A stretch of 64,000 nucleotides of DNA, taken from Pelagomonas calceolata. Lineage: Eukaryota > Sar > Pelagophyceae > Pelagomonadales > Pelagomonadaceae. The notes under the pieces were generated by a model, which was given only the letters and a program-made list of their open reading frames with translations, was not told the DNA's origin and made no database searches. Below are positions 1 to 64,000 of the stretch, piece by piece (the stretch's first letter is position 1; each line of letters starts with the position of its first letter). Position numbers and translations under genes: made by a program. The DNA is taken from assembly GCA_918797485.1 (NCBI GenBank), contig CAKKNE010000006.1:930001-994000 (forward strand), written 5' to 3'.

Positions 1-1948
1 CGGGCGCGCCGGCATCCATCGCGAGCCGCGCCGCCGCCACGGCGTCCAATGCTCGTTCGATGCCAACCTCGAGCAGCTCGAGGGGCGCGAACGACGACGC
101 TAGTGATGAGGCACCATATTGAGCAGATGCGCCGTCGAAGAGCCACCTTATAAAAGCCGAGGGCCGCGCTATGCCTCTCCTCAACAGCGCGTCCACGTAC
201 AAGACGACGTGCTGCGGCGACCCTCCCAATGAACTGACGACGCCGTCAAATAAAGCCCGCTCGACGGGCTCATCATCATAGCAGCAGTTCCGCAGAGCAA
301 TCGCTAACTGGGCATCGTCCAGAGGTGCCAATAAATGAGTTAAAGAAGACGTATGGGAGCATAGAGCTCGGATCGCCGCCTTCGCGCGCGCAGCGTCGTC
401 GTCCAAAGTGGCAAATTTGATCGCGACCATCGTCCGATCCGCACCGTCGTCGGGCGGGTCGACGGCCCGAGCTAACTCTCCTAGATCAGCCCGCCGCGCC
501 AATTCTTCGGGCGTGTTCTCGTCAAAATCTACGGAGGATAAGCCTAGAGGTAGTAACGCGTGCAGTTTCTCCGGTAAGGCCACTTTCAATCTGTCCAAAT
601 AAGCTAGCCGGCAGCACCTTTCCAAGACTTCTCGCACGAATCTTTTTTGGGCATCATCATCATCTTCATCCACAACAGCGGTCCAGTAGTCCCAGTAGGG
701 CCAGACGAACTTCGTGTTCGACAAATAATGAGCAAATAACAACGCGATGCGACGCTGCTGCAAGGGCGTCGGCGCGTCGTCGTCGTCTAAGGCTCGAAAA
801 AACAACTCGATGGCGGTCGCAAATTGGGGCGCAAATTTCGCCTCGTCCACAGCGCAGAGCTCCAGCACCGCATGCAGCACGTCGAGGAGGACTTCATCAG
901 AGTGGGAAGCGTAGCTTATCAGCGAAGCGGCGACGTCTTTTAACGAGTCGGCAGGTAACGCTTCACCTATTGCCGCCAACTGCTTGGCCACGTCACTCTT
1001 GCTGCCGACCACAATCCCGTCCCAGCGCGCGCCGGGTTTAAATGCTTCTACTACGTCCGGGACTAACGAGAGGAGCAGGGGATCTTCGCACTGGAGAGCA
1101 GGCCAATTTCCATCAAAATCCGGCATGGTAAAGTCGTTGTCCGGTAACGAGGCCCGCGCGTCGCAGTCCACATCAATTTGACCGAGCGGGGCGTCGACGG
1201 CTCCTTTTTTGAGAGTAGAGACGGCTAAACTGATTAAACCATCACCTTTCAGAGAAACTAGACGCGGCGCAACCACCGCATCGGGCAGGCCGCCCCGCAA
1301 CAACGCCGCCGCGAGCAAGGCACCGTCCAACTTAGCTAAAATAGCGTCGAGGCTGGCGAGATCCGCAACGCCCACAGCACCGAGCCGACATAAGTAAGTA
1401 AGGGCGTTCGCCGCCGCGTGCCGATTCTTAGCGTCGCAGTTCTTCGCGAAGCGGTCGTAGGCCGCCTCGACGAACAATGGTGCTGTTGTCGAATCATGAC
1501 CCACGAGTAGCGCGGCGACGGACGCGTAGGCCCCCGCGCCCAGCGGCGACGCCTGGGCCACGAGCGCCAGCTGCGCCGCCACCACGCGCGGCCGCTCGCC
1601 CAGCTCCTTCTGGGCGACGGCGGCGCTCAGTGCTTTGAGGTTGTCTTGCAGAGGCACTGATGAATCAGTCGTCCGCCGGGCGTGGACGTCGGCGACTCTT
1701 GTTAAAAGCTGGACGAGGCGCTGGGAGCCCGCGCCGCCGATGGGCGTCGGGGCCGGCGGCGGCGGCCGCGCGGGCCGGTCGCGCCGGCCGCCGCCGCCTC
1801 CATCAAAGCGGCGGCGCTTGTGCCGGCCGTGGTCGCCGCGGCGGTGGTCGTCCCGGCCGCGCCGCCGCCGGTCGCCGCGGTGCCGGTCCCGGTCTCGCCG
1901 GTCATAGCGGTCGCGCTCGTCGCGGCCGCTGGAGAGAGGGCCGTCCAT
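1..1948 (-). CDS. NCBP1: Nuclear cap-binding protein subunit 1 (CBP80), C-terminus beyond window
   Basis: Open frame on the minus strand from an ATG at 1948 to the window edge, about 649 codons; the human protein is about 790 residues, so the last part is missing. CBP80 is the large scaffold of the nuclear cap-binding complex; with CBP20 it binds the 5' cap of nascent RNA and couples it to splicing and export. The first 50 residues are rich in Arg and Asp, ending in a KRRR cluster that can serve as a nuclear localisation signal, as in animal CBP80. Around residues 405-420 is AHYLSNTKFVWPYWDYW, and shortly after KRFVREVLERCCRLAYLDR. Both match the second MIF4G-like domain of CBP80 (the human counterparts read SHHLSNFQFRWSWEDW and KFVREVLEKCMRLSY). 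Helical repeats continue to the edge. No intron is seen. It diverges from the next gene across about 280 bp. Identification is from these motifs and domain order. Confidence 0.85.
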   Translation of the reverse strand, partial: MDGPLSSGRDERDRYDRRDRDRHRGDRRRRGRDDHRRGDHGRHKRRRFDGGGGGRRDRPARPPPPAPTPIGGAGSQRLVQLLTRVADVHARRTTDSSVPLQDNLKALSAAVAQKELGERPRVVAAQLALVAQASPLGAGAYASVAALLVGHDSTTAPLFVEAAYDRFAKNCDAKNRHAAANALTYLCRLGAVGVADLASLDAILAKLDGALLAAALLRGGLPDAVVAPRLVSLKGDGLISLAVSTLKKGAVDAPLGQIDVDCDARASLPDNDFTMPDFDGNWPALQCEDPLLLSLVPDVVEAFKPGARWDGIVVGSKSDVAKQLAAIGEALPADSLKDVAASLISYASHSDEVLLDVLHAVLELCAVDEAKFAPQFATAIELFFRALDDDDAPTPLQQRRIALLFAHYLSNTKFVWPYWDYWTAVVDEDDDDAQKRFVREVLERCCRLAYLDRLKVALPEKLHALLPLGLSSVDFDENTPEELARRADLGELARAVDPPDDGADRTMVAIKFATLDDDAARAKAAIRALCSHTSSLTHLLAPLDDAQLAIALRNCCYDDEPVERALFDGVVSSLGGSPQHVVLYVDALLRRGIARPSAFIRWLFDGASAQYGASSLASSFAPLELLEVGIERALDAVAAARLAMDAGAP

Positions 1949-2224
1949 TGCTGCTTTTAGCTACCAAACTTGATTGCCGCTTGTTGAGCAGCAGTTTTCA
2001 AGAGTAGGCGAGCTAGGGCCCAGCCTTAGACGATAGAGGCACTAGGCCTCTCCCAAAGGCAGAACGGTGGACTTCTGCCACGTTTCTGTACGATGAGAGA
2101 GCTATGCTTACGTTTACTTGCTTTTGTCTGCCAAGCAAGCCACTGCCCAGCCTCTCAGTGCTTGGCAAAAGGAGTCAGAGCAGCAGACGCACACACATCG
2201 AAGCACAAGTAAGACGTGTGAAGG

Positions 2225-2726
2225 ATGCGGACCGTCATCGGTGCATTGCTGCTTTCTGGCGTCGCCGGTCTTGCCCCCGCCCAGCAGCACAAAAAACTCA
2301 AGTTAGCAGCAGCACCTCTGCTGCCGGCCATCCTACCGTCCGTAGCCGTGGCCGCCGCGGACAGCTACGAATACGGAAGCGCACGACTCCAGCGTCTTCT
2401 TCACGAAATTTCGTCGACGGTCGCGCCCGACCGGCCCCGGGCGCGACGCCCGACCGACGCCGCGGCTTCTCACAGACCAACGCGCGCAGGTCGCGGCCCC
2501 GGACTGGGTGCTGCCCGCGGGGGCGGTCCTCGCCATCGCGACGGCGCTGCTGCCGCTCGCGCGCGCCCGTGCCTCAATCGACCGCTTCTCGCCGCGGGCC
2601 GCCCGCGCGTCGAGAGTTGCGATGCCCACGCAGGCCCTCAAGGACGGCGAGGAGGCGGCCGAGGAGATCTTCCAGCAGGACGAGAGCGTCCGGTCGCTCG
2701 ACTCGCGCAAGAACCGGCGCGTCTAG
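2225..2726 (+). CDS. Small plastid-targeted membrane protein (hypothetical), two exons
   Basis: The reading frame opens at ATG 2225 and is interrupted. Removing a 70-bp GT-AG intron at 2420-2489 joins exons 2225-2419 and 2490-2726 in phase into 143 codons. The N-terminus MRTVIGALLLSGVAGLAPAQ is a signal peptide with a VAG/LAPA cleavage site, resembling the bipartite plastid signals of ochrophyte algae. A second hydrophobic stretch (LLPAILPSVAVAAA) could be a thylakoid-transfer segment. Exon 2 begins APDWVLP and contains one membrane helix (AGAVLAIATALLPLA), followed by a charged tail with EEAAEEIFQQDESVRSLD. Plant thylakoid proteins of unknown function have a comparable layout, but I cannot name the family. 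The intron begins GTCGCG and the following exon begins GTCGCG, a short direct repeat like that left by introner insertion. Exon structure is inferred from frame and splice signals only. Confidence 0.5.
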
Positions 2727-2741
2727 GGTCCTAACGTTCGC

Positions 2742-3806
2742 TTACTCGTCCCCGGGGTTCAACCGCACGGCGACGGTGACGCTCGCGTCGTCCGCGTCTT
2801 CACCACTCTCGAACGCCAGCGCGGCCGTCTCGACGAGCGCCGAGCCCGCGGCGAAGGACGGCTCCAGCAGCGCCGCGAGGGGCACCGTCGCCGCGGCGAG
2901 GACCGCGAGCGCCTCCGGTTCCTCCGGCGCGGCCGCGGGCGTGGCCCTGAGCACGGAGACGAGCAGTCCCGACAATTTCAAACCGTCGCGGACCGCGGCG
3001 ACCGCCGGCACCTCGAGCGCGACCTCGACCGGCATCGAACTTTCCGCGTCGGGCGCCGGCGGCGCGACCGGCGCCGCGCGCCAGGGGAGCCGCCGCGTCC
3101 GCCGCGCCGTCGCCGGCGGCGCGCCCACGACCATGAGTTCGACGAAGACGCCCTCCTCCTCCGGGCCCGCCTCGTCCGCCGCCGTCGGTGGCGCGCCGCT
3201 CAGGCCCAGGAGCGCGCGCAGCGCGACGTGGATTGTGATCGTAGTGTCGTCGCCGTCGGCGGCGTCGACCGGCGCGACCTCCGCGTCGTCGAGCCGCGCG
3301 AGCTGCGGCAGGCCAAACGCGACCCGCTTTCGGTAGTTCGGAAGCAGCGCGCAGGGGTTGCCGGTCAGGACGCACTGCCTCAGGTGCATGCACCCGCCGA
3401 GCGCGTCGACGGTCACATCCAGCGACGTCAGCGCGTTGTAGGCGCCGTCGAAGCACTCGAGCCGCGGGCACCGCTCGCCGAGGGTCCGCGGCAGTGCCTC
3501 GATCTGGTTATACCCGACGCCCAGGAACCGCAGGTTCTCGAAGCGGGGCAGCGACACCAGCGACGCGAGGCGGTTCGAGTAGATCGACAGCGTCTCCATG
3601 GCGGCGTGGTCGCCGCCCTCGAAGGCCTCGATCTCGTTGTCGCCCACGTCCAAGTGCCGGAGGGCCGCGAGGTCGCCGAGGGCCGGGCCGAGCTTGCTAA
3701 GGCGCCGGTGGCGCGCCTCGATGGTCTCACGCTTGCAGTCCTTGCGCCAGCGCCGCTCTCCATCGTAGTCGTCGGCGTCCGGCGGCTGGGGGAAGACCAG
3801 GGCCAT
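2742..3806 (-). CDS. Leucine-rich-repeat protein (SDS22/LRRC-type)
   Basis: 354 codons from ATG 3806; the frame stays open upstream but only to a GTG. Residues about 45-160 hold consecutive LRRs: LRHLDVGDNEIEAF, METLSIYSNRLASL, LRFLGVGYNQIEAL, LECFDGAYNALTSL and LRQCVLTGNPCALL. The last is followed by NYRKRVAFGLPQLARLDD, the cap that ends SDS22-class repeats (NP..YR..V...LP.L..LD). The C-terminal 190 residues are Ala/Pro/Glu-rich, with two stretches that could fold as a beta domain. The architecture of LRRs near the N-terminus plus a long tail resembles LRRC43-type and axonemal LRR proteins, but this is only a suggestion. It acts presumably as a cytosolic scaffold. Its stop lies 15 bp from the 3' end of the plus-strand gene ending at 2726, so the two are tightly convergent. 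Confidence 0.7.
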   Translation of the reverse strand: MALVFPQPPDADDYDGERRWRKDCKRETIEARHRRLSKLGPALGDLAALRHLDVGDNEIEAFEGGDHAAMETLSIYSNRLASLVSLPRFENLRFLGVGYNQIEALPRTLGERCPRLECFDGAYNALTSLDVTVDALGGCMHLRQCVLTGNPCALLPNYRKRVAFGLPQLARLDDAEVAPVDAADGDDTTITIHVALRALLGLSGAPPTAADEAGPEEEGVFVELMVVGAPPATARRTRRLPWRAAPVAPPAPDAESSMPVEVALEVPAVAAVRDGLKLSGLLVSVLRATPAAAPEEPEALAVLAAATVPLAALLEPSFAAGSALVETAALAFESGEDADDASVTVAVRLNPGDE

Positions 3807-3996
3807 GGGGCAGCCCGCGTGCGCCCGGGTCCGCCTCGGTCGCGGGGCTGGTGCCCTCACTGGCTTATGTTCTAGCGCCTGGGTCCGGCACGGCGCTTTC
3901 CGCTAGACAAGCGGCGCGGCGGCGCTATGGGCGGGTTCGGGTTTTGTGCGGTTCCTCCCGATGAATACAAAGGTTAGAGTACACAAACAGGCGAAC

Positions 3997-4941
3997 TTAC
4001 CCCCACGCGAGCTGGTCGACGGCGTCGAGCTCGAGCGCGCGGCACTCTTCAACAAACGCGCGCGCCGCGCCCGGGTCCACCATCAAAACCCGCCCGAGCA
4101 CGACGCCGTCGAAGCCCGCGGCGGCGAGCGCGCGCACGTCCGCGAGAGACCCGCCCAACCCGCCAGCCGCGAGCGCCACGATATTCGGCGGAATTAAACC
4201 CTTGAGGCCGAGACACTGGTGCCGATGCAAGACACCCGTCGCGCGGTCCCGGTCCGAGCAGATGAGCAACGTGGCGCCGGCCTCGAGGGCGAACTGCACT
4301 TCGTTGGGGGTGTGCACTTCGACGCACCCTTCGACGCCCGCGACGGTGCACGCATCTAACAAGTCGGGGAGGGCGCCGCCCAGGATGGTCGACGAGAGCC
4401 AGACGGCGTCGGCGCCACTTTCGGCCGCGAGGGCCACCTGGATCGGGTGGACGATGAGGTCCTTGGCAAGTAAAGGGGCACTATTGTTCAGGGCCTTGGA
4501 CGCGGCCACGAGGTCCCCATCAACTCCACCCCACATTTCGGGATCCAGAGACACGCCGACGGCGTCGACGGGCCAGTCCTTGACGTCAGAGACGACGCGG
4601 CCGCAGTCGGAGTAAGACGCGAGTTCCTGGGCGCCGTTGTCGGGCCCGCCGTGCGGGCTCCTTCTCTTAATATCCGCCACGACGGCGACTTTCCGAGACA
4701 CGCCGTCGCCCCGTCTTAATGCCGCGGAGAAGCGCACGTTGCCTCGGTCCGCGACGTACCCGAGCCTCAGTCGCGCGTCCGAGTCCGGCCCGGCGTGCCG
4801 CGCGTCGAGGCGCCGCGCCTCGTCGAGCTTGCGCCGCACGGCCTCCTCGAGGTTCGCCGCCTGAAGCGGTGGTGTGCGGCGCCGCGGCGGCGCCGGCTGG
4901 AACGCCGCGGCGACGGCGAGGAGCACGATTCCTCGCTGCAT
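3997..4941 (-). CDS. Plastid indole-3-glycerol-phosphate synthase-like TIM-barrel protein
   Basis: 314 codons from ATG 4941; a longer frame exists only through a GTG. The N-terminus MQRGIVLLAVAAAFQPAPP is a signal peptide followed directly by AFQP, the ochrophyte plastid-import motif, so the protein should act in the plastid stroma, the usual site of tryptophan synthesis. The body follows the TrpC barrel in order: VVADIKRRSP (beta 1, with the catalytic Lys), LLAKDLIVHPIQVALAAESG (beta 3-4, with the second Lys), VEGCVEVHTPNEVQFALEAG (beta 6, with Glu) and DGVVLGRVLM (phosphate end). Differences from textbook IGPS: AEVK is ADIK, the NNRDL motif reads CSDRD, and the ESGI phosphate loop reads AAGGLG. 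It may therefore be a divergent IGPS or a barrel of altered specificity. It is divergently paired with the gene at 5133 across 190 bp. Confidence 0.75.
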   Translation of the reverse strand: MQRGIVLLAVAAAFQPAPPRRRTPPLQAANLEEAVRRKLDEARRLDARHAGPDSDARLRLGYVADRGNVRFSAALRRGDGVSRKVAVVADIKRRSPHGGPDNGAQELASYSDCGRVVSDVKDWPVDAVGVSLDPEMWGGVDGDLVAASKALNNSAPLLAKDLIVHPIQVALAAESGADAVWLSSTILGGALPDLLDACTVAGVEGCVEVHTPNEVQFALEAGATLLICSDRDRATGVLHRHQCLGLKGLIPPNIVALAAGGLGGSLADVRALAAAGFDGVVLGRVLMVDPGAARAFVEECRALELDAVDQLAWG

Positions 4942-5132
4942 GGTGCACAGCCGCACGCTACGATAAATGACGATGAATGCGACACCCCGCGCCGCTGCAG
5001 TGCTTTGTTTGCTCCTTTGCTTGCTAGTGTGTTACTGCTAGCTGCGTGGCAGCCTCTCCCCCAACTTGTGGTCGTCATGGCCGTACGCGTGGCCCGCTCT
5101 TGCACGAAGTGATCGGGCAGCCGTAGACGACC

Positions 5133-8100
5133 ATGCGGGCGACGGTCCTCGCCCTTGCGGCGACAAGAGCGGCGACGGACTGCCCCATGAGCGTGACGGT
5201 GGACGGCACGGCGTACACCTACGACCTCGACGACCAGTGGCGGAGCGTGCGGTGGGACCTCTTCGCGGCGCGGACGATGGTAGCGGCGCTGCCGGCCATC
5301 GCCGGCGAGGGCTGTACGGAGCGGGCGTGCACGGTGGACAAGGTAGCGGAAGCGATGGTGCGGAGACGGGCGGAGTGCGACCGCGGCAACGCGGAGGTGC
5401 CCCGCATGGCGCACCGCGTGTTCGCGGACCTGCGCAACACGTCACAGGAGGCCGCCGGCGCGTTTGAGGCGTGCGTCCAGCTGAACCCGGCGTGGGAGTT
5501 TAGGGCTTGGGAGGAAGCGGACCGGTGGCGGGAGCTGGGCGGCGTCCTGCTGGACGACGGCGCCGAGTGCGTCGCGCCGTTCGGCGAGGGAGACGCGGGC
5601 GTCGGCGCGTACGCGTTCGCGGGCGGCGCCGCGGCGCCGCCGCACTTTTCCGGCGACGCGCCTCGGCGCGAGACGTACGCCGCCGTGCGGCCGGGCCCGC
5701 CGTTCCCAAGGGCGGGCGGCGCGCGGGTCGAGGCGCGGCGCGGCCCGCTGACGAAGCTCAAGGGGTTTTTCGGAAGCGCGGACCCGGCGCGCTGCGCGCA
5801 CCTCGTGCAACTGGCGGGCCCGCCGTCGACCGACCCGCGCCTCCCGGACGACGCCGCGCCGGCGGTGTGCCTGGACGACCTCGAGCCGCCCTGCGTCGTC
5901 TACAGCTTCGGGGTGGCCGACAGCTGGACCTTCGACGACTTCGCCGCCGCGCGGGGCTGCGAGGTGTTCAGCTTCGACCCCGCCATGGCCCGGCAGGGCG
6001 CCTTCCGGAGGGGCGCGCTCATTCGCTTCGAGCCCGTGGGCGTCGGCAACGAGACGCTGGCGTTTTACAACGGGTCCGACTCGACGTCGCTGTTCGGCGG
6101 CGCCGCGGCGGGGTACCCCGTCGAGACGCTCGCCGACATCATGGCGCGGCACGCGCACCCCTTCGTGGACGTGGTGCGCATGGACATCGAGGGCGCGGAG
6201 TGGCCCGTGCTCGCCGAGATGCTCCGCGGCTCCGTCCGCAGGATCGGCCAGCTGCTCCTCGAGGCGCACTTCTGGGACGAGATCCGGGACAACGCTTCGG
6301 CGTCTTCGCGCAAGGCGGTCGAGGCCCTCCCGCTGCTCGAGGCGCTGCCCCTCGGCCTCTTCGCCCACGCGGTGAATCCGTACGACGCGACGTTCCTGGA
6401 CGAGGATTTGACTCGCATCCACGAGCTCGGCCTGCGGCGGCCGCCCCCGACGCCCCGCGCCGCGACGTGGGCGGTCCTCGGCACGGGCCTCGGCGGCTTC
6501 ATCGTGGCGTCGACGGTCTCGGCCCACGCCTCGGCGGAGCTCGCGGTCGTCGGTACGCGCTCCTCCGCAAACTGCGCGGCGAAGTGGGGCCTGCCAACGT
6601 CGCACTGCGTCGGCTACAAGGAGGCCGCGACCGCTTTCGTGGACGTCGTCTCGGTGCACGTTCCCACGGCCTTTAAGATGGCGTGGGCGCTCGAAGCGTG
6701 CGTCAACGGGAGCGCGAGGGTCGTGCTCGTCGACAAGCCGTTTCCGTCGCTCGCGGCCGTCGCGGAGCTGAGGCGAGCGTGCGCGCGGCGCGGCGCCCAT
6801 GTCGCAGACGGCGCGGCCTTCCCGTACTCGACGGCGCTGTCCGAGGAACTGGGCGGGCGCCCGCGCCGCGCCTCCTACGCGTTCCACCTCGACCTGTGGC
6901 CGGAACGTCGCACGACGCGCCGCCGGCCGCTGTCCGATGCGGTCGACTACCGGGGCGCACCGGGTCGCCTCAACCCGGCGCGGGAGCCGTCGGGCATCTT
7001 CGGCGACCTGGCGTACTACGCGTTCCTCGGGCTCGGGGCTGCGCTCGGGGAGGCTTTGCCGGACGCCGTCGAGTGCCGCGCGCATCGCTTCGACGCCGAG
7101 ACGGGCGCCGCCGTCGACGTCTCCGGGAAACTGGGGGCGAATGCCACGTTCTCGGTCTCGTACGCGGCGACGCCGCGCGACGAGCTCGAGGTCCTCTTCG
7201 AGGCCGGCGGCGTGGTCGCGAGCGGAGTCGTGGGCGGGGGTGATGTTCTGGACGTCCTGCGCCACCGCTTCGCCGACGGTACGACGTCGGACGCGGTCTT
7301 TGAGCGTACCCAGCCGCGCCACGGGGCCGCGGCGAAACTCGTGGACGCGCTGTCCAAGCTGTCAATAGGCGATCGCTCATCGGCCGCGGCGCGCGGCGCC
7401 GCGAGGAGGGCGGAGCGAGCCCAGGCCCTCGTCGACGCGTGCGCGCGCTCCGCCGCGACGTACGACGGGGGCGCCGACCGCCGTGGCCTGAGCGCGGCCA
7501 TCCCGCGCGCGGCGGAGTACCTGCGCACGGGCGTCGCGGCACTCGACGCGCCTCGCCTGCCGTCCGGACTCCTCGCGGAGCTCCGGCTCGGCCTGGGCGC
7601 GGCGTTGGCACTGCGACCGCGATCCGTCGTCTACGACGACGCGCAACGGCCGAGGCTCAAGACGTCGCTTTGCTCGCGCTGGGAAGGCACGCGGCGGCCC
7701 TGTGCTGCGTTGGGTCCAAGCGCCCTCTCCACCAAGCTCGTCGACGCGATGAGGGAAAGCGTCCTGCCGGCGGCGGTCGCCGCGGTCGGCGCGCCGTGCG
7801 AGCTGCTGTCGGTCAGCGTGGACGTCGCCGGGGGGTTGAGCAGGGCGCAGCACCCGCACTGGGACCCCGTTCCCGCGCAGTGGGACGAAAAGAGTGTGCA
7901 TTATGTGTTTGTGCCCCTCGCCGACGTGGACGAGGCGAATGGCCCGCTGGAGGCGTGGCCGGCGACCTCAGATAGACGCGGCGACGCGCTCGCCGAGCTG
8001 GCGGGGAGGCCGGTCGCTGCCGCGTGGCGCCGTGGGGGCGGGCCCCTGCAGGCTTGGCCGGTGGACGACGAAGCGGAGGCGTACTTTCGGAGCGTCCCGT

Positions 8101-8234
8101 CCGCGACGCTCGTAGCGAAGGCGGGCCTCGCCTACCTCGCGCGGCCGATCGTCTGGCACCGCGGCTCGGCCAACTCGAAGTTTACGGCCCGCTTCGTCGC
8201 CACGGTCATTCTGCGAGAGATACCGGGAGGTTAA
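5133..8234 (+). CDS. Four-part secreted fusion: GT-like / methyltransferase / Gfo-Idh-MocA oxidoreductase / PhyH-type dioxygenase
   Basis: 1033 codons, no intron, ATG 5133. A short signal peptide is followed by the shared N-terminal module (SVTVDGTAYTYDL, then GCTERACTVDKVAEAM). Residues about 90-130 resemble the start of GT32 sugar transferases (AHRVFADLRN, LNPAWEFRAWEE), but the DXD half is not obvious. Residues 255-400 are a METTL24/FkbM-like methyltransferase: CVVYSFGVADSWTFDDFAA, GCEVFSFDP and VVRMDIEGAEW. Residues 443-700 are a dehydrogenase with a Rossmann start (WAVLGTGLGGFIVAS) and VLVDKPFPS, as in Gfo/Idh/MocA enzymes (EKP loop changed to DKP). The last 150 residues match phytanoyl-CoA dioxygenase-like 2OG-Fe(II) enzymes, with HWD near 906 as the HxD and VWHRGS near 1006 as the distal His. 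A plausible role is successive modification of one glycan in the ER/Golgi; the substrate is unknown. Its stop codon abuts the stop of the minus-strand neighbour. Confidence 0.75.
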   Translation: MRATVLALAATRAATDCPMSVTVDGTAYTYDLDDQWRSVRWDLFAARTMVAALPAIAGEGCTERACTVDKVAEAMVRRRAECDRGNAEVPRMAHRVFADLRNTSQEAAGAFEACVQLNPAWEFRAWEEADRWRELGGVLLDDGAECVAPFGEGDAGVGAYAFAGGAAAPPHFSGDAPRRETYAAVRPGPPFPRAGGARVEARRGPLTKLKGFFGSADPARCAHLVQLAGPPSTDPRLPDDAAPAVCLDDLEPPCVVYSFGVADSWTFDDFAAARGCEVFSFDPAMARQGAFRRGALIRFEPVGVGNETLAFYNGSDSTSLFGGAAAGYPVETLADIMARHAHPFVDVVRMDIEGAEWPVLAEMLRGSVRRIGQLLLEAHFWDEIRDNASASSRKAVEALPLLEALPLGLFAHAVNPYDATFLDEDLTRIHELGLRRPPPTPRAATWAVLGTGLGGFIVASTVSAHASAELAVVGTRSSANCAAKWGLPTSHCVGYKEAATAFVDVVSVHVPTAFKMAWALEACVNGSARVVLVDKPFPSLAAVAELRRACARRGAHVADGAAFPYSTALSEELGGRPRRASYAFHLDLWPERRTTRRRPLSDAVDYRGAPGRLNPAREPSGIFGDLAYYAFLGLGAALGEALPDAVECRAHRFDAETGAAVDVSGKLGANATFSVSYAATPRDELEVLFEAGGVVASGVVGGGDVLDVLRHRFADGTTSDAVFERTQPRHGAAAKLVDALSKLSIGDRSSAAARGAARRAERAQALVDACARSAATYDGGADRRGLSAAIPRAAEYLRTGVAALDAPRLPSGLLAELRLGLGAALALRPRSVVYDDAQRPRLKTSLCSRWEGTRRPCAALGPSALSTKLVDAMRESVLPAAVAAVGAPCELLSVSVDVAGGLSRAQHPHWDPVPAQWDEKSVHYVFVPLADVDEANGPLEAWPATSDRRGDALAELAGRPVAAAWRRGGGPLQAWPVDDEAEAYFRSVPSATLVAKAGLAYLARPIVWHRGSANSKFTARFVATVILREIPGG

Positions 8235-9959
8235 TTAACTAAACTTGCCAGTGAATGTTTCGCGAGCAAACGCCTCGAAGCGGTCGGCGAAGCCCCTCGA
8301 TCGCCGCGCCGCCCATTCCGACGAAGCGAAGCGTGCCGGCGGCGCGGGCGGATCGTACACGGCCGAGCGCGGGGCCGGCGGCGGTGGCACCAGGTCCAGG
8401 TCGCGATGCTCTACGCGGAACCCGGGCACGCAGTTTCCGTTCGCTTCGGCGGCCGCCCGCAGCGCGGCCGCGACGCACGCCAGCGTGGCGCAGGCCGGGC
8501 CGCCGTCGGGCCGTCCGAGCGGGGCCCTGATGCCCGCCGCCTCCAGCTCCCGTGCGAGTTTCCTGTCGAAGTCGTCCGCGTCGAGACCAAACACGACGCT
8601 GGCCCACTCCGTGCCGTCGACGGCCAAGTCCACCCTACACGAGAAGCCTGTGACGAGGGGCAATCGCTCGGCGACGGCATGGGAAGCGTCCGGGCCGAGC
8701 GCATCGACGACCGCCGCCTCGAGCTCCGCCGTCGGCGCCGCCGCCGCGCCCGCCGCGGCGGCGCTCACGTTCGCCGCCCGCAGCGCGAGCACCAAGGCTT
8801 CGCGGTACTGGCCGAACGCGGCCGGCGTGCCGCCCAGCAACCGACGCGGCTCGACGCGACGCTCCCCCCGGCGGTCGCGCAGCAGGAGCGTCATCCGCGC
8901 CGCGCGATCGCGGGGAGACCCGCCGCCCGCGTGCGCCGCGAAGTCCCCCGGCGCCCAGGCCAACGCCAAGCTCTGCACCCACTCGCAGTGCGTCCACTCG
9001 GTACCGCAAAATGTCAACGGCGACCAGAACGCCTGCAGCGAGCCATACGGCAATAATACGAAGCCGGCCGCGTCCGCGTCCACCGCGAGGCCGAGCGCCG
9101 TGTTGTCCCACCAGCCGCAGTCCCGGAGGAGGCACGAGTATCGCTCGGTCGCGAACGGCGCGAGCCACGCGCGGCGCAACAGGGACGACGCGCGGTCGCC
9201 GCCGCGCGTCGCTACGACGACGCCGGTGTTGAACGGTTCGCGCGCCACGAAGGTCGGGAGCGCGTCGACGGCGAGCGTGTCCTCCGCGAGTGCCAGCGCC
9301 GGGTGCGGCGTCGCCATCGAGGTGGCAACGACGTCGTCGTCGACCCAGACGATAGTTTGGTAGGCGCTGGCGCCGCTCTCCAGCAAATCGTGGAGCAGCC
9401 AGAGCTTGAGGTGGTGCGCGCTCCGGAGGGGGCTCAGCTGTCCGACAATCGCGACGCCCTCGGCCACGAGTCCCGTCCCGGACGCGTCGAGCGGGAGGAA
9501 CCCGTACCCGTGCGTTCGCGCGTAGGCCGCCCACGACGTCCACGACGCGCGGGCCACCTCCGGCCGGTCCGACGCGGAGACGACGAGGAGTCGCGTCCCG
9601 TGCACCTGGAGCGTTCCGTGCTGAAGCGGCCGCCGGCCGTCCGTCAGATTCCCGACCGACGCGACGGCGGGCCACGCCGCGGCGGCCGCTGCACCCAGAA
9701 TTACGGCCGCCGCATCGCCTCCGTTTGATTCGCAGGCCGCGGTCGGCCACGCGCATTTGACGCGTGCGCCCGCGGGCAGCGCATCCAGGAACGCCGCCGC
9801 CTCCGTCAACACGCGAGCCGGGTCCGCGAGGGTCAGGGCTCGTAGAACTCCGTCGACGTCGAACGCGAGCCGTGGACCCCTTGCACTATGCGTGCTGCCG
9901 TCCAGGTCCACTTCTACGGGCTGCCCGGCGACCGCCAGCAGCAGGCCGAACCAGCGCAT
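8235..9959 (-). CDS. Secreted glycosyltransferase, GT34/GMA12-like
   Basis: 574 codons from ATG 9959. The signal peptide MRWFGLLLAVAGQPVEV runs into a copy of the shared Asp-Gly module (VEVDLDGSTHS). Residues about 120-340 form a nucleotide-sugar transferase. LLVVSASDRPE starts the fold, LKLWLLHDLLE lies ahead of TIVWVDDDVVA (the metal-binding DDD), and FNTGVVVATRG plus WWDNTAL follow, the order seen in GT34 galactosyl/mannosyltransferases. The C-terminal third carries a second copy of the shared module (CRVDLAVDGTEW, then GGPACATLACVAAALRAA), a position not seen in the other proteins here. It is probably a type II or lumenal Golgi enzyme; donor and acceptor are unknown. Tail-to-tail with the gene ending at 8234 with no base between the stops. 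Confidence 0.7.
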   Translation of the reverse strand: MRWFGLLLAVAGQPVEVDLDGSTHSARGPRLAFDVDGVLRALTLADPARVLTEAAAFLDALPAGARVKCAWPTAACESNGGDAAAVILGAAAAAAWPAVASVGNLTDGRRPLQHGTLQVHGTRLLVVSASDRPEVARASWTSWAAYARTHGYGFLPLDASGTGLVAEGVAIVGQLSPLRSAHHLKLWLLHDLLESGASAYQTIVWVDDDVVATSMATPHPALALAEDTLAVDALPTFVAREPFNTGVVVATRGGDRASSLLRRAWLAPFATERYSCLLRDCGWWDNTALGLAVDADAAGFVLLPYGSLQAFWSPLTFCGTEWTHCEWVQSLALAWAPGDFAAHAGGGSPRDRAARMTLLLRDRRGERRVEPRRLLGGTPAAFGQYREALVLALRAANVSAAAAGAAAAPTAELEAAVVDALGPDASHAVAERLPLVTGFSCRVDLAVDGTEWASVVFGLDADDFDRKLARELEAAGIRAPLGRPDGGPACATLACVAAALRAAAEANGNCVPGFRVEHRDLDLVPPPPAPRSAVYDPPAPPARFASSEWAARRSRGFADRFEAFARETFTGKFS

Positions 9960-10158
9960 CAGCTAGGGCAGCCATGATCCATGATGGCGCGTTGGTCGCG
10001 GGCCGCAGGCAGCCTTGGCGCACGTTTCGGTGCCTCTGGCAGCTCTTGCCAGAGACTGGCAGAGTCTGGCGTGGGCCGCGGACCGAGGGCCCGGGACGGA
10101 GATGCTTCGCGGAGTCCTAACGACGCAAGCAACTACGAAACGAGTTCATTCAAAAGGG

Positions 10159-10680
10159 TTAGTCGTCGTCGTTCATGGCGTCCGAATCGTCCTCGTCCCC
10201 GCCGTCGTCCGGGGTCTCGCCCGGCTCGTCCTGCCAGGACTGCTCGACGACCTCGCGCACGCGCCGGTCGTACTCGCGGCGGTGCTCCGAGTAGAGCCGC
10301 GACGCCTCGCTGTTCGCGGGCGACGCCGGGTTCGGGTCCGACAATAGCGACTGGATCGACGTGAGGATCGCGGAGATGTCGTAGATGGGGGACCACTGGT
10401 TCTGGAGGATGTCCAGGCAGATCTGGCCGTCGTTGTAGACGTTGGGGTGGAAGACGCGCGTCGCGAAGCGGACGGCGGGCGCCTTGTTCGGGTAGTCCTC
10501 GCTGAAGTTCATTTCCAACCTAAACGTGCCGCCCTCCCAGGGCGTGTCGTCGGGCCCGAAGATGACCGCTTGCCACACAAGTATATTTGCGTCGTCCGGC
10601 GCCGCGGTGACGCCCGCCGGCGGGTCCGCCTGGAGCCGCTTGAAGTCCCGCACTAAACGCCGTCGGGCAGAGGAGGACAT
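10159..10680 (-). CDS. RAD6: Ubiquitin-conjugating enzyme E2, RAD6/UBE2A type
   Basis: 173 codons from ATG 10680; ten further codons upstream lead only to a TTG. The sequence follows RAD6 along its length: [59 protein letters not shown], then [14 protein letters not shown] with the active-site Cys, and [20 protein letters not shown]. The E2 accepts ubiquitin from E1 and, with RAD18- or BRE1-type ligases, modifies PCNA and histone H2B. The C-terminus is extended by an acidic tail ([11 protein letters not shown]), as in budding yeast Rad6 and unlike human UBE2A. It probably acts in the nucleus and cytosol. A single exon. Confidence 0.92.
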
Positions 10681-11011
10681 GGGGTTTGTCAGGGGTGCCG
10701 CGCGCGGCAAGCGCTGCGGGAGGAGGTGCTGTGTATATTATGCCGCTCAACAGCTACTTTCTCGCGCCGTCTGCGATGCGGATTTCGCGAGCCACCAACG
10801 GAATAGAGGGAATCGTGCTGCTTAGCGCGTTTCACAGCGGTTCCCTTGCTGCGCGAGCGCTGTGAGCGCCGGCGGCCATGGCTCTAGTGTCTTACAGCCG
10901 CTAGCTGCAGCTTGGGCGTGGCTCGCCACTTGGCTCGCGCTGGACTAATAGAGCCACTTGGAGCAGCCATCGGTGAATCTGAGCAGCATTGGTGAATCTG
11001 AGTAGAGTAGC
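10681..11011. other. Intergenic region between RAD6 and the next plus-strand gene
   Basis: This stretch separates the divergent starts at 10680 and 11012 and must hold both promoters. It contains one copy of the dispersed TAGCGGC...GTAAGACACTAG element in reverse orientation (10883-10904) and a short direct repeat ending in GGTGAATCTGAG(C/T)AG at about 10970-11006, just before the ATG. No open frame of interest was seen. Confidence 0.5.
10883..10904 (-). repeat. Dispersed intergenic repeat, copy 1
   Basis: Reads TAGCGGCTGTAAGACACTAG on the minus strand. It is the same core as the copies near 35918, 39436, 48875 and 59741. It lies in a promoter region and not in coding sequence. Confidence 0.6.
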
Positions 11012-11971
11012 ATGCACTCTCGCCTTGCTTTCCTCTTTGCTGGAGCCGCCTGCGCTCTCACACCCGTCCCGAACACCGCGCGACGACGGCGCGTGGTCTG
11101 TCGCGCGAGTGACTGGACGCAGAGCGAGGACTGGGCGCTCACGGACGGGGCCAAGCGGTTCACGAGGTCGTCGCGGACCGGCGACGAACGCCTCTTCTAC
11201 GAAGACCTCGCGGCCTCGCTGGGGCCCGCGGCCGGCGCGCGCCCGGCGACGGAGTTACGGGCGCGCCTCGAGGCGCTCGGGTGCACGGCGCCGCCGCCGC
11301 CGCGCGTCCTCGATGCCTGGCGCGAGGAGAGCGCCGGCGAGCGCTTCTCGGGCACGCTCGACGGCGACGTCACAGAGGTCGCGACGGCGAGAGTATCATT
11401 CCTCGGCGCTGAAGAGACCCGATACGTGGAGACGACCGGCGGGGAGATCATACGGCTCGGAACGCCCGCGGACGCGCCCGCCGCTCCTGTAGAGTCGTCA
11501 CTGCCGCCGCGGTTGTCGTTGACGGCGCCGACGCTTCCGCGCTGGGCGCCGCTCGCCGCGCTGCCGCTGGCGCTCCTGCTGCTCGCGGCCCGGTCCCTGG
11601 CGCCGCCGGAGGGGGCGGCGGGCACGTACCTGTACGAGTCCACGACGGTCGTCACGCAGCGGGCCTTCGACGACGAAGGTGACACGGTCGTCCGCGTGCA
11701 GAGGCGGCGCGCGACGCGCAGTAGCGAGGCACCGCAGACGCGCGTGCAGACCGATACGGTCGTCCGGCGGACGGCGCGGGGCGACGACGGCACGCTCGTC
11801 AAGACGACGACGCGGGATCGGGCCGTCAACCCGACCTTCGACGCGGAACCGCGGCCCGCGACGAGTGCCGAGATGTCGGCGCTCCTGCGACCAAAGGGCG
11901 CGCTGCCTCCGGCAACGGGAACGCCCTCGTCGGCGGCCACGCCCACGCCAGACGTCGACAACCCCCCGTGA
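11012..11971 (+). CDS. Hypothetical plastid membrane protein
   Basis: 319 codons from ATG 11012. MHSRLAFLFAGAACALTPVP is a signal peptide with ALTPV at the cleavage point, followed by an Arg-rich stretch (RRRRVVCRAS). That is the bipartite plastid presequence of an ochrophyte with Leu in place of the usual Phe. Residues about 35-165 are soluble, include a possible GERFSGTLDGDV beta segment and are not recognised. One strong membrane helix follows near residue 180 (LAALPLALLLLAARSLA). After it comes a Thr/Arg-rich tail with alternating strand-like repeats (TVVRVQRRR, DTVVRRTARG, LVKTTTRD) and a Pro/Thr-rich end. No domain can be named. It overlaps the first in-frame codons of the downstream frame, which is one reason to start the next gene at 12130. 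Confidence 0.6.
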   Translation: MHSRLAFLFAGAACALTPVPNTARRRRVVCRASDWTQSEDWALTDGAKRFTRSSRTGDERLFYEDLAASLGPAAGARPATELRARLEALGCTAPPPPRVLDAWREESAGERFSGTLDGDVTEVATARVSFLGAEETRYVETTGGEIIRLGTPADAPAAPVESSLPPRLSLTAPTLPRWAPLAALPLALLLLAARSLAPPEGAAGTYLYESTTVVTQRAFDDEGDTVVRVQRRRATRSSEAPQTRVQTDTVVRRTARGDDGTLVKTTTRDRAVNPTFDAEPRPATSAEMSALLRPKGALPPATGTPSSAATPTPDVDNPP

Positions 11972-12129
11972 TTTATATGTTTTATACTGGTATACCTAGG
12001 TACCCATATTACAGCGGTGCGGCGCGGCAGCGTCTGCAGCGCAGCGTCGCAGCTGCGACGCCACGCGCCACAGGCAAGGGCAGCGCTAAAGCAGCGCTGA
12101 AGCAGGAGCGCTGGCCACGGCAGCCCGAA

Positions 12130-13419
12130 ATGGAGCGGCTGCTGTTGTTTCTCGCAGTGGCATGCTTGGCATGCTTGGTGTGTGGCGTGCCCGCGGCCGA
12201 GCTGGCGGAATGGATTGATGCGTTGAGCTCGCCCTCTGACCGGCGCGCGATGGCCGCCGACTACTGCGCCTCGCGCGCGGAGGCCGGCGAGTCGGAAGAA
12301 GCGTGCCGCCGGAGGATCGCGGCCGGGCTCGAGCGGGCCCGCGGCGCGCTCGCGGGCCCGCCCGCGCGGCCGCCGGCGATGGAGGTGGACGCCACCGGCC
12401 GCGTGCTGGCGACGGTGCAGCTGCTGGCGCTGGACCCCGCGACGCGCCGGCTTGCGCTGCCTCCTGGGAAGCGCCGGCTCTGGGTCGAGGTGGGCGCGAG
12501 CCGGCGGAACCTCGTCGCGGACCACGAGGCGCGCTGCCTGGCGGACGATGATGTTTTTATTGTCTCCTTCGAGCCGCTCCTCGCGGACTACTTCTTCGCT
12601 TCTATGAAACCCAACGGCGCGCGCGGGCCCCGCGCCTGGGACGACCCCGGCGGCCCGCTGGCGGCGCTGCGCGGCGACCCACGCCGCGGCGTCGTGCTCC
12701 CGTTCGCCGTGGCGGACAGCGACGGCCTCCTGGACTTCCGCGTGTCCGAGAACCAGGGCTGCTCCTCAATTCTGAAAGCCGCGCCCGGCATCCACGGCCA
12801 CGACCCCGCGCTGTACGCGGCGACGAGCGCCTGCGCCAACATGACAGAAATGCGCCGCGTCCCGGCGCTCTCTTTGTCTACACTCTTCGAGGAGCTCCTG
12901 CCCGCGGGCGCGCGCATCGACTTCCTCAAGGTCGACACGCAGGGCACCGCGCTGGACATCCTGCGGTCCGCCGGGGCCCACTCTTCAAAAGTCGACGCGG
13001 TCATGGTCGACGCGCTCGTCGACGGCGCGCGCCCGCTCTACGAGGGCCAGAACACGTGCGCCGAGACGGCGACGCTATTCGAGGCCTCCGGCTTCGCCGT
13101 CGCGCGCGACGCGGCGGGCGAGGCCGCCGTCTGCGCCCAGGCGACCGCCTTCCACCGCGCCTACGACCCGACCGCCGAGTTCGGCGCCGGCGCGCGGGAG
13201 CTCAACTTCTTCGCCGCGCGCGACCCGGAGCGACGGCGGCCCGCGTGCGCGCTCATGTTCCAGACCCTCGAGGTCGACGACTACCTCTCCGCGGGCCAGC
13301 CCGCCCAGCTCCCCGGCTGCGACCGACCGGGCGAGCGCTGCCACCACTGCGAGGACAATGGCGGGACCTGCCACATCTATTTCGACGAAAACACCTGCAC
13401 CTGCCGCTTCCATCTTTAG
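12130..13419 (+). CDS. Secreted FkbM-family methyltransferase with Cys-rich tail
   Basis: 429 codons from ATG 12130; the frame extends up to 11968 but only ATG 12130 gives a signal peptide (MERLLLFLAVACLACLVCG). The domain starts RLWVEVGASRRNLV near residue 118 (SAM-binding motif I). It continues with VVLPFAVADSDGLLDFRVSE and IDFLKVDTQGTALDILRS near 262, the FkbM (D/K)VDxxGxxxxIL motif. FkbM enzymes methylate sugar hydroxyls. The last 35 residues are Cys-rich (CDRPGERCHHCEDNGG, then CTCRFHL), like an EGF- or ShK-type disulfide module, which fits an oxidising lumenal or extracellular location. A single exon in a run of plus-strand secreted enzymes. Confidence 0.75.
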   Translation: MERLLLFLAVACLACLVCGVPAAELAEWIDALSSPSDRRAMAADYCASRAEAGESEEACRRRIAAGLERARGALAGPPARPPAMEVDATGRVLATVQLLALDPATRRLALPPGKRRLWVEVGASRRNLVADHEARCLADDDVFIVSFEPLLADYFFASMKPNGARGPRAWDDPGGPLAALRGDPRRGVVLPFAVADSDGLLDFRVSENQGCSSILKAAPGIHGHDPALYAATSACANMTEMRRVPALSLSTLFEELLPAGARIDFLKVDTQGTALDILRSAGAHSSKVDAVMVDALVDGARPLYEGQNTCAETATLFEASGFAVARDAAGEAAVCAQATAFHRAYDPTAEFGAGARELNFFAARDPERRRPACALMFQTLEVDDYLSAGQPAQLPGCDRPGERCHHCEDNGGTCHIYFDENTCTCRFHL

Positions 13420-13705
13420 TTATTTGTTTTTTTATTATTCGGGTTCGGGTTTACACGGCGCGGTCTCGGGTTTTGCATTATTAGCCTCTCGGGTTTTGCC
13501 CCTTGGCCCTCTCCGATACACCCCTTGCGCTTTTGTGCCAGTATAAAACATACTAGATTTGCTACCTTTTGGCCGAGGCTGCCCGCACCTCATGCATGCT
13601 TGCGTCGTAGGTGACAAAGCGTGTGGTGTAACACATGCGTGCGCACCAATGACTCGTAAGGGGCAGCCCATGGCAGCGCTAAGCCAGACGTAAGGCCATA
13701 GACAG

Positions 13706-16700
13706 ATGCGGGTCCGGCTCCTCCTCCTCCTCGGCGTATGCAGTGACGGGAGCAGCTACGACGTCGACGTCGTGGCGAGGCTCCCCGGCGGCAACGACGA
13801 TGCGCGAGCACGCGCGTACCGCACGATTCACGCGACGGGCCTCCGCACGCATCCGCTGCACTGCCCGCTCGACGCGTCGCTCTTCACCAAAATGGTCGCC
13901 GACGACGACGCCGTCGTCGCCTGCTTCGCCGACGCGTTGGAGGCGACGATCGCCGACGAAAACAAAAACGCGTCGGGCTGGTCGTGGGCCTCGTTCGCGG
14001 CCGGCGCCGGCGGCGAACTGTTAGTACCGACGGACTTCGGAGGCATCCGAACCGGCGGCGTGGCGTGCTTCCACCAGGTGCGTGACGCCTGGGCCGCGGC
14101 CGGCTACTCCGCGACGATGGTCCTGCCGGACGCCTACTATCGGACGGCGCGGACGCCCGGCCGCCAGGCGTCGGGGCCGCTCGTCGGGTTCCGGGGCGCG
14201 CGCGACGTTCTCCTGGTCCCGGAGGGCTGGCACTGGACCGGCATCGGGGCGCTCCGCGAGCGGGCCGCGGCGCGCTTCTACTCGTTGACGCTGGCTGCGG
14301 CCGATGACCGCGGCCGCCCCGTCGCAAAGCACAAGGCGTTCGACGGCACACAAGGGGTCGCGGCGGGCTGGGCCGTCTCCCGCGACCTTCATAAACGCTA
14401 CGGACTGCTTGGCGCGCCCGAACTCTACGCGGCGCCGTGCCCCGTCGAGGACCGGTACTACCGGGCCGCGGCCGCGGCGAAAGCCGCCGTCGGCGCGGGA
14501 GCCTTGGCGGACGTAGTAGAGGCTCTGACAAACCGCAACGCCACGGCCGACCAGGTCGTCGCGGCCGCGTTGGCGAGGGTCAATCAAACGCGAACGGGGG
14601 CGCTCGTCCTCGTCGACACCGACGGGTATCGGGCGGGCGGGCAAGTACGCGCGGCTCTGACTGAGACGGTCGCGCGGCTGCGACGGCGGGGCTACGCCGT
14701 GCTGAAGCTAAAGGGCTTTGCCCCCCGGGACCTCCCGACGCTCTACGCGGCGGCCGCCGCCGTCGTCGACTTCCACGTGCCGGGCCCAGAGCGCGTGGTC
14801 ATGGAGGCGGCGCTGTTCAACTGCTGGCCGGTGCTCGTGGACGAAGGCTATGGTGGTTCGGCGCTGGACTTCCCCATCCCGGAACGTTTCCGTTTGCGAC
14901 GCGCCGACGCGTCCGCGGCGGAAGCCGCCGTGGTCGAGCTTGTGGAGGGCCGCGGGAACGCTACCTTGGAGGCCGAGTTCGCGCCGTGGCGGCGGCACGT
15001 CGAGGCGCTGCCGGAGCGTTTCGACGCCGCCGTCGAGGCTTTTGCGTTCGCGTCGCATCTCCAGGTCCACGTCGAGGCCTGCGGCGCCGCCGCGAGGCCA
15101 TTCGCGGCGATCGCGTCCGCGCTGCGCGCGTTTCCGCTGGCTTCGATCGAGGTTCACGCGGGCGACGCTCCGCGGTTCCTGCGCACGAATTATGAAGGCG
15201 TCGAGGCGCTCGCGGCGCTCGGGCTGACCGACGCCGAGACGGGCGGCAGTGCGTACCACGCCGTGCGCTTCCGCGACGGGTGCGCCGCCCCTGGGTTGAA
15301 TGATCTCGCGAGCGTGAGCCACGGCGTCGCGTGGCTGGTGCTGCCGCCGGGCGTTCTGGTCGCTGAGACCGCCGCGCCGACGGCGCGCGCCGCGCTGGAG
15401 GCCATGTTCGACGCGCACTGCCGCGCGGCGGCGCTCGACGCGCGCGCGGCGCTTTACCTCAACGAGACCGCGCTCACGGGCCGACCTGCCACCCGAGCGC
15501 GCTGCGTCGGCGGTCCCGTTCCCGGTGTAGCGGTCGCCTTCGCCGCCGACCTCCTTCGGAACCTGCCGCGCTGGGCGGCCGACGCCCCGCCGCCGGCCGT
15601 CGCCGTCGCCGTGGAGCCAACCAATGACGTCGTGGCGGAGATTTTTGTCGACGGCGAGGCCCGCGTCCACCGTTTCGCGCCGGCCAAGGATTTTGATACG
15701 TTAATCGCCAACGGCCGCGACCTCCTTGTCGCCAATAATCTGTCGTCAAACGCCGCTGGCCTCGCGGGTATCGTGGCGCGCCTCGCCGAGCTCCAGGGGC
15801 TACCGTCGGTGGAGCGATGCGTTCGAGACGACCTCGTTCCGCCGTTCGCCGCGCGGGCGTTCGAGCGCCGCCGCCGCGAGGAGCTGGGCCGCTGGGCTAA
15901 CAACCAAGGTCTCGACCTCGGGTTCGTCGACGCGGCGCTGCGGCGGTGGCGGCCTCAACCGATACGGTTTCGCGAGGACGGCGCGCGGCTCACGGCCCTC
16001 GACTGGGACTGGCAGGGGTACGCCGTCTGCCTCACGCACGGCGCGCAGGACGCTGAGACGAGTGCGCAGCTTGTAGAGAAGTGGAACCGGACGGTGATTG
16101 CCGGGAAGACGCGCGTTCTGGACCTGCTGGCGCTCCTCCACTTCACGACCGACCGGTCCGACGCCGTGCTGGGCTACACGTCGCAGCTCGTCCACGCGCT
16201 GCAGGTCTACGCCGCTGTTTCCAACGCCACGGATATCATCTTTGACGAGCGCGACGCGCAATACAGGCGCGACATGCGGCTTGCGGCCCTTATCCACGAC
16301 CTCGGCAAGCTGCTGAGTCTGTTTGGGGAAGCAGATGCGCACGTCGACTGCACCAATCGGGCCCTGGCGGTCGATCCGGGCGGGGGTCTCGACGCGATCC
16401 GGGCGCAGTTCAACCACGACGAGTACGGCTACCTCAAGCTCCGCGGCCTCGGCCTGCCGCGCCGCGTCGAGCTGGTGATCCGGTTCCACTCGCTTTTTGA
16501 TCTGCGCAACACGACGGTACCCGACGATCACGCCATGCCTTGGCTTCAGCCAGCGACGAACCTCTACGACATGGACCTAAACCCCGCCGACGAACGCGCC
16601 CGCGCCTTCATCCTCCACTTCTCGCACTACGACCAGAAGGCGAAGCGCGCCACGGACTACATTCCCGACGTCGATTTGGTAGAGATCGAGGCGCTCCTCG

Positions 16701-16738
16701 CCGAGGCATTTCCGCCCGACGGGCGGATTCCGTTCTAG
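13706..16738 (+). CDS. Secreted glycosyltransferase fused to a MIOX-like diiron oxygenase
   Basis: 1010 codons, one exon, ATG 13706. Signal peptide MRVRLLLLLGVCSDGSS. Residues about 100-440 look like a GT-B glycosyltransferase: GGIRTGGVACFHQVRDAW, then AAAVVDFHVPGPERVVMEAA and ALFNCWPVLVDEG, matching the acceptor/donor segment of the genes at 17980 and 26216. A middle region (450-780) resembles the second domain of those proteins. The last 200 residues match myo-inositol oxygenase: QLVHALQVY (827), LIHDLGKLLSLFGE (861), NHDEYGYLK (902), IRFHSLFD (926) and NLYDMD (951). These keep all six iron ligands of MIOX (H, HD, H, H, D). MIOX opens inositol to glucuronate and is normally a stand-alone cytosolic enzyme, so fusion to a lumenal GT is unusual; the substrate here may be a sugar-linked cyclitol. 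Function of the fusion is inference. Confidence 0.75.
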   Translation: MRVRLLLLLGVCSDGSSYDVDVVARLPGGNDDARARAYRTIHATGLRTHPLHCPLDASLFTKMVADDDAVVACFADALEATIADENKNASGWSWASFAAGAGGELLVPTDFGGIRTGGVACFHQVRDAWAAAGYSATMVLPDAYYRTARTPGRQASGPLVGFRGARDVLLVPEGWHWTGIGALRERAAARFYSLTLAAADDRGRPVAKHKAFDGTQGVAAGWAVSRDLHKRYGLLGAPELYAAPCPVEDRYYRAAAAAKAAVGAGALADVVEALTNRNATADQVVAAALARVNQTRTGALVLVDTDGYRAGGQVRAALTETVARLRRRGYAVLKLKGFAPRDLPTLYAAAAAVVDFHVPGPERVVMEAALFNCWPVLVDEGYGGSALDFPIPERFRLRRADASAAEAAVVELVEGRGNATLEAEFAPWRRHVEALPERFDAAVEAFAFASHLQVHVEACGAAARPFAAIASALRAFPLASIEVHAGDAPRFLRTNYEGVEALAALGLTDAETGGSAYHAVRFRDGCAAPGLNDLASVSHGVAWLVLPPGVLVAETAAPTARAALEAMFDAHCRAAALDARAALYLNETALTGRPATRARCVGGPVPGVAVAFAADLLRNLPRWAADAPPPAVAVAVEPTNDVVAEIFVDGEARVHRFAPAKDFDTLIANGRDLLVANNLSSNAAGLAGIVARLAELQGLPSVERCVRDDLVPPFAARAFERRRREELGRWANNQGLDLGFVDAALRRWRPQPIRFREDGARLTALDWDWQGYAVCLTHGAQDAETSAQLVEKWNRTVIAGKTRVLDLLALLHFTTDRSDAVLGYTSQLVHALQVYAAVSNATDIIFDERDAQYRRDMRLAALIHDLGKLLSLFGEADAHVDCTNRALAVDPGGGLDAIRAQFNHDEYGYLKLRGLGLPRRVELVIRFHSLFDLRNTTVPDDHAMPWLQPATNLYDMDLNPADERARAFILHFSHYDQKAKRATDYIPDVDLVEIEALLAEAFPPDGRIPF

Positions 16739-16770
16739 CCTCTAGATAGAAGATGTAACTTAAAAACAAC

Positions 16771-17748
16771 TCAGGGCGCAGACGCCGATGTCCGCCGCCG
16801 CCCGTAGGCGACAAAAGTCGCTGCGGCGGCCGCGCAGACGGCGAGGCCGAGGCACGTCGCCGCGTCGAGGGCTTGCGCGTCGCGGTCGACGAGGAGAGCC
16901 GCCGCCGCCAGCGCGACACCCGCCTTCACCGGGCTAAGAATTGCGTACAGCACGGGCCCACCCGCGGCGACGCTCACGCTCGCCGTCGTCCACCGCAGCG
17001 CGGCGGCCAGGCCGCAGCTCAGCGCGAGAAGACCGGGCCGGGGCGGGCCGCCGGCGCTCGCGGGCCAGCGAAGCGCGACAGTCGCCGCGACAACGACCTC
17101 GACAGCGCCCGCGCCCAGCCACGCGCCGTCGTCCGGACCGACGCCGTGGCGATGCCGGAGCGCGTTATGACAAACTTGGTACGTAGGCTGGAAGCACGCC
17201 GCAGCCGCGAACGGCGCGCAGCGCAGGGCCTTCGCCGCGTCGCCGCGCCCCGTTCCTATAGTCAATCCGAGCGCGCTGACGGCGCAGCTCCACCACCCCG
17301 TCACCGTCAGCGCACCCGCGTCGAGGAGCGCGGCCTGGACGACCGCGGACCAGAGGGGCGCGGCCAGCTTGTAGAGCTGGAAGTCGGCCATCGTCGCGCC
17401 ACCCGCAACGCCGCGGTTCCACAGGAACACCTGCACCACGCCCGCGACGGCCTGGACGAGGAGCAGGCCCCAGGCGCCGTTTGTGATAGGCCGTTTGCGT
17501 TTCGGTCGCCGGCGGATGCGCTGCCCGATGCCACGGCACGCCAGCGCCGTGGCAGCGTGCGCGACCGTCAGGCGCCCCGCGTCGACCGCGCCGCAGCGCA
17601 CGAGCGCATTATTCACGAGCGTCAGCGAGACGGAGCAGACCACGGAGGCGACGCAGACGACCCAGGTTGGAAGCACCATCGCATTTTGCTCGGTTCGTGA
17701 GGCTGCCCGAAGATGCACCCTAATATCTCCGATTTTCTCACGATCCAT
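16771..17748 (-). CDS. Nucleotide-sugar/triose-phosphate-type transporter (DMT superfamily)
   Basis: About ten hydrophobic helices in 325 codons. ATG 17748 is the first ATG of the frame; ATG 17679 (MVLPTWVVCVASVVCSVSL) gives the more usual TPT-type start and is an equally good choice. Helix 1 carries VSLTLVNNALV, comparable to the start of nucleotide-sugar transporters (VSxxxxNKxL). Helix 3-4 has FLWNRGVAGG and DFQLYKLAAPLWSAVVQAA, and helix 9 has GPVLYAILSPVKAGVALA, the conserved pro-rich DMT end. A positively charged loop (RIRRRPKRKRP) fits the cytosolic side. In this locus its likely job is to carry an NDP-sugar into the Golgi for the surrounding transferases. It ends 32 bp from the 3' end of the gene at 13706-16738. 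Confidence 0.65.
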   Translation of the reverse strand: MDREKIGDIRVHLRAASRTEQNAMVLPTWVVCVASVVCSVSLTLVNNALVRCGAVDAGRLTVAHAATALACRGIGQRIRRRPKRKRPITNGAWGLLLVQAVAGVVQVFLWNRGVAGGATMADFQLYKLAAPLWSAVVQAALLDAGALTVTGWWSCAVSALGLTIGTGRGDAAKALRCAPFAAAACFQPTYQVCHNALRHRHGVGPDDGAWLGAGAVEVVVAATVALRWPASAGGPPRPGLLALSCGLAAALRWTTASVSVAAGGPVLYAILSPVKAGVALAAAALLVDRDAQALDAATCLGLAVCAAAAATFVAYGRRRTSASAP

Positions 17749-17870
17749 GCTACGGTCCCGCCAGTCCTGCGTCACCCCCAAGACTCGCTGCTAGAGCGTT
17801 TATATCAGGCTTGAAAAATCGACCTGCTGTCAGGGCTAATTCAGTACCTTTGCAAGCCAGGGGCAGCATG

Positions 17871-17926
17871 GACGGAGCACGACCCGTGCATCGCGCGGGG
17901 GCCGGTCACCGATGACGCGGACGTGG
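17871..17926 (+). repeat. Partial copy of the downstream gene's coding sequence in its own upstream region
   Basis: 56 bases here match 19500-19555, inside the gene that starts at 17980, with one mismatch (G for C). The copy lies about 55 bp before that gene's ATG, in no useful frame. It shows a recent short duplication; a regulatory role is possible but unproven. Confidence 0.75.
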
Positions 17927-17979
17927 GCAGCATGGGCATCACCATGGGCCAGCCTTAGCTAGTGCTACGTAGCATAAGA

Positions 17980-20328
17980 ATGCGGCGCTGGCGTGTATTT
18001 TGCCTGCTAGTGCTGCCCGCGCGCGCCCAGCTCGAGCTGTCCGGAGATCATGCGTCGCCGAGCGTTCGGAGATGGCCCACCGACGTGCGCTGCACCGCGG
18101 CGGACGCGACTCTAGAGGTGAGCCTCGACGACACGACGCGCCGCTACGGCCTCGACGACGCCGGCGCCGTCGAGGCAATCGCGAACGCGACGTGGGGACG
18201 CGCCCCGGCGTCGTACCTTACGCGCGCGCACGCGATACGCGTGGGCCTGGCGGCGCTCGCGGAGACGGATCGGCTCCCGGATCTGGTCGACGCGGTCGAG
18301 CGCGGCGGTTTCTTGCACTTCTTCCCGCGGCCTGCCGTCGGGGACGCGTTGCTGGCGCTCGGCGCGCAGCTCTGCGCGTCCACTGAGGGCGGGGTGCACT
18401 GCGACAACGGCATTGAGTTGCGGAAACTCCGCGAAGCTCCATCACAGGTCAACCTGTGGTTCGCGGCCGACCGGAGTCGCGTCAGCGAACGGTGCGCTGA
18501 CGCGCTCGAGAGCCTCCGCGCGACGTGCGCGGACTATGCCGAGTGCGGACGCACGTTTGCACCGACGCGCGCGCGCGCGGACGCCGCGCTGACCGCTATT
18601 CTACATGGTGGCACGGATCCAAACGGAGGCTGCTGGTACGTCGTCGAGCCGAACATGCGCCTGGGGGCCACGGGCGGCATGCGCGCGCTGCACCTCGTCG
18701 CACGTCAGTTGTTAGACCTAGGGCGGTGCGTGCGTGTCGTGACGCTGCGCGACGCATTCGCAGACGTCGTGGCGGAGGGCTCCGCCGACGTGGCGCGGGC
18801 CGTGAACCTGACGGCTGAGGAATTCGTCCAGTGGCACGTGCCCCTGCGGCCGGAGGATACGGTGATTGTCCCGGAGGTCTCGGCAGATTTCGCCGCGGGC
18901 ATCAAGTACCGGTTGATTGACGTGCGCACGCAGGTGCCGATTCCCGGGGCGGCGCAGATCGTTTCCGAGAGCGCGGACGTCGAAGAAACGGTGAGGGACT
19001 ACGAGGCGCGCGGCGGTATCGTCGCGCGCTACTGCATGGCCTTCCAACCGGGCCACGGGCACCGCCCCGAGCCCAGCGTCTCGGTCCACCTAGGCATCTC
19101 CGACTGGTTGCATAGGGCCTTCTCGGGCAGCGGGCCGTGGGCCGAGGTTTCCCTGCACCCGCGCGACCTCGCTGAAGCTGAGCTGTGGCGACGACGCCCC
19201 ATCAACGGGCGCATGGAGAAGAAGCGCCAGGGGCCGCCCCTCGTCGTCTACGACGACGACGTGCACTGGCTCGACGGCGACGAATTTACAGAAGCGCTCG
19301 GCCGGGCATGGGTCGCTTCCAACCGAAGCGGATCGCCGCCGGTCGCCGTTATGTACGACGGCTTCTCCGGCTCACAGAGATACGACCTAATGAAGAACGC
19401 GTCCGTATACGTGGACCTGAATATGCCGGGCCTCGAGGGCGGCATCTCGGAATTCCTCTTCTTCGACGGGGCGCCGCTGATCCCTGACGCGTTCCTTGGG
19501 ACGGAGCACGACCCGTGCATCGCGCGGGCGCCGGTCACCGATGACGCGGACGTGGTCGCAGGACACGTCATGAGGACGCTAGACACGCTCGCGTCGCCGG
19601 AGGGGGCAAAAGCTCTGGCGGTATGCGCGGACCGGAACTTCGCCAAGGCACGTGCTGTCTTTGGGGACTTCTCCGAGACGTGGCGCGCGTACGAGTTAAG
19701 TCGGCGGACGCGGTTCGTGTTCTTTGCGCGCGAGTTCCTCGACTGGCGCTACGCGGCGCCCTTCGTCGCCTCGGCGTTCGCGCGCCACGCGTTCTCCGAC
19801 GTCGTACTGCTGACGCCGCGCGAACTCGAAGGCAGAGCATTTCAGGCGCTACTGGGCGATACCATGGGGGTGGCAATGGCCAGGCTCGGCGTGCGTCGGC
19901 GAGTTCTTTTGGCGGACGTGCGGAACAAGACGGGCGACGCCGTGCTCGAGCACATTTTCCCGACGCTTTCGGCGGTGCGCGAGTTTACAGTTCTAGTCGT
20001 GGGGCGCGCGACCGCGCCTACGCTCGAAGCGCTTGACGCGGCGGCGGCGGGCCTCGAGCCGGGCGCCTGCGCCCCGGGCGACCGCTTCGTGCTCTGCCGC
20101 CGTGGACCGGGCCTCGACGCCGCGCGCGTGGCCTTGATGCTCGTCGCCACCCTGGAGCGACCGGCTCAGCTGGATGCGTGCGGCGATCTCCGGCGCCACG
20201 GTCTCTTTGCCCAGCTCGCGGCCGTGATGTACCCCAACGCCCTCAACGCGCTCGACGAGGCCTGCGGCGACGCCATCGAGGCTGGGAGGCTCCATAACTT
20301 CGGGCGCGCCTTTTACCACGCCGAGTAG
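17980..20328 (+). CDS. Secreted GT-B-like glycosyltransferase with second paralogous domain
   Basis: 782 codons from ATG 17980 (six earlier codons lead to a GTG). Signal peptide MRRWRVFCLLVLPARAQ. Residues about 40-80 carry the shared module in weaker form (ATLEVSLDDTTRRYGLDDAG). The transferase region opens CWYVVEPNMRLGATGGMRAL and contains PPLVVYDDDVHWLDGDEF and ASVYVDLNMPGLEGGISEFL. The last is a donor-site-like segment repeated in the gene at 26216 (SVYVDLHLPGLEAGVCEFAM). The C-terminal domain (RFVFFAREFLDWRYAAPFVA ... ARHAFSDVVLLTPREL) also has a counterpart there. The two genes are therefore paralogues, but this one lacks the C-terminal methyltransferase of the other. Likely lumenal, adding a sugar to a glycan; specificity unknown. 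Confidence 0.7.
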   Translation: MRRWRVFCLLVLPARAQLELSGDHASPSVRRWPTDVRCTAADATLEVSLDDTTRRYGLDDAGAVEAIANATWGRAPASYLTRAHAIRVGLAALAETDRLPDLVDAVERGGFLHFFPRPAVGDALLALGAQLCASTEGGVHCDNGIELRKLREAPSQVNLWFAADRSRVSERCADALESLRATCADYAECGRTFAPTRARADAALTAILHGGTDPNGGCWYVVEPNMRLGATGGMRALHLVARQLLDLGRCVRVVTLRDAFADVVAEGSADVARAVNLTAEEFVQWHVPLRPEDTVIVPEVSADFAAGIKYRLIDVRTQVPIPGAAQIVSESADVEETVRDYEARGGIVARYCMAFQPGHGHRPEPSVSVHLGISDWLHRAFSGSGPWAEVSLHPRDLAEAELWRRRPINGRMEKKRQGPPLVVYDDDVHWLDGDEFTEALGRAWVASNRSGSPPVAVMYDGFSGSQRYDLMKNASVYVDLNMPGLEGGISEFLFFDGAPLIPDAFLGTEHDPCIARAPVTDDADVVAGHVMRTLDTLASPEGAKALAVCADRNFAKARAVFGDFSETWRAYELSRRTRFVFFAREFLDWRYAAPFVASAFARHAFSDVVLLTPRELEGRAFQALLGDTMGVAMARLGVRRRVLLADVRNKTGDAVLEHIFPTLSAVREFTVLVVGRATAPTLEALDAAAAGLEPGACAPGDRFVLCRRGPGLDAARVALMLVATLERPAQLDACGDLRRHGLFAQLAAVMYPNALNALDEACGDAIEAGRLHNFGRAFYHAE

Positions 20329-20626
20329 GGCCCACAGCCCACGGCGGAACTGGTCAGCAACCCAAGGATACGTCGCCATATCATAGCAGGTACCGTGGTA
20401 CCGTACCGTAGGTACCTACGGTAGAGAGAGAAACCTACTAGCCCCTTGCGTCCTGCGGCTTGTAATATGTGTACCCCTTACATAACACTGCGACATACTC
20501 TTGCTACCGCAGTATACGGTACCATGGTACCGTGGTACCGGTACCATGGTACGCGCCAGCTTGTACTCCCACCTACGGCTGCCCGGGAACTGCCCAGCGC
20601 ATGGATGCTCCCTCGCGCATCAGAGC
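20329..20626. other. Intergenic region rich in GGTACC/CCATGG palindromes
   Basis: Between 20389 and 20552 the sequence repeatedly uses GGTACC, GTACCGTAGGTACC and GGTACCATGGTACC, so that both strands read nearly the same and long hairpins can form. A similar GTAC-rich patch lies at 43600-43640 and a weak one at 11985-12005. No gene is apparent; an ATG at 20546 falls inside the palindromes and is not chosen as a start. Confidence 0.6.
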
Positions 20627-22645
20627 ATGGGGGTGATACGCGTGCTGCTGTTTCCGTGCGGCAGCGGCGTCGCCGAAGAACTGTTCGAGGGCTTGCATTT
20701 ACTACGAGACGTCGAGCTCGTGGGCGCGACCTCAAGGTCGGCCGAAGGCGACCACGGGCCCTGCCTCTACAACGAGTACATTACCGACGTGCCGCTCATC
20801 CGCGAAGGGGAGAAGTGTTTCCAAACTCTCCGCGCGATTGTCCGCGACCGGCGCATTGACGTCGTCTTTCCCTGTTACGATGATGCGATCCCGTACCTCG
20901 CGGCGCGGCGCGACTCGCTGGGTTGTGCGCTATCGGCGCCGTCGCTGGAGACGTGTCTCGTGACGCGCTCGAAGCGCCTCACGTACGAACGTTTGGCGCC
21001 CCTCGGCGTCCGGTGCCCAGCGGTGTATGAAGCAGGCGCCGCAGTGTACCCGTGCTTCGTCAAGCCCGAGCGCGGCCAGGGTAGCCAATCCTCGGTCGCG
21101 TGCGGCGACGCGGCCGCACTCACCGAGGCGATGCGCGCGTGCGCGGACCCGCTCGTCTGCGAGCTGCTGCCGGGCGAGGAGTACACCGTGGACTGTGCTT
21201 CCGATAGGGACCGGGGTTTGGTCTGGTACGGGGCGCGGCGGCGAGTTCGCGTGAGAGCCGGCCAGTCCGTCTGCACGGAGTGGTGCGATTTCCAAGGAAC
21301 GCCGGACGGCGATACCGTCAAACGGTACGCGACCCTCATCTCCGACGCGTTCGGTATGAGGGGGGGCTGGTTCTTCCAGCTCAAGCGCAACGCGGCGGGC
21401 GAGCTTGCGCTGCTGGAGGTCGCGCCGCGGCTCGCGGGCGCCGCTGGCCTCGCGCGGTGCCTGGGCGCGAACCTCGCGCAATTGACTCTTCTTGAGATCC
21501 GGAGGGACGCAGCGTGGTCGGTCATGACAAACATTACGTGCTACGCGCCGCGCCTGCGCATGGATAAGGCGTACGCGACCATGCTCGTGCCGGACGCGGC
21601 GGCCGGTGGCGCCACGCCAGGGGCCGCCTACGACACCGTCGTCGTTGACCTCGACGACACGCTCGTCCTGGGACGTGGAGCCGGCCAGCGCGTTAACGTC
21701 GCGCTCGTTGCATTCCTCTTCCAGGCGCGCAATGCGGGCAAGAAGCTCGTCCTCGTCACGCGCTCGGCGAGCGACGTCAGCGTCGTGCTTGCACGGCACG
21801 CGCTCACCGAACTCTGGGCCGAAATTCATCATCTTCGGGGCGGCGAGCCCAAATCCGCGCACGTCCCTCCAACCGCGATCTTCGTCGACGACAGCTTCGC
21901 CGAGCGCCGCGAGGTGGCGGCGGCGACCGGTGTGCCGACGTTCGACGCGACTATGGTCGATGCCCTCGTCGACCGCCGGCTCTGGCGCGCCGCGCCCGCC
22001 ACGTCCGATTCACCGGAAGCGTGCCCGACGCGGTACGAGGTCCGCGACTGCCTGACAGATACGCGAGCGACCGGCGTCACCGTCGCTGCGATCGACGTCG
22101 TCCTCCTCGACGCGCTGCGCGCGCGCGTAGCGTTGCACCTCGACGACCTTGCCGCGCGGCTTCTCGCCGCCCCGGGGGCGGCGCTAGACGTCGCCCCCGA
22201 GATATGGGCAGGCCTACGCGGCGCGCTCCGGCGCGCCAGCGCCCCCACGGCGGTCGTGGACGACGTCCACACGCTCGACGTGGACCCGAGGTCCGGCGCG
22301 ACGATCGTCGCCGACCTCTGCGCCGACAACTCCGAGAGCATCGCCGGCGGTGCCTATCGCTACATCGCCTGTACCGAGGTCCTCGAGCACACGGCCGCGC
22401 CCTGGGCCGCCGTCGTCGAGCTTGCGCGCCTGCTCGCCCCCGGCGGCCTCCTCTACCTCTCCGTGCCCTACAACTTCCGGATACACGGTCCCCTGCCGGA
22501 CGCGTGGCGCATCAACGAGCACGGCATTCGCCACCTCGCCCGCCACGCAGGCCTCGAGCTTGTGGAGCTCAGCGCGTTAGAGACGCCCGGTCGGCCGCTC
22601 CACCCGGTTCACTACACCGTGGTCCTCGCAAAAGACCCCAGTTAG
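20627..22645 (+). CDS. ATP-grasp / HAD phosphatase / methyltransferase fusion
   Basis: 672 codons from ATG 20627 (MGVIRVLLFPCGSGVAEELF), a typical pre-ATP-grasp strand. Earlier in-frame codons lie in palindromic DNA. Residues 1-330 are an ATP-grasp ligase: TRSKRLTYERLAPLGV, YPCFVKPERGQGSQSS, PLVCELLPGEEYTVDC and LALLEVAPRLAGAAG, as in CarB/PylC-like enzymes. Near 338 begins a HAD hydrolase (TVVVDLDDTLVLG with the DxD nucleophile, later TAIFVDDSFAERREV). Near 576 is a class I methyltransferase (YIACTEVLEHTAAPW, LARLLAPGGLLYLSVPYNF). No signal peptide, so cytosolic, unlike most neighbours. ATP-grasp plus HAD pairs occur in bacterial capsule and amino-sugar pathways. Here the protein may ligate an amino or carboxyl group to a precursor; inference only. 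Confidence 0.75.
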   Translation: MGVIRVLLFPCGSGVAEELFEGLHLLRDVELVGATSRSAEGDHGPCLYNEYITDVPLIREGEKCFQTLRAIVRDRRIDVVFPCYDDAIPYLAARRDSLGCALSAPSLETCLVTRSKRLTYERLAPLGVRCPAVYEAGAAVYPCFVKPERGQGSQSSVACGDAAALTEAMRACADPLVCELLPGEEYTVDCASDRDRGLVWYGARRRVRVRAGQSVCTEWCDFQGTPDGDTVKRYATLISDAFGMRGGWFFQLKRNAAGELALLEVAPRLAGAAGLARCLGANLAQLTLLEIRRDAAWSVMTNITCYAPRLRMDKAYATMLVPDAAAGGATPGAAYDTVVVDLDDTLVLGRGAGQRVNVALVAFLFQARNAGKKLVLVTRSASDVSVVLARHALTELWAEIHHLRGGEPKSAHVPPTAIFVDDSFAERREVAAATGVPTFDATMVDALVDRRLWRAAPATSDSPEACPTRYEVRDCLTDTRATGVTVAAIDVVLLDALRARVALHLDDLAARLLAAPGAALDVAPEIWAGLRGALRRASAPTAVVDDVHTLDVDPRSGATIVADLCADNSESIAGGAYRYIACTEVLEHTAAPWAAVVELARLLAPGGLLYLSVPYNFRIHGPLPDAWRINEHGIRHLARHAGLELVELSALETPGRPLHPVHYTVVLAKDPS

Positions 22646-22668
22646 CTACGAGGGGTAATATATGAGTA

Positions 22669-24030
22669 CTATAAACACAGGGAAGTTGCGCGGTCGACCA
22701 CGCCGGCCCGATCCTTCTCCAACGCCGCCTCGGCCCGGTCCAGCTCGGCGAGGCGCACCCGCAGAGCGTCGCGCTCTGTTCCAATGGTGCGGAGTGCGGC
22801 AGCGTAGTGTGACGTGTCGAATTCGCGGGGCGCGAGCGGCGGCGCTGCGGCGTAGTCGCGCCGATGGTCGCGGACGTCGCACAAGGCAGCGACGACGCGT
22901 TCGACGTCGGCGGCGGAGACGACTGTGCCCGTGGGCAGGATCAAGATGTCGCTGTTCAACGCATCCGTCGTTTCTAAATCAAGAGCCGGGCAGTCGAGGA
23001 ACGGCCGCTGCTTGTGAACGCCGGGAAAGAAGTAGCGCTTCGCGTGGACGCCGCGGTCCCGGAGCGCGCGCATGACCGCGTCCCGGTTCAGCCCGAATGC
23101 CGGTCGGACGCGCACGATGACGTACGCGTGCGTATCCCGTTCGTCGTCAAGGCGCGGCTCGTTCCAGTACGTCACCAAATTTGGAATGAGGCCGCGCCGC
23201 CGCAGCGCGTCGCCATAAGCGCGCGCGACGCGCCGATATATGGAAATGGTCGCATCCACACATCGCAAATGCCTCAGCGCGAGCGCGGCGTGCGGCTCAC
23301 TGAGCTTCGCGTTCGTGCCGCCGTGCGCAATAGTGTCCTGGCCGGCGAAGCCGAAGTTGCGCGTGGATATGACGCGCGCAGCGAGCGTTGCGTCGTTCGT
23401 CGCCACGAGGCCGCCCTCGAACGAGTTGAGGAGCTTGGTCGCGTGAAGGCTGAAGACCTCGGCCCGGCCGCGCCCGCCACAAAACGCACCGTCGGCGTGG
23501 CGCGCGCCGAAGGCGTGCGCCGAGTCGTAGACTACGGGCCAGCCGCGCGCCGCCGCAAAGGCTTCGAGCGACGCCGCGTCGCCCGCGCGGCCCCACAGGT
23601 GCGCGGCGACGACCGCTCGCGTTTTGTTTGTTGCCGCTCTCGCGAGCATCTCGGGCGTCGGGAAATGCGTTGCCTCGTCCACGTCCACGAACACCGGCTT
23701 GAGGCCCGCGTTTCGCACCGCGTGCGCCGTCGCGACGAATGTGAACGATGGCAGCAGCACCTCGGCGCCCGGGGCGAGGTCGAGCGCGCGCAGCGCGAGT
23801 TCCAGCCCAATCGTGCCGTTGGCCACCGCGACGACGTACGCAACTCCTAAATACTCGGCCGCTGCCCTTTCCAATCGCACGACGAACGGGCCGTGGTTCG
23901 TGAGCAGCCGTGTGGAGAGGATTTCTGTGATATCCTTCAGGAAGCCCTCCACGTCCAGCACGTTCGGCCGCCCGACCACGAGCGGCTCTTCCGGTGGCGC
24001 CGGCGGGGGCAGCCCGTTCTCCGCGGCCAT
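22669..24030 (-). CDS. DegT/DnrJ/EryC1/StrS-family PLP aminotransferase
   Basis: 453 codons from ATG 24030. An upstream in-frame ATG at 24171 exists, but it overlaps the start of the divergent gene within one CATG and adds an unconserved Cys-rich leader, so the downstream start is preferred. Family motifs in order: FVVRLERAAAEYLGVAYVVA, ANGTIGLELALRAL, EVLLPSFTFVATAHAVRNAG, VVYDSAHAFGARHADG (PLP Asp) and FSLHATKLLNSFEGGL with the Schiff-base Lys. Later come HGGTNAKLSEPHAALALRHL and KRYFFPGVHKQRPF. These enzymes aminate NDP-4-keto sugars or related ketones. The C-terminal 45 residues after the usual end form a short coiled coil (LRVRLAELDRAEAALEKD). No signal peptide; probably cytosolic, supplying an amino sugar precursor. 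Confidence 0.88.
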   Translation of the reverse strand: MAAENGLPPPAPPEEPLVVGRPNVLDVEGFLKDITEILSTRLLTNHGPFVVRLERAAAEYLGVAYVVAVANGTIGLELALRALDLAPGAEVLLPSFTFVATAHAVRNAGLKPVFVDVDEATHFPTPEMLARAATNKTRAVVAAHLWGRAGDAASLEAFAAARGWPVVYDSAHAFGARHADGAFCGGRGRAEVFSLHATKLLNSFEGGLVATNDATLAARVISTRNFGFAGQDTIAHGGTNAKLSEPHAALALRHLRCVDATISIYRRVARAYGDALRRRGLIPNLVTYWNEPRLDDERDTHAYVIVRVRPAFGLNRDAVMRALRDRGVHAKRYFFPGVHKQRPFLDCPALDLETTDALNSDILILPTGTVVSAADVERVVAALCDVRDHRRDYAAAPPLAPREFDTSHYAAALRTIGTERDALRVRLAELDRAEAALEKDRAGVVDRATSLCL

Positions 24031-24169
24031 GGTTCGGCAGATGGTGCAAGCCAGCCAGAGACCACCCTGCAGGCCTGGGGCTGCCAGCGGATGCCCAGCG
24101 CAGCGAGGCAGGCAGCAGCTGATATAGAAGGCAGGTGAGCTGAATAGCTCGATTGCGCGGGCAGCCGAC

Positions 24170-25751
24170 ATGCCCGGCCACCGTGCCTATCGCGCATGGT
24201 TCGTCATTGCAGCCGTGGTTAGTCTAGAGGTGCTTCTTGGGAGAGATCGCACCGTCGTCGACTATGACGGCGGCGACAACGAGGCGCGCGCGCTATTCTT
24301 CTGCATGAATCACGGGGTGGGCGAGGACGAGAACTGCGTGGAACGCCTCGTCCTGGCCGCCCGCGAGCGGAACGAGACGTACAAGAAGGAGAAGACGCCG
24401 TCTTGCGACTACCAGGACACGGATTGCGTGCGCACGTGTGGCTCCCACGACACCAAGGTCGGCGGCGACAACCGGGCGACCATCGAGGCCTTTAGCGAGT
24501 ACGACGACTACTTCGACGCGGAGCCCTGGCGGCCGCAGGGCCAAGACATGGTCGACGCGGTCTACAAGCACATTGTCGAGGACGAGGCGGGTTATGTCGT
24601 GTTCCCACGCTATTTGACGGAGGACCAGACGCGCCAGATGCGCGAGGAGCACGACCGGCTCTTCAACGGCGGCGATTGCGTGCAGCGGCCCGACTCCGAC
24701 GCGGGCGTGGGGACAATATGGGCGGCCGAGGCGTACAGTCCGGTCATCGACGCGTTCGCCGCCGACGAGTCGTTGCGTGCGGCAGCAATCAAGGTCATGA
24801 ACCAGTCCGAGCACGGACGCGCGCTCCTCGCAGAAGGATTCGTCGAGGTGACCAGCACCGCGTTTTATCAGAACATGGCCGCGTGCTCCTACGAGAACGA
24901 GTACGCGAGCCCCCTCTGCGGAATCGTCTCCGTCTCGCCCGCGTTGGCCTCCGCGTTGGAATCTCTGGATCGTCCGCGGGCGTCCCCGGAGCGACAGTCG
25001 ATCTCGACGCAGGTCGGGATACCACCTCGACCACCTCAACATTGGCGTCAAGTCGCTCCTGTACTTGAATGATGTCCGCGGACCGTGTTGAAATCGATGC
25101 CGTGTTGAAATCGATGCTACCCAAAGGGGGCAATCGTCGCCGCAGGTTCGCAAGGAGGAGGGTCCATTCGTGGTCCTGAAAGACTACCCCGAGATCGAAA
25201 ACGAGTGGGGCTTCGCCCAGCCGGATCCGCGGGTACTGCCGGTGTGCGTCGGCGAGGTGGAGTCCACGGGGAAGCGCCCGCTGCAGTTCTCGGAGGACCA
25301 CGTTGCGGACCTGGTCCAACGGAGAAAAGCAAGAGCGGTTGAGATCCATGCGCCCGCGGGCTCGGTCGTCCTCTTCGACATGCGGCCCGTGCACACCGGC
25401 AAGGGCCTGGTGAATTCGACACGCATGTCAGTCGCGAATCGGCGTCGAAGTTTCGCTCGCGAAGGATCCGCGGCATTGCCGCGGTGTCGAATGCGACTCC
25501 CCTTTTTTTCTTCAGCGTCAAACGATTCCACTTTGATGTCGCAGGTCACGAACATGTACGGGATCTACCCGTCGCGCGTCCGACGCGAATTCCCCGGCGA
25601 GTCCGTCAAGGAACACATCCACCGCGTCTTTTCGACCGCCAAAACCACGGACAGTGTCGCCAAGTTTGCCGAGCACGCTGCGCTGGAGGGCGGCTACGTG
25701 CCAAGCTGCGAGCAGATGTCCACGTGGCGGGGACCCGGGCTGCACGTTTGA
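24170..25751 (+). CDS. Membrane-anchored 2-oxoglutarate/Fe(II) oxygenase, four exons
   Basis: Exons 24170-24942, 25013-25073, 25146-25430 and 25545-25751 join in phase to 441 codons; introns are 70, 72 and 114 bp, all GT-AG. The donor of intron 1 could instead be at 24955 (12 bases longer exon, same frame). Intron 3 is open in frame, so retention would be silent. N-terminus MPGHRAYRAWFVIAAVVSLEVLL is a signal anchor. The oxygenase core begins AGYVVFPRYLTEDQTRQM. The iron site HxD comes from exon 2 (GYHLDHLNIGVKSLLYLND) and the distal His and 2OG Arg from exon 3-4 (DMRPVHTGKGLVNSTRMS, then VTNMYGIYP). It resembles PhyH/prolyl-hydroxylase-like enzymes. Without splicing the HxD strand would be lost, which supports the introns. 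Likely lumenal hydroxylation of a protein or glycan. Confidence 0.7.
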
Positions 25752-26215
25752 GGGCCCTCTCTTGTGCGTGGCACCTGAGGCCGGTGGGCTTAGGCAGTGG
25801 GCTTACTAAAAAAAGTGTGTGTAGTAGTATCACTGCCAGTGGCATAGCCTCCGGGATTATATATCTATATATATATTGTCCCATCCTAGCCCTAAGCAAA
25901 GCAATTGTTTATTTAAAAAGGAAGTTATAAAAGGTATAAAAAGGGGCCCGGATAGTAGGTAGATTGCTACCATACTTGTAGCTCAGAAATACCTCCTAAT
26001 GGGTGTTCAGCTGGCTCTAACGGGCCCGGCCGGCGTCTGAGTGTCTGGCCCAGGTCGCAGTGGATGCTACTACATTGCTAGCTACTAAGCTAGGAAGTAG
26101 GCTAGCCTGAGGTAGGAAGTAGGGAGTAGAGGTGGGACTCGGACTCGGAAGTAGACTACTTGTAGTAGGTGGCCTTGCAGCCCTAGCTCCAAGCAAAGTT
26201 ACAAGGGGAAGACAA
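25752..26215. other. AT-richer intergenic stretch between convergent genes
   Basis: Separates the 3' ends at 25751 and 26216. It contains TATATCTATATATATATTG at about 25860-25880, several AAAAGG runs and CTAGTAG-type short repeats. Probably terminator/polyadenylation sequence for both genes. No supported gene. Confidence 0.5.
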
Positions 26216-28777
26216 TTAAGCTGAGCTCTCTTCTGAGCGGGGGGCAGAAGACGGCTTCTGCGCCAGCACGATCTGGTGCCACGGGTCCTGGAGAGTCATG
26301 ACCTCGAGGTCGTAGCCGAGACAGCCCTCAACGGCCTCCTGGAGCAGATCGAAGTCCCAGACGTGCCAGTGTCCCCTGTTCTCGTCGACGCCGCAGGAGG
26401 CATCGCCCGCGTCCACGCCAGGCGCGCATCGCGAGAAGAGGTCCGAGCGGTTCAACTTGGGCCACACAAGAAGAAGCTGCTCCGCGTGGCGCGAGAGGAT
26501 CTTGGCGTCGAAGGATGCGTCGCGCTGAGCGAGATGAACGAGCTGCTGCATGGTGGCCGGCTCCCGCCGCGCGTCGTAGTCGACGTTTGGCGCCCAGGGC
26601 AGGAGCAACAGCATCCACCCCCCGGGTTTCAATTTCCGGTCCCACTCGCGCAGCGCGCCAATCGGGTCCAACATGTGCTCGAGGACGTGCGACGCCATAA
26701 TCACGTCGTAAGCAGCGTCTGGCACTCCAACTAGCCGCGCCGCGTGGCGCTGGTACGTCGTGCCCATGACCGTGCCCATGGGCGCGAAGGGATGGCCGTC
26801 AAAGTCGCCCTCCTCCGGGTATGCTCCCCACTGGTGCATGAGCGCGAAGATGTTCCGCTCCGCGACGTTGTCGGCGCGCGCGACGGAGTCGTAGATGAAC
26901 CCGGCGTGGGGCGTCGGCCCGCCGATCTCGAGCAGCGATGCGTTGAGACCAAAGTCAAACCTCGGATTCTGCGTCAAATGGTCCGGCGCGCGCGAGTTCC
27001 ATTCGTAGCGACGCCGCGCAGAGAGGCGGTAATGTTCGTTTGGACAAACGGCGCGGAGCTCATAATCTGCTGCCATTTGAATCGAAGCATTTGGTTGGGC
27101 TTGCTGCTTGCACTCAGCTTCAAAGAACGTGCGCGACGGAGGGCTGAGTGTCGGCGCAATCTGCCGCCAGAGGGCGTGGCGCCACATGTCGGCGCAATCG
27201 CCGGGCGGTGCGGGGGGCGCTGCGCGGAGGGCGTCGGCGACGGCCACGGCCTCGTCCGTCGCGCCGCGGCCGCAGGCGGCGAAGGTGGCTGCGACGGCGC
27301 AGCCGCCAGGCCGGGCCGTACTTAAGGCGGCACGGATTGCTTCAGCCCGCGGCGCATGCGCACGAGGCGGGAGCAGGACGGCCAGTTCCGACGTATCTCG
27401 CGCGTGGTCGAGCGCGGCCGCCGCCAGCCCGGCGACGCCGAAGCAGCTCTCGCACGCCGCAACACGTATCCTCCGCAGTAGCCCGAGCCGCCGCAGTGCC
27501 TCGCGCGTCGCCGGGCCGAAGCGCTGCCAGAACGCGTTGCGCTGTTCCGGCGTCGCGACGACGACCGTCAGCGTCGAGAACGCGTGCCGCACCACCATGG
27601 ACACGAAGAGCGGCGCCAGCGCGGCGAAGTCCGGACCCACTGCCGCGTAGGTTACGAAGGCGGTCGCCCGCGACGCGCGCCAGGCGGCGACGCCGGGTCC
27701 GAAGCGCGCCGGGATGCCTCGGCACCATGCGCCGTACGCGTAGCTCTCGTTTGCCGGCGAAGATAGGCTCGCTAACGCCGCCTTCGCGACGGTATCAGCA
27801 TCATCCTCCAGCACGCGAATCCACGAAGACGGGTATTCGCGCGCCTCGCCGTGCCCGAACGCCGTCAGGACCACTCGCGCGCCAAACATGGCGAACTCGC
27901 ATACGCCCGCTTCCAGACCGGGCAGATGCAAATCGACGTAGACCGAGGTCCTCTCGAAAAGCGCGTAGGCCTCCTCTCTGGAAAATCCCGAGAACCGGAC
28001 CGCCCGCGCCGTATTGGGAGACGCGCGGTCGAGGGCACGCTGGAGCGTTTTGACGTCCAAGTCCACGTCGTCGTCGAGGACGACGACCGCACGGCCTTCT
28101 TCGTTCATCTTCCGCGCCGCCCTTTCTGCGTCGCCGCTTGCGAGCCAAGCCGTCGCGCGATGTACCAGAGCGGCCTCGAGCGGCCACACGCTTACGGGGC
28201 CCGGACCGGCGCCGCCGAAAGTGTCGTGGAGGTACGACGAGGCTCCGATGTGGACGGATATCTCCTCCGACACGCGGTCGCCCCAGTCCTGGGCCGCCCC
28301 CAGCATCCACCGCGCGATCACGCCGCCGCGCTGCTCGAGCGCTTGCACGTTTCTTGCCACGTCACGCGCATCGGACCTACCCTGCGAATGAGGGATATGC
28401 GCGTCAAACGGAATCGGCACGAACTCGGGCGCGACTTCGGGCGCGACGAGCGTGTCGTCTCTGTCCAGTCCCCGCGCCCAGAGCGCTGCTACTTCATCCA
28501 ACGTCATGTTGGCCGCCGCTGCGAGCGCCGGAGGTCCGACCACATGGGCGAGCTTGGGATTTACATACGCCATCCTACATTTCGCCCCCTGCCGCAGCAA
28601 CTCGCCACACAGATCGTGCATCGCCGCGCCGCCGGCGCTTGCGTAGCGCAGCTGCGGCTGGTACACGTACCAAGTGCCGCTCGTTGCTCGTGCCTCTCCT
28701 CCCGCCTCGAGGACCGCGCTCGAGGAGCCGTCCGCGCTGCTGGAGGCGAGCGCGAGGCACAGGAGGCCGACCCGCAT
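26216..28777 (-). CDS. Secreted glycosyltransferase-methyltransferase fusion
   Basis: 853 codons from ATG 28777; signal peptide MRVGLLCLALASSSADGSSS. The N-terminal 350 residues are the GT-B-like domain shared with the gene at 17980: TWYVYQPQLRYASAGGAAMH, RAVVVLDDDVDLDVKTL and SVYVDLHLPGLEAGVCEFAM. A second domain (AFVTYAAVGPDFAALAPLFV ... MVVRHAFSTLTVVVATPEQ) is also shared. The last 250 residues are a class I methyltransferase: SLLEIGGPTPHAG, MASHVLEHMLDPIGAL, LKPGGWMLLLLPWAP and HWHVWDFDLLQEAVEG. This methyltransferase is paralogous to the C-terminus of the gene at 31010, where it follows a different transferase. The fusion suggests that a sugar is added and then O-methylated in the same compartment. 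A small ORF ends seven bases upstream of the start. Confidence 0.75.
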   Translation of the reverse strand: MRVGLLCLALASSSADGSSSAVLEAGGEARATSGTWYVYQPQLRYASAGGAAMHDLCGELLRQGAKCRMAYVNPKLAHVVGPPALAAAANMTLDEVAALWARGLDRDDTLVAPEVAPEFVPIPFDAHIPHSQGRSDARDVARNVQALEQRGGVIARWMLGAAQDWGDRVSEEISVHIGASSYLHDTFGGAGPGPVSVWPLEAALVHRATAWLASGDAERAARKMNEEGRAVVVLDDDVDLDVKTLQRALDRASPNTARAVRFSGFSREEAYALFERTSVYVDLHLPGLEAGVCEFAMFGARVVLTAFGHGEAREYPSSWIRVLEDDADTVAKAALASLSSPANESYAYGAWCRGIPARFGPGVAAWRASRATAFVTYAAVGPDFAALAPLFVSMVVRHAFSTLTVVVATPEQRNAFWQRFGPATREALRRLGLLRRIRVAACESCFGVAGLAAAALDHARDTSELAVLLPPRAHAPRAEAIRAALSTARPGGCAVAATFAACGRGATDEAVAVADALRAAPPAPPGDCADMWRHALWRQIAPTLSPPSRTFFEAECKQQAQPNASIQMAADYELRAVCPNEHYRLSARRRYEWNSRAPDHLTQNPRFDFGLNASLLEIGGPTPHAGFIYDSVARADNVAERNIFALMHQWGAYPEEGDFDGHPFAPMGTVMGTTYQRHAARLVGVPDAAYDVIMASHVLEHMLDPIGALREWDRKLKPGGWMLLLLPWAPNVDYDARREPATMQQLVHLAQRDASFDAKILSRHAEQLLLVWPKLNRSDLFSRCAPGVDAGDASCGVDENRGHWHVWDFDLLQEAVEGCLGYDLEVMTLQDPWHQIVLAQKPSSAPRSEESSA

Positions 28778-28784
28778 GGCTTGT

Positions 28785-28976
28785 TTATTCCTTTTTCTCG
28801 GCGACTGCCCCCATCAGCGCGAACTTCTGCAAGTACTCTGGCTTCACGAAGGGGAAATCGGCGGCCAGGCGCTCCTTGTGAAACTCCACACTATGCGCCA
28901 CTTCCCGAGAGAGGCGCGCGGTGCGCGCTTCGGAAGTCTCAGCCTCCGAGCTGCCCTTCCGCCCTGCGTGCTCCAT
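28785..28976 (-). CDS. Small 63-codon ORF just upstream of the GT-methyltransferase gene (uORF or small gene)
   Basis: ATG 28976 to TAA 28785, ending seven bases before the next ATG on the same strand. The product is charged: MEHAGRKGSSEAE at the start, REVAHSVEFHKERLAADFPF in the middle and FALMGAVAEKKE at the end. The second half looks like a folded protein (amphipathic, low in simple repeats), but I do not recognise it. It could be a separate small gene, the last exon of a gene starting further up, or an upstream ORF that controls translation of the large gene. The spacing favours the last idea; nothing confirms it. Confidence 0.3.
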   Translation of the reverse strand: MEHAGRKGSSEAETSEARTARLSREVAHSVEFHKERLAADFPFVKPEYLQKFALMGAVAEKKE

Positions 28977-29180
28977 TCGTCCTGCCCAGGAGCGCTCGTT
29001 CGACGTATTCGGCACGGCACAACCCTGGGAACCCGAAGCCACCTGCAGCTGGGCGTCGCGCGCGGCTCCGCTGCGGCGCTGCAACTGAGCTGCAATGTGT
29101 TGTGATTGATTGATGCCCTGATGATGGCCACGTCGACGCGGCGGCTTGTTGTGGGCAGCTAAAGCAGCCCCACCTGAATC

Positions 29181-30173
29181 ATGAGATGGAGGAATGTGGC
29201 CGCCTGCCTCGCGGTAAGCCTCGACGCGCTCCGGCTCGAGATCACGGTCGACGACACCACCGAGTTCCTAGACTTCGACCGCTGCTCGACCGAGCTGGAG
29301 CTGGTAGGCATCGCGCACGCGTTCGTGCACCGCACGGACCGGACGTTGCTCGCGACTCACCCAGACGATCGGGCCGCCTCGCAAGAAATCGTAAACCACA
29401 TGACGCGGATGCAGGCCGACGCCGCGGGCCCGCCGTGCGCTGCCGCGCCGCTGCCCGCTGGCGCGCTCCCGCCCGTCTGGACCTGGGCGGACGCCCACGC
29501 GCTCGCGGCCCAGGGCAAGCTCCGGCTCAATTTCGGGGGAGGCGCTGCGAACGACTTCCACGCCTTCGACGACCGGTATACAGGGTGGGTCGCCGTCGAG
29601 GGGCCTAACGACCCGGACGGCCACGACTACGGCTTCTGCTTGGATGGGAAAGAGAGCTGCGGCAAGCCGTGGTGCCTCTGCCGGGACCTGACGCGGGAGC
29701 GCTTTCCGCTCGACGACGGGTCCGTCGCCTCCATACTAACCGAGCACGCGCTCGAGCACATCAAGTGGGAGTACTGGCCGCACATTCTTCGCGAGTTCCA
29801 TCGAATCTTGCGCGTGGGTGGCGTCGCGCGCGTTGCGCTCCCGGACTACCACGCACCGGGCGCCGTCCGCCGCGTATTCTGGAACACAACGGTGGCCGCC
29901 GAGCACAGGATCCTTGGGGGTCACCACGCGTTCACGTCATTTGCTTCCGTGCGACCTTTTGTCGAGGCGTCGCCATTTGAGGCCGTCTACTGGCTCCACT
30001 ACTGGGACGGGAGTGCCCTGGATGGACGACCGCCGTCGGAGGACGAGCCGCTGCCCTTCACGCGCAACCCGATTGACTACGGCCTCGGGTTCGTGAAGCG
30101 GACGCCGGACCATCCGACCATGAACGAGGGCGTCACGTCCGTCGTCGTCGACCTCGTCAAGCTGGCCCGATGA
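29181..30173 (+). CDS. Secreted class I methyltransferase with shared N-terminal module
   Basis: 330 codons from ATG 29181. Signal peptide MRWRNVAACLAVSLDALRLE, then the shared module (LEITVDDTTEFLDFD, followed by a helix of about 40 residues). The catalytic domain has LRLNFGGGAANDFHAFDDRY near 114, ASILTEHALEHIKWEYWPHI near 182 and FHRILRVGGVARVALPDY, a Methyltransf_11-type arrangement with His-Ile after the EHALE motif. It contains several Cys (CLDGKESCGKPWCLC) that could pair in the ER lumen. Acceptor unknown; in this context a sugar hydroxyl is likely. Single exon. Confidence 0.75.
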   Translation: MRWRNVAACLAVSLDALRLEITVDDTTEFLDFDRCSTELELVGIAHAFVHRTDRTLLATHPDDRAASQEIVNHMTRMQADAAGPPCAAAPLPAGALPPVWTWADAHALAAQGKLRLNFGGGAANDFHAFDDRYTGWVAVEGPNDPDGHDYGFCLDGKESCGKPWCLCRDLTRERFPLDDGSVASILTEHALEHIKWEYWPHILREFHRILRVGGVARVALPDYHAPGAVRRVFWNTTVAAEHRILGGHHAFTSFASVRPFVEASPFEAVYWLHYWDGSALDGRPPSEDEPLPFTRNPIDYGLGFVKRTPDHPTMNEGVTSVVVDLVKLAR

Positions 30174-30648
30174 CACGCGGGGGATCTCAAGTCCATAAAA
30201 TAAAGATGTATAGATATTCAAGGTACATCCCCTGGGGGGAGACACCGCGCGACGCCGATTCATCGGCGGCGGGCGCGATCCGCTTCTTTCATAACAGCGT
30301 ACCTCCTTCTAAGCAGAACCGCCTCGGCAAACACAGGCTCAGGCTCAGGCTAGTTACGTCGCAGGGTTCCCCGTACCCCTCCCGCTCCCAAACACCCCCC
30401 TAGTGCATCTATCCCTAGCCTAGCTCTCCTCCGCGCATACCAGCTTGAGCCCCGAGCCTCTGAGCTCGCGGGTTTCTACGTCGACAGCGTTTGCATACCA
30501 GCTACTGCCCGGCGACTCCCCCCCATCGGGACAGAGGCAAACAACTTAAAAAAGCAGGCGGCACCCCTCTCGATATTAGTTGGGTAGTCTGCTCGTCGTG
30601 CGAGCAGCCGCCTGCGTTTACAAACCGCGCATAGCATTAGGGTAGCAA
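30174..30648. other. Intergenic region with an inverted-copy repeat
   Basis: Holds the 49-bp repeat at 30229-30277 (entered separately), a stretch of short CAGGCT direct repeats near 30335-30350 and CT-rich sequence before the PAC3-like gene. No open frame of interest. Confidence 0.5.
30229..30277 (+). repeat. Dispersed repeat, inverted copy at 43651-43700
   Basis: Begins CCCCTGGGGGGAGACACC and ends GGCGGCGGGCGCG. The minus strand of 43651-43700 gives the same sequence with one substitution and one extra G. Both copies are intergenic. The internal GCCGATTCATCGGC is a perfect palindrome, so each copy can form a hairpin. Confidence 0.8.
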
Positions 30649-30990
30649 ATGGCCGCGCTCGCCGCGCCGGCAACGGGCACGCCGCGCAGCGGCTCCGCCA
30701 GTGGTCACCTAGGCGGCACGCTCACGCACTGCTTCTGCGTGGGCTTCGAGGACTACAGCGCATGTTTTTTTAGTCAAACGGGCGGCGTCGGCCGCGTGGT
30801 CGTCGCCGACGGCGCGGCGACAACGACGAAAATGGGCGGCGGCGTCGACGACGGCGGCCTCGCGGATCTCCTCGCGCGCAAGATCTCCGAGGTCGCCCGC
30901 CGGCGCGTGGTCATGACGCTCGCCGTGCGCAACTTGCGGTCGCTCGACGACGTGCGGTCGCTCGTGGAACTCTTCGAGCGCGCGCGATAG
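30649..30990 (+). CDS. PSMG3: Proteasome assembly chaperone 3 (PAC3/PSMG3)-like protein
   Basis: 113 codons from ATG 30649, close to the 122 residues of human PAC3. Order of features matches PAC3. THCFCVGFEDYSACFFSQTG corresponds to the first two strands (human TQVVCTAFSSHILVVVTQFG). TTTKMGGG corresponds to TTKVLLG, and the C-terminal helix/strand RRVVMTLAVRNLRSLDDVRS corresponds to RAVLLAVAVKDKSMEGLKAL. PAC3 pairs with PAC4 and helps the proteasome alpha ring assemble in the cytosol. Similarity is short and judged by eye, so the name is tentative. It converges on the gene ending at 31010. Confidence 0.55.
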   Translation: MAALAAPATGTPRSGSASGHLGGTLTHCFCVGFEDYSACFFSQTGGVGRVVVADGAATTTKMGGGVDDGGLADLLARKISEVARRRVVMTLAVRNLRSLDDVRSLVELFERAR

Positions 30991-31009
30991 TGGTAAATGT
31001 CAAACGAAG

Positions 31010-32668
31010 TTAATCTCCCGCCGGCACGCGTGCAATAACCAGCTGGTGCCAGTTGTCCATGATATCGAGGTACTCGACGACGGCGCCGGTGCACGCCATG
31101 GCCTCCTGGAGTAACGAGAGGTCCCACGCGTGCCAGTGGTAGCCCTTGAGGCGGCGCGCCGTCGCGAGGTCGTCGCTACAGAACGGGCACGTGTCGAGGT
31201 CCACGAGGCGATGGTACGCTCTGACGCGCTGCTCGAGTCGTCGGAGCACCTCTGGGTCGTCCGACGAGTCCGCGGCGTCCGCGTGGGCGAGGATGAGGTC
31301 GTAGATGGTCGAGACGGGCACGTCTCTGTCGTACGTGTTCCCGGCCCAGGGCACGCTTATGACGAAATACCCACCGGGTTTGAGAACGCGCCGCCACGTT
31401 GCGAGCGCCCGCAACGGATCGGCGAAGTGCTCCAGCACGTGGAACGCCATGACGACGTCGTAGGATCCGTCGGCGACGTGCTCGAGGCGCCCTCCGTCGC
31501 CGACGCGCAGCCGCCCCAGGAGGCGGTCGTCCACGTAGAAGGCGGACCCGCTCGACGCTTCCGCTCCAACCGTCTCGACGCGCGTGACGGCTCCATCCTG
31601 TTCCGACCAGTTGACGATGTCCACGGACGCCCAAGCGAGCTGTGCGTACAGGCCACCGATGTCCGTCGTGGGGCCGCCAATCTCCAGCGCGCTCGCGTTC
31701 CGCGCCAGAGCGATTATTTTCTTCTGAAACGACTCCAGTGCCGAGGCGCTCGGGGCGATGCGACGACGGCGCAGGGGCAGGGTATAGGAATTGTTGGAAC
31801 ACGCGCCGCCAAATGCGCCCGTGGGGCGATCGCCGCCCTGCTCGCCTCGATAGACGTTGACGCCCTCGAGGCGCGCGCCGCCGTCGGCGCGCCGCAGCGC
31901 GTCCCCCATTGGGCGGAGGTCCGCCATCATGCTACCAAAGGCGCGCTCGAGGTTCACGTGGTTCGAGTACTCAAAGCCCGCGGCACCGCCTTCCGCGTAT
32001 GTGCCAAGGGCGTCGAACGCGTCCAGGGCGGCGCGCATTATAACTGAGTCGCCCCCAAACAGTTTGTCGTCGAGGAACGGCCGCGGGTGCGTCGGTCCGG
32101 GTGCGTGCCAGAAACCGTACAAGCGACCCCATTCGACAGGGCGCCGGAGCGCGAGCTGTCCGCCCGGGGCCCCGCCCGCGAACGCCAGCCGCGCGTCGAA
32201 GCGGGTGTTGACGACGAAGTCGTAGGCAGCGCCCCGCGTCGCCTCGTGCGCAAGCAGCAGGCGGCAGACCTCGCGGATGCCCCAGAACATGGCGAACTTG
32301 TTCTGCAGCACGCGCGGGCAGCGCTGGCCCGACGTCGCCTGCGACGCCTGGCACGTGGCCGACGTCACGAGAGGCTGGAACCTTGCCGAGAAGTTGCGTT
32401 CAGTCTCGATGACGTGTGCGACCGGGTCGTAAGCCTGCAGGACCCGCAGCGCCTCCGCGCCGGCCCACGTGTGCAAGAAGACGTCCGCGCGTGTGGGGCC
32501 GATGACGTAATCACGCAGTTCGCGGTGCGTCGCGCGCCAGTCCGCCGTTCGCAGCGTGCGGCCGTCGATGCCCTCGTAGGTCCGCGGCGACGAGATGCCC
32601 CGGAGCAGGAGTGCGACGTCGTTGGCTTGCACCATCGTGAGCAAGGGCAGGCCGGCGCGCCATCCCAT
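31010..32668 (-). CDS. Glycosyltransferase-like domain fused to class I methyltransferase
   Basis: 552 codons from ATG 32668; seven further codons upstream lead only to a TTG. The N-terminus MGWRAGLPLLTMVQANDVAL may be a short signal. Residues about 15-300 resemble GT-A-type transferases of capsule loci: TRADVFLHTWAGAEALRVLQ, VLQNKFAMFWGIREVCRLL, AYDFVVNTRFDARL (Asp at the likely sugar-nucleotide site) and LDDKLFGGDSVIMRAALDAF. A related signature (RYDAIVRNRPDLRW) occurs in the gene at 57695. The C-terminal half is the methyltransferase also found at 26216: ALEIGGPTTDIGGLYAQLAW, VMAFHVLEHFADPLRAL, LKPGGYFVISVPWAGN and HWHAWDLSLLQEAMA. A CPFCSD pair sits in an insert. Probably lumenal; acceptor unknown. 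Confidence 0.7.
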   Translation of the reverse strand: MGWRAGLPLLTMVQANDVALLLRGISSPRTYEGIDGRTLRTADWRATHRELRDYVIGPTRADVFLHTWAGAEALRVLQAYDPVAHVIETERNFSARFQPLVTSATCQASQATSGQRCPRVLQNKFAMFWGIREVCRLLLAHEATRGAAYDFVVNTRFDARLAFAGGAPGGQLALRRPVEWGRLYGFWHAPGPTHPRPFLDDKLFGGDSVIMRAALDAFDALGTYAEGGAAGFEYSNHVNLERAFGSMMADLRPMGDALRRADGGARLEGVNVYRGEQGGDRPTGAFGGACSNNSYTLPLRRRRIAPSASALESFQKKIIALARNASALEIGGPTTDIGGLYAQLAWASVDIVNWSEQDGAVTRVETVGAEASSGSAFYVDDRLLGRLRVGDGGRLEHVADGSYDVVMAFHVLEHFADPLRALATWRRVLKPGGYFVISVPWAGNTYDRDVPVSTIYDLILAHADAADSSDDPEVLRRLEQRVRAYHRLVDLDTCPFCSDDLATARRLKGYHWHAWDLSLLQEAMACTGAVVEYLDIMDNWHQLVIARVPAGD

Positions 32669-33093
32669 CCTAAGGCTGCCCTTTTCCAAGCTCTCACTAG
32701 CGCATGCTCTCTACTGGGACATATTGTGTGGTGAACTCGCACACGGAATTGAGCGCAGCAAACGTTGCGTGCGTGTTTGATCTATGCAATGACGCTGACT
32801 GCCCAGTGAGCCGGCGCGAGCAGTCGGCGCGCGCGCCCCAACGACGACGACGGGTTTTTAGCCCCCCACCCCGCACGAAACGCGCGCGCCAATGCCAGGT
32901 ACGGGTTTTGTCAACGGAGACTTCCGTGCCAGCGATCGAACTCGTCGTTTTGAAGCCCCACGCTTCTTTGAATTTCCAATTTTAGATGGGGCCAAATTTC
33001 CGGCAGCAGAGAAGCGCGCGCTGACCTGCTGCCCCACTCGACGTTTCGTCGGTCCTGGGGCGTCTGTTGCGGGTGTTGCACTACTGCAGAGGT
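32669..33093. other. Intergenic region between divergent genes
   Basis: Carries the promoters of the genes starting at 32668 and 33094. It contains GCGCGCGC-type purine/pyrimidine tracts near 32825-32845 and 32880-32892 and a T/A-richer patch at 32930-33000. No gene was seen. Confidence 0.4.
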
Positions 33094-34527
33094 ATGGGTA
33101 AGGGCGGTGAAAAGGACGACTGCCCCCCGCGCGCCGCCTTCAAGGGCAGCCCAAAAAAGCGCTGGGTCGTCGACGGCGTGAGTTACGACCTGACGCCGTT
33201 TCTTGCAAAACATCCGGGCGGGCCGGACTTTCTGTTGTGGAGCGCGAATCGCGACATCAGCATCGCCGTGCACACGTATCACAAGGATCCCGAGCGCACC
33301 GTGCTGCCGTTGTTGCGAAGGTACAGATGTGAAGAACCGCCGGTCAAGTCGGTGAAGCGATTAATGGGCGTGCCGCAGTTCTTGCTGCCGCCGAGGTTCG
33401 ACGCAGTGACTGACACGCCCTCGTACGACTGGGGCCCGGGGACGTTCCTCGCGGACCTCGTCAAGGAAATGGCGCGGCCCGCGGTCGCGCGCGCGGTCGA
33501 AGCTGCGGACGCCGCGTTTGACCGTCACGCTTTGATACTACTATTCATGTACGGTGTCATTGTAAGCGCGTGGCTCTCCTGCGTGTTACGACCTTCCGTC
33601 GCCGCGATCGCCCTCATCCTCCTGCGTACGGCTTTAGCGGGCGCGGGCCACTCCTTCGTCCACCGGCCCAAGTCGCCCTGGGGCGCGCTCTTCGATTTCA
33701 ACTACGTGGGCCACTGCACGACGGCCGTCGACGGGCACGCGCTCCTGCACCACGGCTACACGCAGACGGAGGCCGACGTGAAGCGAGGCTTCTTCGGCGG
33801 CATGATGGGCGTGGCGCGCGCGTACCGCGTGCCGATCCACACGCTGCACAAGTTAGGGCACGTCGTGACAGGATGCCTCGTGCGGCAGGTCGACCTGCAG
33901 CTAGAACGAGACGCAGAGGAACACCAGGGCGTCGAGGACCTGAAGAGGGCGCTCGGGCTAGGGAACTGGGCCCACGTGGGCTTCTGGGCCGTCCATGTAT
34001 GTTTACGGGTCGAGCTCTACGTCGCGTGGCGCCAGGGCCTCCGCTGGTCGTGGTTGTTTCAATTCATCGGCTCGCTCTGGTTGAACACGCTCCTCGTCGT
34101 CTCCTCGCACGACTTCGACGACCTCGGGGACGAGTCCGAGCGCGACTGGGCCGTCTTCCAGCTCGCGGAGACGCACGACATGAGTATTACCGGGTGGCCG
34201 CGCCTCGACTGCTGGCTCTCCGCGGGGCTGGCGCCGCACCGGGCGCACCACCTGCTCCCGTACCAGCGCTCCGCCTACGCGAACATCGCCTCGGAACCCG
34301 CCATCCGGCGCGTCTGCGAAAGGAGGGGCATCGCGTGGGACCCGCCAAAGGGGCTCGGGTCGGAGATCCTCCCCGTCGTCTTTCGGCGGCTGTTCGCGCC
34401 CGCATGCGACCCCGCCACGCGCGAGGCGCTGTACGCCGACGCGGTCGCGGAGCACGCGTCGTGGCGGCAGCTCGCGTACTGCGTATCCTACGTCGGCGCG
34501 GGGGTGTGCGGTATCGGGTCCATCTAA
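33094..34527 (+). CDS. Cytochrome b5-fused fatty acid desaturase-like protein
   Basis: 477 codons from ATG 33094. Residues about 25-80 are a cytochrome b5 domain: WVVDGVSYDLTPFLAKHPGG with the heme His in HPGG and the second His in AVHTYH. Hydrophobic helices follow (ALILLFMYGVIVSAWLSCVL, AIALILLRTALAGAG). The three His boxes of membrane desaturases are present: GHSFVH near 187, HALLHH near 215 and PHRAHHLLP near 380. In front-end desaturases the last box starts with Gln (QxxHH); here the aligned position is His. It probably inserts a double bond (or hydroxylates) an acyl chain at the ER membrane using electrons from its own b5. The only clear lipid enzyme in the window. Confidence 0.82.
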   Translation: MGKGGEKDDCPPRAAFKGSPKKRWVVDGVSYDLTPFLAKHPGGPDFLLWSANRDISIAVHTYHKDPERTVLPLLRRYRCEEPPVKSVKRLMGVPQFLLPPRFDAVTDTPSYDWGPGTFLADLVKEMARPAVARAVEAADAAFDRHALILLFMYGVIVSAWLSCVLRPSVAAIALILLRTALAGAGHSFVHRPKSPWGALFDFNYVGHCTTAVDGHALLHHGYTQTEADVKRGFFGGMMGVARAYRVPIHTLHKLGHVVTGCLVRQVDLQLERDAEEHQGVEDLKRALGLGNWAHVGFWAVHVCLRVELYVAWRQGLRWSWLFQFIGSLWLNTLLVVSSHDFDDLGDESERDWAVFQLAETHDMSITGWPRLDCWLSAGLAPHRAHHLLPYQRSAYANIASEPAIRRVCERRGIAWDPPKGLGSEILPVVFRRLFAPACDPATREALYADAVAEHASWRQLAYCVSYVGAGVCGIGSI

Positions 34528-34586
34528 TTTCCTTTGTTACTGTGTTCAATATGCCTAGCTGGGATACATTTAAGGCACAACACTGC

Positions 34587-35699
34587 TTACACTGGCTGAG
34601 GCGGCGCGACGACGCTGGCGAGCGGCGCCACGAGGCGGGGAACGCCGTCGGGGGCCCACGGCCCGCGGAAGAGCGCCGTCTCGTTTTTCACCGGCCAGTG
34701 CGCCGCCCGGATATCCGTTTTCCCCACTTCGCTTGGATTGAGGTCGAGGCCGTAGGCCCACAAGCACGCGGCCCGACCGCGGTCCGTCAGGACGATGTGC
34801 GCACCTTCGGGATCTACGTCGAGGACGCACGGCCCGCCACGGTCGTGGCCCCGCAGCGCGGCGAGCAGACAGCGCTGCGTCGCGTCGACAGGCGCGTCCG
34901 TCGCGACGCTTCCCTCCCGCGCGCGCACGAGTGCAAGGTCGCCGTCGCCGGCGTCGGTGTCCGTCGACGCGAGATCGTAGCCGCCGGCCTCGCGGAGGGA
35001 CGCGAGCAGGCTCATGACTTTTGTGGGGCGAGCAGCCTCCGACCCGCCCCAGCTGATCTCATGCTTGGCCTCGAAGACGATCACGCGGGGGCGCAGGCGA
35101 TCGAGGGGCAGCGTGGCAAGGAGGTCGACGTCCGCGCCCTCCGCGTCGACGACCAAAACGTCCATCACGCCGCCGTGGCGGCTCACGAGGTCCTCGAAGC
35201 CGAGGCACTCGACTTCGATCTGCTCGACAGGAATTTCGCGGCCGAGTATGCCTTGGTGACCGCGGGCGTGGTCGCTGCGCAGCGAACCGATCTCGGTGAC
35301 CCAGGACGGCATGTCGTCGCCGGCGGCCGCGGGCGAGACGGCGTAGAAAGGCACGGCTGGCGCGCTCCTAGCGCAGAGTGCGGCCTGGACGGGGACATGG
35401 GGCGAGGCGGTGGTCGTCGCCCGCCGCTGCAGCTCTTCGAAGACGTGGGGCGACGGCTCGACGAGGAGACCCGTCCAGTTGTGCCTCGTCGCGACGTCGT
35501 GCAGCATCGCATCGCGCGTCGGTGGGAACCAGTGGTGCGCGCCGATGTGGACGAAGCCCAAGCCGGGCCGCGGCGCTGCACCGTCTCTCGTCGCGGCGTC
35601 GCAGTGGCCGAGCGTGTGCAGTATGGCGGCCCGAGACGCGGCCCGCAGGTCACCGCCGCATGTGCGCGCGACGACGAGCGCGGCGAGGGCTGGGCGCAT
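34587..35699 (-). CDS. Secreted FkbM-type methyltransferase with C-terminal AHWPVxNETALFR module
   Basis: 370 codons from ATG 35699. A weak signal peptide (MRPALAALVVARTCGG) precedes the FkbM domain: LGFVHIGAHHWFPPTRDAML near 47, WTGLLVEPSPHVFEEL, and VMDVLVVDAEGADVDLLATL near 180, the FkbM core. After residue 285 comes a separate module of about 75 residues: CVLDVDPEGAHIVLTDRG, ACLWAYGLD, IRAAHWPVKNETALFR, then LVAPL. The same module is found in the middle of the gene at 39615 (CWFELDPDGVAEIFETG, ACLWARGLD, IRAAHWPVTNETALFR, LVVPL). The module looks independent and is not a known part of FkbM. Acts probably in the ER/Golgi lumen. Confidence 0.75.
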   Translation of the reverse strand: MRPALAALVVARTCGGDLRAASRAAILHTLGHCDAATRDGAAPRPGLGFVHIGAHHWFPPTRDAMLHDVATRHNWTGLLVEPSPHVFEELQRRATTTASPHVPVQAALCARSAPAVPFYAVSPAAAGDDMPSWVTEIGSLRSDHARGHQGILGREIPVEQIEVECLGFEDLVSRHGGVMDVLVVDAEGADVDLLATLPLDRLRPRVIVFEAKHEISWGGSEAARPTKVMSLLASLREAGGYDLASTDTDAGDGDLALVRAREGSVATDAPVDATQRCLLAALRGHDRGGPCVLDVDPEGAHIVLTDRGRAACLWAYGLDLNPSEVGKTDIRAAHWPVKNETALFRGPWAPDGVPRLVAPLASVVAPPQPV

Positions 35700-35917
35700 T
35701 TTGTACTCGTCACTACCAAGAGCTACTGCTGACTCGAGCTACAGCACACATACCTAAGCAGCCTGGAGGTGCTTTCCAGCTGGCCAGGGTGCAGAGCGGT
35801 GCAGTTGCAGTTGGTGTGAGATCAGCGGTGAGGCTTTTCTGCACGAATTGACGATGAACTGCTCTCTATCCCAGTCTACAAGCCAGGGCCGCAAGCCAGG
35901 GCCGCGAGGCGGCAGGG

Positions 35918-35939
35918 CCTAGCGGTGTAAGACACTAGG
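35918..35939 (+). repeat. Dispersed intergenic repeat, copy 2 (short form)
   Basis: CCTAGCGGTGTAAGACACTAGG. Lacks the CCTGTACTTACAG insert present in the long copies at 39436 and 59741. Confidence 0.6.
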
Positions 35940-36158
35940 AAGGCAGGACGCCATGCAGCCGTTTGAGCGTCGTTCGGTTCGCTACTGGTCCAAAGAGACC
36001 AATGAGACACTTCCTGGGGGGTGAAAAAAATATTTTTTTTAATTCGCGATATTGACGGTTCCACCATGGCGGCCGCGCCGGCTGAATCCTGTCAATCCCT
36101 GCTGGGGAGGTGTCCCTGGGGTCGCCTAGGGTCGGTACTATACACGTGCAAGCACCTA

Positions 36159-36296
36159 CACCGCATACGCCGCCGCTTCAAGCATTTTTGGTCGATTTCT
36201 CTCAACCAGTCGGCCCACTGAACCAGGAATAGCCTGGCAATGGCTTCCAGGGCTCTCCGAGAGCACTAGGCTGCCGCATCGACGGCGTATGCGGTG
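36159..36296. repeat. Inverted-repeat element (MITE- or hairpin-like)
   Basis: Fourteen-base perfect terminal inverted repeats (CACCGCATACGCCG and its complement) enclose about 110 bp. A smaller hairpin GCTCTCCGAGAGC lies inside near 36253. No coding capacity and no clear target duplication. Confidence 0.45.
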
Positions 36297-37287
36297 CAGG
36301 CGCTTACCCACTACCAGACCTACCTCGGGAGGCCTCCGGGAGCCGATCTGCATCCACAAAAAGTAAATAATTTGGGCCCGATGGCGCCCCGTTCCCGTAA
36401 AATACGCAATTACCCGAGGGCCCCCAGTAGTCGCCGTAGCGGTCTCGTCGGACCCCATACTACCCCAATGATAGTCAATTACAAGTATATGACATCTACA
36501 CGCCGAGAAGGGTACTTTTGGCTGCCCACGCTGAGGACGTGAACATCTTTATCTGGACCTCGCGTAAGTCAGTCTATCATGAAACAAACGATCTCATCAA
36601 GGTCCATGGTGAAGGTACACGGGCTGATGGTCGCAGATTCAGGTGTCGTGCCCATCTAAGCCAGATAGTGGGCTCGCGAGACCGACAAGGCGCGGGAGCA
36701 TTTGGCAATAGGAAATCAAATGTAGGACACGCTCAGGCCAATTAGCTGGCCCGTCCCATACACGAAGCGCCCGAAACGCAAATTTATTTTATAACTCACC
36801 GGTCTGGGGCCTTTCCGGTGCCCCGCGTACGTACCGTCGTCCGCGGAGAACGGGCAAGTCGGTCGATTGTGAATAGAACAACGGCGTTATGATCCATCTG
36901 GGTAGTGGCGTCGCTGATAGTCGCAGGTCTGGGTGTCGGCGCTGTTTTTGGGTAAACGTGGGGTCGCGAAGACGTCGAATCGCGCGGCTCTAACGGAGAA
37001 CCTAAAATAGATGAGTAGTTGTTCAAACGGCCTAGATGGCCTCTACCACTACCAAACGGAAGGAAACGAACATAAACTCGGGAGTTGTCTAGTAGAATTC
37101 TTCTCCCGCCCTCCGAGCGCGGGCCGTCGGCTCCGGTTCCGTCCAACTTGTATGAAAACTGGGCTGGAGTTGATATGATGTACCATTTGGACGGTAGATG
37201 GCGGCGTCAATCGCTGGTGTATTTTGGCGAGCCGCAAGACCTAGTGATCTAGCGTATCGACACACTAGAAACCCGTTTTAGCGTTTT

Positions 37288-37360
37288 TGGAGATTGGAGA
37301 TCATTTTAGGGGTACAGTGGAGATTGGAGAGCTCTAGAAGGGTATTATTGGAGATTGGAG
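37288..37360 (+). repeat. Three spaced TGGAGATTGGAG repeats upstream of SDHA
   Basis: Copies start at 37288, 37318 and 37349, spaced 30 and 31 bases, ending 100 bp before the SDHA ATG. Regular spacing of about three helical turns would suit a transcription-factor array; this is inference. Confidence 0.5.
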
Positions 37361-37459
37361 CCTTAGACTTACCAAGGTCTAGAGCTTCTTCTGCTCGACG
37401 AAGCGGCTGGAAGTACTCATTTCATTCGAAGCGGCTGGCCGATAGCAAGTTGTAACACT

Positions 37460-39346
37460 ATGATAACAACACTCAGTCGCGCCGCAGCGCGGCGAGCGCC
37501 GCGCTGCGCGCTGTCCACTGCGCAAAGCCTTGTAGGAGATTACACCATCGTGGACCACTCATACGATGTCGTCGTGGTGGGCGCGGGCGGCGCAGGCCTC
37601 CGCGCGGCGATGGGCGCCGCGGAGGCCGGCTTCAAGACGGCGTGCGTGACGAAACTCTTCCCGACGCGCAGCCACACGGTCGCGGCGCAAGGCGGCATCA
37701 ACGCCGCGCTCGGCAACATGACCGAAGACGACTGGCGCTGGCACATGTACGACACGGTCAAGGGGTCGGACTGGCTGGGCGACCAGGACGCCATCCACTA
37801 CATGTGCCGCGAGGCGCCGCGCGCGGTCCTCGAGCTCGAGTCGTACGGCCTGCCCTTCTCGCGGACCGAGGACGGCAAGATCTACCAGCGCGCGTTCGGC
37901 GGCCAGAGCCTGGACTACGGCAAGGGCGGCCAGGCGTATCGGTGCGCGTGTGCGGCCGATCGCACGGGCCACGCGATGCTCCACACGCTGTACGGGCGAA
38001 GTTTAGCGTTCGACACCACGTACTTCCTGGAGTTCTTCGCGCTCGACCTGATCATGGACGACGAGGGCAAGTGCGTCGGCGTCGTGTGCCTGGAGATGGA
38101 GAACGGCACGATCCACCGCATCAACGCCAAGAACACCGTCTTGGCGACCGGCGGCTACGGGCGGGCCTACTTCTCGTGCACCTCGGCGCACACCTGCACG
38201 GGCGACGGCAACGCCATGGCGCTGCGCGCGGGCCTGGCCGCGGAGGACCCCGAGTTCGTCCAGTTCCACCCGACGGGCATCTACGGCGCCGGGTGCCTGA
38301 TCACCGAGGGGTGCCGCGGGGAGGGGGGCATCCTGCGCAATTCGGACGGCGAGCGGTTCATGGAGCGCTACGCGCCGTCCGCCAAGGACCTCGCGTCGCG
38401 CGACGTGGTCAGCCGCGCGATGACGATGGAGATCCGGGAGGGGCGCGGCGTCGGCAAAGAAAAGGACCACTGCTACCTGCACCTGGACCACTTGCCCGCG
38501 GAGTTGCTCGCGGAACGCCTACCAGGCATCAGCGAGACCGCGGCGATCTTCGCGGGCGTCGACGTGACCCGGGAACCCATCCCGGTCCTGCCCACGGTGC
38601 ACTACAACATGGGCGGCATTCCGACCAACCATTTGGGCGAGGTGATCCACCAGAAGAAGGACGCGTCGGGAAACGTGGTCGACCACGACGCGGTCGTGCC
38701 GGGCCTCTTCGCCGCGGGCGAGGCCGCCTGCGCGTCGGTGCACGGCGCGAACCGGTTGGGCGCCAATTCGTTGTTAGATATCGTCGTGTTCGGCCGCGCG
38801 TGCGCGTTGCGCATCGCCGACATCGCCAAGCCCGGGGACGCCGTCCCGCCGCTCCCGAGGGACGCGGGGCAGAAGACGTTGCAGGACCTGGACGACGTGC
38901 GCCACTCGTCCGGCCCGACGCCGACGGCCGAGATCCGCCGGGACATGCAGAAGACGATGCAGGACCACGCCGCCGTCTACCGGACGCAGGAGAGTCTCGC
39001 CGAGGGCGTGACCAAGATTGATAAAGTGGTGGACTCCTTCCAGGACGTGGGCGTCTCGGACCGCTCGCTCATCTGGAACACGGACCTCGTGGAGACGCTG
39101 GAGCTGCGCAACTTGTTACCGAACGCCGCCGCGACGATGCACGCCGCCGAGGCCCGCAAGGAGAGCCGCGGCGCGCACGCGCGCGAGGACTGCCCCGACC
39201 GCCTCGACGACGACTGGATGAAGCACACGATGACGTACTATGACGAAGCGACGCGCAAGACGTCGGTGACGTACCGCCCGATCCATTACGAGACGCTGGA
39301 CGAGGACGAGTGCGCCGTCGTGCCGCCGGTCGCGCGTGTCTACTAG
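37460..39346 (+). CDS. SDHA: Succinate dehydrogenase flavoprotein subunit, mitochondrial
   Basis: 628 codons from ATG 37460, normal length. The first 30 residues ([20 protein letters not shown]) are Arg/Ser-rich without acids, a mitochondrial presequence. Then [18 protein letters not shown] (FAD-binding), [18 protein letters not shown] with the His that is covalently linked to FAD, and [13 protein letters not shown]. Further along are [31 protein letters not shown] with the active-site Arg, [10 protein letters not shown] and [20 protein letters not shown]. Oxidises succinate to fumarate in complex II at the inner mitochondrial membrane. The C-terminus ends [20 protein letters not shown], also canonical. 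It is an ordinary housekeeping gene between two glycan blocks. Confidence 0.97.
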
Positions 39347-39435
39347 CTTCGGATTGTGCACATAATACTTCCCAAGCGAAAAATTAGCCTGTCGCCTAGG
39401 CCTGTGTCGCCAGGGGCCGCGTTTTAGGAAATCGC

Positions 39436-39469
39436 GCTAGCGGCCTGTACTTACAGGTAAGACACTAGG
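39436..39469 (+). repeat. Dispersed intergenic repeat, copy 3 (long form)
   Basis: Starts GCTAGCGGCCTGTACTTACA and ends GGTAAGACACTAGG. Contains the palindrome-like CCTGTACTTACAGG. The long copy at 59741-59774 is identical except at the last base. Confidence 0.75.
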
Positions 39470-39614
39470 CATCCCTAGCAAGCACAGGCAGCCCAGAGCC
39501 AAAAAAGGCCCAGGCACCGGCTTGCGTGGGTTTGGCAGTAAGTGTGTGGCAGCTGGCACTACACTAGACTGGCTGGGATCTGGTCGGCGGCAAAAAGGCT
39601 GCCATCAAAGCACC

Positions 39615-41843
39615 ATGCTGCGAGCAAGCTCCCTGCATGCCGCCTTCGCCGTGGGCACGATGCTACTGGTCGTGGTCGCAACCACTGCCGCCGCGGCTGG
39701 GAACATAGTTGTCCCACGCCTCGAGGTGACAGACTGCGTTGCGCGGAACGCGACGCCAATCGAAGGCAGCCCGACGGTCTTCTGGTCCGAGGCTGAGCAC
39801 TTCGTGGACGGCCGTGTGCGGCAGTCCGCCGCGGCGCATTTAATGCGGCGGTTTGGCGCGTTCAAGGAGGGTGGAGCGGTCGTTGACATCGGTGCGGGCC
39901 GCGGCGGGCTCCGGGAGTACCTCCCACCGACCACTACGTATGTCCCCGTCGACGTGATGGGCTATGAGGGTGTCCGCACCAGTGTATAAATCACGGTTCA
40001 CGTCGCCTTCGTGCTGAATCATTGCGTCGACCTCCACACCATCGACGCGACGTCTGCTCGAGTGGGTGCTGCGGCTCGACGTAGCCATCACGGCCGCGTC
40101 GTCGCCTCTAAAGAGTCCGTGAGACACTGAACTCACTGGTCGATTCGCACAAAGGTCCGCGCAGTAAAGTGCGACGTGAACAGGCGAGAATTTCCGTTTG
40201 TGCTGAGACCAGACGACGCCCGCGACGGCGTCGCCGCATTCGCTTTCTTGGGCTCCTTTCACTATGTTCTCGACAAGCAGACGGTGCTTCACCTCTGCCG
40301 CGCTCATCGCGGCGCGCACGTCGTTCTTGCGTACGACTTCGGCTGCGGCCACGCTGCGTCGACCTCAGCGGCGACGTACGAGTGGGTCGCGCCCCTGTCG
40401 TTCCGGGCGTTCGCCGAGGCCGCGTACATCGCCGATTTTGACGCGCTGTTCTTCGACGGGCCCGAAGGCGAGCCGATGACGTGGCTCGAGGCGCAGCTGC
40501 GCTCGGAGCGCCGCGACGACGACACGTTCGCGTACGCTTATTTGACCGCGCGGGGCACGCTGCCCGTACCCGCACCCAAGGCGACGATGCGTGCCGGGTA
40601 CTCCATCACTTCGATAATTCGCGTGCCGGGCTCCAACATCCGTGCCTCGACCGACGCCGTCGTCGCTGCCTCCCTCGCGGCAGGCAACACGCCGTGCTGG
40701 TTCGAGCTCGATCCGGATGGCGTGGCAGAAATCTTTGAGACGGGGTGGAACCGCGAGGCGTGCCTCTGGGCCCGCGGCCTCGACGTCATCGTCTCGCGGA
40801 TCCGCGCGGCGCACTGGCCGGTGACGAACGAAACGGCGCTCTTTCGCGACCAGCACGTCCGCCTACCAAATGGCGAGCCCAACCTCGTCGTTCCGCTGCG
40901 ACGCGCCGCGCCTCCAGAGCCCGGCGAGCGGCCGTTCGCCTTCGACGCGGCTGCCGCGCTCGCCGCGCTCGCCCCGCCCGCGGCGGGCCACGACGAAACC
41001 ACGTTTCTGAGAGCGCTGCGCGAACGCGTCGACCGACGGCTCGCGATTATCGACACCCAGCCTGCAACGGATCCAAGTAAAGAAAACGCATTCAACGAAT
41101 TCGGAAAAACTCACGTTCTGCCGTTTTTGGACACTAATCGATTCGACACGTTCGTAGACAAGCTCAAATTTAAAGACTTCTGCCGCGAGATAGGCTTGAA
41201 AACAACCCCATTAATACGCGTTCTTTCTTCTCCGAATGAACTCGAGGCCGTGTGGTCAACTCTACCTGAAAAGTTCGTTGTAAAATCAAACAAGGGTGCG
41301 GGTCGAAATGCGATTGTACAATCGAAACAAAGTACAAATGCAAAGGCCGTTTTGCAACAGTTGGAGAATTGGGACGCGCCGTATTGGAACAAAAATGAAT
41401 GTCATTACGAACACACCGTTCCAAGACTATTCATCGAGACTTTTATCGACCCTTTGCCAGAAGACATCAAAGTGGTAGTCGTCGACAACGTCCCGACGGT
41501 GGTCTGGTCGGATCAAGATCGCTTTGAAGCTCATACGCGAACTGTGTATGCGGTTGAGCGCGGCACTGCAAACTTGACGCGGCTAAACGATTGTTTCTGG
41601 CATTGTCCTACTGGGCAATTAAGTCGCAAAAATGAGATTGATCGCTGTGTCGAGAAAGGGCTCATGAAAGATGTACTACGATTCGCCACCGAGATTTCTC
41701 GGCGAATCGATTTGAGAATGGTTCGCGTAGATTTTTACATCATTGACGGCACCGTCACCGGTGGTGAAGTAACCCTGGCGTCGGGCGCTTTCAACGAGAA
41801 AATCTCACTTTCCTGTGCGGAGTCAGCTACTCAAGTTGCATAA
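39615..41843 (+). CDS. Membrane-anchored methyltransferase fused to TupA-like ATP-grasp, two exons
   Basis: Exons 39615-39981 and 40165-41843 (intron 183 bp, GT-AG) give 681 codons. Splicing turns two broken halves into one methyltransferase: AVVDIGAGRGGLREYLPP and YVPVDVMGYEGVRT in exon 1, CDVNRREFPFVLRPDD and AAFAFLGSFHYVLDKQTVL in exon 2. An N-terminal hydrophobic anchor (LLVVVATTAAAAGN) precedes a leader shared with the gene at 57351. Next comes the AHWPVTNETALFR module shared with 34587, then a 121-bp block (40936-41056) almost identical to 44964-45084. The last 260 residues match TupA-like ATP-grasp ligases: FVVKSNKGAGRNAIVQSK, ECHYEHTVPRLFIETFIDP, VVWSDQDRFEAHTRTVY, RIDLRMVRVDFYIIDGTV and GGEVTLASGAF. 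This part has much lower GC than its surroundings, suggesting a recently acquired exon. An open stretch continues in another frame past the stop (about 41820-41965), so the C-terminus may be frameshifted. Confidence 0.68.
40936..41056 (+). repeat. 121-bp coding block duplicated at 44964-45084
   Basis: Encodes FDAAAALAALAPPAAGHDET followed by TFLRALRERVDRRLAIID. 119 of 121 bases agree with 44964-45084, far more than expected from protein similarity alone. It points to recent duplication or gene conversion between two otherwise unrelated genes on the same strand. Confidence 0.85.
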
Positions 41844-42157
41844 TCTCTACGGCCTTCGATGGTCGGACCTAGTGTTTCGGATGCACTGGCACGAGCAAAG
41901 CGCCCTGCCTTTCGATCTGCATGAAGAGGCCCGGACCACGCCTAAAGTTCACTGTGTAGTGTAGCAGGTATGATTCCTTACTAGTAGAGCCCCCGGGGCC
42001 AGCCTGAAGTCTAAGCCTGAAGTACTCCGAGTCATGCTAGTAATTAGAAATCGAGGACGGAGGCCACGCAATGACGCACATCACAGAGCTTGGCGCTTTT
42101 CGCCCCTAGTGTCACAACTTGAATTTATACAGAGACAAAGACGGCGACGCGGACGCT
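41844..42157. other. Intergenic region between convergent genes
   Basis: The first 120 bases stay open in a frame other than that of the upstream gene (GLRWSDLVFRMHWHEQSALP), possibly the original C-terminus of the ATP-grasp protein after a frameshift. The rest shows no feature beyond short CCTGAAGT direct repeats near 42000. Confidence 0.4.
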
Positions 42158-43589
42158 TCAGACGCGCCCACGAGTTCCTTCGAGATGAGCGTTCTGCCGT
42201 TCTGCCTTGAAGCGCCCCCCGGCCCACTCGCCGCGCGTCCGTTTATCTAGCTTGTTGTACCAGGCCATGAACTGGTCGAGGCCGCTCTCGATCGAGGTAG
42301 TTGGCGAGTAACCCAGCAGCTCGCGCGCCTTCGAAATGTCCGCGTAGGTCTCCTTGATCTCGGCGTTTGAGGCCTGATACTTGAATTTTGCCTTGACGCC
42401 CAGGCGCTTCTCGATCTGCGCGAGGACGTAGCCTGTGTGTGCATTAGCATCGAAGACGAAGGCGGCAGAGACACTTTTGATGCGGACACCGAACGGAGCC
42501 GAGCTGCACGGGCTTGGAATTACCTAGATTGAACACGGCAGCATTGTCCGCGCAGTACTCCATCGCAAACTCGACGCCCCGCACTACGTCGTCCACGTAC
42601 GTGAAGTCGCGCCGCATGTCGCCTCCGTTAAACAGTGTAATGGTCTCGCCGTTCTCGATCTCATTCGTGAAGAGCGAGACGGCCATGTCAGGCCGGCCCC
42701 ACGGGCCATACACGGTAAAAAATCGAAGCCCGACGCTCTTCAGGCCGTGGAGGTTGTGATACGCCGCCGCGATCTGTTCGCCCGCAAATTTTGAGATCCC
42801 GTACAGGTTTGCGGGGTGGTCTATGGCGTGCAATTCACTGAAGGGTATCTTTTTGTTGAGGCCGTAGACCGACGAGGAAGAAGCGTACACGTACGCGGGT
42901 TGAGGGGTCCGATGAGCAACGTAGTTCAAAAGTGAAACGACGCACTCCAGATTGTTGCGTGCGTACGTCATCGGGTGCGTGATGCTGTACCGGACGCCAG
43001 CCTGAGCCGCCAAATGCACCACGTGCGTGAACGTGTATTTCTCGAAGAGCCCGTCTACGACTGAGGTGTTGCACACGTCCGCCTCGACGACGTCGTAGCC
43101 AAATTCATGCTTGAGTCTAGCTGCACGGCCTCTTTTCATGGCCGGGGCGTAGTAGTCGTTGAACGAGTCAACACCAACAACTACCGCCGGCCGCGTCCTC
43201 GCGTCCCGCTTGCCGAGCGACGCCATGAGCGACATGCCTATGAACCCCGCGCCGCCCGTGACGAGCACTCTGCTCGAAGCATTAACGAGCGGTACTGTCA
43301 CACCGTCCGGGCATGGGGTGTCGTGCCACCTCTCTTGCGCGTTACCGCCTAAAATTCCATGCGGACTGGCTCCTAAGCCGACGACTGCTGATAGCGCCGC
43401 CGCCGCGAGCGCCCCGACAGCCCACGTATTCAAGCGGCGCGACGCCACTGGCTGTTCGAGTTGGTTCGAGGACGCCGGTGTGGCATGCACCGCCAGCTCC
43501 CTGCGGAGCGCTTCGTTCTCCGCACGCAGCCGCCCTACCTCTGCCGGCATATACGTCGCAATGGACGCCCTTGGCGGCCGGGCTGCCAT
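42158..43589 (-). CDS. GAE: UDP-glucuronate 4-epimerase (type II membrane protein), one intron
   Basis: Exon 1 43589-42488 and exon 2 42432-42158 give 458 codons. The 55-bp intron 42433-42487 runs GTCCGC...CACACAG with a CTAAT branch-like site, and restores the family C-terminus (YVLAQIEKRLGVKAKFKYQA, SKARELLGYSPTTSIESGL). N-terminal coiled coil (EVGRLRAENEALRRELAV) and one membrane helix (LNTWAVGALAAAALSAVVG) place the catalytic part in the Golgi lumen. Short-chain dehydrogenase motifs: VLVTGGAGFIGMSL, ASSSSVYG and YGISK (Tyr-x-x-x-Lys), then FFTVYGPWGRPDMAVSLFT, typical of GAE. Converts UDP-GlcA to UDP-GalA, a donor for uronic-acid polysaccharides. This fits the glycan genes around it and the MIOX-like protein at 13706. 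Confidence 0.9.
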
Positions 43590-43819
43590 CGTGTTGGTAC
43601 AAGTTCAGTACCTGGTACTGGTAGGTACTTGGACCCATGGGGGGGGGGGGCGCGCCCGCCGCCGATGAATCGGCGACGCGCGGTGTCTCCCCCCCAGGGG
43701 CTCCGCCCACTAGTACTAGCTCCGTAACATCGGTAGCGCGGGAGGGGCTACCAACGTACCGTAGAGATTGGCGGGGGGGGGGACCGTAGGTAGAGACGGG
43801 TTTATACATGTGACTTGAC
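43590..43819. repeat. Composite intergenic repeat (GTAC-rich, poly-G, inverted copy of 30229)
   Basis: From 43605 GTACCTGGTACTGGTAGGTAC, then a G run at 43640-43650, the inverted copy of the 30229 repeat (43651-43700) and CAGGGGCTCCGCCCACTAGT at 43695, which recurs at 52781-52815 with two mismatches over 35 bases. All in the 230 bp between two minus-strand genes, upstream of the epimerase. Confidence 0.7.
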
Positions 43820-44617
43820 TTACTGTTTCTTGTGCAAAATCGTGAGTTGTCCGAGCGGCTCGACTTGAAAGTCGGGAAACTGGGCAGCGATGTTGTGATG
43901 GACCTTGTCGTTATCTTCGATGAAGCAAACGCACTCGTCGCTTAAATAAGGATAGATTGCATTCAGCGTGCGGATAATCGCCGTGACCGTGTGCGGTCCG
44001 TCATCGATGAATACGTCGATCACGTCGCCCTTGAACACTTCCGCGAGCGCGGCCGGGTCGGGAGCGTACGCGTCGAACTCGTAGAGTTCAACGTCCCTTG
44101 CGGCGAACGCACCCTTTTCCTTGAGAAATGACAGGTTCTCCGCGGCGTATGACAGGTCTATGTCCAAACCGACGACGCGCCCGCTCGGGAACAACTCGGA
44201 CCAGGTGGCCAGTCCGGACCCCCGTAAAATACCGACTTCGACGACAGTCGGCGCTCGCTTGGTATCGACGACCTTTCGGAGAGCCGTGGCGTAATGCTTT
44301 CCGTAACCGTGCCTGTCGGTGGACATCCGATCGCCGCCGACCATGCGAGACCGGGCGTTCAGGGCCTCGAGCGTCGCCGCGACGTTCCCGCCTCGTACGC
44401 GCACGTCTTTTGCGCTTATCTTGTTCCGTTCGACCTCCACATAACCGCCGTAGCGCTGCTCCGCGCGCACGAGCCGCGCGTGCAGATCGTGGACGTCCTC
44501 GCTCAGGTCGCTGCCGAGGCTCTGCGCCTCGCCGTCGATGGACAGCTGCAATTCGTGCCAGGCAGCGTGCGTGGCAGTGAGAAAGAAGGCGAAGCGACGG
44601 TTCCACCGCAGCCTCAT
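43820..44617 (-). CDS. Secreted Methyltransf_24-like methyltransferase
   Basis: 265 codons from ATG 44617; the frame extends to 44746 but with no other ATG. N-terminus MRLRWNRRFAFFLTATHAAW is a signal peptide followed by the shared module start (LQLSIDGEAQSLGSDL). The catalytic part has APTVVEVGILRGSGLATWSE (motif I), GRVVGLDIDLSYAAENLSFL, DVIDVFIDDGPHTVTAIIRT and ECVCFIEDNDKVH, the layout of cephalosporin-hydroxylase-like/Methyltransf_24 sugar methyltransferases with an acidic DDGPH metal site. Close relatives of the catalytic domain occur at 47685 and at the C-terminus of 44894. Acceptor unknown. Confidence 0.72.
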   Translation of the reverse strand: MRLRWNRRFAFFLTATHAAWHELQLSIDGEAQSLGSDLSEDVHDLHARLVRAEQRYGGYVEVERNKISAKDVRVRGGNVAATLEALNARSRMVGGDRMSTDRHGYGKHYATALRKVVDTKRAPTVVEVGILRGSGLATWSELFPSGRVVGLDIDLSYAAENLSFLKEKGAFAARDVELYEFDAYAPDPAALAEVFKGDVIDVFIDDGPHTVTAIIRTLNAIYPYLSDECVCFIEDNDKVHHNIAAQFPDFQVEPLGQLTILHKKQ

Positions 44618-44893
44618 GCCAACATTTACTGCTCTCTTTATGAAGGTATGGTCACGCGCGGTGCGCCCCCTCCAGCGGTGCCAGGGCTGCCTCGCGAGTC
44701 CATCCGGTGGGCCAGCACCCCATCCATGGGATGGCCGGCCCTCCAATCCCCTAGCTCTACTTGTAACTCGGGCAGAGTCGGCCGGCGTGCGGGGAGATTG
44801 CGGGGAGCTTGCTGGGCGAATATTAGCTTATGGGCGCCGCAGCAGCCTTACGATTGCCACTCGGCTCATGACCACTCGGGGTTGCAATAAGTA

Positions 44894-47482
44894 ATGCGAG
44901 CGCGTCGGCTGCTATTAGCTGTTTGGAGCGCGGTGCCTCTTGGGGCCGCCGACACGGCTGGTGTCGCCTTCGACGCGGCTGCCGCGCTCGCCGCGCTCGC
45001 CCCGCCCGCGACGGGGCACGACGAAACCACGTTTCTGAGAGCGCTGCGCGAACGCGTCGACCGACGGCTCGCGATTATCGACACGCACGGCAGCGCGCCC
45101 CAACCGGCGAAGCCCGAAGCGGTGCCCGAGGACTGTCGGACTCTTTTTGACCCCGAAACTATCGCAGAGGCGCGACGCGCGAGCGTCGGCTGCTCCCGGC
45201 TGGCGTATTCGTCCATCGACATCGTCGGCGAGCACCCGCCGCTCGTGGGCCCCCGTGGCGACGGAAGTTGCGTTTTTGTGTTCGTCGGCGCCGAGACCCT
45301 GCGCCAGCCAACAGTCGATTTCGTGTACCTGTTGCACCGTCGCTCCGTAGCCACCCAAGGCTTTTCACGGCGCCTCTTCTCGAAGCTACCGAAGCTCCTG
45401 CCGCACGTCCTCTTTCCGGGCAAGTGGACTGCGTTTTTCGACTCCAAGCTCCATCTCTACGGTACGACGCTCGACGAGCTATCAAAAGCGTACGACATGC
45501 GCGTCGACGACCGCGCGTTGCCCTTCACTGCCTTTCCCCACCCGCTCAAGGTCCGAAAGAACGTGAGCAGCGCCTTCGAGTGGATGCGGTTCGAAATTGA
45601 GGTGATCCTGGAGGAATTCTCCGATCGGGTGGCGAGTGTGGACGCGCTCCGGAACCAATTAGCACGCTACGTCGCGCGGACCCGGGACAGCGTGCCTCCG
45701 CGCGCCTACACGGCCTTCATCGACGGCGCGCTGCTGCTGCAGCGCGATGCCCATCAACTGTTTGGGCCGTGGTGCGCCGAAACTATCAGAGAGGACTCGA
45801 GCGACCGGGACCAGCTCAGCTTCGCGTTCACCGTGGCGCGGTTGCGACTGGAGCCACGGCTGCTGGACAAGTGTGTCACGATCGCCGCAAACCGCACTTT
45901 GTGTCACTGGTTTGACGACGACTCGCTGGGCGCGCTCCACCGGATCAGCTACGAGGCGAGCAGGAACATCGTCGATAACGGTGATTTCGCTGCTATCGAC
46001 GATGTGGCCGCCAAATATCTGGGAAGTTCTACCTGGGCCTACGGCGTGGCCGAGTCTTGGTCCCGAAATGGGCCTTCAGTCGTCTTAATCAAAAGAGGTG
46101 ATACCGACTGGGCGGGGACGCAGCCAGTTCTAGGCAGCTACCTCCAGGGCATCCAGAACAGAGGGAACTACATCTACCAGACCGTGGTCTTTCCCGCCGA
46201 CGGTTTTTACAGCATTTCCTTCTACGCGTGCAGCCGACCCGGCAGGTACGCACGGACGAGCCTCAGGGCGACCGTGACTCGAGCCGGTCACCAGGAACCC
46301 GCGGTCGTCGTGGAGGAGCTGCTCCTGGGCTACTCCTTTACGAAATACGAAGCCACGTTTTATATGGAGGCGGGATGCGCGACGCTCGTAATCATGAACG
46401 ACGGGCCGCCCGGCGACCGGACGCTTCTGGTTGACGCGGTGCGGATTGAACGGAACGTCTCCCGCGCCGTAGATTCGATCTCAGAAGTCCCGAGCGTGTG
46501 CCGGTGCCGGATCCTCTTACACCTCAACGGCCGGGAACTACAAATGGACGTGTACGGCGCGGTCGACGCCGGCCTCGCGTCTCGCGTGCTGGCGCCCCGC
46601 GCGGCGCTGGATCGCCCGGTGCACGAGTTTGTGGCGTACGCGCGGACGGTGGGCTGTGCGACGGTCGAGGTCCTCGACCGCAGTGCGGCCGCGGAGGCCG
46701 CAGTGGCGCTGGACGCGGTACGGTCGCTGCTCCGCGCACCGCCCAGTGCGCGCCTGCGCGACGCGGCCGCCACCGAGGCGTTGGTCCTGGCGTGCGGCGT
46801 GGACGATGGGACCGCGCGGGCGATGCCGGCGGAGGTGCTGCTGCACGCCGCCGAGCTCCGCATCACCCAGCATCCCCGGAACGTCGCCGGCGAATACGCA
46901 GCTTACGGACTCCGTATCTCTCGGTACCCCCGGCAGTTTGGCGCGTACGTCGCGTTCCTCGCCGCCGGGCCACTCGTGACGTCGTACCTGGAGATCGGGT
47001 GCCGCTGGGGCGGCGCGTTCGTGTTTACGGTGGAGGTGCTGGGCCGTCTGGGGGAGGCGAGCGGTATCGGAGCCGACGACTTCCGCGCGCTCGCGATCGA
47101 CAAGTGGCAGGAACCCTTGCTGCTCCAGGAGTACGCCAAGGGCGCGGCCGCGCGGTTCCTTAAGCTCGACCCAGCTGGGGCGCCGTTCGCCGAGCTTCTG
47201 GCAAAGACGCCCATGTGGGATCTCGTTCTCATCGACGGTGATCACTCCTACGACGGCGTGCGGCGCGACTTCGACCTCGTGCGGAATCGAACGACGCGCT
47301 ACATCGTCCTGCACGACATTGCGTCGGACGAGCCGTCGTGCGCGGGCGTCCGCCGCTTCTGGCGCGAGGTCCGCGACCAATTCGAGACGCACGAGTTCGT
47401 GGAGCAATACGACGACGTCGACGGCTCGTATTTTGGAATAGGCGTCATTGTGGTGCCGCGCTCCAACGGAATCATGTATTAA
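44894..47482 (+). CDS. DUF616 glycosyltransferase / carbohydrate-binding / methyltransferase fusion
   Basis: 862 codons, one exon, ATG 44894, signal peptide MRARRLLLAVWSAVPLGAA. Directly after it comes the block duplicated at 40936. Residues about 120-310 resemble DUF616 (TOD1/MUCI70-type transferases): WTAFFDSKLHLYGTTLDELS near 178 and AFEWMRFEIEVILEEFSD near 229. Residues 358-515 form a beta-sandwich of the DUF642/CBM kind: NIVDNGDFAAIDDVAAKYLG, WSRNGPSVVLIKRGDTDWAG, YIYQTVVFPADGFYSISFYA. Near 536 lies an internal copy of the shared module (CRCRILLHLNGRELQMDVYG). From 690 a Methyltransf_24 domain follows: TSYLEIGCRWGGAFVFTVEV, DLVLIDGDHSYDGVRRDFDL and IVLHDIASDE. A glycan-binding transferase that also methylates is a plausible role. 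Confidence 0.72.
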   Translation: MRARRLLLAVWSAVPLGAADTAGVAFDAAAALAALAPPATGHDETTFLRALRERVDRRLAIIDTHGSAPQPAKPEAVPEDCRTLFDPETIAEARRASVGCSRLAYSSIDIVGEHPPLVGPRGDGSCVFVFVGAETLRQPTVDFVYLLHRRSVATQGFSRRLFSKLPKLLPHVLFPGKWTAFFDSKLHLYGTTLDELSKAYDMRVDDRALPFTAFPHPLKVRKNVSSAFEWMRFEIEVILEEFSDRVASVDALRNQLARYVARTRDSVPPRAYTAFIDGALLLQRDAHQLFGPWCAETIREDSSDRDQLSFAFTVARLRLEPRLLDKCVTIAANRTLCHWFDDDSLGALHRISYEASRNIVDNGDFAAIDDVAAKYLGSSTWAYGVAESWSRNGPSVVLIKRGDTDWAGTQPVLGSYLQGIQNRGNYIYQTVVFPADGFYSISFYACSRPGRYARTSLRATVTRAGHQEPAVVVEELLLGYSFTKYEATFYMEAGCATLVIMNDGPPGDRTLLVDAVRIERNVSRAVDSISEVPSVCRCRILLHLNGRELQMDVYGAVDAGLASRVLAPRAALDRPVHEFVAYARTVGCATVEVLDRSAAAEAAVALDAVRSLLRAPPSARLRDAAATEALVLACGVDDGTARAMPAEVLLHAAELRITQHPRNVAGEYAAYGLRISRYPRQFGAYVAFLAAGPLVTSYLEIGCRWGGAFVFTVEVLGRLGEASGIGADDFRALAIDKWQEPLLLQEYAKGAAARFLKLDPAGAPFAELLAKTPMWDLVLIDGDHSYDGVRRDFDLVRNRTTRYIVLHDIASDEPSCAGVRRFWREVRDQFETHEFVEQYDDVDGSYFGIGVIVVPRSNGIMY

Positions 47483-47684
47483 TCTGTCCAAGTTTATCAT
47501 ACGATTATTCATAGGAGTCCACCGCGGTCGGACGGGTTTTGATCGCCTCTGTGTCGGCCCGGACTCGGCCGGAGATACTATTGCAATATATTTAGCTAAC
47601 TTGTGGGCTACGGCCCCGGGGGATTGCGTGCGCGCAAGTACGCGGGTATATTGCGAGGCATTGTGTGGCGGCTGCCCGCTGGCC

Positions 47685-48824
47685 ATGGGGCAGCGCCAGT
47701 GCTGTGGGGTACGTGTGTGGTTCTTTCTAGCGCTGGGAACAGCGCGCGGAGACGAGCGAGACAGGCATGTATGCGGCCCGCTCAGCTTCGAGCTGGACGG
47801 CGTGGTGCACTATTTGTCCGCGACGCGGATGGAAGCGCCGCACGCGGCCGCGGCGTTCGCGCGGCGCGTGGGCCCGACGTTCTTCGGCGGCGGCTGCGCG
47901 GCGGGCGACACGCGCTGTGTTGCCGAGGCGCTCGTGGCGGACCTTCTAGCCGCGTGCGGCGACGACGAGGTCGAGACGCGCATCGCGCCAATGGGCGGAT
48001 CGGAGTACGAGTGGTGGTTTGCGGAGCAAGACGACACCGGGCGCGGCACGATGAAGGTGCGCCACTACCTCGACGCCTACGAGCGCCACTTTGCCCTGGC
48101 GCGCGCACGCGCGCGCGCGGGACGGCGCGTCGCCCTCCTTGAGCTCGGCGTGCAGTCGGGCGGGTCGCTGGACATGTGGCGCGCGGTCCTCGGCCCGAGC
48201 GCCGAGATCCACGGCGTCGACGTCGACCCGCGCTGCGCGCGGTCGCACGACCCGGCCGCTGGGACCTTTGTGTGGATCGGCGACGCTGGCAACGCGACGT
48301 TCCTGGCGCACGTCCTGGCGGCGGCCGCGCCACTCGACGTCGTCTTGGACGACGCATCGCACCGCAGCGAAGACATGATCGCCGCCTTCGAGGCGCTCTA
48401 CCCGTCCGTGCGGCCCGACGGCGGTGTCTACGCCATCGAGGACGTCGTGACGAATTACTGGCCCTACTACGACCGCGTGCGGGCGGAGGACGGCCTCAGT
48501 TTCGTAGAGTTTGCCAAGCGCAAGGTCGACGAACTGAATGCCTGGAACAGCGAGCCGCGCGTACGCGGCGCCCGGCGAGATCGTTGCCTTACGCCTCCCC
48601 TGCGTCATCGGCGTAATGGTGATTCGCACAGGCACGGTGGCGCGCCGGTGACGGATTTCACGCGGAACACGAGCTCGTTGCACTTCTACGACGGCATCGT
48701 CTTCTTCGAGAAGCGACCGCACCCGATGTGGACGCGCATTGCAGTCGGCACCGACACGCTAGACTACGCGTTCAACATGAACTCAGGGACGGCCGGGGAA
48801 GCCGGAATGGGCACGGTCACGTGA
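47685..48824 (+). CDS. Secreted Methyltransf_24-like methyltransferase with shared N-terminal module
   Basis: 379 codons from ATG 47685 (the frame is open from 47448 but only this ATG gives a signal, QRQCCGVRVWFFLALGTARG). The shared module is clear: CGPLSFELDGVVHYLSATRM, then GGGCAAGDTRCVAEALVADL. Catalytic motifs: VALLELGVQSGGSLDMWRAV, AEIHGVDVDPRC, LDVVLDDASHRSEDMIAAF and GGVYAIEDVVTNYWPYY. Between WNSEPR and VTDFTRNTSSLHFYDGIVFF lies an Arg-rich stretch of about 25 codons (48560-48650) that reads like an in-frame intron or an insertion; the intact frame does not decide. Single enzyme, presumably lumenal. Confidence 0.72.
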   Translation: MGQRQCCGVRVWFFLALGTARGDERDRHVCGPLSFELDGVVHYLSATRMEAPHAAAAFARRVGPTFFGGGCAAGDTRCVAEALVADLLAACGDDEVETRIAPMGGSEYEWWFAEQDDTGRGTMKVRHYLDAYERHFALARARARAGRRVALLELGVQSGGSLDMWRAVLGPSAEIHGVDVDPRCARSHDPAAGTFVWIGDAGNATFLAHVLAAAAPLDVVLDDASHRSEDMIAAFEALYPSVRPDGGVYAIEDVVTNYWPYYDRVRAEDGLSFVEFAKRKVDELNAWNSEPRVRGARRDRCLTPPLRHRRNGDSHRHGGAPVTDFTRNTSSLHFYDGIVFFEKRPHPMWTRIAVGTDTLDYAFNMNSGTAGEAGMGTVT

Positions 48825-48874
48825 GTGTGAGCAATGCCGAATCGTGGAACATGGGTGTGTGTAATAATGTTAAT

Positions 48875-48899
48875 CCCTAGCGGCCTGTAAGACACTAGC
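48875..48899 (+). repeat. Dispersed intergenic repeat, copy 4 (short form)
   Basis: Reads CCCTAGCGGCCTGTAAGACA then CTAGC. It lacks the CTTACAGG insertion of the long copies and sits between convergent genes. Confidence 0.65.
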
Positions 48900-48983
48900 A
48901 AGCAGGGGATCACTGTCTTACGCGTGGGTAGTGTCACGATGTCCAGCGGGGGGGGAGTGCGGGAAAAGAGACGGCTACGGCCA

Positions 48984-50098
48984 CTAGGCCGTGATGCCGC
49001 CCGAGCCGCCAGCACCGGGGAACGAGTCGAAGCCGCCCATCGGCGGCGGCGGCGGCGGCGGCGGCTTCGGTCCGGGGAAGAAGGAGCGAATGTCGGCGTT
49101 CGAGCCCTTGCCCTTCGAGCCCTTGCCCTTCGAGCCCTTCGCGCCGTCGCCCTTCGAGTCCTTGCCGGGCTTGACCTCCGTCTTCGTATTCGCGGGGCAA
49201 CCTGAGCCCTTGGGCCTACACCAGGGATCTTCGCCCTTGGGATTCCAATAGTGGGGCCCCGTCGGGCCAGAAGCAATTCCACCAGCTTTCACACGCTTCT
49301 CCTTCACACGGTCGGGTCGTCCGGCCCTCGGCCCGGTTGCGGGGCGCTTGTGGGCGTGCTTCTCACAGTAGTCGGGCTTGTCCGGAGATAATAAGGAGGC
49401 CAGGTAGTGTTTAGTGTCGCTCGCAGTATAATCGTAACTGCGGTTGACGTACTTGGCGTCGCCGGACTCGAGGAGGGCCTGGCGGCTCTTGCATTCTTTC
49501 TCGAGATCACTTCGCTGCCACTTATAGGATTGTTTCCACTGGCAACATATTCCGAGATAGGGATTTTTGGCCACAAACGGCGCTGGAGCGACAGCATCTT
49601 CGCTTTTGGGGTGGCAAAGGTGCACGTAAGTCGCGAAGTATCTCCCGTCGGGCGCACCTTCCGGGTACACGTCGGATCTGCAATTCTGAGGGGGAGCTCC
49701 ATTCATATGAGGGTATCCTCGGAACAAGGCGTTGGTCGGCAACTCCTCCTTCACTTGCTCGTACACTAAATGTTCCACGCGACGCGTGAGGTCCCACACT
49801 GACCCGGGAAGTCGCCTATAGCGGATATACCTATAGTCCAGGCACACTGGGCCTTGTCTTCAGGAATGTCCCAGCATTTACTAAATTGGTCGCCTAGCGG
49901 GATTAAGACATAGCTATCCCAACAGGTCATAACGTCCTGGCCACTACCACAGTAAGCTTCGACATACTCAGCTCCTTCTGATAAATCGCGTTTGAGGTTC
50001 GTGTGGATTATGCGGTCCTTGGCCTCGTGGCCCTTGTAGTAGGGTTTGGAGCTGGCGAGACCCGACACGCAGGCGAGCATGGCAATGCGTCTACCCAT
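48984..50098 (-). CDS. Secreted Cys-containing, Pro/Lys-Gly-rich protein (hypothetical)
   Basis: ATG 50098 opens a signal peptide (MGRRIAMLACVSGLASSKPY). The frame then shifts near 49800. A 32-bp GT-AG gap (49799-49830, CTATAG|GTATAT...GGTCAG|TG) joins exons 50098-49831 and 49798-48984 in phase into 360 codons; 32 bp would be a very short intron, so a frameshift is the alternative. The N-terminal two thirds have spaced Cys (AYCGSGQDVMTCWDSYV, FSKCWDIPEDKAQCAW, GICCQWKQSYKW), suggesting disulfides. The tail is low complexity: GKDSKGDGAKGSKGKGSKGK, then a run of eight prolines, then GGFDSFPGAGGSGGITA. No family recognised; it looks like a wall, mucilage or adhesive protein. Codon use is less GC-biased than in the neighbours. 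Confidence 0.5.
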
Positions 50099-50559
50099 GG
50101 TAATGTTCCTGTGTTGGAAAAAAAAGCGTGTCGACACGCGGACCCTCGACGCGCGGACCCTCGACGCGCGGACCCTCGACGCGCGGACCCTCGACGCGCG
50201 GACCCTCGACGCCCGCTCGACGCTAGTAGCTGTAGGCTATATGAAGGGAGGGCTTCTTGACAGACGGACGCTGGACTCTGCGGCTCAGTGCCGGCGGCGC
50301 GAGATGCGCCTGGCGGCTGATTTGCTTAAGCGCCGCGCGCGCGCGCGTTGGCCGCCGCGTTTGTCGGTCCAGCGCTGCGAGGCTGGCGAAGTGCTCGCTG
50401 TTCGCGTGCCAGGGCTAGGCGGCGCGATTCCTCGTGGCACAATACAAAAGCGACGCAGAGGAACGCTGGAAGGCTCCAGGTTTGTAAAAATAATGACACT
50501 AGCAAAAAGACTTGCTAGAGCTAGGCCGCCTAGCCGCCACGACCGCCGCGAAACTAAAG
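50099..50559. other. Intergenic region with a 15-bp tandem repeat
   Basis: Upstream of the secreted Pro-rich gene. Five copies of GACCCTCGAC-containing 15-mers lie at 50141-50214; the remainder holds a GCGCGCGCGC tract near 50335-50347 and no supported gene. The 3' end of the gene at 50560-52647 defines the right border. Confidence 0.5.
50137..50214 (+). repeat. Tandem repeat, 15-bp unit, five copies
   Basis: GACCCTCGACGCGCG repeats with starts at 50141, 50156, 50171, 50186 and 50201, without mismatches in the first four intervals. It lies 40 bp before the ATG of the secreted Pro-rich gene (minus strand), so it is probably in the promoter or 5' UTR; likely prone to slippage. Confidence 0.85.
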
Positions 50560-52647
50560 TTACGATGGCGAGTCCAGCGGGACCTGCTTGGACCACCGGC
50601 TCCGGAAGCGCGCGAACCTCGAACTCTCGCACTGGAGCGGAGGTTCAAGCGCTGGGCCGTCGTCGCCGAGCGCCTCGCGGAGCGACAGCGCCCCGAAGGC
50701 GACCGCGTGCATCTGGGCCTCGGCGTCGCCCTGGAGCGTCCGGCCGTACTGCGGATGGAGCACGAACGCGTTCCGCACGACGCACAGCCGCGCGCGCCGC
50801 TCGTGCAGCCACACCGTCGACATGCCCGCCTCGTCGAAGGGGTGGCCGTAGAGGTGCAGGTCCACTCGCAGGAGCGACGCGGCGAGCCTGTCGGGGGTCG
50901 TCGCCCAGACGGAGTTCGCGAGGTAGGGGTACGCACCCGGCGCCGCCGCCTCGAGCCTCGCGTTCCGCGCGTCCCGCGTGGAAAACTGGCGCGGGACGAG
51001 GCGCAGCGCCGCCTCGAACGCCAGCCGCTGGCACGTCACGTTCGTCCGTACCGGATGGATCCCGAGGCCGATGGACGTGACGTTCTCCCATAATAGATGC
51101 GGCGCCGCGGCCCAGAGCCGCGCCCACCAGAAGTCCGGATCCCAGTCGTGCACGTCCCACGGCGCGCCGAGCACGTCGTACAACAGGGGCCGCGGCTCCT
51201 CGCCCTTGCTGTAGCGGGCGTCACCCTCTACGGGCTTACGTCGCAGCGTCCCGGCGTAGCAGTCTTGCAAGGATCGCGTCGTCGCGTCGTCGAAAAAGTC
51301 GGCGGCGAACAGCTCGGCGGTCGGAATGCCGTTCGAGATCGTGGGCGAGACCATGGCGCATCGGGCAGCGGGACCGGCCACGGCGGCGGGGGCGTGCTCC
51401 AGTAGCGCCAGGATCGCATCCGGCGCGAGCAGGATGTCGTCGTCGAGGCTGATGATCGTAGAATACGCGCGACGCCGCGAAATGGCCAGCGCCGAAAAGA
51501 TTTTGCGAAGGTAGTTGAGGTTATGGGGGCGCGGCGGCACCGCGCCGACGCGACAGAGGTGGACGCCGCCAATCAACGCGCCGACCCACGCCCGCCATTT
51601 TTCCATCAAGTCCGCGACGGGCCCCTCGTGCACCATGACGTGGAGCCTCATGCTATTCGCTAACGTCGCGTTGCACCGCGAGGCCGCGCGCAACGCCAGC
51701 GCTAGAACCGGCGTCTCGTCGACGTACGGCCGTCGCGCCCGCGACGACCGCAGCAGAAACATACCAATAGATGGGCCCTCGTCGACCTCGTACCGCGCCG
51801 CCGCCGCAAAAATATCATCACCCCGCGGCTCCCAGGGCGCGGGGCCGTTATTGGCCCCGAGCCACGCGCGGAAGAGCTCGTCGCGTCTCCGCGAGAGGTC
51901 GCGCAGGAGACACGCGCGCGCGTCGCATTGCTCGCACACCGTCGATAACATGTCGTCAGCCACTTGCCGGTCGCCGTAGAGCGCGTATAATGCCCCTGCT
52001 TCCGTCGCGTCGACCCACCGCTCGCAGGACACTTCCTCGGGCGGCTCGCCGGTATGGGGCGGGAGGTCCACGTAGGACGCGACATCTGATGGTTCTGCTC
52101 GGTCGCTGAGGCTCTCGCGGAACATGGCCAATAAATCACCGACGACGACCACTTCCTTCTCTATCTGAGCTCGCTCCTCGCCCGACCACTCGTAGTGACC
52201 CAACAACTCCCGCAGCATCTCCAAAGCACGCTCCAGAATCCGGACCCCGCGATAGCACCAAGCCAAAGCTTCTCCTGTCAACGTCCCCATGATGTTCGGC
52301 TGCGTGAGGACCATACCCAGCGAATGTGTGGCATTGTACGCCTCCCATAACTTCGTCTGGCCCTTGCCCGTGCCCTCTCCTTTCAATGTTTCGTATTCTA
52401 CGTATAAGAATCGCGCTAGCCCTGCCGTGACCAGGTACGCACAAAACCAGTCGCGTTCCGTTGGTCCGAACAAATACTTCCGCGCGAGCTCGGTCCACTC
52501 GAACGCACTCCTCGGTCCGTTCGACGTCGCGACCGCGAGGCAGTCGGCGTCGTGTCGCAGGAGGTCCTCGACTTGCTTTGTTGCCAGCAGTGGGTCCTCA
52601 CCGCGGGCGGCTGCAGCGAGCAGCAGCAGCCACGCCAGGCGTCGCAT
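50560..52647 (-). CDS. Secreted glycosyltransferase with DDD motif (GT2/GT-A-like)
   Basis: 695 codons from ATG 52647; signal peptide MRRLAWLLLLAAAARGEDPL. The first 290 residues are helical and not recognised, with several Cys (LSTVCEQCDARACLL). The transferase region starts near 290: ETPVLALALRAASRCNATLA, LHVMVHEGPVADLMEKWRAW, LNYLRKIFSALAISRRRAY. Then comes STIISLDDDILLAPDAILAL near 395, whose DDD should bind the metal and sugar nucleotide. Acceptor-side elements follow: CAMVSPTISNGIPTAELF, APWDVHDWDPDFWWARLWAA. Type lumenal Golgi GT; specificity unknown. Its 5' leader shares a 35-bp motif with the next minus-strand gene. Confidence 0.7.
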   Translation of the reverse strand: MRRLAWLLLLAAAARGEDPLLATKQVEDLLRHDADCLAVATSNGPRSAFEWTELARKYLFGPTERDWFCAYLVTAGLARFLYVEYETLKGEGTGKGQTKLWEAYNATHSLGMVLTQPNIMGTLTGEALAWCYRGVRILERALEMLRELLGHYEWSGEERAQIEKEVVVVGDLLAMFRESLSDRAEPSDVASYVDLPPHTGEPPEEVSCERWVDATEAGALYALYGDRQVADDMLSTVCEQCDARACLLRDLSRRRDELFRAWLGANNGPAPWEPRGDDIFAAAARYEVDEGPSIGMFLLRSSRARRPYVDETPVLALALRAASRCNATLANSMRLHVMVHEGPVADLMEKWRAWVGALIGGVHLCRVGAVPPRPHNLNYLRKIFSALAISRRRAYSTIISLDDDILLAPDAILALLEHAPAAVAGPAARCAMVSPTISNGIPTAELFAADFFDDATTRSLQDCYAGTLRRKPVEGDARYSKGEEPRPLLYDVLGAPWDVHDWDPDFWWARLWAAAPHLLWENVTSIGLGIHPVRTNVTCQRLAFEAALRLVPRQFSTRDARNARLEAAAPGAYPYLANSVWATTPDRLAASLLRVDLHLYGHPFDEAGMSTVWLHERRARLCVVRNAFVLHPQYGRTLQGDAEAQMHAVAFGALSLREALGDDGPALEPPLQCESSRFARFRSRWSKQVPLDSPS

Positions 52648-52662
52648 TTGTGCGAAGCGGCG

Positions 52663-52697
52663 GCTTCAAAACGCATCCATCAGGCTTGCGGGCTGCC
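52663..52697 (-). promoter_or_regulatory. Shared 35-bp leader motif, copy A
   Basis: Begins 16 bases before the ATG at 52647. On the plus strand it starts GCTTCAAAACGCATCCATCA and ends GGCTGCC. 34 of 35 bases match 56098-56132, which lies before the ATG at 56069. The downstream coding sequences are unrelated, so the leader itself has been copied or conserved. Confidence 0.75.
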
Positions 52698-52838
52698 CAG
52701 CCCCCCCTTTGGCCTGGGTGCCTATGTAAAGAGGTGCTAGGCGAAAACGCGGATCGCTCGGGTCCCCCCCAGGGGCTACCCAGGGGCTCCGCCCACTAGT
52801 CCTAGCACCGTAACAATAAGGTGGATGGCGGAGCACAA

Positions 52839-55800
52839 TTAGGCATTTTTCACATACGTTGGGAGAGGATAGTCTGCCTCGCGGGCGAGGCGCCCGAGCG
52901 CCTCCGCGCCGACGGACTCGAGGTAGCCACAAGATTCCAAGAACGCCGCGAGGTGTGCTGCGAGCGCGGCGACCGTTCCATTAGTTACGGCCGCCGCGGC
53001 ATCGTCACCAACACGGGGCGCCATGGATTCCAAGGCGTCGGCGTACCGAGCCTGGATGCGGGCGCCGTCGGCGAGCGCGCCGTGGAGGAGGGCGTAAAAT
53101 TGGTCGCGCTCCGAAACGACGCAGGCGCCGCCTTCGCCCCACGGCGCGCACTCTCGCCTCGCGAGCATGTCGCGCCGCCATCCATCGCCGACGCCGTCGC
53201 CAAAACCAGCAGGGTCGTCGACTGCGCGGACCTCGACGAGTGCCATCGCGCCGCCGGCGAGGTGCACGCCAAAGTGGTGTTCGCTCCAGGCTTCACTCAC
53301 CGCCCCGGCGGCGGGACGCGCGCTCGCGGCGTCCGTGCCGGCGCCCGCGACGCCCAGCGCGAGGAGCGCCGCGTCGACGTTCTCGACGAGGAGGTCAAGG
53401 TCGCCGCAGGCGCCGTCGCCGGCGAGGCACGGCCCCGGGTTCCGGTACACGGCGAGCCGCGTCGTGGCGGCCGCGGCGGCGATGGCCTCGGAGAGGTCCC
53501 TCCAACCACACGGCGGCTCCCCGGCCGCGCAGGGCCGCTCGAACACGTGGACCTCGCCGCCCGCGATGGGGTCCGGACCGGGCCTCGCGCCGCGCGCGGC
53601 AACGAGGTCGGCCAGACGCACGCCAGCGAGTAGGAGCGCGTCGCGCCGGGCCTCGCACGCGTCCACGGTGCCGTGGACGTAATCCGGGACGGCGATGCCC
53701 AGGTCGCGAAAGTCCGCCCGGAGCGCGGCCTTGAGCGCGACCGCCCGCGCGTCCGCGGCGCGATTAATCACACCGTCCGTCGCTGCATCTTCGACGGGCA
53801 GCAGGGGTAGCGCGTCGAAGCGCGCGACGACGACGAGCGCCGGCGCGCGCCCGCGCACGAAGCCGCACTTGCCCTCGAGTACGGAATAGGCCAGCGGCTG
53901 GTGGCCGTAGAGGCGCAGGATGCGCGCGCAGGACGGTGCCGCGGCGAGGCGCGCGACGTGGAGGATTTCGGCCTCGGCGGCGATTCGCGGCACGAGGCGA
54001 GGCCACGCGTGCTCCGCGACGCCCCAGAGCACAAAAACGTGAGCGCCGATCGCGGGTTCGGGCGTCGGCGGACACGCGTGATGCGTTTCCGGCGGAGCGG
54101 GGCGCGCGACGACGACGGTCGGGTCCAGCAGGGCGTCGCGCGCCGCCGCGAGCGCGTCCTCGGCGCCGGCGAGCGCGACGGACGACCGCGCGTGCGCGTC
54201 GAGGGCCGCGACCAGCACGGATGCGACATCTTGCGCGCGCGCGTCCGCCCGGGGCGCCGCGAGCTCGACGAGGCGCGCGAGCGCCGCCGCGTCGGACTCG
54301 TCGGCAATCGCATGCGCGTGCAGCGCGTGTTCGCCGACGCCCGGCGTCGCGGAAAGAGCCGGGTCGCGGGCCCATTCTCGACGATCGTCCAGCCGCGCGG
54401 CCCAGCTGAAGTCGACGACGACGACGCGACCCTCCGCGACGAGAACGTTGCCCGCGTGCAGATCCCGATGGGCGACTCGGCTCCGCGCGAGCGCGAGACC
54501 CGCTTTCACGAGGCCGGCGAGCGCCCGAACCGCGCCGGCCTCGTCGAAGGTGCTCACCGCCTCGCGCCAGGCCACGGCGTCGCGGACGCGCTCGGCGGCG
54601 CAGGCCGACCAGACCTGGCCTTCGCACGGCGGTTGGCGTAGCAGTAACCCCCGCCCAAAGAAGCGTGGCGTCGTCGCGGGGTCCTCGCGGGCGACAAGCG
54701 CGCCGTGCGCGCAGTCGCGGAAGGCGACGTCGCTGTCGACGAGTTTGACCTGCACGCGGTCCGTCGTAGACACCGTCGCGGCGTAGTCGATCCACGCGCC
54801 CTCGCGGGGACACGCTATCGCGCCGCAGGTCGGGCCGGTCCAGGTCTCGACCGCGGCGAACGCGGTCGCAACCTCCCGCGCGTCGGCGCCGTGCAAAACG
54901 AAGAGGCTCGCAGTCTCGCGGATCGAGCCGTTTTTGGGGTCCGCTGGCGTTAAAGCCTCGTAGCTCGGCGCGCCTGCCAGGTTCTCGAGGGTCCAGGCGA
55001 GGTCGGCGCGCGCGAGCGAGTTGTTCGCGTCGAGCTTTTCAACGTGCACTCCGAACGCGCCTCCGTGCTCCAGGAGGCGGACGACGACGTCGCGGGCGCG
55101 GTGCTGGGGCGTCGCTTTCGTGGCATCGACAAAAGCGAGGTCGAGCCGCACGAACCCGGCGACGCGCGCGCGCCGGCCGCAGACGTACGGCGGCAGCGGC
55201 ATCTTCGCGCGCGCGCAGCGCGCCACGTGGTCCCGGAGGCCCACCAAGTTCTCGTGCGTACGAACGTCGTCAGCGTCCGGCGCACCCCGGGGCCAGACGA
55301 GCGAGAGGCGCGCGTGAGGAGGGCGCGCGGCCAGCGCCATAGCTAACGCAGGCGCGGTGTCCGTATGGTTGGGCGTGGCGCCGCTTCCGACGTAGAGGAC
55401 GTACGTCGGCTCGCCGGGCGCGCCCCAGGCGAACGACGGGAACGCTCCGGTCCGCCGTCGGCCGCGTCCATCGACCGCCGGCGGCGCCCGGAGCCACGGC
55501 GGCGCGGCGGCGGCGCCGCCCGCGACGACGAGCTCGGTGGCCGCGGCGCAGGCGAGGCTGGTCAGCAGCGAGTGCTCGACCGCGCGCCGCTCAATCGCGT
55601 CCGCTGGAGGCTCGACGACGACGCGCAACCGGTGGTGCGCGAGAGTCCCGCACGCCGCGACGTCGTCGAGCAACAACACCACCCGCTCCGACTCCGTGAA
55701 CGCGCAGTCGCCGCGACCGTGGTAAAAGCTCTGGAGCGACCGGTGGCCGGCCGGGCGCACGACGCGGGCTATCATCGAGACGCAGCACCCGGCGCAGGCT

Positions 55801-56069
55801 TCGACGGCGTGGGCGCCGAGCTCCAGGAACAGTCGAAACGTCCATGCCGTTGCGTTGTCGGCGAGCGGCCGCGCGGACCGCAGCGCCACGGCGGCCACCT
55901 CGCCGCCGACGCGCACGACGGGTGCCGCGACTGCCCCAGACGCGTCGACGACCTCGAACACCAATGCTTCGCCGACGCCGACGGTCGCGTAGCCCGGGCT
56001 TGTGAGGACGAGTAGTCCGTCGCCCCGCGCGCGCGTCGCCAAACATAGCCAGACGGCGAGTCGAAACAT
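52839..56069 (-). CDS. Secreted polyprotein with kinase-like (HRDLHxGN) and nucleotidyltransferase-like domains
   Basis: 1076 codons, one exon, ATG 56069, signal peptide MFRLAVWLCLATRARGDGLL. Residues 20-110 look like an Ig-type beta domain (TSPGYATVGVGEALVFEVVD). Residues 120-420 form a second, unassigned region (EPTYVLYVGSGATP, FVRLDLAFVDATKATPQHRA) that could be a transferase. From 440 comes a protein-kinase-fold domain: RVQVKLVDSDVAFRDCAHGA, then VAHRDLHAGNVLVAEGRVVV and VDFSWAARLDD near 533-560. The catalytic Asp, the Asn and the metal Asp are kept (DFS replaces DFG), as in lipopolysaccharide and small-molecule kinases. After 660, HVFVLWGVAEHAWPRLVPRI begins another region, and GACGDLDLLVENVDAALLAL near 888 resembles the G-x-D-x-D of nucleotidyltransferases. 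Probably a lumenal multi-enzyme; a sugar kinase role is inference. Confidence 0.6.
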   Translation of the reverse strand: MFRLAVWLCLATRARGDGLLVLTSPGYATVGVGEALVFEVVDASGAVAAPVVRVGGEVAAVALRSARPLADNATAWTFRLFLELGAHAVEACAGCCVSMIARVVRPAGHRSLQSFYHGRGDCAFTESERVVLLLDDVAACGTLAHHRLRVVVEPPADAIERRAVEHSLLTSLACAAATELVVAGGAAAAPPWLRAPPAVDGRGRRRTGAFPSFAWGAPGEPTYVLYVGSGATPNHTDTAPALAMALAARPPHARLSLVWPRGAPDADDVRTHENLVGLRDHVARCARAKMPLPPYVCGRRARVAGFVRLDLAFVDATKATPQHRARDVVVRLLEHGGAFGVHVEKLDANNSLARADLAWTLENLAGAPSYEALTPADPKNGSIRETASLFVLHGADAREVATAFAAVETWTGPTCGAIACPREGAWIDYAATVSTTDRVQVKLVDSDVAFRDCAHGALVAREDPATTPRFFGRGLLLRQPPCEGQVWSACAAERVRDAVAWREAVSTFDEAGAVRALAGLVKAGLALARSRVAHRDLHAGNVLVAEGRVVVVDFSWAARLDDRREWARDPALSATPGVGEHALHAHAIADESDAAALARLVELAAPRADARAQDVASVLVAALDAHARSSVALAGAEDALAAARDALLDPTVVVARPAPPETHHACPPTPEPAIGAHVFVLWGVAEHAWPRLVPRIAAEAEILHVARLAAAPSCARILRLYGHQPLAYSVLEGKCGFVRGRAPALVVVARFDALPLLPVEDAATDGVINRAADARAVALKAALRADFRDLGIAVPDYVHGTVDACEARRDALLLAGVRLADLVAARGARPGPDPIAGGEVHVFERPCAAGEPPCGWRDLSEAIAAAAATTRLAVYRNPGPCLAGDGACGDLDLLVENVDAALLALGVAGAGTDAASARPAAGAVSEAWSEHHFGVHLAGGAMALVEVRAVDDPAGFGDGVGDGWRRDMLARRECAPWGEGGACVVSERDQFYALLHGALADGARIQARYADALESMAPRVGDDAAAAVTNGTVAALAAHLAAFLESCGYLESVGAEALGRLAREADYPLPTYVKNA

Positions 56070-56388
56070 CCGGCTACATCATGCCTATGCCGGGGCAGCT
56101 TCAAAACGCATCCATCAGGCTTGCAGGCTGCCAACTCGTCGCCTCTGCCACGAGACGCACCGGCGGAATCGACGCTGCCGCGCCGCTCGCGGTCAAAAAC
56201 CAGCTCCTCGTCGCCTAGCGCGCCGAGCCACACTGGCTGTGGGCATCGATTTCATCATCTATTTCATCTTTGCTAATTTCGGGTTCGCATCGTGTTCCCG
56301 GGGGGGGTAGCTCAATAAGCGACTCTCTCTCTGAGCCCGCTCCCCGGGAACCCTCCTTCGGGCTAAGACAGCAAGATTTATTTATGAC
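56070..56388. other. Intergenic region with leader motif and a hairpin
   Basis: Contains copy B of the leader motif (56098-56132) and, at about 56294-56352, GTTCCCGGGG and its complement CCCCGGGAAC flanking a CT-rich loop, which could fold as a transcript-end hairpin. No gene was found. Confidence 0.45.
56098..56132 (-). promoter_or_regulatory. Shared 35-bp leader motif, copy B
   Basis: Starts 29 bases upstream of ATG 56069; one mismatch against copy A. Probably part of the 5' UTR or core promoter. Confidence 0.75.
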
Positions 56389-57351
56389 TTACAAATCTAC
56401 TTCTTTCTTTTCTGGGACACAGTGACGTCGCCAGAGGGCGGTGTCGCCCGGGTATATCATTGCGGCGGCGTCGCAGACGGCGGCGGTGGGGCGCGGTCGA
56501 GGCTCCAGTTGTCGGTCGCACGCCGGGTTGTCGGTCTCGAGCTCGCCGAGGCGACAACCCGGCGCATGCGCAGCAAGGATACGTTCAACGTCGCGCCGCA
56601 GCGTCGGTAGGCACGCAATCTCAGCCTCCGCCCCGCCCTGCCCCGACTCGACGTAGTCGCGCTGCGGCCGCGTGAACCCGGGGGGACCCCAGGCTTCGAT
56701 GGACTCGCCGCTTGAAAGAAGGTGGTTTCCCCACGCCGCCGCATTACGAAACGAGTGAATAGCGTGGCCCGGCGGCGACGATCTCCGGAGGTGGTCGTAA
56801 AGGCTCGCTAGGCGCTCGCACGGGTCGCGAAGAGTGACAAAGACCGGGTCGTTTTGGGGGACGTCGTCCCGCGTGACCTCGTGATGCCCCGACAGCCACA
56901 GCTCCAGACCGCACGTTGCCGGATCCCGGCGTCTCGCATCGCCCAGCGCTTCGAACAAAACGCACGACGCGGTCTTAGACACCCGCAAATAGCGCAACGT
57001 CGGCCGCGGGCGCGTGCGGCGGCGCAATTCTGCCAAGACAACCGCGGTGACGCACCGCGCTGAAGCACAGCCCTCGCCAATCCACGTGGAGGGGTCGTCC
57101 GATAGCGTCGAGAGCTGCGTTTCTAGTACCTCGGACGAGGCGGTCGTGTTCTCCAACAGTCCCGCTGGCACTGTGACCGTGTGCTTAACGCCGTTCACAT
57201 CGAGCTCGACGCTGACGCTGCGTTCGGGTTCCGGAGGCACGCGCCCTTCGATTGGCGTCGCGTCCCGCGCAACGGAATCGTTCGCCTCGAGGCGTGGCAC
57301 GGCTACGTTCGCGGCCGCGGCGGCAGTGGTTGCGACCAGGAACCGCAGCAT
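56389..57351 (-). CDS. Secreted carbohydrate sulfotransferase-like protein
   Basis: 320 codons from ATG 57351. The anchor MLRFLVATTAAAAANVAVPR and following LEANDSVARDATPIEG match the leader of the gene at 39615. The shared module follows (SVSVELDVNGVKHTVTVPAG, then GEGCASARCVTAVVLAELRR). The sulfotransferase core has LRYLRVSKTASCVLFEALGD near 117, where RVSKTASC is the PAPS 5'-phosphosulfate loop, and FVTLRDPCERLASLYDHLRR near 169, with RDPxxRLxSxYxH for the 3'-phosphate, as in carbohydrate sulfotransferases of the Sulfotransfer_2 type. It would sulfate glycans in the Golgi, consistent with sulfated algal polysaccharides. Cys-rich C-terminus. Single exon. Confidence 0.8.
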   Translation of the reverse strand: MLRFLVATTAAAAANVAVPRLEANDSVARDATPIEGRVPPEPERSVSVELDVNGVKHTVTVPAGLLENTTASSEVLETQLSTLSDDPSTWIGEGCASARCVTAVVLAELRRRTRPRPTLRYLRVSKTASCVLFEALGDARRRDPATCGLELWLSGHHEVTRDDVPQNDPVFVTLRDPCERLASLYDHLRRSSPPGHAIHSFRNAAAWGNHLLSSGESIEAWGPPGFTRPQRDYVESGQGGAEAEIACLPTLRRDVERILAAHAPGCRLGELETDNPACDRQLEPRPRPTAAVCDAAAMIYPGDTALWRRHCVPEKKEVDL

Positions 57352-57694
57352 CGCCCCGCGCAGGGAACCCTGTGGATGCCTGCAGATGTCAAGTGGCAGG
57401 GGCAGCCCCTTTATTCCAGTGGCGCTGCATCTTCGTCGCGCATTGACGTTGGGCCAGTAACCGATGCTAGGACCAGACGCAAGGGTCTGTCTATGGCCGC
57501 CGATGATTCTATTGTGCTAGTGTATCAACACACTAGGATTAAAAAACCCGTACCGTCACTGTGTTCCAAGGCCTCATCGCGCCTGGGGCAGCCAAAAAGC
57601 GATTCCGAATGGCGACGCGGCATGGTGTTTCCAAAACGGTCGCCATGAATGAGCCAAGGCGTCCATGGTGTCTGCTCTTCACTCAGGCACCGCG
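57352..57694. other. Divergent promoter region
   Basis: Between the starts at 57351 and 57695. Includes CTAGTGTATCAACACACTAG at 57518-57537, an inverted repeat with a close relative at 37252-37271 upstream of SDHA. An in-frame ATG at 57665 could extend the plus-strand gene by ten codons. No further gene. Confidence 0.45.
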
Positions 57695-59568
57695 ATGAGA
57701 GTGGTACTGCTGCTCGTGCCGGTCGTCGTCGGCCAGGAGCGCTGCTCCATCGAGATTAGCATTGACGGCAGCCCCCAAGTCCTCGAGACGAGCGTACCGC
57801 CGCCGGACCGCGACAAACTCGTAGAGGTGGCAGAGGCCTTCGCGCGGACGCATAAACTCGGGGCGGGGGCGGGCTGCGACAGCACGCAGTGCGTTGCCGG
57901 GCGCCTCGCGGACCAGCTCGCCGCGCGGTGCGCCGTCGACGAGTACCGTACGCGGTCAACGCGCGAGCAGCGCTGCGTGGCGCTCGGCGACCAGCGCGTC
58001 TGTGCGGACCTCGCGCCGACGCTCCTCGGGACGTTCTCTGGTTCCGTAGTAGCGCACTGCCAGATCGGGCTGGCTCGAACGTTTCCCGCGGTCGCGCGGT
58101 CAATTTATGAACATACCGTCAAGCCGCTGGGACGCGGCGACGTCTTCTTCGTCCTTGGCTCGCCGCAGGCGAGTCGCGCGACGGCGCTCGAGTGGCGTGC
58201 GGCCTTCGACCACTTTTCGGTGGCGCAGTTGTTGGTCGCGGACGGGACGGGGCAACTGCAAAAGCTGCAGCTGTGCTTCGCGCACATCGAGGCCGCCGAG
58301 ACGGCCGCCGGGCGTCGCTACGACGCAATCGTGCGCAACCGGCCCGATTTACGGTGGGAGCGGGCCGTGCCCGCGTCCTTGATTTCCCGGACATCGGTGA
58401 CGTACTGCTACGCCTTCGTGGGCGTGTGTCCGCGCGCCTACGTGGATAGCAGCTGGCCCTGCGACGTGCCAGACTCTCCGAACGCGACAACAGCGAACGG
58501 CCATTCGGCGACGCCCGCGTGCGCACCCACGTTTCAGTTCTCGATGGCTCGATCAGCGCCAGCCCAGGAGCGCGCCGAGCGCCACCTCTACAAGGGCTCC
58601 GAACGAGCCCGGCACCTCGCGGCAGCCTTCGAGGATCTGGGTGACGAGCTGTGTGGAAATCCTCAAGGCAAAAGATTCTCAGGATAACCTGACTTACTGG
58701 TTGATTTCCACCCAGGTGACGAGCAGCGCGACGCGGCGCTTGATTTCCTAGCGCTCACGTGTCGCGCGTACGATAGCTACCTGGAAGACTGGGCGCGCCA
58801 CCACGCGCCGCGCAACGGCGCGGGCCGGCTCCTTGCCCGCCACGCGCTCCCGCTCCGAGAAAGTGTTACCGATTTTTTGAAATGGGACCCGGATCACAAT
58901 GACGCGCACGCCCTCTTTGACGCCATCACGCGAGCGGACGAGGCCGGGGCGGTATCGTCGCTGAGGCGCCTCGCGGCGTCGTACGAGACCGAGGCATTAG
59001 GGTACGAACGCGTTGGCGTCGACGGCGCGGGCCCGGGCACGGCCGCTTTCGAGCGCTGGGCTGGTGTTGATGACGCCGTACCGCCGCGCATCTCGTTCCT
59101 GGAGCAGCAGTGCGCGACGCGGCGCGCGTGCTCGAAGCCGGACGGCGCCAAAGGGATCCTGATCGTGTACGCGCGCGAGCTCTGCGCTCGAAGCTTCGCG
59201 GACGACGTCCTCGCGTCGCCGTTTCATTTTAGGGCCCAGCCGCTCATAGACTAGTTTTTTCCCTCTACTATGATTATTTCCGCTCGTTCAACTCCGAGGC
59301 CGCGGTCGCGCTCCAGGTCCTCAATACCGAGGGTGTGCGCCTCTGCGCGCCGCCCGCCGACCTCCGGCTGACGCGTGCGACGGAGCCCAGCGAAAGACGC
59401 TGGGGCGCGTTCAAGCACGGGGGGGATGGCCGCTGGGACGCCGCGGGCATGCCGGCTTCCGAGGCCGTCGCCGACGCGTCGGCGCTCGCACGGGCGTGCG
59501 CCTCGAAGAACCGGTCGTGGGTCGAGACCGGCCGCGGCCACGTACCCTGCGCGTTCGTGATAATGTGA
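57695..59568 (+). CDS. Secreted glycosyltransferase-like protein, three exons including an introner
   Basis: Exons 57695-58640, 58716-59164 and 59233-59568 give 576 codons; introns 75 and 68 bp. ATG 57695 starts a clean signal peptide (MRVVLLLVPVVVGQERC); ATG 57665 is an alternative. The shared module is the clearest in the window: CSIEISIDGSPQVLETSVPP, then GAGCDSTQCVAGRLADQLAA. The transferase part has VAHCQIGLARTFPAVARSIY, GRGDVFFVLGSPQ and RRYDAIVRNRPDLRWERAVP. The last resembles VVNTRFDARL of the gene at 31010, a likely nucleotide-sugar site. Exon 2 gives ALDFLALTCRAYDSYLEDWA and exon 3 HRLVFSLYYDYFRSFNSEAA. Unspliced, the frame stops twice. The first intron is flanked by a perfect 10-bp duplication with internal inverted repeats. 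Acceptor unknown. Confidence 0.7.
58640..58724 (+). mobile_element. Introner: intron with target-site duplication and terminal inverted repeats
   Basis: GGTGACGAGC occurs at 58640-58649 and again at 58715-58724, one copy at each splice border. Inside, TGTGTGGAAATC (58650-58661) and GATTTCCACCCA (58703-58714) are inverted repeats matching at 11 of 12 positions. Splicing 58641-58715 (GT...AG) removes the element exactly and leaves one copy of the duplication. This is the structure described for intron-generating DNA transposons in pelagophytes and Micromonas. Confidence 0.85.
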
Positions 59569-59577
59569 CACTAAGTT

Positions 59578-59717
59578 TTATTCCTCAAGGATTGTCCTCA
59601 ACGCGCCCGCGGCGGCGAGAAAGTCGTCGTCGTCCGCGACCGCCTCGAGCTCGCCGAGCGTGTCCAGAAGCCGGCCGTGCGTGGCGCCCCCCAGCAGCTC
59701 CGCCGCCGCCCCGAGCC
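59578..59717 (-). pseudogene. Fragment of the ARMC2 3' end
   Basis: About 46 codons plus a TAA (59578-59580) are a near copy of the C-terminus of the ARMC2 gene at 61312, ending ALRTILEE instead of ALRTILEV. The copy also includes adjacent 3' flank (GATAATGTGACACT), so about 59551-59717 corresponds to 61271-61448, with a 13-bp indel. No start or upstream coding sequence; a truncated duplicate. Confidence 0.85.
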
Positions 59718-59740
59718 TTCTCCAAGCATAGAGAGCATGC

Positions 59741-59774
59741 GCTAGCGGCCTGTACTTACAGGTAAGACACTAGC
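59741..59774 (+). repeat. Dispersed intergenic repeat, copy 5 (long form)
   Basis: Identical to 39436-39469 for 33 bases (GCTAGCGGCCTGTACTTACA, then GGTAAGACACTAG). It begins just right of the ARMC2 fragment. Confidence 0.75.
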
Positions 59775-60106
59775 AAGCGCAAGCGCCTTAGCAGCCTGGC
59801 GGAGAATCATTGCGAAGGCCTTTGCGAGGCTGCCCTTGCTTGGCAGCAGTGCTCAAACGACCAATCCACGTCTGCGCCAGGCGCTGTTCCATTGCGGGCC
59901 ACCGATGAGTCGGGAGACTGTGTGTGTGTTGTTATAGCCTAACCCCCTCGCCCGCTAACGAGCGGTTGCGAAAGACGAGACTGTGTTGTGTGGTGCGTGG
60001 CCTCAGGCAATATAGGGGCTGTCTCTAAGACTAGCATATCGAGATCCGGCTGGGCAGAACGCAGGCTTTTAAAATCGGTCTTATTCGTCCGATCAAATAG
60101 CACCGA

Positions 60107-61195
60107 ATGAAGCTCGCTCTCCTCGTCGTGCTCCTCGCGGGCTGCGTCCGCGAAGCGCAATCATCGTCGCAGGGCCAACAGGACGGCATCGTGCGGAGTA
60201 TCTTTGAAGTGATCAGCACGACGAATAGGTACTTCGTCGAGCTCGGTTTCGACGCCGCGAGCTACGAGGACCCGGGCGCGACGGGCAGCAACACGCACGC
60301 GCTGTGGTTGGATGGATGGCGCGGTCTACTGATTGACGGGGACCACGAGAACGAAACGATAAATCTGCACCGCGCGTTCGTGACTTCCAGTAATGTCGTC
60401 GCGCTGCTGCGGAAACTGGGAACGCCGCTCGAGCCGGACTATATAAGTATCGACGTCGACTCGACCGATTTATATATTCTTGAGCGAGTACTAACGACGC
60501 TGCGGCCGCGCGTCGTGACGATCGAGTACAACTCCAACTTCGGCGACGGCGACAGCAGCGCGCTCGCGTTCCCGGACACGGACTGGATGCCGCTCGGCGC
60601 ATCAAAGGGCGCGTTCGCGGCGACTTGCTTTTACGGGTCGTCTGCCTCCGCAATTTATGCCGTCGCCACCGCCGCGGGCTACGTTGTGGTCGGCGTCGTG
60701 TACGGCCTCGACCTCGTGCTGGTGAGGGCGAGCCTCTGGCCACATCCAGGAATTCCGCTGGCGAATTTGACAAAGCGCCTCGACACGTGGCCAGCGATGA
60801 GCGTCGAGGACGCCGCTGCCCTTATTGATCACTCTGTATATGCCGCAGGAGGCTCGCTCTGCGCGGCGCGGCGCGCAGCCGCGATTGCCTTGAGGCGCCT
60901 CGCGCGCGCGCCCAATCTTGAACCCTGTACGTGCTTTTTGGGAGACGCGGACTGTGTACAATTTACGAAGGGCTGCTCGTGCTTCCGCGATTTGGCGGAT
61001 TTGCCCGTGCCCGACTGCGTGGATGTCACATCACCACACGCCGCCGACGTCAAAGCAGTCAGCGTCGAGGGCCACCGCTGGCGGGCGCGCGTCGACCTGC
61101 CGGCGGCCTACCTTGATAGATTAGACGCGTCGTGGTTTCGGACGAGCGTCAAAATCGATGTCGGTCCGGGTGGCGCTACGGAAAAATATGGCTAG
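60107..61195 (+). CDS. Secreted FkbM-like methyltransferase
   Basis: 362 codons from ATG 60107; signal peptide MKLALLVVLLAGCVREAQSS. Motif I is NRYFVELGFDAASYEDPG near 40, followed by THALWLDGWRGLLIDGDHEN and DYISIDVDSTDLYILERVLT near 120, the FkbM D-D-L core with Ser-Thr replacing the usual Glu-Gly. RVVTIEYNSNFGDGDSSALA ends the Rossmann part. The C-terminal part has closely spaced Cys (EPCTCFLGDADC, KGCSCFRDL), suggesting disulfides in the secretory lumen. Acceptor unknown. Single exon; less GC-biased at some codons than its neighbours. Confidence 0.72.
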   Translation: MKLALLVVLLAGCVREAQSSSQGQQDGIVRSIFEVISTTNRYFVELGFDAASYEDPGATGSNTHALWLDGWRGLLIDGDHENETINLHRAFVTSSNVVALLRKLGTPLEPDYISIDVDSTDLYILERVLTTLRPRVVTIEYNSNFGDGDSSALAFPDTDWMPLGASKGAFAATCFYGSSASAIYAVATAAGYVVVGVVYGLDLVLVRASLWPHPGIPLANLTKRLDTWPAMSVEDAAALIDHSVYAAGGSLCAARRAAAIALRRLARAPNLEPCTCFLGDADCVQFTKGCSCFRDLADLPVPDCVDVTSPHAADVKAVSVEGHRWRARVDLPAAYLDRLDASWFRTSVKIDVGPGGATEKYG

Positions 61196-61311
61196 GCCTG
61201 TCTTGTGTAACTGCCGCATACCCTGCACTAACTTGAATGTACCGTGACCGCATGCGGTACATTAGTCTGCGCGCTCGTGATAATGTCACCGTATTAATGT
61301 GACACTTAATC

Positions 61312-63418
61312 TTATACCTCTAGGATTGTCCTCAACGCGCCCGCGGCGGCGAGAAAGTCGTCGTCGTCCGCGACCGCCACGAGCTCGCCGAGCGTGTCCA
61401 GAAGTCGACCGTGCGTGGCGGCCCCCAGCAGCTCTGCCGCCGTCCCGGTAGCCGCGTCCAGCAGCAGGTTGTGGAGCGCCTTGCACGCGACGGCGGCCAG
61501 GTCCAAATCCTGGACGCCCGCGCGGCGTACGACGGCCACCAACTCCTCGTGCGCCTTGTGCTCCCACAGCACGTCGCGTCCGTCCACGGCCGCGTTGACA
61601 AGCGCCCCCGTCGCGGCGAAGACGACGTCCCGGGCCGGATGCCCGAGGAGCAGGACCAGCGCCTCGACGACGCCCAGGCGCCGCATGGCGCGCCGCGCGT
61701 CCTCGTCGCGACTGAAGTTGCCGAACGCGCGCGCGGCCTCCGAGACGGCCTCATGGTTTTCGTGAACCGTGACGGCGAGGAGCGACACGCAGACCGCGTC
61801 CAGGTCGGCGAAGAGGCCCCGGGCGCGGCCCTCCAGCGCGTAATAGCTGAGGTTCGTGACACACGACACCACGTTCAGTGCGAGCTCCTCGCAATCGCGC
61901 CGCAGCGCCGCATCAAGCGCTTCTGGTAATATCGCGACGGCTTGGTGCGTCGCGACCGCGACCCCGACCTCCGGCGTGATCGCCGCGTTCGCCGCGAGGC
62001 GCACGAGGCGGATCGAGAGTTGCTCCGCCGCCTCGTCGTTTGCATCGTCCACGAAGTCCCGCGCGGCCCGGCCCGCGAGCCGCGCGATCTCCGGCGCGCG
62101 GTCCGCGAGCGCCGCCCGGGTCTCGTCGCGGCCCGCGGCGAGGTTCCCGAGGCCAAACGCGAGGCGCACGGCCGCTTGGGACCGGCGCGGGTCGTCCCGC
62201 CGTGCGTCGAACGACGCCCGAAGCGCGTCCGCGAGCGCGTCGAGTCCGTCGCGATGCCCGTGCAGCGCGCGGCGCGTCCCCTCGTGCAGCGACAGCTTCG
62301 CGAGCGCGCGCGCCGCGTGGAGCACGACGTCGGCGTCGCCCTCGAAGGGCACGAGGAGCGCAGCAAGCGCCCTGGACGCGCCGCCGGCCTCGAGCGGCTT
62401 GAGCGCGCCCCGGTCGCCGCTCAGGTTCCGGAGCGCGCCGGCGGCCTGGGCCGCGAGGCGCGCCACGTGCCGCGTCGTCGCCCGCGCCGCGCAGGCGCGC
62501 GCCAGGTCGCACGCCACGCCGGCGACGCCCGCCGCCGCGAGGCGGCGGAGCGAGGCCTCGTCGTTCGTCAGGTTCTTGAGCGCGCCGGCGCAGTACACCA
62601 GCGCTTCGACGTACTCTTCAGATCCGCCCTGCAGCTCGGCCGCGCCGCGCGCCGCGTACCGCACGAGTCCGGGCACGACCTTCTCGTCGAAGAACAACGC
62701 GTCGTGGGCGGGCGACCGCGACACGTCGAACGCGGCGCGGCACGCAACGAGCGTGGTTTCGGCGTCGCCGGGGAGGTCCCGCGACCCGTCCAGGAGCTTC
62801 ATCGTCTCCCGCGACACCGCGAGGCGCGTCTGCGCGTCGTCGTGCGCGAGGGCGGCGGCGAGCGCCGCGAGCACGGCGCGCCGGCCAACCGAATCACGCG
62901 AATTGAACGTGCCCGTCCCGAACCACGGCGCCAGGGCCCGTTGCAACACGTCACAGGCGGCGGAGCTGTCGAGCTCGACCACGTTCGCGAGGCATCGCGC
63001 TGCCGCGCGCAGCGCGCGGTCCTCGGCGGCCTGGCGCGGGTCCTCGTCGGGCGGCGCGGCGGGCGGCGCGGCGGGCGGCGCGGCGGCGTCGGCTGGCGGG
63101 TCCGCGGGCAGTCCTCGGACCGGCGCGGCGGCGCCGAGGCTCCGGTCGCGGCGCAGCGCGTGCGGCGTGAACGGCCGCGACGGATCCTTGAGGCTCGCAC
63201 GGGCCTCGGACAGCGCCGACGCGATGGTGCCGCCGCCCACGGCGGGCTTGCGCCGGATGCGCCTTGCTATGGGGGGCTCCAGGGTGATGTGCTACTCGCG
63301 TACCGGGCAAAGGGCAGCTCGCAGGTAGAGCTGTGGTGCGGGAACGAAATTCTAATGGCCGGATTCCCACGTCTACTGCTTCTCTCCTCCTCTCACCGTT
63401 GTCCGCTTTGCTAGGCAT
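61312..63418 (-). CDS. ARMC2: Armadillo-repeat protein ARMC2 (flagellar), two exons
   Basis: The main exon 63266-61312 has no in-frame ATG at its 5' end. A 22-bp first exon at 63418-63397 (MPSKADN plus one base) joins it after a 130-bp intron with a GTGAGAGG donor and CCCCATAG acceptor, giving 658 codons. The N-terminus SALSEARASLKDPSRPFTPH matches the conserved start of ARMC2 (SAEI..EAR.ALR..RPFTP). Armadillo repeats fill residues 150-650: GALKNLTNDEASLRRLAAAG, AAGALRNLSGDRGALKPLEA, NVVSCVTNLSYYALEGRARG, VSEAARAFGNFSRDEDARRA, VVFAATGALVNAAVDGRDVL, AVACKALHNLLLDAA. The last four follow animal ARMC2 closely. ARMC2 is needed for the axonemal central pair/radial spokes, so this organism keeps flagellar genes. 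The tiny first exon is a prediction. Confidence 0.78.
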
Positions 63419-63610
63419 CCCTAGTGTCTCACAAGGTAGCTGCATCAGCTGGCTACCCAAACGGGGTTTATACGCAGTTCGTTTATCGGTGTTCGCCGAG
63501 TCATAGAGCTGCCTATAGATTACTATCGTGCGGGGTACGGGGTACGGGAAGGAGGCATGGCTGCCCATAGAGCAGAGCTATTGCAGCACAAAATGAAGTC
63601 GTAGGCATCT

Positions 63611-64000
63611 ATGTTGCTTAGGACAGTGGTCGCGGCAGCCGTGCTGCTGCGCGGCGCGGGCGCATGCACGGCGACGCTGAGCATAGACATCGACGGCGTC
63701 TCGGTGAAGCTCGCGTTCGACAACACGTCCTCTGTGTTCGGCACGGCGCTCCGGCACGTCGCCGAGCTTGGAGACGCCCACGGCGGCGGCCTGATGGGTG
63801 GGAGTTGCGAGACCGGCGACGCGTTTTGCGCCGCCGGCGAGCTCGCGGACGGCGCGCACGCGCTCCTCGCGGAGCGGTGCGGCGACGGCGACGGCGGCGA
63901 CGCGCGTCCCGCGCCGCTGGACGTCCTACAAGTCGGCGCCCACGAAGGAGACAGCCCGGGCGACCCGCTGTACGCCTGGCTGCGGCACCGCGCCGCGCCG
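63611..64000 (+). CDS. Secreted FkbM-type methyltransferase, 5' part only
   Basis: ATG 63611, open to the window edge (130 codons). Signal peptide MLLRTVVAAAVLLRGAGACT, then a full copy of the shared module: TLSIDIDGVSVKLAFDN, GGSCETGDAFCAAGELADGA. The frame then enters LDVLQVGAHEGDSPGDPLYA, the first SAM-binding strand of FkbM enzymes (compare LGFVHIGAHHW at 34587). The rest lies outside the window. Confidence 0.65.
   Translation, partial: MLLRTVVAAAVLLRGAGACTATLSIDIDGVSVKLAFDNTSSVFGTALRHVAELGDAHGGGLMGGSCETGDAFCAAGELADGAHALLAERCGDGDGGDARPAPLDVLQVGAHEGDSPGDPLYAWLRHRAAP

Follow-up and report, generated by a model that had tools for sequence, protein, structure and literature searches.

A small cysteine-bearing module shared by unrelated glycan-type enzymes with signal-like starts in Pelagomonas calceolata

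Analysis of a 64,000-nucleotide stretch of the Pelagomonas calceolata genome (bases 930001-994000 of contig C6, hereafter the window) revealed a module of about 65 residues (62-68) that recurs in proteins of unrelated catalytic classes and forms one sequence family rather than an artefact, a statement that holds for its six clear copies in the window. The module is new at the level of curated families, its fold class is simple and known, and its function, which we infer, may lie in protein-protein docking. The genome comprises 32,445,274 bases in 8 contigs, and the assembly has been described as six nuclear contigs plus plastid and mitochondrion with a total of 32.4 Mb (PMC9481584). Genes are densely packed in the window, and their products have the look of a gene cluster for cell-surface glycans: besides methyltransferases of the FkbM and other types, they include a DegT/DnrJ aminotransferase, a MIOX-domain protein and an apparent fusion of ATP-grasp and methyltransferase domains. 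Positions 1-64000 of the window together with the right flank (C6:994001-1040000) form a eukaryotic cluster of glycan-type enzymes, with FkbM, DegT/DnrJ aminotransferase and ATP-grasp genes near the Methyltransf_24 group; 8 of the 32 Methyltransf_24 matches in the genome fall within 66 kb on C6. The ATP-grasp domain apparently fused to a methyltransferase is encoded by ORF 20501-22645.

One sequence family in the window and beyond

The segments considered in the window, named in the text by one end of their ORF, are as follows.

5175..5384, plus strand: clear copy immediately following the signal-like start in ORF 5133-8234, with FkbM (PF05050) downstream at residues 329-381
8424..8645, minus strand: clear copy close to the C-terminal end of ORF 8235-9959 (9959C), at residues 439-512 of 574
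9684..9878, minus strand: weak segment, possibly a second copy, close to the N-terminal end of ORF 8235-9959 (9959N); domain E 0.0034 with an 18-member HMM and 0.63 with an outside-only HMM
18091..18264, plus strand: weak copy in the N-terminal part of ORF 17980-20328; domain E 0.05-0.3
29226..29414, plus strand: weak copy following the signal-like start of ORF 29181-30173 (Methyltransf_11); domain E 0.1-0.2
44354..44557, minus strand: weak copy following the signal-like start of ORF 43820-44617 (Methyltransf_24-like); E 0.017 with the outside-only HMM
46499..46738, plus strand: claimed copy, unsupported, in the middle of ORF 44894-47482; no profile recovers the segment
47766..47963, plus strand: clear copy following the signal-like start of ORF 47685-48824 (MycE-like sugar O-methyltransferase)
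57004..57222, minus strand: clear copy in ORF 56389-57351, residues 44-116, without the outer cysteines
57737..57937, plus strand: clear copy following the signal-like start of ORF 57695-58687; modelled alone
63659..63886, plus strand: clear copy in the ORF starting at 63611, a methyltransferase-like protein that runs beyond the window end

The six clear copies, in 57695, 47685, 63611, 5133, 57351 (minus strand) and at the C-terminus of 8235-9959 (minus strand), share the form [VIL]-x-[VIL]-[DN]-G ... G-x-G-C-x(4 or 6)-C-[VAT], and in the window copies both this motif and its spacing before the cysteines agree with those in the initial annotation. As a regular expression, the motif found 8 places among the six-frame ORFs of the window, 6 of them genuine, compared with a mean of 1.4 and a maximum of 4 in 100 residue-shuffled controls. 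When each clear copy was omitted in turn, the HMM built without it recovered it from 625 ORFs with E values between 8e-5 and 0.22, ranking first or nearly so among unlabelled ORFs. An HMM built exclusively from 12 copies outside the window recovered 57695 (2e-11), 47685 (3e-8), 5133 (2.5e-7), 63611 (8e-7) and 57351 (4e-6), whereas the top-scoring reversed ORF reached 0.24. The ranks after these five were taken by 44617, 9959C, 29181, 17980 and 9959N; here the C-terminal copy had a domain E of 0.07, but it had been recovered at 8e-5 in the leave-one-out search, and the weak N-terminal segments lay at E 0.02-0.6. Thus, from at least nine N-terminal copies claimed initially, those five are clear by HMM and the weak ones are next-ranked, so that the N-terminal segments in 44617, 29181, 17980 and 9959N may be regarded as plausible, not individually proven, on these profile scores. 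Two copies had also been placed elsewhere in the chain; the one at the C-terminus of 8235-9959 stands, and the mid-chain segment of 44894 was rejected, being missed by both the leave-one-out and the outside-only profiles.

Extending the search to the whole genome, as had been proposed, yielded 12 further clear copies at L021, L006, L004, L032 (two), L033, L082, L087, L088 and L109 and in two divergent genes at L134/L146. These were found through genome-wide DNA patterns, through the regions upstream of Methyltransf_24 genes and by profile sorting. The patterns spanned at most 35 places, and each gave many chance places that were then sorted by HMM; because they were derived from the window copies, the search favors copies of the double-cysteine form. 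With four of the six window copies matched by one of the patterns, the genome may be expected to contain about 20 copies of this kind. A single 63-residue query searched against its own genome matched only itself. The interval C6:935-1040 kb (about 105 kb) contains 12 of the 18 clear copies, a figure inflated by the closer scrutiny given to the window and its flank; among copies found by the genome-wide patterns only, the proportion is 7/13, and of the 9 pattern-found copies beyond the window, 3 are located in the 46 kb to its right.

The inner cysteine pair, C-x4/6-C, is conserved in the module, a feature that belonged to the search motif and hence is not independent evidence. The outer cysteines, which formed no part of that motif, follow an all-or-none distribution: in 16 testable copies, both are present in 7, neither in 9 and a single one in none (Fisher p 9e-5, a value that treats related copies as independent). 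This is the pattern expected of a disulfide running from the first strand to the end of the last helix, and it supports the view that the outer pair, where present, would close the module in this manner. The covariation of the outer pair thus lends support to the disulfide envisaged in the initial annotation.

A domain outside the catalytic folds

The carriers of the module include FkbM, Methyltransf_24, Methyltransf_23 and GT2-like proteins, to which it is attached at N- or C-termini; the sulfotransferase previously listed as a carrier (57351) has no Pfam support. Modelled alone with AlphaFold2 from six alignment rows, the module was predicted with confidence (pLDDT 90, pTM 0.76) as a beta-beta-alpha-alpha arrangement. 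The full-length model of 47685, whose overall confidence is low (58.7), places the module strands at residues 29-37 and 40-47 and its helices at 51-62 and 76-90; residues 95-123, with pLDDT below 50, separate these elements from a Rossmann methyltransferase. The catalytic part of this protein resembles the sugar O-methyltransferases MycE/SpnK, with E 2.8e-16 against MycE over residues 130-262 and a fold match of Z 15.6 over residues 106-343. The MycE/SpnK matches cover only residues about 105-343 and leave the module outside, and a bacterial relative of 47685 (L131) aligns from residue 115, starting directly at the methyltransferase without a module.

No module was found in the stretches upstream of 12 other FkbM genes, nor in those upstream of 10 Methyltransf_24 genes outside the cluster; since genes of both families thus occur elsewhere without it, the module is an optional attachment. 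On the basis of these module-less upstream regions and of the full-length 47685 model, the possibility that it forms part of the FkbM or Methyltransf_24 domain was rejected. Taken together, the confident module-only model, the low-confidence linker, the later-starting catalytic matches, the module-less bacterial relative, the variety of enzyme families and the C-terminal copies support an autonomous domain, as far as the predicted structures indicate, that would lie outside any catalytic fold. The initial annotation had proposed the same, and the structure predictions made for the module alone and for full-length 47685 indicate that the segments are not the first strands of catalytic domains.

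Fold relatives without family membership

Searches of Pfam-A, NCBIfam and PHROGs, with both modules and whole proteins in the case of Pfam, found no family matching the module, so that the earlier remark that no family answered its description holds for these libraries. Sequence-profile searches of the PDB with the module gave nothing noteworthy, the module model had no significant match in a BFVD fold search, and viral scans with single module proteins detected no relative. Among solved structures, the module model most resembled the VCPIP1 VCPID (Z 5.0-5.7), the PLAA PFU domain (Z 5.2) and the SNF5 RPT domain (Z 4.5-5.0), the next, unrelated row standing at Z 3.4. Through their separate comparisons with the module, three of these structures (9mps VCPID, 2k89 PLAA PFU and 5l7a SNF5 RPT) fall into one match group. 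A Z of about 5 could reflect a common arrangement, and hhalign scores fell near the shuffled range; hence, we claim likeness of fold and not membership, a likeness that itself rests on a predicted model.

The PFU domain of PLAA/Doa1 (PF09070; 2k89) has a beta-hairpin followed by two helices, superposes with Z 5.2 and 2.2 A over 51 residues and has a similar GDD...A..F pattern. Unlike the module, it is a cytosolic domain found in a WD40-PFU-PUL architecture, whereas the module comes with a signal-like start, conserved cysteines and methyltransferase or glycosyltransferase domains; moreover, PF09070 was unmatched in 12 modules at E <= 10 and in whole proteins, whereas the control, a true PFU protein of the same genome (L057), matched at 2e-8. 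The VCPID (9mps and related structures) likewise combines a beta-hairpin with two helices (Z 5.7 over 57 residues), but shares 10% identity with the module and is cytosolic, binding p97, which is absent from the lumen. It is reported as a docking element on an enzyme, with a beta-hairpin and two helices of which the latter bind VCP, and as lacking domain conservation in the PDB (PMC12394548). The SNF5/INI1 RPT domain resembles the module model in its beta-beta-alpha-alpha order, at Z about 5 over 55 residues, and is protein-binding, but it is nuclear, occurs as tandem repeats and has no such cysteine pairs, in addition to the absence of a Pfam match and an hhalign score within the shuffled range.

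Two module-like segments have no cysteines and may be intermediate forms. One lies in L033 (C6:3091 kb), as a second segment downstream of the first module and ahead of the methyltransferase, and the other is the C-terminus of a PhyH dioxygenase, L063 (C4:3349.8 kb), where a weak SNF5 repeat match (E 0.5) is in register.

As to origin, the module could have branched off from the PFU/SNF5-RPT class, a protein-binding domain of the cytosol or nucleus having been recruited to the lumen; this derivation is compatible with docking, and we regard it as possible, if doubtful. The fold matches, the register of the Cys-less segment ending the PhyH protein and the GDDPxxVAxxFC pattern that L057 has in common with the module point in this direction. 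Against it stand the hhalign comparisons, in which PFU scored 11.97 (shuffled columns, 95% at 10.9 and maximum 12.9) and SNF5 12.9 (shuffled maximum 14.5); these scores, near or within the shuffled range, do not establish homology to either.

A proposed role in the secretory lumen

Most carriers have a short hydrophobic, signal-like start, as judged by hydropathy only, and no convincing transmembrane helix, from which it would follow that most of these enzymes are dissolved in the lumen of the secretory pathway and depend on some factor to hold them. We favor, at a probability of about one in two, the reading that the module is a lumenal protein-protein docking module that holds glycan enzymes together or in the Golgi via a common partner. 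This reading draws on the reuse of one cysteine-bearing module in unrelated enzymes, at either chain end, and on a fold class of protein binders. Enzymes with a signal peptide and no membrane anchor would carry the module at the N-terminus, sometimes at the C-terminus; the shared partner that the module would bind could be a membrane protein or a further module, and this binding would keep different glycan-modifying enzymes together or in the Golgi. A candidate anchor is encoded at L082 (C5:3954 kb): besides the module, this protein has a signal-like start, a single transmembrane helix and a long coiled coil but no recognised enzyme domain, a composition that would suit a membrane anchor. Golgi retention, complex formation and glycan docking had all been suggested initially; the protein-binding nature of the nearest folds and the signal-like starts without a membrane anchor in most carriers favor the first two, and we infer the Golgi location from the signal-like starts and from pelagophyte cell biology.

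Alternatively, the module could be a propeptide or folding and export aid, a small cysteine-bonded cap that assists the enzymes in folding or trafficking without binding a partner, as its usual position directly after the signal-like start and its conserved cysteines would allow. We consider this improbable, as copies are found at the C-termini of 8235-9959 and, apparently, of L006, one copy sits on the non-enzymatic membrane protein L082, the catalytic folds of the carriers are unrelated and relatives of the same enzymes manage without it. Somewhat less credible still is a glycan-binding module bringing enzymes to a polysaccharide acceptor, in the way of carbohydrate-binding modules. The carriers do include several sugar-modifying enzyme types, but Trp and Tyr are depleted in the modules (1.6% of residues vs 4.2% outside the module in five proteins, p 2e-5), every copy has a net acidic composition and the nearest folds are protein binders. 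Finally, it is very improbable that the segments simply represent the initial strands of the respective catalytic domains, or that they match a loose motif by chance. In favor of this reading, the motif is short and the scores of a few weak copies approach noise. Against it, the outside-only HMM recovers the window copies, the stand-alone fold is confident, a low-confidence linker precedes a complete catalytic domain and copies exist at C-termini, which refutes this reading for the six clear copies; it may still apply to the weak 17980, 29181, 44617 and 9959N.

Golgi enzymes are usually retained by their own membrane anchors, typically in a type II arrangement. The docking reading can be taken a step further, to a module that serves as a lumenal address tag and brings soluble, anchorless glycan enzymes together on a membrane-bound scaffold, for example L082, so that Golgi vesicles carry ready-made sets of theca enzymes; we put this forward tentatively, as rather unlikely in its full form. 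If true, it would represent an organisation of Golgi enzymes differing from the usual type II membrane anchor. To our knowledge, no theca biosynthetic genes of pelagophytes have been identified so far. Pelagophytes possess an unusual perforated theca, which is made in Golgi vesicles (PMC12168098). This theca is a plausible product of the module-bearing enzymes. Anchorless secreted enzymes of a globally abundant alga share one small module with no counterpart in the curated libraries that were searched, and this module offers both a sequence tag for finding theca-type enzymes and a testable hypothesis of their organisation. Among the carriers, the protein encoded by ORF 56389-57351 (minus strand) ends in KKEVDL, which loosely resembles an ER-retrieval signal.
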